A stretch of 64,000 nucleotides of DNA from Antedon mediterranea (lineage: Eukaryota > Echinodermata > Crinoidea > Comatulida > Antedonidae): positions 18,703,001-18,767,000 of the forward strand of contig NC_092680.1 of NCBI RefSeq assembly GCF_964355755.1, given 5' to 3'. The notes under the pieces are model-generated. The model had not been told where the DNA came from, did not search any database, and worked only from the letters and a program-made list of their open reading frames with translations. Of the stretch, positions 1 through 64,000 are shown piece after piece; position 1 is the first letter of the stretch; each line of letters opens with the position of its first letter. The translations under genes were made by a program, and so were the position numbers.

Positions 1-89
1 GCCCAAGTAAGAATGGTGAATACAGACTCTTAATCCATATTGGAATGGATCAATAGAAATTAACAAATAAAATAACAACACATAAATAC

Positions 90-407
90 CTGAAGCACTG
101 TTCCCATCTCTGCCAGGTCTTTCTGGTTAAGCTCCTTTGATTGCAAAACATCAAGTGTTGGCAGTAACCAGTCTTCTACTTCATCTGTTTCCCTTTGCAG
201 CCTACATAGCTGATCACTGACTGTCTGCAGGGTGGATCTCTGCTGCTTGACAGGGGCAAGGACTTTGCCAAAGCGGGAATTCATTTCATCCAGTTTGCTC
301 TGGATGTTCATGACAACACTAGGATCACTAGTCTGGATGAGGTTGGAAGCAGCTTCATTCACCTTCTCAATATTGGGCCGCAGACTATCTAGTCGATTTT
401 CTAAATG
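90..407 (-). CDS. MACF1/DST: Exon 107: C8 slot f (318 nt), last exon in window
   Basis: [60 protein letters not shown]. Full spectrin repeat with [12 protein letters not shown]. Ends phase 0 at CTT CAG before GTATTT; slots g to k of this cassette should follow beyond the left edge. Confidence 0.95.
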
Positions 408-3400
408 CTGCAGAATTTTAAAACAAAATTAATTATTTAGAAGAAGCAGAACATTTACCTAATACAGTACAATTTGTTTATTATTTATCTCAATTCAGTA
501 AATCTAAAACCAATTTAAAAATTGAAGAAACATAAAATACACACAAAGAAAATGAGGTGAAAGATAAAGTTTTAAAAAAGAGTGTCATTATTATGAAAGA
601 AATAAAATCATTTTAATGAACTACTTAAATCCTTATAACAATATTTACCCCATATTGTTTGACACTCTCTAGCAACGGCTCTTTCCTCATCAATACAGGT
701 GCCTGTTCAAGACGTGACTGTGCATACTCTACATCCTGGATCTGTCGGACTAGGTTGTTCAAGCCTTCTTGAACATTGTTTGAATCAGCCAAGACTGACT
801 GAAGGAGGTTACTTCTTTCTAGCACCTTTGCTTCCAATTCATTATATTTGTCAACCTTTTCTCCTAGGAAGTTAAAAATATTAGTTTTAATAAATATGTG
901 TTACAATGTATACCGTCATTAAACCATGACAGAATTTCACCTAGTAGAAATGGAGTAAACAAAATAATGAGTTTTGCCCAGGCAAGTTGAAGAACATATC
1001 CAAATTGACAGGTTGGGACTACAAACTACTAAAGTCGCAGCCATTCATGGTATAACAGAGTTCATTTGTAATGAGAGATAAATTAACTCAATTTCACAAC
1101 CTGGAACATATCCAAATTTACAGGTTGGGACTACAAACTACAGTACTAAAGTCGCAGCCATTCATGGTATAACAGAGTTCATTTGTAATGAGAGATAAAT
1201 TAACTCAATTTCACAACCTGGAACATATCCAAATTTACAGGTTGGGACTACAAACTACTAAAGTCGCATCCATTCATGGTATAACAGAGTTCATTTGTAT
1301 TGAGAGATAAATTAACTCAATTTCACAACCTGGAACATATTCAAATTTATGATCTTTCAAAGACTAATTATACCTGCAGTCACAATGAATGGTGTGAAAG
1401 ACCTTATTTTAGATCACAAGCTGCAGGAAATTGACTTACTAGTTTGGAATGCTACATCTTTCTTAACTCCTTCATGAACTTCACAGAAATCTCTACTAGC
1501 TTCTTTCAATCTCTCAACTTCCTTGGCATGAAATAAGATATCGTCTGCAACAGTTTTAAGTTTGCTCAATTGATGTTGAACAGTGATCGGTTCTGCTGCC
1601 ACAGGCTCTTCCATAAGATGCTGGAGAGTATTAGTAGTCTCGTCAAGCCATGGTGTCAATGGTTCACTGGTGGAAAAGTACTTTTGTTGTTTCTCTGTCA
1701 CTTCTTGGAGTTGCTTTGAGTGTTCAAAACATTTAGCTTTAAGACGGTCATATTGTGTGTTCATGTTTGTAAGCTTTTCGTGGATGACATTAGGTTGCGA
1801 CACTTCACTGAATGTTCTGGTGAACTGACGGGGTAAAACTTTGCCACGAAATTCAGCTAAGTCTTCTTTGTAACTCTAAAAGTCAAGATTATATAAAAAT
1901 ATGATAAAAATTACAAATTTGCACAACAGTAAAGTCACAAACACATGCATAATATAAACTTATTTGCCATCACAACTGATCACAAAAATAGTATAAAGTC
2001 TAAATTGGGCTTGTTCAAATTGTCCACACAATATTATGACTAATGAATATGACAAGTTTTAAATAAACTAAAAACAACATTACGATCATTGATGCATTGT
2101 TAATTGTTAACACAAACCTTGGAAGAGTTAATAAACTTCTGTCCAGACATATTAAGGTATTTCAGATCAGCAGCATGGGTGATAATGTCCTCTGTAAATG
2201 CCTTCTGTGCACTATACTGCTTCCTAAGACCTCTGGAATCTGTCTCCACATTTCTTGCAGACTGCTCAAGCTTATCTTCAGCTCCTTTCATCCATACATC
2301 AAAGTTCTCAACTTCAGGCTCGATCTTCTGCAAATCCTCTGTGGCATACTGGAGTTTTGACAACCGAGCATGAGAGTTTGCGTGTACTGTTTCATAGCGT
2401 GCCTTCAGATCTTCTAAACCTTCTTGCAATGTCTGTCTTTCAATGTCTTCTAGTTTGTCTTGTGGCAGTTTCAATACTTGTTGGAGCTCCTGCATTACTT
2501 CTAGTACTGGTGCCTGGTGGCTAAGTACATCTTTATGGATAACCTAAAATTATGAATGTTAAACTATTGATATTGTGCTATATTAAGTCAGACAGCTGCT
2601 TGTATGGATTGGAACACACATTTTCAAGGAACATCTAAATGAAAAGCTTACCTTGTGCTGGTTGAGTTGATCGGTCAGCTGCCTAGCCTGTTGGCTAAGA
2701 GGCTGCTCTGACCCGAGGTCATGCTCAACCTTATTTAACCAATCATTCATGCCTTGCAGGCTTTGAGTGGCTGATGAATACTGTTCCTTGCTTTTAGTCT
2801 AAGTAAAACAAACACATAATTGTAGCAAAATTGTCATTAGTGTAGAATAGTAGTTCAATGATACAAGGTGGTAGATTATCTACACTCGATCACACAATAA
2901 CAGTATAATTAATCATCTTATCACCTCAGTTATCATAACTACTGTATATATTCTGAACTTACTTTCTCCACAAAATCTTGCTTTAACTGATCCAACTTTG
3001 TCTCCGACTCTCGGTATACAACGTCCGACTTTTGTGTCACATTGTCATACTGAGCTCGGAGATCAGCAATTTGATGCTCCAATCGCTGTGCTTGCTGTGG
3101 AGTGATTTCATTGCGCTTGTCTGTCAGGAACTGCTGAGTGTTGTGAATAGCTTCCAATATGGTTGGCTTGTTTGTGGTAACATCAGTAACTAAACCCTGT
3201 AAGATGTTCTAATGCTTAATAATTTATAAGAGAATAACTAACTCACCGGTAGTAATTTATATGACACATCTACATTTTGTTTTGGAGTACTATAGTTGCA
3301 AAAATCAGTATGGATCGTTATTAGAGCACAGACATGATAGAAAACTCAACTCAATCAGATTTAAAAAAAAAAAAACATAACTAATTTTGTAAATCACAAT

Positions 3401-6400
3401 CAAAGAATTACTCCATATATAGACTCCATAAACTTCCTGTTAACAACATGAGGAATGTTAGCCTTGCTGTTAAATATCTTAGAGAACTTCGCTTCATGAG
3501 AAAAAAGTTTAAAAAAACTTGCCCTGTAAACTTCATACTCTGTATTCAGCTGCCCAAGCTCTTCACTCTTTGGTGCTGATTGTACAAGTTTTGAATCAAC
3601 CTGTGTAACCCACTCAACTAGGCCTGTTACTTGGTTTGACTTTTCAAGGAAAGATTTAGTCATGGCAAGTTCATCATCTCTAAAGTTTAATCGGTTTACC
3701 AAAGTATCATAGCGATTCTTAACTGATGACAACTCTCTTTGTATTGGACTTTCTTCCTCTGCAAAAATTAAAATATTTAAATTTTGTATAAAAAGTACAT
3801 CAGAACATAAATCACAAACAAAATCATTGTTTTCCCTCAAATTTAATATGAGGAATGAGCCCAGTATGAATAAAATTGGTGGTACAATATTTCATTGCAC
3901 TGCTCTGTATGTCCATAGTTCTGATAAATTTTAATTCAATTTAAATTAATACCTTCAACATCAAATTTATTATCCTCTTCTTCTCCTGTTGTTTTACGTG
4001 TTGGTGGGGCACTGTCGCCAGCCAAACCAACTTGAAGTGACCGATAGTGTGGTCTAGCATGTACAGGTGATTCTTCTTCATGCATTAATTTGTCAAAAAT
4101 TTGACCCAACTTGTTTAGGTCGGTGACCTTTTGTTTGTACGCACTGACCTCTGATTTTAGGGGCTGTAAAAATAGGAAAAAACCGCTGCATCAACATACC
4201 TAATTATTTTTATTTTATTTATTTTTTTTTTTTTATTTATTCGTCTTCTCACTAACTCAGTTAGTGAAGGATCAACAGGTGGTAAACACCTCTAAAACGG
4301 TCCAGTCCCAATTTGCACAGTGGCTGTGTGTGACAGTGGCTGTGTTTGTGTGGACTAGTACACCGGGGTAACCCCCTACTCATCTCGAAAGATGTACTAG
4401 GTTCTTTAAAGTGCGCATGAGCTATGTGTACACTGGACCTACGGTTTATAGTCCTTATCCGAGAAGACTCGTTCTACCACCAGAACCATGGAGCGAGTGA
4501 GCCTCGAACCCTTGCCGATGTTATGGCTACGTAATTACGGTTCCACTGTCTTAACCACTCGGCCACTCACTCGCTCTGTTTGATTGAACACTAGCTTATT
4601 AAAAAATAACATAAACATGATTTAGTTTCTAAAAGATATCTATAAAAGTTTTCCTAACCTTGATTTGGTCCATCTGAGCTTGTACTGCTACAATATCGTC
4701 AGCAACTGGTAACAAATTATCAACCTTGTTTTCCATTGTATCCAACCAATAGGTGACATCACGATTGTATTGTTGATACCGCTTGTTTGCTCTTGCCTTT
4801 GAATCAAACTGCTTAAATCTGTAACCATAACAATTTGACATTTAAGAAATAGCACTATAGTTAGCAGCAACATGACCCTTAGGAGAGAAGCATGTAGTTG
4901 AAAAGACCACAATGTTTGTGGAATGCGCTACATAAATACATTAACACTGATGAATTACCACAAAAACATTGAATCAAATAATATAATTATTTACACATAT
5001 GTTTTAAAAACTTAAAATCACATACTGGTGTATCAATTGAGATACAAATAAAATATCTTTGATCTTTGATATCTATGATTTCTGGAAAAATTTAATAAAT
5101 AATAAAGTCACAATCTTCTAACCTTTTAGCAAGAAGCTCTTCCAATAATCTCCAGTTCAGGTCTACATTTCTCATCACAGTTGTCACATATGAAGTGTCC
5201 ATTGCCTTGGAGTTGCGTACCATATCATCTCCAATAGAGTGGACACGTTTTAAGCGAGGTCTGTTCTCACTCATTTGTTTCTTTATTTCCTGTACAAAAC
5301 CAAGAAGACAGATTTTTCAAATTTAGAAAATGCTTGTTGATATCAAATTCTTAATATTCAGCAGACATTGTTTATGTATCTGTATGAAGCTGCCTTTACC
5401 TTAAAAATCTATTTTTAAAAAAACTTCTCTAAATTGCCACAACGATGGGATTATCTCATCAGTTGATTTTTGAAAGGATTTTAGACACTTAACAAACCAA
5501 CCTTGAGTTCTTTTTCAAGTGCTGGCAGTTGTAGTTTGTTGATCTCCTTTGACTCAAGTCTGTCCAATACAGGTATCAACCAATCTTCCAAAGTCTCCAC
5601 TTCCTTCTCAAAGACTTCCAGATTATCACTAATCTCTTGCAAGATGTGTTTGTGTGTGTCGGAGGTAAGAGCAAGTTTACTATAACGTGTATTCAATGCA
5701 TCAACTTTAGCCTGGATATTACGAGCTACTTTAGGCTCCGACGTTTCAACAAGTTTGGCTGCTTGTGCCTTTACAGACTCAATGCGTGGCAGTTGACTCA
5801 TGATGGTCTCTTCAACAGCCTAAAAAGAGAGTTTGTTATTTAGTCTGTACTGATACTTCATCAAATCATTCATAAACATGATATAAAAAAGATCTTGCTA
5901 TTGACAAAACCCGCCATGAGCTGAACCAATTTGGACCAAAAAAGCCCATTTACCATAAATTTCAATTCTAGTCTCTAGTTTCAACAGGGGTTGCTTACCT
6001 TATGTTCTTGGATGGTGGCAAAGAGTGGATCACGTTTAGCAACCACAATGGTTCCCTTTTCAATTCTATGCGATTCTTTCTCAGCGCCATCGATCCAATC
6101 AAGTAGGTCATCAAGGCCATCCTGCACATTCTGTGACTCTGCTAGCTTAGTGTGGAGAACAGCATCTCGTTCCTTGATTTGACTATCCAACACTTGATAT
6201 CGAGCAAGTAATTGCTCTGTTGTAATGAATAGAAAAAAGAATATTGTAAATATCAGCCTTCTGAGAGTAAGCTACAAGGTGGTTGGCCAAAGGAGAAGAG
6301 ATAATTACAATCATATGAACCAACCATCTATAGTTTGTGACAGCTTCACATTGCCTCTATGCCAAAACTAGTAATAGTTCACCTCACACGGCTTTACAGA

Positions 6401-9400
6401 AATAAACATTCAACCAACAGAAATTAAAGGTCTAACCTGTTGTAGCACTAGCTACCACCTCTAGCTCTGGTTGAATAGCACCTAACTCATTTGCTGTTTC
6501 TTTTGTCTTATCAATATCTTTTAATTGACTGCTGACTGCTGTTCGCAATGTCTGTGAAAACAGGAAAAATCCAGTTTATTTATGGTTTATGGTTGATTTG
6601 ATATTTTGAAAAATCAAAAATCAGAATTGAGCAATAGACATTCATACCTTAAGTTTATCTATCTGTTTCTGTACCACAACAGGATCTGCTCCAACTGGTT
6701 CATGCATAATCGCAGTTGCAGTTGATTCTGTATCGTGGAACCATTCTTGTAGCTGTTCGCATTGATCCTCAAACGACTGTTGACGTGACACAACTTCTTC
6801 TAGGTCGTCAGTATGTTCCGTACTACTGAGCTTTAATCTGTCATATCGTGCTGTGATGTGATTCAACTTGCCTCGGAGAACGTTGCTTGATGATTTTTCA
6901 GCGAAATTGCGTACAATTTGGCGAGGTACTGCTTCACGATATGCTGCTAAGTCTTGTTTGTATCCCTAAAAATAGAAAATATAGTACAGTTAGCATAATG
7001 TCTATTCCAATGTCAAAATCTAGATAGTAAAACTCCCAGACATTCAATTTATATTTGTTCAATTGTAAGCAATTTATTGATTTACTCCATCACAAAGTCA
7101 GCAGTTACAGTGCTAAAAGACAATATTGTATATACTCCAATCTAGAAATATTATTAAACTAACCTTAGCACCCTCCAGAATCTTCTGACCAGCCTTCACA
7201 ATATACTTCAAATCCGCTGAATGAGCTATTACATCTTCATTGAATCCCTTTTGGTTGTTAAACTGACATCTGTTACTGGTGAGATCTTTGCCGATGCCTA
7301 CCATGGAAGCATCCAAAGAGCCTTCAGCAGAGTCCAACCACTTCTCAAAATCTTTTACTTCCTCCTCAAACTTGGAGATGTCCTCTTCAGCAAACTTCAA
7401 TTTGTTCAGACGGCTGTGAGATTCTGTGTTTGCAGCATCAAATCGATAGCGCAAGTCTGTTTGGTATTCTGATAGCTTTCGACGTTCATCCTCGCTCAGA
7501 TGTTGAGCATGTTGTCTGAGAAGCTGCTGGGAGTCTTGTGTAGCTTGTACAACAGGAGTCTGATGAGCCTGGATGTCTTCATGTATGGCCTAAGAAAGAT
7601 CAAATAGGTGAAATGTTACCATAAGAAGTTTAAAAATGTATGAACTATGGTTTATATTTTCTTAATTTAGAGAATCAAGTTATAACAACATTTACCTTGT
7701 GTTCTTTAAGTTGCTCAGTAACTTCAGCTGCTGTTTCTGCTACAGGTTGCTCCATTGCTAAGGCACTCTCTCCTGTACAGATCCAATCAAGCATGTTCTG
7801 AAGACCTTGACATATTCCTGTGTATCGATCACTTAGTGCAACCTATTAAATAGGAGAAACATTATTAAAATCTTAGTTTTATAAAATATTAGCATCAGAA
7901 TAGGAACATATTATACCAAAATATAGCCCAGCTACCAAACATTTTGAAAAATAAAACATAAGTAAAGTTCTAAATTCCTACATAAGCTAATACAATTTAA
8001 GTTATGAATGAATTAACGTTAATTCTTGACATGCATTACTAGCTATACAGCTGTCCATACCTGTTCTTTTTCTTGTACATCGAGGTGTTCCAACAGTCGC
8101 ATTGATTCCCTCTGCCATTCATCAGAATTAGTGCATAAGGTTTCAAACTCTGATCTAAGGTCATTTACTTTGTCTTGTAGCTCTTTTTGCAACATCGGTG
8201 TAAATGAATCTCGATTGTCCCTTAGGAACTGTTCAGTGCCGTGGATTGCTTCAAGGATTGATGGTTTACTTGCCAGGAAGTCAGTATTTACAGTCTGAAA
8301 AAAAAACCAATGGAAGCATGAATGATAAATCAGCATGGATGTTGTTAAAATCTCCACATGATTTGATGATAGCAACAGTAATTAGATAAATAATAATAAT
8401 AAAATAATAAATAATGTTTGATATGAATATACGTACTGTGAATGCGTCCATCTCTCTTGTTAATGGAATCAGTTCTCTGCTAACTGGCTTCTTATCATAC
8501 AGGTTTTCATTAATTTCCTTGACATTTTCGGTCACTTTCTCGACAGCATCCTTCTTGTCCAACCACAGGCACATTACTTTCAGTTCATCTAATAATCCAG
8601 CTATGACCTTATCAAGGTCGTTGTAACGTCTGTTAATAACAGCTAGTTCTTTCTCAACATCGGTGTCTTCTGCAATATTAAAAACATTTACTTACCATTT
8701 AAACACAGATTATTTAAATGATATAACTCAAAACAATAAAACAAATCGGAATATTGAATATTTGCGGGAATCTACAGTAGGATGAAGTAACTACTTGTGT
8801 CATATTAATGTGCATACAGGGACACTGAGAGGCAGTGATTTCTCAGTGTTCCAGGTCCAGACAACAACCAATTACACAATATGCATCCTGTAGGTTCTAA
8901 ACTCCCTATATATATATTTAATACCTTCTAATATTGTCCTCTCTAGACGGCTGACATCACGGTCTTGTGGAGGTGACCACTCAGTTTGCAGAGTTGCACC
9001 AATATGCGTGGACCAGTATCGTCGACGGGATGAAACACGTGCTTGTTGCTCACGTTGCAGACTATCGAGATTGCTTCCTAGTTTATTGACCTCTGTGATC
9101 TTGAGTTTATAGTCCTTGATCTCTTTCTGCAGAGGCTATTGTATTAAAATATTGGCAATTAACAATTGTATTCCAATTTTTGTTAAAGAAAGCTTAGTTA
9201 GATAACTGAAAGAAACATTTAGTGAGACTTAGTCATCACTTTATTTTCAGACAAAAACATCTATGCTGGCACATACAGCACAGAATATATGAATATAAAA
9301 TTATATGAAAATAACACCTCAATTTCAAATTTTCAATTTATGGTACTGATGTTATAACTAACATTTCTGAGAAGCAATGCGAGAATACAGTTCAATTGGT

Positions 9401-12400
9401 TAATGTGCAATATTTAGAATACAGTATAATAGTGTAAACAGCTAAATCTTGATAAATTATATCTAAATCTCCTTAAATAGAATAATTTAGAATTAGAAAT
9501 GATTGCATGAACTTAACTAAATAATCAACACTCACCATTGATGATTAGTTGTGATTCCCGAAGAAGAGGAGAATGATGGTGAAAATTAAGAAAAGAATGT
9601 TAGCAAGTGAATCATAAAAAATGAGAATTATTTCAAATTAGAATATATTATCATTTTTTTCAGTTTTTTTATTTTAATTCTGTGGATGAGCATTAAGCCA
9701 AAGCTAACCTGAGCGTATTACATTTTTAATATTAATTTACAGAAATAAAACAAAAGGTTAAAATGCATTAATGATAATATATAAATTTAAAGCAATACAT
9801 GACATGTGCATGATGATAATTATCATATTTCATTACATATACACCAAATTATTCAGCATGTAGTGCTGTGAAGAAGTGTTTAATAGTTGTGCAACACAAA
9901 AACACTAAAAAATATCTATTATTTTAAAAGTTCATTATTGGTATAAATCCTATGATATCCTATTGTTACTTTAGGAATATCCTAATATCTCTAATATCCT
10001 CATTAAATCCAGTGTCATTTAAATAGAGTTTCATTGATTCCTATTTGAGTGCAAAGTTTGACAAAACTGTTGTTTGTGTATGGTGATTTCGTATATATTG
10101 TGCAATGATGATTATTTGTTTTATTAACATGCAGTAGTAATAGCGTATATACAAAATCAAAATATATTTGTTAACAATTGCCAAAAATGTTTTTAAAAAT
10201 AAAAGAAAATATCAACATAATAACGTGACAGGAAGACAAAATGGTTTCTAAGCATTTGCAGAGTGATTGAAATGAAAAAAAAATGTCACCATTTTAAGAA
10301 ACAAAGAATTTGTTTAAGCTAACAATTTCAATGACTTTTTCTTTTTTGCAAAATGCATACAAATTTAATTAATTTAAATTCTAATTTATTACCTAAAAGC
10401 AATATTGCATTTTTAAGCATGCTTTAAAAATCTATTTGCTATATGATTGAAGAAAGTGAATATTGAAAGAAATGTACTGCATGTGTGTTTACCGTAAGTT
10501 TCTGTATTTGCATTTGTATACTTCGAGTTTCTTTAGTACTGGGGTTGATGTCTTCTAAACTCTGCTCTGTGTTATCTAACCAGAAGTCGACTTTCTCCAC
10601 CATACTGTCGTATCGTTTCTTTGCTAGTTTACGATCATCCATCTGACCATATCTAAAAAAAGGGAGATATGTACTCTGGAAAAATTTCTTTTGTGATTAC
10701 ATACCAAAAATGTCTTTGTTGAAACTAAAATAACTAAAGGACACCGAATTCATTTACAAAATATGATACAAACCTCTTGGTCAAGATGTCCTGCAGACAT
10801 GTCCAGTTTTGATTGAGATTGGACAGAACAGCTGCAACAAATGAGGAGTCACTAGCTCTTGGATGCTCCATCAGCTCCTGTCCAAGGTTGTGAATGTCCT
10901 GGTGTTCTTGAAGATGGTTGTTGACATCATTAGAGATGGCCTGGAAAATAGAATAGAATACATTGGCATTATATGTAAAGACATTTTTGAAAGCAATTGG
11001 ATGGCAGAAATTTACATGATGCAGCTTTACCTGTAATTCCTCTTCTAGATCTTGAATATCTTTCTTCATAATGTCAGGACCTTCCAGTTCATCTAATACA
11101 GGCATCAACCACTCTTCCAATTTGTCTACATCTCTTTCTAGATCGACAAGCTTTCCAGAGAGATTCTGAAGAGTTTCTCCATGCTGTTTCAATTGTGTCT
11201 TTGTAGCAGAGAATCTAGAGTTGAAGTTCTCAATCTTTCTCTGGAATAGTTGTCGTTCCTCTGGACTGCAGTTCACCATAAGTTTTGATATCTCTTGCAT
11301 AACTGAGTCAATGACTGGCTGGTGGCTGTTGATCTCTTTTTCCAAAAGCTTAAAAATTATATTTGAAAATGTTGTTAAAACAGAATGTAGAGCATTTGTG
11401 TATGTTTGTTATGTTTGATGGCCATTAATTATTATTGGTTTGGTATATACCAAAGTTGTAATGGTGTAATCATTCAAGTATCTCTTACTCTATATTCTTG
11501 CAGTCTTTCCACAAGAGGCATCTTTTTAATCACAATGACTGTTCCTTGACGCATTCTGAAAATGATCTTCTCTTTTTCATCCAGCCAATGGAAGAGTCCA
11601 TCTAATCTCTCTTGCAGAGACTGCATGTCTGACAGAGATGACTTTAATGCTTTCTGCCTGCCATCAATCTGTCCTTCCAGATCATTGTATCGTTTGACAA
11701 TATCAACTAAATTAAGAAAAATTGCCATATAAAATTTAGCAATATTCATTTGACAGTATTTGAATGATGTTTGAAAATATGTAAAAAAGGTTGGGTATTG
11801 TGTTCTTACATGTGGTTTGATCGACATAATCACTGGTGCTTGTTTGAGCCTCAATAAGTTCATGTCCTGCCTCTTTCACAGCATTGATGTCTTTGCCATG
11901 AAGTATAACAGCATCAAGCAAAACCTATAAAATCAAAAGATATTGTAAAATGTACAATTCTGTAGTTTGATACAGTTCATTTGAATGTTCACTTCATTGC
12001 ATTTTTCTGAGGTTTCATCAGATCAGTGGTACTTGCAGTGGTTGTTTCACCTTATAGTAATAACATAAAATGTTACTATTTATACACAAGCAGCACATAT
12101 AGTCAAGAACATATGTATGCATTAAGCAGTCATTTGTGTTATTTCTTTAATATAAAATGAACCATACCTTTAGACGATTAATTTGTCTTTGAATCATGTT
12201 AGGATCAGAACCAATAGGTTCTTTCAATAATCTCTCCAGATCAGTTCCAACATCTCCTAACCATCGATATGTTGTTTCAACCAGGGTGTTGTAATGGCGG
12301 TGTTTGTCTACTAACTCTGAGAGATACTTCATGTAGTCATTGCTGGTTAGTTTCAGCTGGTTATAGCGATCATTAAGATCTGCCACAGTGGCCATGATCA

Positions 12401-15400
12401 ACTCTGGTTCTGGATTTTCTTGGAAGCTACGATTGAATTCCTTTGGCAGAACTGATGTTCTGAATTCACTTAGTTCCTCACGGTAAAGCTTTGCATTTTC
12501 AACCACTTTATAACCAGACAAAGTTCTGTATTTGAGATGTGCAGCATATGTGACAATCTCTTCAGCAAAGGCCTTATGGTGTTCTAAGTTCTTTTCAAGA
12601 TCTTGTAGGCTATTGGCAACGTCACATTGAACCTGATCCATCTTAACTTCAGCAGACGATAGCCAGGTAGTGAAAGCTGCAATGTCTTGTTCACCATGCT
12701 CCAGATCACCGACTGCTTGATTGAGTTTGTTCAATCTTGTATGGGACTGCACAACGACAACGTCATATCGAGATTTGAGATTGTCTGCTGTTGATTTCAA
12801 ACGGTATGCATCTTGCTCTTTCATTTGGCTGCCATACTGTCTCACCAGCTGATTGATATTGTGGATTACCTGGATGATTGGCTGGTGGGAAGCTTCAATA
12901 TCTTCATGAAGAACCTGTGATGGTAACCAAAAATGAAAGGTAGTATAATTGGACTACTTGGGAAAATTGACATGTTTATTATTAATGTTTATTAGACTTT
13001 GCCGATTTTACTACTTCTAGGAATAAAATATAATGGGTTTTCAAAATTGTCCCACAATACTCGGGCATTCATGTAAAGACCTAATAAGCTTTACAATACC
13101 TTGTGTAGCTCCAATTGCTGCTTCAATGATTGCAGAACCTCCTCCTGTGGCTGTTCCTGTCCAAGTCTACACTCAAACTCTGTGATGTTATCCAATAAGG
13201 TTACAGTTATAGATGTTGTTTCTTCATATTTGTTACGTAGTGATGTCTGGTATAAACAAAATATGGTAAAAATATTGTCATGATTTATTGTTTAAATGCA
13301 ATGTTTTTTGGTTACACACAAATAGCTATTTGTAGCTAAGTAGTATTGAGAATAGAATCTTAATTTTTAAAATAAAGTGAACTAACCAGACAAAGCAATG
13401 TGGAGTAATGGTCTAGCACTTAACAGGCATGGGTTCGAGACCATAAAAGGCCTAATCTGAATTATTCAAGGTAGATCTCTGGTGGTACATTATTGGAACT
13501 TGCTTATATGAGTGTGATTTTTTTTTTTACATTTTAAAATTTGATTATTGAACGTACCACTTCTGTTTGGATCTTTTCTAATCTTATGATTTCTGCTTCA
13601 GTATCTTTGTAGATCTCATCAGCATTTCCTGTGATGTCTTCAAATGACATTCTTAGGTCACTGATCTTCTCTTCCAACTCTTCACATTCCTCGTCTGTCA
13701 GTTTGTTGCGATTGTCATGCAGGAACTGGTCACCAGCTACAATGGTTTCCAGAATCACAGACTTGTTGGAATTAATATCCGTGTGAACATCCTTGAAAAT
13801 AAAAACGATTGATTGATGTAATTAAACAAACATGATTGAGGTAAAAACTAAGCATTTTTTAGTTAATGTCAATGTGGACATCCTTTAACATGCATTTTTC
13901 AGATACAAATTGTTGTATTAACAATGTTTACGTAATAAAAGTGCAATATAGTCTAAAATGATTTTCTAGGCACAATAAACAGATGAGCCTATTATGGACT
14001 TTTACTAGAGGGGATGCTTACTCAAAATGAGTATTGTACACTATGTGTAAATGCTTAATACCTTAAACAGAGCGAACTCAGTCTTCAAAGTCTCCAAGTC
14101 TTTACTTGTGGGCTTCTTTTTCCGTAAATTGCTCTCTACAGCAGTGCACCAGTCTAGCCTGTGATTTATCAGTGTGAATTTCTCTAGGAATTGACGTGTC
14201 AAGTCGATGTCAGTCTCGCGTTCACTTATTCTGAACTTGAGGTTGTTGTATCGACGTCTTGTGTCACGCAACTGATGCTGTACTGGTGAATCTTCTGAAT
14301 GTTAAAAAGAAAACAAACATTTTTAAGTAGGAATTTGCTGATGAAATTCATCATTCTAACACTAATACTACTACTAATACTTCTAAATAACACAAATTTT
14401 TCTTTTAATGAAAGTATACGAAAATCTCAAAATTGTGTACATTTATTTTATGTACAATGAAGAACTACAATGCATTACAAAAGGCAACATACATTCCTTT
14501 AAATGAATGAATTCAAAATGCAAAATCATACCTATGCCATCTCTGATATGGAGGATTGATTCACTGAATGTTGATGCTCTTCTTTCACTTGGCATGTACC
14601 CCCCTGCTGTGTATGTTGACCTATGATGAGGTTTGGTTGGTACAGGTGTTCTGAACTCAGTCAGTAGGTGATCAAGTGAATGTCCAGCCTTTTCTAGTTC
14701 AGCAATGTCTGGTTCATAATCATCAACTTGTGCTTTAAACGGCTGGAAAATAATAAAAAATAGATAGATTTTATTGAGTAGTTTAGCTAAATGTATTACA
14801 AATGCTTAAAACTGTTTCAGACTTTGAAGAGAAAAACTGTAAAGAAAAAAGCTGTGGTGGGATGGGTGTAGAGGGGGAGTATTTGGGAGAATTGTTACTA
14901 TTAGGATAACTGTTAAAGTAAATGTTATGTTTATGCAAAAATGGCATGAGTAAATGCCACCAGGTGTATGGTTTCATTTGACAAAAGAGTTGTTAAATAA
15001 AATATTTACAAAAATGCTTATACCTCAAGTTCTTTGTCTTGTCTGTTTAGTGTTCTCAAATCTAAAGAGATAGGTTGCAATTGGCTCAATTTGCGTTCCA
15101 TAGTTGTAAGCCAGATACCAGTGTCCTGGTTTCCAGTGTGGTACTTATCCTCAGCTTGGTTGAGAAGAGCTAACTGCTTCTTCCTATATGAAAACATTTT
15201 TAAATTGATATTGGTGATTATGACAATCTAAAAAAACTTTTTTATTACATGATTTTATTATTGTATATTTGTTTTAGAGTTCAATTTATTTAAATCTTTA
15301 TTCCAAAACCTATGTTACCCCCAACATATTATACAGGTGCTTATGAGTTGTGAAATTTTATCAGATACAAAAAATGTGTTCAGATGTTTGTTCTATGTAA

Positions 15401-18400
15401 ACAACTATTAACCAACCTAAGATTGAGCATGCTCTCATAGGATTGAAAGTTTTCTTCCACATTATTCAATACACTGGAAACATATGATGCATCATTAGAT
15501 TTTGGATTCTTGATGAGTTCATTACCGAGTTGTTGGATGGTCTTTAAATCCGCCTCAAAAGCAGTCTGTTGAGATCCCAGATCCTTCAAAATAAGTCAGT
15601 TACAAGTTTATAAAACATGTGAATAATATTTAGATGTACAATGTAGCATTGAGATACATCCACACTTTGGGGTGATAGTATAATGTCCTGCTACCAAAAA
15701 AAAGTGGACCACTTTAAGGAACTGCAGCCACTGGATTACACCAATGATCTTGTGATAGCTGGGGTTGCAGGCACTAAGTCTTACCTTCAACCTGTTGACA
15801 ATTTCATTAGTCTCTTGTACCATAAAAGTTTCACTCTCAAGTGTCTCTAGATTTGGCAGGATATTGTCTTCAAGACGATCAACCATCTTCTCCAGATTGA
15901 CAAGTTCTGTCTTGAGATGTTCAAGATCATCACCATGTTTTCTTGTAGAAACCTGTAAATTGTTGTAACGTTTGTTGACTCGGTTTAGCTTTTCTTGTAC
16001 AGTTGTTGATTCCTTGTTCGGTGAACTCTGTAAGATCTTTGCAGCTTCTGCATTTACAGTCTCAACTGGAGCTCTGTGACCAGTAATATCATCATCTAAA
16101 ATCTGTAGTAAATGGAAAAATTGCTGCATTAAAATCTTCTCTATAGAATTTATAAAAATAGGGAGTTTAACATAACAAGTATTTTTCATGTAGGCAAGTC
16201 AGTTCATTCTTACATTATTAAGATCAATCTGGTCCATCACTGCTTCTGTCTTCAAAACAACTACAGTTCCTCTTTCCAGTTTATGCTGGTGTTCCTCAGC
16301 TTCATCAAGCCATTTCAGAAGCATATCCAAATTGGCCATCAATCCTTGAGACTCTGATAGAGCTTTTTGTAGGCCTTCGTAACGTTCACCACTTGTAACC
16401 TCAAGAGCTTGATATCGTCTTAATATTTCATCTAAAGTAGAAAGAATAATTAGGTCATACCTAGTGGCAAGTAGAATATCATAAATAATAGTCGAGAATC
16501 ACAACAAAAGCAGCACTCAAGAAATCGAGAAGGTTTTCATACCAGTTGTGCCTTCTACTTGTATTCTAGCACCTTCTTGAGCTTCTATCAAGTTCAGCCC
16601 AGCAGATTTTGTCATCTCAACATCAGTCCTATGGGTGGCAACTTCTCTCTTGAAGCTATTGATCCTTTCAAGTTGCCTGTGTATTTCCTCTGCCTGTGCT
16701 GAAAATGATTCCTTTTTCAATTCTATCAACTCCTTTTCTGCTTCTTCTAACCACCTTTCAGATGACTCCACTCTGTCAACATAGCGCTGGTGATGTTGCA
16801 TCAGACTATTAAGATATCTACTATGGTTCAGAGTTTCAACCTTCAAAGCTTCATGTCGGTCATTCAAGGTGCTTATTGTTTGTCGCAAATGGTTGGTTTC
16901 TGGTGTCTCTTCAAAGGTACGCTGTGCTTGTTTTGGCAGAACATTTGACCTGAATTCACTCAGATATTCCTGGTATGCCTAAAAAACAAATGTAAAAGAT
17001 TAAAATATGATATATTATAACATTTTTGGTTGAATTTAGAAACAATATCGCTAGTCCTAGAAATCCTACCGCCTCTTTTGAATGAGGACAACAAATTAAG
17101 ACAATGACGTACAATAAATACTTACATTTGTATTTTCCAAATATCTTTGTGTTGCCTTATTCATATATTTCAAGTGAGCAGAATGAGTCACAACATCATC
17201 AGCAAATGGAATGTGTTCTTCGGATTGCTTCTTCAATGTCTCAAGCTCATTACTTACACTCTTTTTGGCAGTTTCAGACTTCACCTCTGCATCTCCAACC
17301 CATTCAGAGAACTCTTTAATGTCCTCTTCTAATTTAAAAAGATCATCAAGTCCAAATGATAACCGTGTCTGTCGTTCACTGCCTTGTTTAGCAATGGTGT
17401 CATAACGAGAGCGAACCTGCTCAATGTTGGATAGAAGCTGTTGTTTTTGTGTTTCATCTAGTTCCTCCTCAGATTTTAGAAGATGCTGAGCTTCTTGGAT
17501 AACATGCTGTACAGGTTCATTATGTTCTTGTATGTCTTTTATAAGCACCTATCAAAACAGGAAAAAAATGAAATACTTAGTGTATAGTGGATAACTTACA
17601 ATAGTAAACAACATTCTATTACCAAATAAATGGTGCCTGATAATTGATCATAAACCTTAAAATTCTTATCAAACACCTGTGCTAGCCACTTCACTACTCT
17701 ACAACATGACAACAGCATATGGCTTGGAAAACCCCAACATCAAAACCAAACTTATCCACTAGTAAAAACTGTATGCACCTTATGCTCTTCATATTGATGG
17801 GTGAAGACGTCGCTTTTCTCTGGCATTGGTTGTTGTGATCCTAGAGTCTCCTCCGTCTGTTGAATCCATTCAAGCATGTCATCCAATGCTTTTACATCAC
17901 TGCTAAACTCTTGATCTAGTTTTGACTGCAACGAGAAGATTAAAATATCATGCAATATATTGAAAATAACCCTATTTTAGTAGTATTGTTTTAACGATTA
18001 TTGATTAATCGAAAATCCTTGAAAAACTCCCTCCAGGTATCGACAACATTAATGGAACTGTAAATTATTATTGCATGTAATGCTGAAAACTTTCAGTACA
18101 TCCTAAAAGAATTTAGTTTCTTCAGAAGAGGGTTAATATTTATTTTGTTGTATTATATGTGGTGCTACTGAAATAAATGTTGTTTACCTTCCTCTCATTT
18201 TGGGCATTCAATGACTGAAGTGTATTTTGAGTGGTATAACACACACGTTCTGTTTCCACAAGAATCAGATCTGTTCCACTACGAAGGTCATTGATTAGGC
18301 TCTGTAGATTTTGTGTTTTTTCAGGTTCCAGTCTAGTCTTGTTGACTTTCACAAAAGCTTCTCCATCACTAATGGTATCCTGAACCTTAGCTTTTTGCTG

Positions 18401-21400
18401 TTGGACATCGAACTGTACAGCCTATAAAAAATAAAACGAAAATGTGATTAAAATAAATAATGTATAAGTAGAAATATTCTTGCCCGTCTATTGACTTGTG
18501 ATGACCAATAGCCTTAGACCGTGTCACTTGACTCATCTCTTGTCTACCATTCTCCAGAAGATGTCAAGACCTTCTCAATCATACATTATTTCCTTTTGAA
18601 AACATCTTCATGCATTATTATGTTACATATACTTATTCTCTATTTTTATGTTCAAAAGACACTCAAAACATCCTTTTTCCATAAATGCAACACATTTATA
18701 GGCGACATTTATTTCCATTTTTAAATCACTTAACATAAAACATACCTTGAACTCTTCAAGTTCTCTTGCAAGAATCTTTGTATCTGTACTTGAGGGTATC
18801 TTCTCCTTCACCTGATTGTCAGCAGCTGCAACAACATCTTTAGTCTCCACCAAGTTGCCAAGAATACCAAAGTAGTCATTTGTAAGATTCAGTTGGTCTG
18901 ATCGTGATTTCAGATTGTTAAGGACATCGTTGTAACGTTCATTAATATCATCAACCTCACATCGGATTACAGACTCATCCATTGGTGTTTCTAAAATTCA
19001 GAAATATATTTTCAGTTGGTTTCAATAAGATCAATATTATTGATTTTTATAAACAGAAGATAAATAACAGTATATACAGAAAGAAAACCCGAGTTGCAAC
19101 ATCCAACAACCCAGACTAAAATTGCAAGTACCCTACCATTAGAACACTGATACTGTACTTTTATACTTATGTTCAGGCTTGATTGGATAGTAATCTCAAC
19201 CAAAATGATGAAGTAACACTAGGCTTAATGCATTGCCCTGTTAATCTATAATTCTGAGGGCAGGTATGGAAAATCTGTAGTGCTATTTATGGTATTAGTT
19301 CAAATTTTACCAGAAACACTATGGAACTTGTAGAGCTATGCTTGATACAATAATGGTTCAGTTCTGTGAATTAAAAAAAAAAAAGTTACCATCAGCAAAG
19401 AATGAATCCATGTCTTCTATGCCCATAATACTGTGTCTCTTTAACAATTTTTCAGTGTCAAGTCTGGTAGATCGACTGTGAGTTGTAGCAGGAAGAGGAA
19501 CTTCTGTCTCCTTGATCACATTGTCAAGATGCGAGCCTAGCCTGGTAACCTCCATCACTTGTGGTTTGTGTTCAGTAACTTCACTAAGCAATGGCTATTA
19601 AATAGAAGCAAAACAAATAAATGTATCAACAATGACATGGTGATAATAGTCTATTTTATAGTTACACAGTCTATGTAAATCTGGATTTCTGTGGTTGTAT
19701 ACATACCTCAGTCTGTGTAATCTGCATCTTCAAGGCACTACACTCCTCAGCTACAGGCTGCAGTTGTGAAACCTGTCTTTCAACGTTCTCAAGCCAGAAG
19801 TTGACATCATCACGAGTTGCATCGTATTGTTTAGTTGCTGTTTCACGATCTTCAAGCTGCTTACTCCTATTTAATGAAAATATCATTTGTTTATATAGAA
19901 AAAGATTATATTACACATGCTTATTATTTCAAGAAACTCCTACACATAGTTTACTCCCTTGGCATTCACCTTTTAAACTTAAAAAAGAACTATTTTCTCT
20001 AATGACACAAATGCATACACTACATAAACTATTGACATTAGCCCCACAAAAAGGAATATCATAAATACAAACCTTTTATCAATAGCGGTGTTTAAACTGT
20101 TCCAGTTGTCATCAACGTTTTGGAGGGCGCTGCTAATGTAGGATGTATCACATGACTTAGGATGATGCATCATCTCGCTCCCGAGCTGGTGAATTTGACT
20201 AATCTTTGGTTTGTTGGCATCTCTTTGTCTCTTTATATCCTGATATATAATATAAACATTTATTTATTTCAAATAGTAAATAAGCTCAATTTAATACTAA
20301 TTTTATTAACAAAATTTCTCATTTATATTCATAGTAAATTAACAAATTAGTAAAAATAAGTATACTTGAGTACTTGAACATAAAAAATTAAAATGTTTTG
20401 ATAACTGACCGATAGCTGATCTCGGATATCTGGAAGATTTGAAGCCATAAAAGTCTTCGACTCTAAATTCTGAAGAACAGGCAGTTCCCAGTCTTCTACC
20501 TCTTCCACAACACGTTCAAACTCTTTTAGATTTTCTGTGAGGTTAAAGAGATCCATGCCATGTTTCTGTGTTGAATTCTCCACTACATTAAATCTTTCAT
20601 TTACTTTCTCCAATTTCGACCTGATCAAATCAGCTGAAACTGGATCACTAGATTCTGTTAGTTGAACTGCTGACTTGGTAATAGCTTCAAGGATTGGTCG
20701 CTGGCTTTCAATATCAGATTGGAGAACCTGAAAGAGCATGAAAAATGCACCTTAATTTTTAAAAACAAATATAACAGCATTGTTTGCTTATATTATAGGA
20801 ACTACTATTAGGCATTATAATAATTATCTGACCATTCTTGAGACGAAAACACTTATGTCCCTTAAATTTCTACCTAATACATATAAAATTAATAATTAAT
20901 GTTAAATTTTAAGCTCTATATTTTTTTTTATACATACCTTGCATTGTTGTTGGTTTTCAATCAATGGATCTTTTTTGAGCTTAATGATTGTTCCTTTGTC
21001 CATGTACTGCACTCGTCGATCAGCATCGTCCAGCCACTTCACCAGATTGTCAAGACCGTCTTGTATTGTACCAACCTCTACTGATGCTTTCTGAAGGGTC
21101 TTCAAGCGGTCATTCAGGGAAGCTTGTAATTTCTGATAGCGGTCTTCTGCTTCATCTGTTGACATTAGTAAATAATTGTATGATTAAATCTAAATTCAGA
21201 TATGTTCCAATTTTGGTTTTGTTGAATAATGGAAAATCATATCAAGATTGACTGATTGCCAGCTATCAATACGAAACAAGAAAAATAGAAGAAAATAATC
21301 ATCTTACCTAATTCTGTGTTTGTATTTGCTCTCAAGTCTAGGTGTGCAGTTATAAGCTCCTGACAAGCATATTTCAATCGCTCCATGTCAACAGCATACA

Positions 21401-24400
21401 GCACAACAGTATCCAGAAAGTTCTAAGGAGAACAAAGTGGGTTGTAGAGTGAAACTGTACCCTATGTATTGCAGAAGATCCTATAATTTGTTCTAAGTGG
21501 GGTTAATTATGACGTTTCATACATACATATGGATAATTTCATTATGAATCTATACCTTTATTTGATCAATCTGTTTATTAACTTGGCTTGGTTCAGCTCC
21601 AACTGCTTCATTCAAGATCTTCTGAAGTGTTCCCTCAGATTCTGTCAACCAATGATCAACCGACCTCTTCTTATTTCTGTAGTTTTGCAGCTTATCCAAT
21701 ACATCATTAAGCTTGATGTTGAACTGGATAGCGTTGGACTTCAGTGACTGGTAGCGAGTGTTAAGGTTTTGCATAGTGCTGGTCACCAAGGTACTTTGAG
21801 GGTCTTCTTGGAATTTTTGATTGAAGTCATTGGACATTGATTCAGTACGGAAATCTGCCAATTCCTTGCGATATTCCTATGAAAAATTGAATAATTAGAG
21901 AAACAAAATAAGCTTATTTTCCACATTCATGTATTGACAAGTAGATGATCAGACTTCAGATCCAGCATATTTTTTTCCAAGATTGCCTCTAAGAACCAAC
22001 TGGCACCAGTTGGAGGTAAACGTACTATACTGCTCTGAGTAGAGTTAAGGTGCACTGAACATTACACACTTCTGATTTAAGATATCAATTTCATTAATGG
22101 CTGAGGGCAAGGTGGGTTATAGCTTGTTTAATTAAATTTTAAAATTACCTTTGATATTGCAACCAGTTTCTGTCCAGTAATGTTAATAAATTTAAGTTCT
22201 CCTTTTTGATCTTTAACATCTTCTACAAGTGTCTTCTGCTGATCAATTTGCTTTTTGATTGGCTCAACCTCTTTTTCTATCAATTTCTGAGCTTCAGTTT
22301 GTTTTTCTTCTGTTGAGCTCAGCCATGTCTCAAAATCTGCACTCTCTTCATCAAACTTCTTCAAGTCATCATCTGCAAACATGAGCTTATTTTGTCGGTT
22401 AAGGGACTCTGTGCTGACACGATGGTATCTATTTCGTAGGTTAGTCTGGATCTCTTGTAACTTTGTCTTCTCCGAGCTTGGAATCTGCTGAGAGTACTGG
22501 TCAAGTAGTTGTTCAGTTGTCTGCACTGCATGGATCAATGGTTCATGATGAGCTTGAATGTCGGCATGGATTGCCTACAAAAAATAGATTTATCATTCTA
22601 TACTAATACTACTGTACCTGAATGGATGACAATATCTATCTATTTATAATTTTAATTCATTCTACAAACAAAACTAATTCCTTTACTTTAGACAAAAAGT
22701 GTACACTTACTGCATGTTCCTTTATCTGTTCATCCAATTCTGCAGCCTTTTCTCTTTGTGGTTGCTCATTAGCGAGTGCATTTTCGATCTTAGAAACCCA
22801 ATCTAGAAGATCCACCATAGAAGCATGGCTTTGTTTGCAACGTTCATCAAGAGACATCTGATGAAAGAAAAGAAGATATTGTTGCAACAGAAATATCTAC
22901 CTGAATTTATGTTTCCTAAAGTATGCTTAAACTTATTATACTCTACCACCAACACAGATGCAAAGGATTAGACTATCCATAGGCCAAATGCATCACAGAA
23001 GAAAATATTTGATTTGTTTATAAAATATGATGAGCTATAATATCCTCTATTTAATTTAATTAAAAATACTAGTTACCATTTCCTTCTGCTCCGTTTCCAG
23101 CTGACCGAGTCTTACTTCTTCAGCAGTAAATGTCCGTTTTGATTTGTCAACAACATCTGCATAGCCATTCTTTAAATCTGCTATTAACTGTTGGAGATCT
23201 GATCTCAGTTTTGGTGTTAAGCGTTCTCCATAGACCTTTTCTAGATTCTCCAACGAGTGAATTTCTTTAGAAATTGGTCCATTGTGAGCAACAATATCAT
23301 CACAGATGATCTAAAAATAAAATTTTGTTTAGATACATAAGAAATATAATATAAAAAACTGTTGATAAAGTTAGATACATGAATATATGAATTTTAGTAA
23401 AATTAATTTATTTTCCCTCAGATTAACAAATGATGAATACCAAGTATATTGTATTGTTTACAGAAGAATCACTATAAAGGAATAGGGTTGTCCAAAAGAG
23501 GGGTTCTAGTGAATATCAGTAGATCAACATTCCAATCACAGTCTTTCTATTCAATAGCTGTACCTTAAATGTGGCAATCTCTGCAACCAATGAGTCAACA
23601 TCATTGCTAACTGGTATTTCCTCTTCAACTTTGGCATAACTGACATTTATCCAATTTAAGAGGTCTTTGCCAGTAGTAGTTGTCTCCACATATTGTTGAA
23701 GCATTTCAAGATCCTCAATACGGAAGGTAAAATTCTTGAGAAGGGCATCATAACGTTCATTTAGATTTTCTGCCTCTATCAACACTTCTGGATCACCTGT
23801 TGGGGGAAAAAAATTAAGGACAACATTTATACCATTACCAGTTAATTACCGAAAATACGCAACATGCAAATAAAGATAATTTGGTAAGGGGGAAAGGGCT
23901 GTGAAGGCAGATTTAGAAAGATTTATAGATATCTTTATTATACAAAGATCAGAAACTCATAATGGATGATGCTGAAATCCAATTTAATTGAAATGTAATG
24001 TAATACCTTCTTCAATGAAACTGTGATCCAATACAGACTGCTTTGCTTTTTCCTCTGATAAATGTCCATGTTCAATGAACACCGACCTCTGACATGGTCT
24101 TGATGACAGAGGTTTGTCAAGAGTCTTTAAGAATCGTCCGTAGCTCTGCGCTGTGCTAACAACATTATCCACATTTGGCTTGTAGTCAATAACTTCTTTA
24201 TTTAGTGGCTATTAATAGTAAGAGCATTTCAGTAAAAGTAGTTAAATTATTATTTATTTCTACTACCCATTAGTTACAGTATGATGGTGCTGTAGTAATT
24301 CAATTCTGGCTCCAGACACGAAGCTTATAAAGTTTTCAACATTAATATATACAATGTTTTTAACTGACTTACTTTGATCGTAGATAATTGATGTTGAAGA

Positions 24401-27400
24401 GCTCTGGAATCATGAGTGATGGCTGGTAACTGATCAAAACGACGTTCAGTTGTGCCTAGCCATTTTGAAACATCTTCGACCTTAGCCTCGTGTTTAGTCT
24501 TCATTTTCTCAAGGTCAACATATTGCGCATTTCTGCAACAAAATAAATAACACATCTCGTATACGAAGCATGCAAATCTGGCATATGTATAAGTCTACTT
24601 TATGTTCGTATACAGACGTTCTAAGGATGGATACTGGCTTGGAGGGAGCAGAAGTGGAAACAGCTATGACAGACAAGAAACTTTGGAGGGCCATGGTGGT
24701 TTGAGGACTCCACTCGCCATAAGTCAAGTCAAGTTATGTTCAATTGCATTACTAGATATAAGCTCACAAATTAAGTTTCATATTCACTTCAGTATGATAA
24801 TAAGGTATATTTGTGATTTTCTTACAGGACAAAAACATACACACGACACTTTAAAAAAGTAATTAAAAATAAATACTGTTGCAAAAAAAAATTTGAAACT
24901 AGGCATTTGAGCAACATTTTTCACAAATAAATGCGTTTATCCACTTTGTTATATAATCTTTCTATTCCTTTATTACTATAGCTTTGACATTTTAATTTTT
25001 TAAGAAATTTAAATACTGAACAATGTTTTATGCTGTACGGTACCTTGTGTCTAACACCTCTTCTAAGGTTCTCCAGTTGCTATCCATGTTGTTGGTTACT
25101 GCAGTCACATAAGAGAAGTCTTTAGCCACTCCATTCTTGATGATCTCTTCTCCAATCTTATGTATCTTCTCAATTCTGTTTTGGTTCTCTATTTTATTGC
25201 GAGTAATTTCCTACAATAAGTGGGAAAAAATGAGATTGATTGGATGAGTTTTAAAAATAGAATACCAAAATTTGCATGCCCCAAGGTGGAAATCTGGTAT
25301 CTGTCCTTAATGAATTTGGAAATACACACCTGGAGCTGTTGGTGTATATCAGGCACTTCTTTCTTCATAAATTCTTTTGATTCTAAAATATCAACAGTTG
25401 GTAGAACCCAGTCTTCTAATTTTTCTACTTCCTTATCGAAGTCTTGAAGCCCATCCAGTAGAGACTGCCATGAATCACCAATAGTCTGTGATGTGTCCTT
25501 TAAGTCAGTGTATTTTGTGTTGATGGCATCAAGTTTCTTTGACAGTGTAGCAGCTACTTCTGGCTCACAGCTCTGCATGAACTCTGTTGTGGTTTTGTTG
25601 ATGGTGTCGATACTTGGAGCATACCCTTCCAGGCTGCCATGGACAACCTTATTTCAAATTAAAGATTATATTAAGAATAACATCACACCACAATTGTCAT
25701 TGGTTTACAAATTCAATTAATCTTAATTTGAACATTTGGGAATAATACATTTTTAAGGGGAAAAAATGTTATACCCTGGTAATTACATTGTATTGCTGTA
25801 TTGTCTCTAAAGCCGGTTTCCACTAGAACATAATGTGCAATCGGTCAACCTCCAGGGGTTTTATGTTGTTTTGTATTGCGCTTATGAGAACTAAGCTTTA
25901 CAAAACAGTTATTTAATCTGATTTGAAACTCAATTCAAATTCAAACCAACCTGTTGCTCATTGACACTCTCCATTAGTGGTTCCTTTCGTGCAACAATCA
26001 CGGTACCAGTCTCCAATCGTTGCACTTTTTTCTCTGTTGTGTCCAACCAGTTAATAATTCTGTCAAGACCTTCGTTCATGCCAGCAATTTCAATCAGCTG
26101 GCGGTTAAGTATGTCAGAACGATCTGCAATCTCACCCAGAAGTCCATTGTATTTTTCCTCAACTGTATCTAATTTAATAAACGTTAATTTAATAGTTATA
26201 ACTATGTAAAATTATCACTCAAATTCATACATAACACAAAGATTGTCTAAATTCTAGGTCATACTAATATCAAGCCAAACTTTATAATATAGTACCAAAC
26301 TTTTAAAATACAAAGTATAAAATAAAGCTAACCAATAGTCTTGTCTACATCAGTGCGAAATTCTGGGTGACCATCACAAAGATCCTTCCCGGCATCTTTC
26401 ACACGCTGAACATCTTTGGCATGACTGACAACATTTTCATGGAAAGACTAAAAATCAAAATAAAATTCATTACAAACACAAGTCGATTTAGCTATTTTTT
26501 ATTTTAACAAGTGCATTTTAGATAATCATCTATGAACTATGCTTTGTTTTTTCTCATGTTACGCTGTATACAGTTAATAGGCAGATTAGAAATTTAAAAT
26601 GAATACAGTGTAATGTAGCAATAATTCGTTAAATTTTAAATGAATAAAGATCACTTACAGTCAATCGATCTATCTGCTTCTGAACAAAGAAGGCATCAAC
26701 TCCTATAGATTCCTTAAGTATTCTTTCAAGAACCTCATAAGCGGACTGCAACCAGGTCATGACATTTTCCACTGCATCTTTGTACTTCTGCAGTAGGTGT
26801 AGAAGATCACTAAGGCTGTTGAAGTGACTGCTGCAAGTTCCACTCAACTGATCATATCGAGAGTTCAGTTCATTAAGCTTCTCTAACAGTACACTTGCTT
26901 TGAATGGCTCATGATAACTGGACCTTTTACTCAATCGTGGCAGTACTTTAGAGCGGAATTCTGCAAGAGTCATTTTGTAATCTTCACTTGCTTTGTGAAA
27001 CTTTTGTCCCGATATGTTTAAGATTCTGAGATCACCTTTATGGCCAAAGACATCTTCATTAAATGATTTCAGTTTGCGAACCTTTTTTCGTAGTGTCTCT
27101 GTATCAGAGCCAACCTGTTCAAGAAATGTTTGCATGGTATCCTCTGATTCAGTCAGCCACTTTTCAAAAGATTCAAGCTCAGGTTCCAAGTTGGTTAGCT
27201 CTTCCAAAGCTGCTATTTTTATTTTCATACGCAGTTCTGATTCAACAGTTAAGGAATTGTAACGGTCACACATAGCAATCCGACCATCCGAGAGTTTTCC
27301 CTGAATTTCTTCTGGAAGACGTTCTTTGTTTGTATCTAGGAACTGAGCAGTGTTGTGAGCACAGAGCAAGACAGGCTGCTGATGACTCAAGACATCATCA

Positions 27401-30400
27401 TAATGAACCTAAATAAATAGAGTAGAATAGATATTTCTTTTGAGATTTTCCTTATAATTGTCCTTATACAAATGAAAATTACTGATAATATTGATTGTAG
27501 ATCAATTGATATCCATCACCAAATATTTAGTTTTAAGAAACCCACCTTGTGTTCTTGAGTCTGTTTTGTAAGGTCATTAACCTGCTCTTCCATCAGTGGT
27601 TGACCAACAAACTCCTGTTCCTTTCCACTGATCCAATCCAGCAATGCCATCAGATCATTTGTGGTTGACTGGGTCTCTTTTTCTAATGTCATCTTCGTAA
27701 GAGAAAGGTATAAAAACATATTACTCTTTTTAGACAAACAATATAATTTACATTTTAAAATACCAATTATTTATTTTCTAGAATAATATATGTTTATTGT
27801 TTTGTGTTGAAAGTTCTTGTGAGCTCTAAATATCACAATATTTTGAAATTTCACCGATTATCTTCGTTTTAAGCTTTTATTAATGAAAATATAAATTAGA
27901 AAATTAATGTTAATAAGTAATGAATAAAAACAAAAATATCTAAAAAAGAGATTAATAACAGAAAATAAATAAAATCGTGCAAATTATAAACAAGTCTGGT
28001 TAACAAATAAAGCCCTTTTGGATCTGAAAATGATAACACTTCAAATATCTTTTAAAACAAATAATTCTCAACAAATAAAAAACCCTGAATTGTTAAGTTT
28101 GATGGATACAACAAATTATTAGATTAAAGAAAGTTAATAAACGTGGGCATAAAGACAAAAATCAAATCAAACTCGTGCAGGTTATTCATTTATTATGTAC
28201 AGCCAAAAGGGTTATCTATGTATATAACCATTTGATACATCTATTTGATATATATTTCATTTGATACATATTTCATTGTAGCACAACAGTTTGCCTACTA
28301 CATTATGTATGTCAAAGATTAGGTCACAGTAGGATCAGCCAGCCATTTTTAAATATATAAATTCTCCTAAATTTGTGAGTCACACAGTTGAATCAAGCAT
28401 CTTATATTGTCAGTTCTACTGATTTTTGTAAACATAAATAAATTATCCTCTCTCCTAGGCTTTTTTCAAATTGTAATATTGAGTGGATACAAAATGTGCG
28501 TTGTGTTTTAAACAAATTTAAAAGTTGCCAAAAAGTTAATAAATAACACCCATTGTATTAGTTTTATATACAGACTTACTTGTAGAAACAGCCTCTGTAA
28601 AAGGGAAGGTGGACAATGTAACATAAATAAATGATATGAACAGTTATCTTTGATGGCCAGCACATTAATAGTGTATACAATTATAAATAAAAACTAATAC
28701 AGAGTTAATAGCAAGAAAATGGAACTGTAGTAAAAAAATGTACAGATTAATAACGATGCAATAAAACTATAAAGAAATAAAAGAAAATAAAAACAAATAA
28801 CATATAAATATAAAAAAACATACAAAAACTCATATTTAGTAATTTTAAACTCTGATCTTGTATTCAATACATATAGAGCACATATGGTGGAGAATTAGGT
28901 TGTAGTGAAGCTGTAACGTGCTTGCATTTCAATCCTAAGTTCCATTCCTGACCTAGTTCTTGGGATTGTTATTCACAAATATAAAGCTTAAAAATGCACA
29001 CCCTGTATTAGTGTACTTAGTACTTAGTACACTAATACAGGGTGTGTATTTTTACTTGCTGTTGAATGTGTATAAAATAACAACATATTATAAACTACAA
29101 ACCTTGTTTGTTTGTTCCTTGTTCAATTTCTTCAACATTGTCTTCCAACCCTTCAGATGATCCATGGACAACACCAATATATTCTCATAGTATTCCCTCA
29201 GTTCATCCAGACATTTTTGCATCTCTGCTTGCTGCTCAGCTGTTAGCTTGTTACGGTTGTCGCGAAGGAATTGGTCGCAGCTTTGAAGAACTTCAAGAAT
29301 CTCAGATCTTTTGCTCTGAAGTTGATTGTGCAGTGCCTAGAAAATGGAAAGAAGTACATTTAAAAGATGATAATGGAGAGTTTTACTGAACTGTTTAAAA
29401 AACAAGATGAAATACAGACAGGGCTGAACTTTTTTTATTATGTATTCAATGTTCAATTGTATGATTAAAAGAAAAATACCTCTTGTTCGGCAATGACATT
29501 CTCTAGAGTAACAACATCAGTGATTGGTTGTTTCTCTTCCATAAACTTGGCTTTGATTGGTCGAGACCAGTCAAGGAGTTCTTGGAGATCTCCCAGATAA
29601 TCTTGGTACAATGTCAAGACCTGAATGAGATCCTGGATGACCTCTTCACGCTCTGTGATTCGATCCAGAAGATCTTGATAAAGTTTTCGTAATACCTTGA
29701 CATCATTCATCAGTTCAGTATCTGTAAAGACCCAATATCCAGACTATTAAACAAACAAACGCAGTCAAGTACAGTAGAACATCTATAAGGGAAAACTTCA
29801 GAATCCAACCAAAGTGTTCAATAGTGTTAAGAAGGGGTTTTACTATAATCAAATGCTATGGACATATGTCTATTAAACCTTGGAAACTATGGGTGTAGCA
29901 GCCCAACATTTCCAATTCTTTCTGAAAAACCACAACTCTTGCTTTTATTACAGTAGTGAGTCAGAAATGGATACTATTATTAAATGTCCATACCTTCAGA
30001 CACTTGGAATGTCTGTTGAATATCAACAACTCGTCTTTGTATTGGTCCATGGTCTCCTGGCCTCAGAGCAACATGAGTTGATTTTCGTCGATTGGTAACA
30101 ACTGTCTCAGTAGCTTGTATGAGGTTATCTAATGTCTTTGCCATATCATATATCTCATCATACTTTGGCTTGAAGCTTGCTACCTCTTTTCGCATGGGCT
30201 TCAAAAAATAAATGAAGTTAAAAATAAAATGTTTGTCCATCTATTACATTCTCGGCAGTAATTTATTTTAATCCTTAAGTCTTCAATTTGCTACACTAAA
30301 GCTACTTAAGTCATTACCTTCATTTGTTCTAGTTGTGACTTCAATTGTTCAAGATCTCGGACAACATGAGGCAGCTGGTCAACTTTAGCCAGAGTGCTAT

Positions 30401-33400
30401 CATGCCACATACTAACCAGACGAACAGCGTTCTTGTACTTGTCAGTCAGATTCTTGCGTTTAGTTAGGTAGTCAGTTCTAAAATGAAAATCAAATATTAT
30501 TAAAAATATTTGATGCTGTAAATGTTAAATAATAATGCACATCAAGTCCAAAAAAGGTAATTTGTATGACTGTCATCTTTAAACACTTGCAAACAATAGG
30601 AAGATTTTTTTAAACTTTATTCAAACATTAGGGGATTTTAAAATCTAGACAGGCTTTGTCCTGGTAATGACAATACTATAAAGAGCAGTAGCATTAAATG
30701 TGTCTTTTTATTAGATCCTTCACTCACAATCTTGTCAATGCATCCTCCATCGTCTGCCAATTTCGATCAACATTTTTCAGTAGGTCAATAACAAAAGCAG
30801 AGTCACGCGCCCTCACATGATTAATGAGTTCATCGGCGAGCTTCTTGATTTGTCGATACTCTGGTGCATGCTCTTTTATTTCCTCATTAACCTCCTACAA
30901 AAATAATAAATATTTTGATCATATATGTTCTTCCACTCATAATAATATTAAGCTTTACAATAACAACCAAATATTGGCAGTATATTGCCGATTATACACA
31001 GTTTAAAAGCGACTTAAAATTGGAGAATAAACAGACCATAAATCGGATGACTGTAAACCTTAGTTAATCTTTCAAAACCTATTATAAACAAATACCTGTA
31101 AAACTGCTTCTATTTCCTGTATATCCTGTTTCTTCAAATTTTGTGATTCCAAAGCATTCATTACCGGGAACATCCACTCTTCCAATTGGTCAATCTTCTC
31201 CATCAGGCCAGACAGCATTGACAACATCTTTTGGAGGTCGTCTGCATAATATTCTAAGCTACATATGTACTTCTTGTAGCGGGAAACCACCTCATCAATA
31301 CGCCCTCGCAGCTTGTGGGCCATGGCTGGTGTGCTTGATTGAAGCATTTGTGAAGTTTTGTTTGTTATTGCCTCAATGACTGGTCCATGTGATTGAAGTT
31401 CACCTTGTAACATCTTTACTTGCTGAAGCTGTTCCATGATTGGCTCAAGTTTTACCACAACCTTTGATTGATCCAATGGCATTAATCGTACTTCAAAATC
31501 ATCCAACCAAACACTGGTAGTGTCTAAAGTATCCTGTGTGTTTGTCAAGTCGGTCATTGCTTTCTGAAGTTTGTGACTTCTGTCATTTACCTTTGACCCA
31601 ATGTCATTATACTTTTCGCAGAGGTTATCTAAAGAATGTAAAATGAATAAGAAAAAATGAGTTTAGTAATGAATGTAATAACACAAAATGCTTCTTTAAC
31701 AAAAAGAAATTATTAAAATATAATTTAAAGTGTTTGTTGACTATTTTTCATGTGTGTTACAAACCTCTTTTTTATTTTAAAATATTAACATGTGTTATAC
31801 TTTTTAAAATTGTCTAAAAATGTAAAATTGTTATACAGTAACATCATTTTCATATTATATGAAATACTTAAACATCATGTATACTCAATTGATAACTTAA
31901 TCTCACCAATTGATCTTTGAAACTTGGGCTTAAGTCCAGGCTGTGATTCACATAGTTGTACTGTAGTCACTTTGATCTCCTCAATGTCCTTTAGATGAAG
32001 ATGAATATCATCTTGAACAGCCTACAAAAAATGTTATTTCAATTAGACTATTCACAAAGTTGTTCAGGTAGTTTGAATAAATTATTTACTGTAGTCCTTT
32101 TCATGTAAAACTGTGTATTGCACCATAATGTGTCTCATTCATCAGTACAAAGTACAGTAAACTACATCCAGATATCAGGGCTGGGTCCTGGTGCCAAAAG
32201 GAAGCCGCAAGACCTTAGTACAAAGTATAGTAAACTACATCCAGATATCAGGGCTGGGTCCTGGTGCCAAAAGGAAGCCGCAAGACCTTAGTACAAAGTA
32301 CAGTAAACTACATCCAGATATCAGGGCTGGGTCCTGGTGCCAAAAGGAAGCCGCAAGACCTTAGTACAAAGTACAGTAAACTACATCCAGATATCAGGGC
32401 TGGGTCCTGGTGCCAAAAGGAAGCCGCAAGACCTTAGTACAAAGTACAGTAAACTACATCCAGATATCAGGGCTGGGTCCTGGTGCCAAAAGGAAGCCGC
32501 AAAAGCAGCGCCACTTAACTACCTTTAAAATATATGAGACATGCTTTCTAACCAAATCTTATTCTGAAGATTTGGGAGCATTTACTGGTTTTTGGACTAA
32601 TAATTAAGGAATGAATAAATAAATAAATAGAGGAATAAAAAAGTACTAATGGTGACATGTGCTCACCCTATTTTTGGCAATTTGTTCCTGTACTGAGGGA
32701 ACATCACTGCCCATTTCTTCTGCTTCCATCTTCTTAACTGTTTCAGTAGACTCTTCAATCCAGATGGTGAATTCATTTGTAGACGTGTGCAATCGTTCAT
32801 GAAGGCTAAGAACAAGTGTAAGTTTCTCTGTGTGCCGAAGGCAAATTGCTTTAAGATGTTCATATTTCTTGTTGGTATCATTTATTTTGTCTCTTATTTG
32901 GTTTGCTTCTGGTGGTTCAATATAACTACGCAATTCCTCCTTTGTAAGAGTTTTCTGTCGGAAGTCTGCTAGCTGATTCTTGTAATGCTGTAAAAAAAAT
33001 TATAATACAATAACTTCAATTTTTATGTCCCTCAAATAACTATCTACCTAGGGAACTTTTTTAAAGAATTTGATAATAGCAATAATAATGATAATCATTA
33101 TAAGGTATCAGTAAATAATTTAATTTGTTGCTATACCATGTTATGAATATTGTATTTGTAGTTTTTTATAGCATACAGTAATACCACACTGGCAATTACA
33201 TTCTCTGCTATACTATATATAATAAATCAGCTTCATATTATTGTAGCAATATTATTCTGATTGCCTTATTTGAAATCTAATCTGAATTGTAGAAATTGTA
33301 GTGATATTTCATTCATAACTGACACCAAAATATTACCTCTGCAGATTTTAAAAATTTGGTTCCAAAGATATTCAAAAATTTGAGTTCCACAGCATGAGAA

Positions 33401-36400
33401 ATGATCTCCTGGTTGAATTCTTGCACCTTGGTCATCTGGTGCCTCAGTGAATCACGATCTTTGGCAATATTGTGAAGCAGTGTTTCTTGTGTTCTTTCTG
33501 CTGATGTAAGCCATACATCAAATGAGGAATGTTCCTGATCAAACTTCTGTAGTTCTTCCAAGCCAATGGCGAGCTGATTCATGCGACCATCACTCTCTGA
33601 GTAAAGAAGCTCATATTTCTCCTATAAATTTAAAATGTCAATATGAAATGATTATAAATGATAATGATTATTATAAATAAGTTAGTATAATTAATACAAA
33701 TCATCATTATCCAAGTTTTCAATGACCTATAATAAAGCCTCATGTGACAGTGTTTATACCTTCAAATCTTGAGCAGCAGCTTTGATGTTGCCTTTGTTAC
33801 TGTCACTCAATTTATCTGGTCTGGTCTCCATTAGGAATTGAGCATTGTGAACTGCTATCATTACTGGTTCCTGTTGATTGCGGATCTCGCTATGAATGGT
33901 CTGTATCAACACAAATTAAATAAAATCAAATTGGTATAGAATATAAAGCCTTATTATTAAAGACTACAGTACAACTCTTGACAATTATAGCAAACCCTCT
34001 TGTGATTATCAGGTTTTCAAGAAAGTATTGTTACTGCACTACTATATTTAGTTAAATGGTTTAATTTCTTCAGATGATGCATTTCAGCCTTCTCAACTCA
34101 CCCTATGTTCCTGCTCTTGCTCTCGGAGTGGTTGAAGCTGTTCCTTCATTGGTAATTCCTCCCCAAGTCTACTTTCAACTGATACAATCCAATCCTTTAA
34201 GTCTTTCATCTTCAAACCTTTGTCCTTGACATCCGTAAGCAAGTTCAGCTAAAACCCAAATTGAAAATGTATTTTATTAGTATTTGTTTGGTACAATATA
34301 TTAATATATATTAATAATGTTCATGGAATAGAGTCAGGAATAGAATCAGGAATAGAATCAGGAATAGACTTGATTGAGGTATATATGATTTATGAAGTTT
34401 ATAATAAAAATGACGTAAGAACGATAAGATGATGGCAGTAAAGATGTGGAAGGAAGAAGATGATGGCAGTAAAGATGTGGAAGGAGGTATAATTGCACTG
34501 AAAAGCGGGTTCTTTCTTACCTCGTCTAGCATACTCCTCAACCAATCTTGGTTTTTTAGGTGAGTTTGATCTATATGCGACTTCAGCTCATACACTTCAT
34601 TTTGCAGTACTTCTTGCTGGTCAGATGTCAAGCTGTCTTTCTTCTGATGAAGGAATGTCTCTGCATCCCTCAGTGTGTTATCAGAGATTGGTTTATTGTT
34701 GACCAGGTCTCTTTCAATTTTCTAAATTGATATTTAATTATTTTTATTAGTGTATTATAAGCATCAAAGATTTTCAGAGAATTGATACACCTTTATACTT
34801 ATACATTGGTATGTAGCAACAATAAGCTGAACATTTAGCTAATTATGTATTTCACTGTATTTCCTCTTTTTATACATCTTTTAATTATTTCAAAAGTCTT
34901 ATTTTCTAGTTGATAAGATTTGTTTATTTTGTGTTTATTAAAAGAAATTAAGATCTTTACCCTCATATTGTCAAGCTGTAATTTCAATGTTTGGTAGTCC
35001 ATGCTGATTGGTTCATGGTTGTCAATAGTTGTTTCTACGGCAACAATCCATTCATGCTGATCATGTAATGACTTGAGATGATCTTGGTGTTGTTTAGAGA
35101 CATTGAGAATTGCATCAAGTTCCTCATATCTGACGCCCAATTGACTACCTAACCTGTTGTACCGGTCTACAATTCCTGTTACAACCTTTTCAGATGCCAT
35201 TGTATCTAAAAAAAGAAATATAAATTGACACTTACTAATGAGATATCAATGTGTAGTAAGTAAAGAACAGTATATAGAAAGCAATACATCAAACGTTATT
35301 TTCCATTCTAATATTACAATCTTGTAACCAAATTTTGTTTTTATTACAATTGTGGAGTTGTCCAAAATTTCTGAAAGCATTTTAAACTAACATTACTCAA
35401 TGCAACAACACATGTTATTTGTGATTGATAGATTAAATTCTGCAGACAATATTCATACACAACCGTGATATCAGCGTACTTTTGAGTCAATCAGTAAGCA
35501 TTTGATAAAATATTGAGTGACTTACCTTCATCAAAAGATGAAAAACGTTTTGAAGGAAGAGACAGAAGCTTCTCACTGACACTTTCAAATTCCATTGCAT
35601 TTACAGACATGCTTGATCGACGTGGAGTGCATCTGAAAGGAGTACACATGTCCTGGGTTAAGTAGTCCAGCTTGATTCCAAGGTCTTTGACTTCTTCTAT
35701 ATCACAGCGTGACTTTTCATATTCCTTCTTCAGAGGCTAAAATAGAAACAAATACCTTGCATTATATAAAGTGTAAATGGTTAATTACAGTATATCAGAT
35801 GAACCAATTTGAAGATACCACAAATTAAATGACCTGATTATTGTGACTATTAAATTCCTGAACTAGGGAATTCTGTCTACATACTGAACCAATGACTATA
35901 AAAAAATCATTGTTTAAAAGTCACTGTTTATTTCTGTTACATAATTGCTAGTTTTTTAACTGCCAATCAAAGCATTGCTTTATATTCTCATTTGCATAAT
36001 GTATTGTTTTCAATACAATGACTATAAACACAAAAGAAAGTTGTGTCTGTAAACAACAATGTAAATTAACATTGTAAGTGACCCAATAACATTAATTATG
36101 AATGCCAAGTTAGAAGATGATTAAATACAATACAATGTAGAAGATACTTTCATATTATGGCTATGTTTTACATAATTCTCCTATAACAAATTGAAAGTAT
36201 ACCTCTAATTGTTGCATCTGTATTTGTATGGTATCTTTATCACGTGATATTGGTTTCAATGTCTGTACTTTGTCAAACATCGTGTTCAACCATAGCGTTA
36301 CTTTCTTCACTTGATTTTGGAAGGCCTTTGTTGCAATCTCACGCTCTGTATACTGCTTTCGTCTAGAAAAAAATGTTTTATAAGCTATTCAGTCATTCAG

Positions 36401-39400
36401 TGGAAAATTCACAAATCATTTAAACAAAATATGATATTTTCATTTTTTTGACCTTTTGACATTTTAATAGTAGTGTGGTTATTTTCTTTAATAAACCTCC
36501 TAAAATAAATTAAACAATACAGTGCCTGTATTGTTAATTGACAGGATGATTTGGTTATTGTTTATATTATCCTGAAGAACAGGACACTTTTATGGACACT
36601 GACCAAATCATAATAATAACTAACTCTTTTACCTCTTCTTCATCAATGTGTCAAGACTTCTCCAATTTGATTGAACATTCTCTTTTATCTCATCAATGTA
36701 GGACACATCATTATTGCCAGAATCATTTAGTAAAGTAATACATAACTGCAATATGCCTTCATACTGAGGCCTGTGTATTTCTATCTGTCTTTCAATATCC
36801 TGCAAAGAAAATCTCTATTTGTAGTATTTGTATTTGTATTTTGCTAATTTACTTTTTAGAGAAGGAAAAGACCCCTGAATAAAATAGTGACATCAAAAAG
36901 ACTGGCTCTTCTTGGATCTGGATTGATTTGGACACAGCAACAATGGACAGAAGACTCTGCAAAACACTCGATGACCCCAGGAGGATGTAAAGACTAAAGT
37001 AACTGCTGCCAAAATTTATGGTAGGTAGAAATTTTACATTTCTTGCATAAATAATTGTTATGATATTTTATGATATGATATACGTTTTTAAAACTCACCT
37101 GAAGTTTTGTATTGCACTCTGGCAAATCCAATTTCATAAGCTCCTTAGTCTCCAGAACTTGAGCAGTTGGCAGAAGCCAATCCTCCAACTCTTTGACCTC
37201 ATTATGTAGTCGTAAGAGATCCTCCAGTAGTGATGTCAAATAAGTTTCTCTGTTGTTTGATCGAGTGATGATCTTTCCAAAACGCGAGTTAAGATCATCC
37301 AGTCTTTTCTGGATACTATGAGCTTGTTTTGGATCACTGACTTTAAGTAGCTCTGTTGCAAGAGTGTTGACAGAATCCACGCTAGACTTGTGACTATCAA
37401 TATCAATCTGGTGAAGCTGAAAGAGTAAAATGAAAAAACTTAGTAAATAAATAAATATTCTATTACTTTTAAAATAACATTTAATAACAAGATGAATTTT
37501 GCATGATTATGGAACCATTTTCAAAACACATACCTTGTGATATTGAACTTGTTCTTGTAGGTTGTCACGCTTAACGAGTACCTTTGCAGAGTCCAGCTTA
37601 TCAAATGCATCCTCTTTCTCTTCCAACCATATGATGAGGCTGTTAAGGCTGTCCTGAAGGCTACGAGAGTTCATAAGGGTTCGATGCAAAGTACTGCTCC
37701 TCTCCGTCAGCAAACGTTCAAGTCTGTTATAACGCTCACTAACATCATCTACAATTATATATTGATCATAAAACAATTTTATCCAAATATTATATAGATA
37801 TCAATATTCCACATCCAATTGTTTAAACATGAATGGAACAATAAACTTACCAATGGTCCTTTGGACATCAGGTTTAACCTCTGGCTGTGCATCAGTCAGC
37901 TCTCTTCCTGTATATTTCAAGTCTTCGACATCTTTGGAGTGTTTGATTACATCATCATTGAATGCCTGTAAAGATTAATGTTAAGATTTATCAAACTAAA
38001 GTAACTTACAACATCCTAGCAGACTATTCTAATTACAATTGCTCTTTTGACAGCTAAATGAATGATGAACTACTTTTGTTTCTGCTACAATAAATTAGTA
38101 GTACAATCTTTTAAAATAAACAAATCTAGACCTTAAATTTCTCTGCCTGTTCTTGGACAGTTGATGTCTCTGCTGCAATTGGTTCTTGCATGAGTTTTGC
38201 CATTGCTTTTTCTGTTGTATCTAACCAGTTTGTCACAGATGCAAGACCTTTGTTGTAATGCAAATGTTTCTTGATAAGAACTTCCAACCTCTTGCCAGCA
38301 CTATCACACTTCTGTTCCAAGTGTTCAAATTCTTCATTTAGATGAAGCAGACGATCTTGGATTCCAGTTGAATCTGGTGCCTCGCTAAACACTCGGTTGA
38401 ACTGACTTGGGAGGGCGGTTTGGCGAAATTTGTGTAACATTTGTTTGTAGACCTAAAAATATAGAATGACGAAGTTGAATTAAAAGATAAAACATATAAA
38501 CATCTCCATCAATAATTCGAACATGACAAAGCCAGACAATTAAACATCTCTGCTAACCTTTGCATCTTCAATATACCGCTGTCCACTATCTTGCACCATT
38601 GCCAAATGTGACTTGCGTACATTCATATCGGAAGAAATCCCTTGAAGTTGCATCTGTTGTCGTTTCAAAATGCTTACATCACGACCAGGATCGCTGAGCA
38701 ATCCATCGATATCGTGCATCGTCTTTCCAAGCCAGTGCTCGAACTTTGCAAGGTCATGCTCAAAGTTGTGGAGGTAGTCTAAAGCAGAAGTGAGGTGATT
38801 GACACGTTCATCCGCTTGGTTCTGAAGCAAGTCAAAATGACTGTATAGTTTTTTCTGTATATCCTGTAGTGTGGCATGATTTGGCTGCGTTAGTTTATCA
38901 CCGCTGGTGTTCACAAACTTTTGGATGTTTTCAACTGTGGTTTTTAGTGGTTGTTCATGAGCATTAATGTCATCTCTCAAAGCCTAGGATTAATACAAAA
39001 AGTTAATTATTTTTGGTTCAGAAGGCACATGCAAAAAACCTAACAAGATGATTTTAACTTTACAGGATGATTTGTTTATTACAGTACAGTAGTACTGTAT
39101 TCCCAAACTATTATTTGTATTTATTACGAGCATGGTGGTTTTAAACGATACATAAAGATTATATAGAGATTATATTCATTTTTTTTGTATTAATGAAAAT
39201 AATGGTAATACTGAGTGACTCGAAGATAATAATAAAACATCACCTTCATTTTGTTGAGCTGTTCATTTAGGGGCTGAACCTGTTCACTCTGAGGCTGTGA
39301 TGATCCCATTGCATGTTCCGTGTCTGACAGCCATTTGAGTAGTAGTTGTCCATTAGAATAAACGTCTTGGAAGTTCTTATCAATTAAATTCTACAACAAA

Positions 39401-42400
39401 TATTTTAAAGAATTATTTACCTCCGCCAAGGAGGTATATGTAATCGGTAGCGTGTGTTTGTTTGTTTGTTTGTTTGTTAGCAGGATTACTCAAAAAGTAA
39501 TTACAAGATCTTTACCAAAATGAATATACGGATAGATATTTGGTCAAGGACCATTCCATTAAATTTTGGGACCATGGTCCCAATTCTGGACCACTTTTTC
39601 GGTATACTGTTCAGACCTGCTAGTGTTAAAAGATAGGACAGAATTTTACAAAAGCCGGCGAGCAGTCTTAAAGTAACAAATAAACTAAAATTGCATTTTC
39701 TCGAGAACTACTTGTCCAAAAAACTTCATTTTTGTACAAGAGGCAAGAGGTATAATTTGTGATTTGTAAATTTAAAACATAATTTGATTTAATGTGCACG
39801 TTTTTTTGATGCGAGTAGTTGAAAAAACCTATTTCTTTTCAAATTCACTCATTTGATTTTCACGTTGCTGTTCTATTGTTAGTCAACTGAAGCTATTGTT
39901 AATTGAAAGGCTTGTTACATAACCATTACACCAAACTCGCATACACATGCTTGTAGTGAAATTAGCCTAAATCACAAACAGCATTAAGACACAGACATAT
40001 ATATATATATATATATTTCTTTTTTACCGGAGAAATCTTATGTAGGAGAATTTTACAGTAGGCGAAGGTATGCACTCTCGGAGTGTCTTTCTAGTTAACA
40101 TTGAATTCAATTCCAATAACCAATATTAATAAAATAACTTGAAAGCGGGATTTTCAAGTCTAATTTTCCATCGGACGTTTTGTCTCATTTTCAAATACCA
40201 GTAGATTCCTGGCATTGAGCCATCCAGCTCTTTGATTGGTCAATTGATTCACAACTTACCAATTCCTTCTTTTCAATCATAAGCTGCTGATGGTTTTCAT
40301 CAATACTCCGCATTCTGTTGTTTGCTATGGTTACGACCTCACGGTATCCAGTCTGTAATTCCTTGACCTTTCCCTTTAGATCTTGTTGTTGCTCAGGCTT
40401 CATATGTTTTTCTTTGTTCAATTCAATAAACGTCTCAACCCTTGCAGTCGTCTCTGATATTGGCACTTCATGGTATGAGATATCCTCAATGAAAGACTAA
40501 ATATATATTATAAAAAGTAAAATTACAAAAAATAGTGAAAATAATAACAGTGAATATATGGGATATTGGAATGTTCCTGGACAATAAGTTGTTAAAAAAG
40601 TAATTTAAGTAATTATAACAAAATGGATAAAAATATAAAACTAAAAAGAAAAAAAAACAAATATTTCACCTTTCACAGTTGCTAATATTTTTGTTTGAAG
40701 ATGGCTAATGAAATTGATCGTTTAGATTAATATAAATTATGTTGATTATAATGAAACATGTTTTTTAAAAACAAATAAAAGATACTTTTGAAAAAACCAA
40801 CCTTAATTTTATCTTTTTGGAATGTTAGAGTTTGCAAATCATTACTGATTGGTTCAAGATTTTTCAGCTTTTGTAACGTAATTGTCACCCAATAAAACTG
40901 GTCACTGACAACCTGACATACAACACGGTATTCACGATCATACTCCGCCTAGAAAATTCAAGCCAATAAAATCGTAAAAATGTTCAAAAAACCATCTACC
41001 TGTACCTTAACCAAAACTTTACAAATAGATGATAATGTTCACAAAATGCAACATTCAATAAATGAGAACAAAATACAATTGGTTTCTGGGTGTGTTTTTG
41101 TAGAAATCTAAAATTCAGTAAAAGAATAATGTTAATTCATGTTTTTTTTATTTTGTATTGTTTAGAAATAGCTAAAATGTTTTATGTAAAATGTTGTGTA
41201 GTATTATTTGTAGTGAAAAGTTTAAAGCAAATAAGAAAAACAACACAAGCATCTCTAACGAGATCAAATAATACAACCGTTAAAACATTTATTAAACAAA
41301 TTCATATTACATCAACTGTATAAATATTAACAAGCCTAATCCAAGAATTCTGACATTCAACTCTGTGTTGTTTCATACCTAGAATATGCACGAAGCATTG
41401 TCTTCTTTAAATGTCAATATCTAAATAAATTCCACTAATGTAGTGGTTGCCTGATATACCAAGGTGTGTGGTAAATAATTACAATACACCATGAAATGGT
41501 AATATAACATCAGCATTTCTTTTATGTTTTACTTACTATATTTTTGCTATCAAAGAAAAAGATTATTAACAATTCTCATTGAGAAAATAATTAGCATGTA
41601 GAGCCATTTCTGTCTTGACCTGCAACATTAAACTTTTACTGCAGTCAAAATATATCATTAATAGTAATTTTTTCTCAGTAACATTTTAGAAAAAGAGAAG
41701 TGTAATAAAATATCTATTTTCCACATAGGTATATAGATACAAAAGAAAAAAAACAAATTGGCTTTCATTCTAGACCACAACTTACCATTTTCCAATATGG
41801 ATCAACAAATACAGAATCAGCTTGACTAGGTTTGCTGGTGAATACATACTTATCTTCAATTGAGACCGAATGAATCACCTGATCATACATCTGGAGTACA
41901 GGTGTTTCAGAAACAGGTTCCACAACTTTAGAATCTACTACAAATTCATCAATAGGACTTCCTTCAATGTTTCCTACAGTTAGTGGAATCTTTTCGCCCA
42001 GAGGTTCTTTTCCATCTTCCAGTCTCTCTTCCACATGATTTGGTTCTTTCATAACATGTTCAGATTTCTGGAATACAGGGGCTTCAAAAACTGGTTCCAC
42101 AACTTTAGGATCTATTACCAATTCATCAATTGGTTTTTCTCTAAAGTTTTCTACACTTAGTAGAGTCTTTTCTTCCAGAGGTTCTTTTTGATGTCTCAGT
42201 CCCTCTTCCAGAGGTTGTTCTTCATTTGGTAATCCTTTTCCTATGTTTTGATCATTCCTAAATTCTTTCATAACATGTTCTTGTTCTGCTGGAGGCTCAG
42301 TGAATTGGATTCTCTCAACATATGTATGATCTGGTTCCGTTTCTTGTTTGGTATGTTCTTCTTCCCTCATACTAACATGTTTTGCTTCCTCCTTTTTGCC

Positions 42401-45400
42401 ATCTTCCCCTGGTTCCTTTGTAACAAATTGCTTTACACCTTTGAATATTGAAAACAAGTCAATTGCTTTCTGTGGTATATTTAATTCTTTTTCCTTTGGT
42501 TCCCTTTCAAACACAACATCTTTTTTCACATTTTGTTTATGTTTAGGTTCTTTTGGAGAAGACAGAATTTGTTCTGGTTGCTCATCTTGTTTTTCATCTT
42601 TAAACATAGAAAATACGCCAAGCGCTTTTTGATAAAAGGAAAACTTTTCTTCTACATTTTTTGACTTCTTTTCATAATGTTCACTTTTACTCTGAATATT
42701 CTCATGATCACTATCCACCTGGTCATGTTTATGGCCATCTGTCTCAATCTTGTGATCTGGTTGATGTGGCAGTGATGTTGACCGATACAGTTTATCTTTA
42801 AGATTAAATTCAGCCGTTGGTGACTTAAGTTTTTCAGTGATACTTTCCTCAGAAATGTGTAACTCTTCTGTTGAAAGATCTTGTGGAGAAGCTGTACCTT
42901 CATCTGAAAGACTTGGAAAGTCTTTAAAGAATTTACCAATATTATCCTTCATAAAAGTTCCAATCATGGTTGGTAGACTATTACCACCAGCATCTCTATC
43001 TTGGTTGTATACGGTTTCTTTGGGTATGCCTGAAACATTCTTATCAGAATCTATTATGACATATTCAGTGGCATTATCTTCAAAACTGTATTCTTGATTG
43101 GTTTCAGTGTCAGGTGCTAGGTTAGGTTCCAGTTTACTGAAACCTTCAAGCAATCGTAAGTTACTTCTACTAGAATTTATTATTTGACTACAAGATTCTT
43201 CTTGTACATGTTGTAAAGAATCATGACATTGGTGGACATCAATTTCAGTATCAGAAAGAACAGGTGTTTCATTTCTGGAATTTAAATCTGATCCATCAAT
43301 TTTTACAGATATCACATATTCTGATTCTTCATAAACTGGCAACTGATCCACATTTTGCTCATTTGTTGTTGGATTAATTGATGGTGAATCAATAAACACT
43401 GACAAGTCAATATTTAGTTCAGATGGTAACACTTCTGTCTGATCACATACATCTTCAGTGATACTCTCATCGGTGTTATCAGAAAGGGGAAATTTCAGAT
43501 CAAAAGAAATAGGTGATACAGCCCTGCTCTGGATTGTTTCGTCAATTATAACATCACCAGTTTCTGGTGTAGGAACATGATCTCCTTCTTCAAGTGTAAG
43601 AAGTCTTTGGATGTCATCACAGTATTCACCAGCAATATCCTCTACAGATTTTCTGGGAATTTGGTTTATATCATCTACACTTATTATTAACCTTCTTTGC
43701 ATGATCATATCTTCATTAACTTTAGTAATTTGTGGCATCTTAAACTCAACTGAATTCTTTGTAGATGGAACTATAGTCTCTTCTTTTATTATCTGGTGGT
43801 CACTCTCGGATATTATTGGAGGAATTTGAGATTCCAAAGTAGTGTTCTCTTTTTTATTTTCAATACAAGCATGCACAACAGGTATAACTTCAGGTGAACT
43901 TTCACTGGGACCAACAGCTTTGAAAGAAATGTTTTGCGCAAAATCTTGAGGAGATCCATGTACATCATTTGATGGTTTTCCTAACCAAGTAATGGATTCA
44001 GTGGATGGATGAAATGGTTCACTGATAATCTCTTTTGTCATGATAGATGAACTCTCTATAACCATTCTATATTTTCCTTTTTTCTTTTTTGTTGTTTCCT
44101 CTGGTGCAGATACAGAAACACCAGAAACGTTTAATGCCAACGATGGTTTTTCCACTGTTGTTACTGGTGGCACAAGCGTTCCGCTTTCCAATTCAGAATG
44201 TCTTGGATTCAATATTAAACCAGGTGTAAAACTTGACAACATATTTTCTTGTTCATGTTCCTCAATTGGACGAACTGTAGAACTTGTCATCTTGTACGTC
44301 GTTGATACAACCTGGTGTTCTATATTATCTGGAATTTCAACAGGTGTATTTGACCCACCAGAGACACTGATTGCTACTGATGTAATACCAAATGTATTGG
44401 AATTGTTTAAAGACGAATTTGTTCTTTCTTCTTGAAATACCTGTTGGTCTAGTTTTGTATCTTTTATTTGAATTTCTTGGATATCTGGTTCATTATTTCC
44501 ATTAATTTCTGTGTGACCATTTTGATTTATTGTTATGTTTTTAGTAGTTATCGAGGAATCACCTTCTCCTTTTTTATTAATACTTTCTTCATCCTCAGAT
44601 GTATCCACTTTTAAAGAACCATCTTTTGATGGTGCCAATAATCTTGTGAATGAAGCCATTATTGAGCCTTCTTTCTTTTTTATCTTGGGCTTTTTTTCAG
44701 GCCGCTTTTCTTTACTTGGTGGTTTCTCTTTCTTTCCTTTTGTAAATAAGGATGACTCTTTTTTAACATGTTTTAAAACTTTCTTTTCTTTTGTGTCATC
44801 ACCAAATTTCTTTATCTCAGGAAGTTTTTTTCTTGCCTTCTTCAATGATGGCTCATATTCAACTTGAGTGGTCGATTTTACTACTGGTATGTTTTCAATA
44901 CCTTTACTAGTGGCGTTTATTTTAGTTCCTTGCTTAGTTGGTTTATTTGGTAACACTTTCTTTGTTACTTTTCCAGTATCACTTTTTGAAGCTTTTTTGA
45001 TGGGTGACTTTTTAGGTTTTTGATCATCTTTCCCTTTAGAAATTAATCCTTTACTATGTTGCTGAAGTTTGCCTTTCAAAGTAACATCTAGTTTCTGTTC
45101 ATTCTGCTCTGGATTGTTATTTGAAACATTCAATTGTGTTGATACTTTTGGTTTTAAATTGGTTTTTGTTGAATTTTCTATTGCTGAGCTGCTGTCAGTG
45201 GAAAAAGATGTCTTATGAACTTCGGAATGTGTCAAATTTGGATTCAGTGCTACTTCATCACCAGATGAAGAAATCTGCTCTTTTCTTAATAGTTCTGTGC
45301 TAGTTATATTTAATTCTGAAGAATGAGATACATTTTCATTCGCAGTGTCCAATTGAAATTGAAATGTATCTTCATTAGCAACTGGAATAGTTATAACCAC

Positions 45401-48400
45401 ATATTCATCAGAAGGCGCATTCCCAGAATCTAATGACTTCCACCACTTAGATATAGTTGACAACAAAGAACTTTTTTCTGAAGTGGAAGTTTGGTTGTCT
45501 TTTGAGATTTTTTTGGGGTTTTTTCTGTTTACAGTCTCCGCGCATTCTATTGCTGGTGATAGATGAACCTCCATACTATCCACATTGCAGTCTTCAGTAC
45601 CTATCACTAATTCTTCCATTACTGGGATTTCGGGAAAAGAAACGTTTTTTTTAATGACTGATGGTGACTTCTGCTTCTTTAACTGACCAACTGGAGGATG
45701 TCTCTCTTTTGGTCTTACTACCCTGGTGTCATGCGATAAAGCTGGCAAGATCATCTCAGGACAACTTGTCCCTGATTGATATTGTGAACCCCTTGGATTC
45801 GTTTGATATTCAATGAATTGTTTAATTGATGGTTGATGAAGAATTAATCTTCTATGTATCATCTCAACTTGGATTGGAGGCAAAGAGAAGATTTCCAACG
45901 GATTTAAATTTGAAACATCAATCTGTGGAAAATGGAAAAAGGTTTATAAATAAGGATAATTGCATTTTTATCGGATTTTCATTTTATATAATTCTAAAAA
46001 TATAAATCAAATTAGTTAATTACAACCTAAATTAATCATTTCTATATTAAACTTAATTTTCTACAATCAATTTAAAACATATATTAAAAAACTACCTCAA
46101 ATCATTATCCATTTCAAAATAAAATAAAATTCTTTGCATTGCAAACCAGATTAAGAACAAGAATTGAATAGACACAAGTTTATTACAGGTTAGAAATTAT
46201 ATCGTTTACCAAACCACAAATAAAGTACAAGTTTTAATGATTATTACGACCACCGTTACACAAAATGTATAAGGAAAACATGAATAGCAAAATGTGCAGA
46301 AACAAGATATACCACAGTTTATAGAGTTAAGTGCTAACATTTTGTGCACAGAAAACAAGGTATTTATGTAAAAATCTTACACCTTAATGAAACATACTTG
46401 TTTCATGCGAAATATTAGTCAGCCTTTTCCATGCTACAGGATATTTAAGAAGTTATTTACCATGCTACAAGTAATTTATGATGACTAAAACACCCAATAC
46501 TATAGAATTGTTATGGCATGCAGAGGGAGGGTAAATAGAAAAATGAACAGCAATCCAAGCATACCACTTACCTTATAACATCAGGATAAACAAAACTTTT
46601 TTAGCCAATCAGGAAAAAGGTTTGCCAACATCATAAAATGACACTTCTGCACATGCTCTCCATTGGGCAGACAGGAAGCCATTTTGATTTTGGTGGAATT
46701 GATATTAAAATATCATACATGCTAATGAGGTATCAGCAAGGCAGACAATATTTAAATTCTAAAGTATATTATTAAACAGATGATAGCAAACCTAACAACT
46801 AAAAATGAGGATGGAATCATTCTGTATTGCCATTAGAAAATATGTAAAGCTGTAAAAGAAAAATATCCCAGAGAAAACAGCAAACTTTTCTATACTTCTT
46901 GGATGTGTATACTGATAAAATTATTGAGTAAAAGTTAATTTCTACAGATTGTTGTGGTGATATGGTTAAAATGATCAATTATTATTAAGAAACATTTTCT
47001 GCAATGATAAATTTAAATCATAAATGAAAAACCAACATATATTGCATTTTAAAATCAAATAAATTACAATAATTTGTGTAGGTTTTTAAAATATCCACGC
47101 AGAAAATGTAACTTAAATGGAACGTTAATAATAATAATATGTGATGATATATATTATTTATAACTGTAATAGTATAAAAAAGTATAATTCTGGTGATACA
47201 TATATTGCATGTGTTATTGTTAAATAATAAAGTACAGTAAAATCAAACAGACAAACTTGGGTTGGCTCATAAATTAATGCATTTTACAAACAGAGAATTA
47301 TTTGGCTACTGAAGAAGATTTTGTCTTGAGTTCACTGTATTACTCATTATTGTAAAGATACTACTTTGTATATATATACTTCCTCCAACACAAGAATAAG
47401 ATAATTTTAAGACGCCGGTGGGCACAGTTAACACCAAAAGCATAAGAATATACAAACTATAAAAGCTGTTAATTCTACTAGTATTTTTGGTAAAACATCA
47501 ATAGCATATTATTATGTAGCTGTTAAACATGAAAGTTCATATCATGTAGTGGCGCTGTTCGCTACCACAGGCAATTGATTTACCCATAGTAGCAGTAAGC
47601 AGTAGACACTGAAGTATGTGCGTGTATTGTTATTACTGACAGTGACATTGTCAATTAGTAATTTAAACACTTAGGATAATATACATGATTCTATGTGGTA
47701 ATAATTACAACATATTGTAGTATATAATATTATATACATCACACTATATACTACAATATGTAATATAATATACATCATTAGAAGGTAGTGTAGTTAAACC
47801 GCTACACATGTAATATTTCCCTTTCGGTTTCATGTAAAAACATTTTTATCAAATTGTATCATCCCAAAAACATTTTTTTTTTGTATTACAATCAATCATG
47901 TAGGTAAGCATGTATATTATCCAGTATTCAAATTCTTTTAAGCATAGAATATTTAGACAAAGAATTACTTTTCAGATTTATTTTGTTCAGAATTAGGCTC
48001 TTTAAAACACTTATGATTGATACCTGTGAAAATAATCAAAACGTCATGATTTAACAAGAATATTCTTGTAAAGATAACGAAAAGAACCAATGTACAACTT
48101 ACATTGAGTTGTTTTCCAACCGAACCAATGACTTCAATTCTGTCTGTCACATTCATTGACAGTTCCTCGTACCGTGTCTTGAATGTTTCAAGTTCTTTTT
48201 GGATTATTTCTGCTCCAGATTCGAGACGAGGGCGTTTTGAGGTAGACCTGTCATGAAATTCATCAACTTGCTTCATGTAGTTCTCCTGTGCTGCATCATA
48301 AACCTAGTTGTAGAAACAAAAATAAAAAAAATAAAAAACAATGGGTAACAATTGAAATATTCTGTTATTATTATAATTACATAAACTGTTTTATAAAAAT

Positions 48401-51400
48401 GTGGATAAAATCCCAATCACATAAAATAAAAAAAATTGGTTTTGATTAGTTGACATACATATCAATACATTTGTTATGTCAGTTAATTGGTAAACATCTT
48501 GATTAAATAGAATTTTGTGTTTTTCAACAGTCTTTTCTGTTTGAATCTTCCTGAAAAGCTCTTTTATATATTGTTTATACACCAGATATGTTTTAATGTG
48601 TTATTGTCAATTAAAAACTCATTTTAATGAATGAATTTAAGTTTAATTTACATCAAGACATAAACATAAACTATAAAATAAAATGTATCTTTTTCAAAAA
48701 TGATGGAAGTTCAATTACCTTTACTTGTTCAATAAATTCTCTGCCTTTAAGTAGCACGTCCTCAATCTTTGGCCTGCGGTTTTCAACCTCGGAATTAAAG
48801 ACTCCTGCAGCCTGGTACTGTTGTTGTACGGACATCATATCATGGCCGATGATTTCAAATTTAAGTAGAGTAACGGCTGCTTCTGATATCCAGTTATTTT
48901 CTCTTGTTAACAATTCATCCAATTCTTGTAATTTGTCACTTGCTATGTCTAGCCTCATTAGCCTTATTTATTAAATGAAATATTATCTTGTTTTATTTGA
49001 ATTCATTTTTCAAAATACATAAATACTTCTTCAACAAATTTAAAAAAAAAATGATCCACAAGACAAGGACATGTTATATACAGATTCCACAATTTAATTG
49101 AAATATGATAAGCCCTTTTGGAAATATGGAAAAGACATGGTACAAAGATTTAGAAAAAAGGATACTCAAGATAGAAACGAGAAAAGCCTCTCTTTTAATT
49201 CTTCTTTGGCATTTGTATAATCCAACACATAACATTTTTAACACATGCCACAAAATCTATGAGAGGAGGCAGCCTGTAAATGTAACTACTCTTTGCCTCC
49301 TAGCTGTACTTACCTTTCATGGGTCTGAACACAAACATTGTCCCAACGATTGTTAATCTCATTAACATCCTTCTGTAGGATATGGTCATCCGGCAATGGT
49401 GACTTCTGGGATAACTTTTTTACCTTAATGGCACTCTTCACAAGTTTGTCAATGACAGTCTGGAATGGCGGCAGTGTTCTTTGTAGCTCCTTAAAAAGTA
49501 AATATTTTGATAAAAAACAATTTAAAAAAACAATGAATGTGGTCTACAAAGCTTAATGGAAAATTTCATTCTGTATACTGTGTGCTTGATTTATGATGTT
49601 TTAAATACAGTACCATCCAGCGAAATAAAACAGTATTTGGTCTGTCTATTGATAGATATTTATTTTTTAGCTACACCATTTGTAAATGTAAACATTCCAG
49701 AGAGTTTCATCAGTAAATGATTTACTAATGTAAAGGAAAAAGCACAAAATGTTTGATTTAAAAAGGACTTAGAGGCTTTGAGAATTAGGTGCTATATAAC
49801 AATGACATATTATTACTTGTACGTACCTGTAGTGTGTCATATTGAACTTGTATTTTATCCAGGTCAGCTGACATGCCATCTTGATCCAATAGAGAACGCT
49901 CGCTACTTTCAACCACATCTCGTGCACGTTCTAGAGTTGACTGTACCACATTGATCTGACAGATTCTGAAAGAAACAAACCAAAATATCTAATAGTTTCA
50001 ACCAAAACACCACAGTGTCAACCATATTGGATTTGGTATCAGGTGCATGGATATTTTAAAGTAATTTTTCAGAAACACTCACCTTTCTGCAACAGCACTA
50101 GACATATTGTAAAGTTTATCCCAAGTGTCTAGAAGAAGTCCAAGTTCCTTTCTTAATTCTGGTCGGTCTTCCTTTTTAAGAGCATTTTCTAAATTTTGCC
50201 GTAATTGGTCGTATCGAGGTTGTAAAGTGGTAAGATGGGTATGGAATGTCTAGAAAATAATAAAATAAAATAAATAAATAAAATAATACATATAAAATAA
50301 ATCAGTTAAAAGTAAATATATACAAATAGCCGAAGAACGTCAGTAAAGAAGCAAATTAATCAAGTAAAGCGACTTGGCGTGAGTTAATACCTCACATATA
50401 TAGTATTTGAACTCAGGGCCTTTATATTGGAAAACAACCAATCACATCACCAATCTATTTAACTCCACTTGACCCTACTACTGTATTGTACTAAAATTAG
50501 CAAGGAAAAATATTTAACTTTCTGAAATCTGCAATTAAAATGTAAAAGAGTGATAATACTACAACATACCGTTATTGTATCTTGTAAACCTGTAATGGTC
50601 TCCTTATCAGCTGGCAACTTCACCATTTGCAGTTGTTGACATAGCTTCTCATGAAGATCTTGTAATATCTTTAAGAATTTACTAATATCTTCACTTAGAT
50701 TACTAGGCACTGCACTTTTATCACCTACAAAATATACATTTGTAGAAAAACAATTAAGAACACCACATAATTGATTAGAATTAGAAAATAGCTACTAAAA
50801 TCAAAAGCAACTTTTGAGTCAGTGAGATGTTTGTATATTTAACTATTTCAATTAACAAATTATGAATATCTACAAAGTACATATTCACTTATACATTAAT
50901 AATATTGTATGTAAGCAAAATTGAATTTTAAAAATACTATTAAATTATTTAGCTACAAATATGTAAGGTAAATGCAATCCAATGAAAGTGATGCAATACA
51001 CAATGAAGTATAGAACAAACACATGCCCAAAATGCAAATAAGTTTGTCAAATTATGTAAAAATAGTAAAATGAAAAATTAATTAAGAATCTGTAATGTAG
51101 GATTCAAAGTTCTCAATCTATATAATAAATGTTGACCTTTGACATGCATCATATACAGCTTTAGTCCGATCATTATGTAGAATTTTGGGACAAAATCAAG
51201 TAAATAGTGGGTTGTCTATATAACAATCATACTTTACATTAAATTTGAATCATATACTTCCTGTGACAGTAATTATTGTAATTTATTATTTTAAAATGTA
51301 TGTAATGTAGCTCTTTTCCAAACTGGTCAAACAACAGAGGAATGCAAACCAAAACATTTTACAGGTATAATTGTGGATATGTTCCCAAATTGGATTATTT

Positions 51401-54400
51401 CCAAATCAGCAATTTTATGGAAATCAGGCGTTACGAAATGTTATGATGTTGTACCTTCTGAACACATGGAATCGAGCAGGTGACTGAGACTATCAAGCTC
51501 ACTTTTGAGGTCAATACCAAGTACTTCCAGGTTAAAGGTTATTTTTGAATCATGGTCATCTCCTACAAACATGCAATACAAATGAGCTGATAAACAATAC
51601 AAAATATTATTTTGGCTAGACCATTTTTATATGTATACTTTTTTTTTAATACTAAAAGTAAAAATAATTCCAAACTGAATGAAACTCTTTTGAATTATAT
51701 TTCTGTCCTAATTTTGCATTGACTTTATTTTAAAAATCTTTACCAAGAAAGCGATATCAGCCAATTTTTTTTTTTTATATATGAAATGGTCTATCCAAAG
51801 CATGCTAATCAGTATTAATTATGCATAAATAATTAGATTAATATAATTAATTAAATAAAATAGTTATAGTTAAATTAGTAGCATACAAAGACAAAAAAGT
51901 AAAATTGAAAAGGTCTATAAATAAAAAGACAAATGAAATATAAAGAATACCAAATAAGAAATGATTAACAAGCAATAAATAGTAGTATAATCTTTAACCC
52001 AAAGGAACGTTCCGGAGGGAGGGGAGTTACCTTGAATGCGGGCTGTAATAGCTTGCACCTCTTGATCACAAAGATCAAGAGAACCATTGGAAAGCCTGAC
52101 AGTGTCAGCCATATTACATTTCGTATCGGACGCATGGGTCCGTGTAGCTTGAAACAAAACTGAAGGAAGCGGGGAAAATAAAAGGTTCAGCAAAAAAGCA
52201 AAAACTAAAATGATGACTTTTTATAAATAAGAAAACAGCAATGTTCTAAAGAGGTTATTCATTAAAAAACTGAATCAAAAACTTTCAATCATTAAATCAG
52301 GAATCTATTTAACTTCTATTTCTTCACTTTTATACAAACATGCGTACATTTGAATTATGTTGTTATATATTGCAGGCATAGTATAGTTATCAAATTATAA
52401 GCCACAACAAAGTTACAATATTCAATTATAAAGTTAATATTGTTAGTCAATTCACAAAACTACACAGTCTGGCCTGCTTTCCTGTTGACGTGGAACTGAA
52501 AATGTAGATCTTGATGCCAAGACAGTCGATGTCTTTCAGATATACATACTCATAAATTTTATATTTTTTGGTGGCAGTAAGAAAAAATTTGTTCCATACC
52601 GTCACCTGTTTCCAACACCTTTTAGTTGGCCAAGTTGTTTTTCAGAAAGTTGCTTTTCATAATACAATTAAAATTAACAAATCTGGTACTCTTTGAAAAT
52701 TTAGACAATTCTTGTTCTCGTAAAAGTAACAATGTTCATAGAGTTGAGTTTTGAAACAGTTAACTAAGATAGTTAGACTGAGGATTCAGAAATATTTGTT
52801 TACAATATAATGACCACAAAAAGGATGGTTGTGTTGCGAAGTAATACAAGTTTGTGTTATCACATTTATTTTATGTTATACAGGATTTAAGACTGTTTAT
52901 CATTTACCTGTGTCTTTTTGCATAGATGGCACTGAGCTATGCTCAACTGTAACAGTAGACATTGTGATAGTTTGTTCTACAAGAGAATAAAAAAAGTACC
53001 AAAACAAATTAGCGTAACAACCTACAGTATTGTAAAAAGTACCATTATTTAATGCCTTCCAACCAGTCTAAAACTATGCTCTTCTGTCCAGTCTAATATT
53101 AAAATCACCCCCTCTTTATTTTTAGACTTCTCTAGCACATACATGGACAATATATTTTCAATATACATTGTTTGTATATAGAAAACATATATCAGAATTA
53201 TCAAAATTTTCTGGATAATCCTGAATGCACGAAATGAATTTGTTTATCAAGAAAGTCAATGGGATGACAGCCAAGTCATGCCATCATCTCTGGGACTGTG
53301 TTAGTGTTGAGCTTCTACTTCTTATATCTATGGGGGGGGGGGGGTCAGCCAATCACAACACACATTAGAATACAGATTATAGTACATCTACACCCAAGTA
53401 AAAGTGAGTAATTCTATATTCACCATTAACAGTTCTCATAGTCCTCTCTTCAGTCGTTGTGATAGAGCCTTGTGCAGAATCAGTCAGTTCAAGGCGTCGC
53501 TGCATCAGCTTGGTGTAAGTAGTACTCCAAAATGTTAAGCATTCTTGAAATTTCACCTCAAGTCTGTCAAGATTTTAAAAAGTACTAACAATTTTGATGG
53601 CAGTCACTCAAACGTGTGTATATATATATGCACAGCTCGGACAATTTTATTCACTCGGTCATTTGGATAGAATGTAGTAACAATATGAATTACATTAACA
53701 AAACATATTTGGGGGATAAATAGATTAATAGTTTACAAGAGATGACATAAGAATAGTCTAATTAGGCCAGAAGTTTTTTAAGATCTACCAATCAATTCAT
53801 CCCTTGCATATTGGAATGGAAAACTTACTGTTTTGATAACTGAATGGCTCCATCATATGGAGGCGGAATCATGAACACAATGCCGGGGACTGTACCCTCG
53901 CGTCCAACTGTGTTTATTACTTTCCATTTCAGTCTGTCTGAATTGTCTAGAAGAACACATTTCTCACCTCTTGAAACAGATATCTGGCAAAAAGAATTAT
54001 GTGTTTAAAAGTATTTTAAAAATATTATGGTTTAAGGTTTATGAATATTATTAGTCACAGTTTTTAATTTTACATATTCCGAACGGAATTTGTAATTCAC
54101 ACTTCTCCACCAAAAGTACTCAAGGAGTGGCAACATGGTTGACAGAGTAATATTAAGGGATTATACTTACATCAATACCAGAGTAACTGCAAACCGCATA
54201 AACTGCGATACGTCCGTTAAGAGGTTGTCTGCGTTGCTTTAATGGCACTACCTGTTGGCTTATCTTATTTAATTCTAAAAGGACGGGTTGCAGTTTTAAA
54301 ATATTCTCTTTCATTTTCTAAAAAATAAAAATGTTTTTGTATTTGATTTTGTGATCTAGAAAGTATACTAACTGGACATTAAAAGGATCTTTTGATTTTG

Positions 54401-57400
54401 GACGACCTTTGACCTAGCACTTATGACATCAAATAAATGTACTATTCGCATACATCATTGAGTTTGGTTTGGAAAGTTGGTTGATTCTAGGACCTTGGTT
54501 TCAGATATCAAAGTCATGTAGATGAAACTTTGGTTTGTACGGTCATTGTAAAAAAATCAGAATTGCTTTTATAACTGGACCGTTTTGACAAAAAAAGTAA
54601 TGCATCATTTGTATCAATGAAATCAAAATTTAAAATAAATAAGAAAAAGATTTGACCTACTTCCATTGCAATGATAAGGTCATCTAATTGCTGTTCTGTT
54701 GCGTCTACTGGGTTATATTGGGAATTTAATTCCTCTATATATTGCACCATCCTTTGCTCACAATTTCTTGCATCATTAAAAAACTAGGCGGAGGGAAGGA
54801 AACAACACATTAATAAAGAGTAAAACAACATACATAAAAAGTTATTATTCAAAACCAAACATGCATTAACCAAACAACATAACATTATTGAAAAAAAAGA
54901 ATTTATTAGCATGAGACATGAGAAATTAGTATAGAAATCAAATGCTGAATAATGTTCACTATACATAGCTATGACATTTATGAAAAATAAACAGTAATAC
55001 AAAAGAAAAAAAAACTTACCTACGAGTTGAAAACCTTGAAGGAACTTAACTTATGTGCAGATGGGAAAAACGCGGATTCAAAAGATGTATCGCGATGGTG
55101 AAAGTTCAACGCGGGTCAATAAAATCTTACCTCTGACCTCAAAGAAGGTATTTTCTATCATTGTAAACTGTTTATGCATACACTAATGATTTTTATGCCA
55201 TTGTATGCATTTGAAATTTCTGTATACAGAAATTTTTAATTTAATTTCTAGCTTTTTCAAGCATGCTGTTCGATACCTTATTTCTACTGTAGCTCTAAAA
55301 TGCGTCATCATTCGTCATTTAGTGCCTTTCATGTTAATTTGTTTAAAGCATGCCGATAAGACAAACGCCACCAGACATAGCAACAAGAAAACAAAAAAAA
55401 TAAAAATGATGTAGTGAGACCAGAAATACTGTATGGTGTGATACAACTATGTTGAATACAACCCATTACAAAAAATAAATAAAAATAGCTGGCTAGATTT
55501 AGTAAAGCTCAATAGGTATAAACACTATCAAAACACATTTGAATGAGCTGTTTAAAAAATGTATATATATATAGATATTTTGAATGTTTTTAAAAATGTG
55601 ATTTTAAATATAAAATATAAGTATTTCAGTAATAATCAAAACTAAAACTGTAAACAGTAAATGCACAGTATGGCAAAGTATACGTACAGTATTTCCCAGT
55701 ATATGTAAAGTATGACAGTATATGTAAAGTATGACACAGTATATGTAAAGTATGACACAGTATATGTAAAGTATGACACAGTATATGTAAAGTATTTCCC
55801 AGTATATGTACAGTATTTCCCAGTATATGTACAGTATTTCCCAGTATATGTACAGTATTTCCCAGTATATGTACAGTATTTCCCAGTATATGTACAGTAT
55901 TTCCCAGTATATGTACAGTATTTCCCAGTATATGTACAGTATTTCCCAGTATATGTACAGTATTTCCCAGTATATGTACAGTATTTCCCAGTATATGTAC
56001 AGTATTTCCTAGTATATGTACAGTATTGCCAAGTATGTGTACAGTATTGCCAAGTATGTGTATAGTATGACAGTATATATGTACAGTTTGACACAGTATA
56101 TGTACAGTTGTTGCTCATATGTACATTATTGCCTAGTTTATGTACAGTAAGTCTGTGTTTAGTGATGGTATGTGATGGTTTAAAGATTGTCTTCTCTGTT
56201 TAATATATGTAAATAAAAATGATGAACATGCACAATTTTGGCCACATGCAAGTTATTAGCAAAACAAACCAGAAACCAATATAATTCATTCAACGAACAT
56301 GCAAATTAATTTAAAATCATGAATTACAAAAATTAGCCACATGGCAAAACATAGGACTAAACAGAAACAGTACAATGCAATGACATACATGAACATATGA
56401 AATAGAACGAATGCCTAATGTAAATGATATTAGTTGAACATGACATAATAGCAATCAAAATTAAAATTGCAAAACAAAGGTATAAATATGCATGAATCAT
56501 GATGAAAAACAAAATATGGATAATGATGATTTATTTATAATAATTTGGTTGTATTGTTATTTGATGAAATCACATTCCAGGGGATAAGGAAACAGTATAT
56601 GAAAATAAACTTATAATGAAAATGTTGTAATTTCTTAGTATTTTGTTTTTTTGTAAATGTGTGTAAATATTTAATTCAAGAAATATAGATATAAATCAAT
56701 ATTAGGTAAAACATTAGGTTATATCAGAATAGTTTAATACCCATGTGACCTCCTCAAAGAAATGTGAGTAATTTTGTGAGTTAAGCCAAGGGTTACCTGA
56801 TGATATTCAGCAGCATATTTTAATTGAGTTTCCATGGATGCTGAGAGCTGAATCAACCACGCCCACTGGGACTGCATTGTAGTCATATAGGCCTAGAAGA
56901 TAAAGAGTATAAATGTATATTTTGAAGCCTTTAATTTTGTTGGAGTTGGGGGTGAGGGGAGGGGGTTTGTTGGAGTGTCCAAATATATGAAATTCAATCT
57001 TATTCACAATATCAGTGTCTGGTAGAGCAAGAAACATTGTATAGTGTTTAAGAATGGAATAATAGTTCACACATAAAATATGTAACTAATAGTCTGGAGC
57101 TTTCTCCAACTACTGCATAGAATCTGGACTTTAAATCTGGTGTTTTCTTTTCAAGAATAAATACAAATTTTTTTAATAATTCATCTAGATCCAAGAGATT
57201 CAATATTGCTTGTTAAAATGCATGACATGCAGTCTTACCCTAATGGTTTCAGATCCTGGATGGTGCTGTAGTACATACTGTTGACCTCTTTCAAGAATTG
57301 TATTAAATGGCTTCTCTCTCGCTTCTATTTCTTGGAGTAGACTCTGAAATAAACAATTAATAAAATTAATAATGTCTTGGTCTGGGTTTGGCTATAGTAT

Positions 57401-60400
57401 CTCAACAGTCAAAAAAAGGTTTGTTAAAAATTAGGCTGTTTCTTAAATAAAAATGTTCTTGCATATATATTCCTTCTATGTTGAAATTTTTTCCTAGAAT
57501 ATGTTCAATTCATCAAACAATTTTTTAAAATCACCATGTGGTGTCTCTCCAATTCTTCTATATCTAAGTTTTTAGCGCTCCAATCACGTGCAGACTCTTG
57601 TTCCTCCTTCTCGTCCAACCACATCAGTTCTTCTGTAGCTTCTTGGACAAACCTCAATAACACATCTGAGTCGCCGATTCGTTTACTGGCCATATCCTTC
57701 AGATGATTGAAACCTTCCTCAAGTTTTGCAAGAAGTTTTCCGTAGTGTTCGCGTTCATCTCCCTTTAACTTTTTGTGAGTTTGCCGGCAACGATCAATGT
57801 TGTTTTTGTAAGCCTGGATAGATTTCTCATCAAATCGTGCCTTGGATACTGCATTTTGAATACTTGCCAAGTCTGTGCCATACGAGGTGTTTGAAATTTC
57901 AACCTGTTTGAAGAAGAGATATCAATTATCGATAACAGATCAGTAACAATTAAACATACATTTGAACATAAAATACTGTATTAAGCATTAATTCAATTTA
58001 ACATTAATTGTTTTACTGAGCTGCGTTCTATCTCAAGTAAAATTTTTGAATTGGACAGTCTTTAGACGCTCAGAGAAAACTATTTCAAGAACTTCCTTAG
58101 TGGAAAGATATCTGTACTACTGTTCATTATCTGTGTTTTCAGGGAACCAAAATGTCCACCTATGCTGTTGTTATGACATGCCTTTTTAAACTCTCAATTT
58201 CCCTTTTTATGATAGAAAAAAGACTCACCGATTTATTCTCAACCCAGGTAATGTGTTCATTGATTGATGTTAGTAGCTTAGGGTCAAGTTGCACAGCTGC
58301 TGGTTTTGGTGACACCATTGGCTTCACTGTTATTTTGTAGGATTCAATGGAAGACGCACGCTTCTCAAGAGCCTCAACTCTACAGGAACATAAAAAAAAT
58401 TGTTTTAAATTCACATTAATACACTCTTTTAATTTATATTTCTAATTCATCCCAAATCAAACAGAGAATCGCCATGCTTTCTATTATGGTTCTTAAATAC
58501 TAATCGAGCTGACGACCTATGACCTACACATTCATGCGTTGTTGGTCATCATCTGGACACAAAAACAGTGTCACGATCAGAATAGAGAGAGAGAATAGGG
58601 CGGAACAATGCGCACAATTAATTAACATGACTTGTTCCTATATCGTTGAAAGCTCATCATCTGTCAACCACATCAATATCATGCATGCATACAAATGTAA
58701 TCATAAGGGAATAAAATTTCAATTTTTACTTTTTTAATAGGTCTTTCCATCCTTCGAATTGCCCTTCCTTTAGTTGCTGTACATTGCTAAACAAAGTCCG
58801 TATATTATTTTTACAAGTCTGTATAAAAAGAAAAATGACAGATTAATCACGAATACTTTGCATTTACTTTTGAAAATGATTTCATTATTGATTATTCAGT
58901 TTATGTGAAAACAAAATGTGATGTGTCCATATATAGACATGATGATGTCATATCACTACTATATTTGGGCATATCACTACCATATTTAGGCATACTTTTT
59001 TGTTTGAATAGTTTAGACAGGGCTTAAAGTTTGAAAATTTCTTGGTTGCCACTTCCTTTCTTTATGTATTATTATTATATGATTAAAGATTGGGAATAAT
59101 GAATGGAAGAAAATTATTTTAAAAATTTTTAAATATAAGAGAATATTGTTTAGTTACCATAATATTTCCTTCTATCACCTCAATGGTGCGCTTGATGTCA
59201 GCCCCAGTCAAACGACCTGAACTACCTTCAACTTCTTTGATCTGACTTTCAACGCTGTCAAGATCCAAGTTCACAGACTCAATCTGGTCCAGTATCTTCT
59301 GACCAAGCTCTGATAAATGACGATTCCTTAAAAAACACCCAGAAAAATATAAGTTGCATATTCTACAATGGAGCTAAACAAATGTTTTAGTAGCCAAATC
59401 AATGGTTTGATTCAATTGGATAAATAATATATGGACATGATGATGTCATATCTCTACCATATTTGTCACATACACTTTGATAGAGCATAGTTGTACCTGA
59501 TGAATGTTTGACACAAAACTAAATATTTGTCACTATACCTTGATAAAAGTGCTTGTAATGCATTCTCTCGTTGTTGTTCTGCTGTGATGAGTTTTTCCCA
59601 TGCTGACTCTAGCTCACGTGCATGCACGACAGATGGGGGACGCATCTGCCCTGTTTTGTGGAGCTCTGTGTTCAGTTTGTGGTACTTGGCAACAGTCTTT
59701 CGCAAATCAGCTAGCTTGGTGGGGACATCCTGTGAGCGTAAGTGCGTAAGTTCCGATTGCAGCTTCTAAATGGTTAACAGGTGAGGAAAAAAACAACTTG
59801 ATAGTGATGCACAAAAGATTACTGAATAAATTGATTGGCTGACATACACAAATGAACACTTTATGAGTTTTTAATGTATTGGGGTTAATACATCTAATAC
59901 CTAAAATTAAAATATAATTTTCACACTAGAATTTACTATATATTTGTAATTTTATCAAGACATTCAAAACTTTGGCAATGCTATGCAAAAATGAATTTGA
60001 CTTGAGACTTTCTTTTACCTTTATATCAGCATGTTGATCAAAGTTTCTGTCATCCATTTTAATTGTAGTCTGTTGAATCCAGTCCATTAACGATCTGGCT
60101 TCCTGTTGGTAGGCCTCCCATACCGGCTCTGACGACTGAAAATAATAGTAAACAAGGCCAACAGCCATAAGTCGCGTGCTAAAACGCATAGTGATACCGG
60201 ACAGACGGACAGACCGACATAGTGAACTATAGAGTTGCGTCCACGCGACTAATAAAAAGAAACATTAACAACATATTACCACTTAAAGCGCAGAACTTGT
60301 TCCAGAATAAAGCTATAGGAAAATGAGTCTGAAAGCACAAACATATCTGTATCCACACAACATGTTTTACTTTATCCAAGTAAGGTAGGCAGGAAATTGC

Positions 60401-63201: not shown

Positions 63202-63349
63202 CTGTAGCAAGTAAAATAGTAAATAGTAAATATACATTAGTTTGCATTTAAATTCCAATTATTTCAATTAACAAAAACATGGCGGTATTGCAAATATGTA
63301 CAGAAATTAATACAATAATTCTGCATCATTCCAATTTAATATCTGTATT

Positions 63350-63646
63350 GTTATTAATAATAATAATATCCTGGATTTATATAGCGCCTAATGTTGTGAA
63401 ACCTCTAAGCGCTGAACATTATTACCCCAGTTATTTTTTGGATCAAACACGTATGGAAACATACTCCTATAATGCAGCTAATAATCAGTGCAAAGTTGTG
63501 TCTTGATCTTATAACCGGGTTCCCATTTATACACCTGGGTGTAAAGAGGCAAACGTAAGTAAAGTATCTTGCCTAAGGATACAACCAATGCGGCGAGAGT
63601 TGGATTCGAATCTCGAACGTCCAACAAACTGCGCCACACGCCCTTA
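63350..63646 (-). mobile_element. Second tRNA-derived SINE family
   Basis: On the minus strand the head has TGGCGCAGTTTGTTGG (A box) and GATTCGAATCC (B box). The body includes CCTTAGGCAAGATACTTTAC and TTACACCCAGGTGTA, and it ends GCGCTATATAAATCCAGG with a run of ATT. This is the usual layout of a SINE with a microsatellite-type 3' end. Different from the element at 4.2 kb. Confidence 0.8.
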
Positions 63647-64000
63647 CATTGTTTTTTACATATTATTATTTTTGTTACCTCACTACATATATTTATGGTA
63701 GTTACATGTAATACATAAAAGCGTGCTTGTTGTTTTTCACAATTTTGCTCTAAAATATATATTTGAAAACAAAAGTTCATCAACCACCTAATATTTTGTT
63801 TTATAAGAATATCATAAAGATTGTCATATGAAGATCTAGTGAATGTCATGAAGCTAAAGGTTAAGAAAGGAATGAACTTGTGTCATCAAACAATCTGTAA
63901 GGAGACTAGCATAATGTCATGACACTCTGCAGGGAGTCTAGCAGGTGTACTGTATCTTAGCAACTGTCATTAAGGAGGCATCATTAGGAGACCCAATGAG

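Follow-up and report, generated by a model that had tools for sequence, protein, structure and literature searches.

A ninefold tandem array of multi-exon spectrin-repeat cassettes in a predicted feather-star spectraplakin gene

The window analysed here, a 64-kb stretch of the genome of the feather star Antedon mediterranea, encodes a long spectrin rod in which exons of the same lengths recur in the same order, and this raises the question of whether a whole genomic block, rather than single repeats, has been multiplied within one gene. A first-pass annotation had described seven full copies and a partial eighth of an 11-exon cassette and attributed them to repeated intragenic duplication. We examined the extent of the array, its repeat unit, the gene that carries it and the relatives that share it.

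An 11-exon cassette in a single open frame

A spliced minus-strand model was assembled across the window (Table 1), with exon order and phases as in the first-pass annotation. Its 81 exons (19,749 nt, 6,583 aa) form a single open frame with zero stops, in which 80 donors are GT and one is GC, and acceptors are AG throughout. Extension of the model beyond the window, from j0 to j9, yields 96 exons and 7,689 aa, also in a single open frame. The flanking DNA completes cassette 8, adds cassette 9 and then continues as ordinary rod, such that the array ends outside the window and comprises nine cassettes, beyond the seven and a part seen within it. No further cassette was detected at E 0.1 among the 791 open frames of at least 20 aa in the 25-kb gap after j9. 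Upstream of cassette 1, the j0-k0 repeat matches positions 733-848 of the cassette profile (39.3 bits) and groups with slot 7 in the repeat tree; k0 by itself has no Pfam match.

Table 1. Features of the locus. Positions are those of the window unless prefixed with C11; cassette exons are lettered a to k.
Feature	Position	Strand	Details
CH1 exons, outside window	C11:18776961-18774525		similarity to amphioxus, chicken, abalone
CH2 first exon	63031..63204	-	Pfam CH 4.2e-6; similarity to amphioxus
CH2 second exon	62148..62264	-	Pfam CH 2.4e-5, 24.9 bits (cut-off 26); similarity to amphioxus
CH2 end	60684..60770	-	amphioxus 83% identical, 29 residues
Plakin-domain spectrin-repeat exon (limits of open frame)	57508..57921	-	Pfam PF00435 4.9e-9
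Plakin-domain SH3 (SH3_10)	53828..53998	-	Pfam 2e-14; amphioxus and chicken matches
Large exon before j0	41786..45943	-	at most 1,386 aa (upstream end is open-frame limit); phase 0 end
Lone slot-7 repeat upstream of cassette 1	40260..40948	-	j0 40948-40802, k0 40496-40260
Cassette 1, exons a1-k1	34521..39390	-	spliced model; 842 aa; k1 201 nt
Cassette 2	29103..34248	-	spliced model; 850 aa
b2 halves, split by extra intron	33900-33760, 33621-33337	-	cassette 2
e2f2 fused exon	31628-31096	-	cassette 2
Cassette 3	23077..27692	-	spliced model; 848 aa; b3c3 fused 27408-26659
Cassette 4	18188..22857	-	spliced model; 852 aa
Cassette 5	13558..17925	-	spliced model; 849 aa; c5d5 fused 16978-16543
Cassette 6	8061..13246	-	spliced model; 850 aa; b6c6 fused 12914-12168
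Cassette 7	2963..7842	-	spliced model; 850 aa; j7 with GC donor
Cassette 8 part, a8-f8	90..2798	-	spliced model; 514 aa; c8d8 fused 1875-1440
g8-k8 and cassette 9 (a9-j9), downstream, outside window	C11:18702931-18695528
Loop exon i1	35526..35736	-	repeat-6 loop with basic-serine motif
Loop exons i2, i3, i4	30198-29994, 24208-24007, 19594-19390	-
Loop exons i5, i6, i7	14742-14532, 9135-8925, 4163-3953	-

The exon lengths that had been listed for the cassette (147, 426, 321, 115, 218, 318, 167, 160, 211, 233 and 234 nt) are exact in 60 of 72 exons of the window model, a count from which j0, k0, the split b2 and the five fused exons are excluded; the rest deviate. By slot, exact lengths occur in a 8/8, b 4/5, c 3/4, d 6/6, e 5/7, f 7/7, g 7/7, h 7/7, i 4/7, j 3/7 and k 6/7. 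Because of the fusions e2f2, b3c3, c5d5, b6c6 and c8d8 and the additional intron that cuts b2, all 11 exons stand separate only in cassettes 1, 4 and 7 of the window, whereas their order and phases are maintained, and the same split-codon phases at the d-e, g-h and i-j junctions hold in every modelled cassette. Equivalent introns are frame-preserving in 318 of 327 pairs, and the remaining nine pairs all include j0, the sole j exon of differing phase. Full cassettes measure 842-852 codons, slightly below the upper end of the 842-855 reported earlier, and the genomic period varies from 4.7 to 6.6 kb around the proposed figure of about 5 kb.

Exact length matches at a lag of 11 exons occur in 20 of 70 exon pairs, whereas 20,000 shuffles of these exons never gave more than 15; the fused exons spread this signal into lags 10 and 21. 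The longest chain of exact lengths in cyclic order is 20 on the minus strand, but only 2 on the plus strand and 2 in a 25-kb gap within the locus. When the slot order is randomised on the real strand (30 trials), chains still reach up to 17 (mean 10.9), compared with 20, because chains are allowed to skip exons, so that this comparison does not set the real order apart. The 11-exon cassette is real, and the original observation is confirmed in its core and in part of its detail.

Seven spectrin repeats as the duplicated unit

Each cassette had been thought to hold about eight spectrin repeats. A repeat profile instead detects seven per cassette in cassettes 1-7, leaving out of the count one additional 1.6-bit fragment in cassette 6, which rules out an eight-repeat cassette. 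Grouping of the repeats by slot had been set beforehand as the test of block duplication. The nearest neighbour of every repeat (54/54) lies in its own slot, whereas shuffled labels give a mean of 6.9 and a maximum of 19, and the repeat tree has six slot-label changes, the minimum possible with seven slots. Repeat similarity peaks at lags 7, 14, 21 and 28 alone among 29 lags tested, with a mean score of 128 at lag 7 versus 22-41 at non-multiples of 7. Intragenic tandem duplication of a genomic block is therefore supported by the slot test and the tree, with the unit corrected to seven repeats. Pfam Spectrin matches cassettes 7-8 (1.9e-67) and cassette 1 (1e-49). An AlphaFold model of the fused b6c6 exon, computed from two aligned sequences (mean pLDDT 64, pTM 0.36), suggests at low confidence that its helices may fit one elongated repeat.

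Spectrin repeats are homologous and often have intron positions in common, and a uniform exon layout could in principle create an exon-length period without any block duplication. That reading is left with practically no probability by the restriction of similarity peaks to multiples of seven, by the affinity of each repeat for its own slot and by seven non-ambulacrarian rods that lack the period. Tandem repeats are also prone to mis-assembly, yet the assembly of one stretch several times over is equally close to being excluded, given that cassettes share only 25-36% protein identity, that no DNA repeat of at least 60 nt is common to different cassettes and that orthologous copies occur in another crinoid and in an urchin.

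A spectraplakin with an extended rod

The locus combines CH1-CH2, a plakin domain with SH3, a spectrin rod (54 repeats by the profile built here, together with Pfam Spectrin), and EF hands with GAS2, which is the full set of features expected of a spectraplakin. The plakin region is collinear with those of amphioxus and of a crinoid paralogue, and the rod locus runs on into open frames that match EF-hand_1 (3.5e-6), EF-hand_6 (6.8e-6) and GAS2 (2.4e-19 and 1.1e-6) in Pfam. It follows from collinearity with Saccoglossus that these EF hands and GAS2 should belong to the same transcript as the array. Judged by its sequence, the spectraplakin gene is complete, and its product is predicted to link actin to microtubules. 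Pfam matches to Spectrin_SYNE1 raised nesprin as another identity, which was set aside because CH, SH3_10, EF hands and GAS2 are present; the matches themselves are not decisive because the precomputed entries of the spectraplakins compared carry the same family.

MACF1/ACF7, dystonin and Short stop are of the same family and have the same domains, but in the tested relatives from each of these three groups the block is present once, whereas Antedon carries nine copies. VAB-10 is likewise a spectraplakin. Nested block duplication is known in the spectrin/actinin superfamily; in Antedon, by contrast, a seven-repeat block is amplified together with its introns. The large exon that precedes j0 has no Pfam family and no relative among the other proteins compared, and it sits where MACF1b, as described in PMC8012552, carries a plakin-repeat domain.

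The likeness to nebulin super-repeats that had been drawn is fair as to logic, in that a multi-exon block is repeated in tandem within one gene; no membership of the nebulin family is claimed. The triplicate region of NEB is described as a 10-kb, eight-exon block in three tandem copies within one giant gene (PMC12402328), and the NEB blocks are 99% identical, whereas the Antedon cassettes are far more diverged and their unit consists of spectrin repeats. ANC-1, the nesprin of C. elegans, has been reported to contain six tandem 903-residue repeats modelled as spectrin-like helical bundles (PMC8139857); it is likewise a giant cytoskeletal linker, but a KASH protein rather than a spectraplakin. 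The literature searched yielded no published report of a ninefold spectraplakin cassette array. The Antedon gene shows that a conserved cytoskeletal linker can lengthen its rod by whole exon blocks rather than by single repeats.

Distribution and origin of the array

The cassette profile was used to scan 20 chosen proteins out of about 132. Among the 15 from outside echinoderms and hemichordates, 14 have one long match, and in the last, chicken MACF1, the match is split in two. The sea urchin has six full copies, the crinoid paralogue four (of its 37 modelled exons, which span e1 to h4, 27 are exactly of modal length), and the model of the acorn worm Saccoglossus two copies and a part. No clear lag-7 peak was found in the seven non-ambulacrarian rods examined; in the Drosophila rod, lag 7 ranks third (21 versus an overall mean of 13). 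The earlier impression that other spectraplakins lack such a higher-order period thus holds for those tested (15 block scans, 7 lag tests), and within the sample examined the seven-repeat block is amplified only in echinoderms and one hemichordate. Slot 7 was never called by the repeat profile in the seven non-ambulacrarian rods or Saccoglossus, and the ancestral block is therefore firm for six repeats only. The cassette counts form a natural length series (1, 2 plus a part, 4, at least 6, and 9) in which the effect of rod length could be studied.

The public models cover only fragments of the gene, in that the Anneissia, Lytechinus and Saccoglossus entries begin inside the array; those of Anneissia (P0002) and Lytechinus (P0003) also end there. 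A search for a longer database protein (up to 17,500 aa) gave three matches among 164 candidates, the longest of 7,418 aa. Aligned from h1 into cassette 9, P0002 of the related crinoid Anneissia is identical at 5,638 of 6,940 positions (81.2%), with gaps confined to j9 and five slot-i exons, six in all, and this protein, itself a prediction, joins its exons in the same order as the Antedon model.

Two cassette trees, both rooted by assumption, were compared. In the tree that includes Anneissia, cassettes 2-8 are matched one to one with copies 1-7 of that species (bootstrap 100 each). The second tree omits the Anneissia copies as near-duplicates, Pristis MACF1 1000-1517 (a plakin-domain cross-match, present in the other tree) and pieces of fewer than 450 matched positions, which drops the split chicken MACF1. 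It unites cassette 4 with urchin copy 1 (100/99) and cassettes 7, 8 and 9 with copies 2-4 of the crinoid paralogue (100/100 each). Urchin cassettes form a five-type group (89/84) and a six-type group (95/91). Since crinoid cassettes have partners among those of the urchin, the amplification is old. Support for the deep forks that separate cassettes is weak (25-51 in the tree with Anneissia), and the second tree draws these forks as open.

Very probably, then, this feather-star spectraplakin arose when a single ancestral rod block was duplicated in tandem, with its introns, on the line to echinoderms and hemichordates. The starting point would have been one block of six to seven repeats early in the rod, whose sixth repeat carried a loop, as in chordates, arthropods and molluscs; nine diverged copies (about 63 repeats) remain here, and the ordinary rod follows them, with EF hands and GAS2 after it. 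A likely route is unequal crossing-over between equivalent introns; since intron phases agree among the copies, it would leave the frame and the helical register intact. The protein would probably act as the same actin-to-microtubule linker with extended reach.

An array already present in the bilaterian ancestor, of which chordates and protostomes kept a single block, appears unlikely. The root is not inferred from the data, and the outgroup singles adjoin cassettes 1 and 9 and the Saccoglossus copies, which would suit such losses. However, one branch separates all eight outgroup singles from the rest of the tree (100/99; 85 in the tree with Anneissia), whereas separate losses should often keep different cassettes, and in Saccoglossus, whose model begins within the array, no more than two copies and a part are seen. 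There is a modest chance that the main role of the cassettes lies in alternative splicing, with in-frame skipping of whole cassettes setting rod length per tissue and full-length protein being rare. Cassette boundaries have a common phase, so that such skipping would keep the frame, and mammalian MACF1 isoforms are described as products of splicing and start-site choice (PMC8012552); the Anneissia predicted protein, in contrast, joins exons from h1 into cassette 9.

Every cassette has a loop, and most loops have the basic-serine motif, which is replaced by YWS in i6. The dipeptide [RK]S occurs in 19 of 22 ambulacrarian loops versus 27% of random rod stretches; it is absent from the loop of the shark MACF1 block, and insect, barnacle and amphioxus have similar sites in their single-copy blocks. 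The recurrent motif marks a candidate site in spectraplakin rods, and the regularly spaced loops might offer basic-serine sites to kinases or binding partners. More tentatively, each cassette could serve at once to lengthen the rod and to carry a signal, with reach gained seven repeats at a time and one loop added per step. The echinoderm protein would then bear at least nine evenly spaced PHx[RK]S[TL]-like regulatory or docking sites, arranged like a ladder and lineage-dependent in number, and may set rod length in a long-range actin-microtubule linkage peculiar to echinoderm cells.

The urchin cassettes run in the type order 4-5-6-5-6-5-6, and the crinoid paralogue has four.

Exon series and spectrin-repeat register

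Splice-aware chaining of minus-strand exons, with gaps filled by three-frame reading and a splice-site check, recovered the exon series described in the first-pass annotation. The resulting window model comprises 81 exons that form one open frame and encode 6,583 aa, and it bears out the reported seven full cassettes (blocks of about 11 exons, a to k) and part of an eighth. Cassettes 1-7, numbered along the rod, measure 842, 850, 848, 852, 849, 850 and 850 aa, and the portion of cassette 8 within the window measures 514 aa. Five pairs of neighbouring exons are fused (e2f2, b3c3, c5d5, b6c6 and c8d8), an extra intron interrupts exon b2, and a single GC donor occurs (see table). The cassette proteins align almost without gaps over 861 columns at 25-36% identity. 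A search for DNA repeats of at least 60 nt in window 1-45000 returned three local families and none common to different cassettes; the copies are therefore old.

Each cassette had been thought to carry about eight spectrin repeats. With a repeat profile built initially on two slots (spectrin-repeat positions within a cassette) and then iterated on the rod, cassettes 1-7 instead have seven each, one 1.6-bit fragment being disregarded. Repeat 2 exceeds the usual length, and repeat 6 bears a loop. The proposal that repeats group by slot withstood a tree test: all 54 of 54 repeats have their nearest neighbour in their own slot (shuffled labels gave a mean of 6.9 and a maximum of 19), and the repeat tree shows 6 label changes, the minimum, with per-slot support lowest for slot 7 (66/70) and highest for slot 5 (100/99). 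At lags 7, 14, 21 and 28 the similarity averages 128, 116, 120 and 123, respectively, compared with 22-41 at the remaining lags up to 29.

The complete gene and its relatives in the genome

The window spans C11:18703001-18767000 in a 354-Mb, 18-contig assembly, and DNA flanking it supplies exons g8-k8 and most of a ninth cassette. From j0, an exon of the lone slot-7 repeat ahead of cassette 1, to j9, the last modelled array exon, 96 exons encode 7,689 aa free of stops over 48.4 kb. None of the 791 frames examined in the 25 kb after j9 is spectrin-like. Beyond this gap lies ordinary rod, which is collinear with Saccoglossus from residue 1915 to about residue 4400 and is followed by EF hands and GAS2; its first stretch may be the site of exon k9. 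Upstream of the array are a large exon, a plakin domain with SH3_10, CH2 and CH1. The full protein is estimated from these pieces at about 13,000 aa. The large exon appears disordered; it matched nothing in Pfam, and the other fetched proteins include no relative of it. At the equivalent place MACF1b has plakin repeats (PMC8012552).

The same chromosome carries a second spectraplakin-like gene, its cassettes equivalent to 6-7-8-9 and most of their exon lengths equal to those of the main gene. In a chain search of 30 kb (tolerance 12 nt either way), the modal length is exact in 27 of the 37 exons modelled, e1 to h4, and the search did not return the last exons, i4-k4, in order. Over this 30 kb, segments more than 85% identical to the Antedon mediterranea protein P0004 account for 3,331 of that protein's 4,785 residues; they match at 96.8% overall, many of them at 98-100%, and the source is therefore likely to be Antedon or something very close to it. 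Another gene, on C1, is apparently intronless and presumably resembles beta-spectrin.

Coordinates of features in and beyond the window
Feature	Location	Strand	Details
Exon j7	window 3523		sole GC donor among 81 window-model exons
Large single exon	window 41786-45943	-	up to 1,386 aa
Imperfect direct repeat inside large exon	41874-42226		176 nt, 77%
Tandem repeat outside modelled exons	window 32144-32502		73 nt x 4.9, array intron
Tandem repeat outside modelled exons	window 992-1349		112 nt x 3.2, array intron
Tandem repeat outside modelled exons	window 55655-56149		21 nt x 24
Tandem repeat (GACA-rich stretch) outside modelled exons	window 61919-62022
Exons a9-j9	neighbouring DNA		147, 426, 321, 115, 215, 318, 167, 160, 205, 236 nt
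First ordinary-rod stretch past gap (candidate k9 site)	18670298-18670074
Second spectraplakin-like gene	C11:1256257-1279793
Gene on C1	C1:39195563 onward		one open frame, 3,586 aa, CH-type start, about 30 spectrin-repeat matches

Distribution and probable growth of the array

The best database match to the rod is from Anneissia japonica (84% over 1,700 aa). As had been supposed for vertebrate MACF1 and dystonin, the non-ambulacrarian spectraplakins examined show no clear cassette period: 14 of these 15 proteins (two from the same amphioxus) give one long cassette-profile match, the second-best match being at most 149 bits, and chicken MACF1 gives a split one (104 + 196 bits). The single blocks of amphioxus, arthropods and molluscs score 363-519 bits, and those of vertebrates other than chicken 282-330 bits. 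Saccoglossus, a hemichordate, has one full copy, another that stops at position 800 (of 849), and a partial one where the model is truncated at its start. The urchin shows six full copies plus two partial ones, and Anneissia seven full plus two partial; the second crinoid gene has four in Antedon, the fourth being split in Anneissia. In echinoderms the slot string 1234567 recurs; amphioxus, abalone and Daphnia have 123456 a single time, and the strings of tick, Drosophila, chicken and fish are less complete. Slot 7 was never called in any of the latter seven or in Saccoglossus. The paper titles and abstract beginnings that were listed contain no report of this array, which is weak evidence because most subscription journals lie outside that coverage.

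A tree built on 42 cassette sequences matches cassettes 2-8 one-to-one to Anneissia copies 1-7 (support 100 each) and groups the outgroup singles at 85; support at its deep forks is weak (25-51). In another tree, of 30 sequences, the eight outgroup singles form one side of a branch (100/99), and cassettes 7, 8 and 9 pair with paralogue copies 2-4 (100/100 each). Urchin copy 1 pairs with cassette 4 (100/99). Of the other urchin copies, 2, 4 and 6 fall with cassette 5 (89/84), and 3, 5 and 7 with cassette 6 and paralogue copy 1 (95/91); the urchin order is therefore 4-5-6-5-6-5-6. Either growth by cassette pair or loss in crinoids could yield this order; as seen in the Lytechinus variegatus protein P0003, it suggests that a two-cassette (14-repeat) block was copied in tandem along the urchin lineage. 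In the 30-sequence tree, cassettes 1 and 9 diverge close to the base and the others are nested (98/98), as would be the case if arrays grow from within. Because frame is kept in 318 of 327 pairs of equivalent introns, exchange between such introns would gain or lose whole cassettes with frame and helical register intact. The remaining nine pairs include j0, whose phase differs from that of every other j exon.

Basic-serine sites in the slot-i loop

The slot-i loop, as delimited, spans 43-46 aa and is disordered by appearance only. The 405 loop residues contain the motif [RK][RK].[ST] 8 times, versus 12 times for the 7,284 other residues, and R..[ST] or RR.?[ST] is present in 7 of 9 loops versus 26% of random rod stretches. 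Among ambulacrarian loops, 19 of 22 carry [RK]S, versus 27% of 5,846 random stretches; the three others are those of cassette 6 and its urchin counterpart, which have YWS at the same place, and of one paralogue copy (RRRRAS). The shark MACF1 block has no [RK]S in its loop, and comparable basic-serine sites are found in the single blocks of Drosophila, amphioxus and barnacle.
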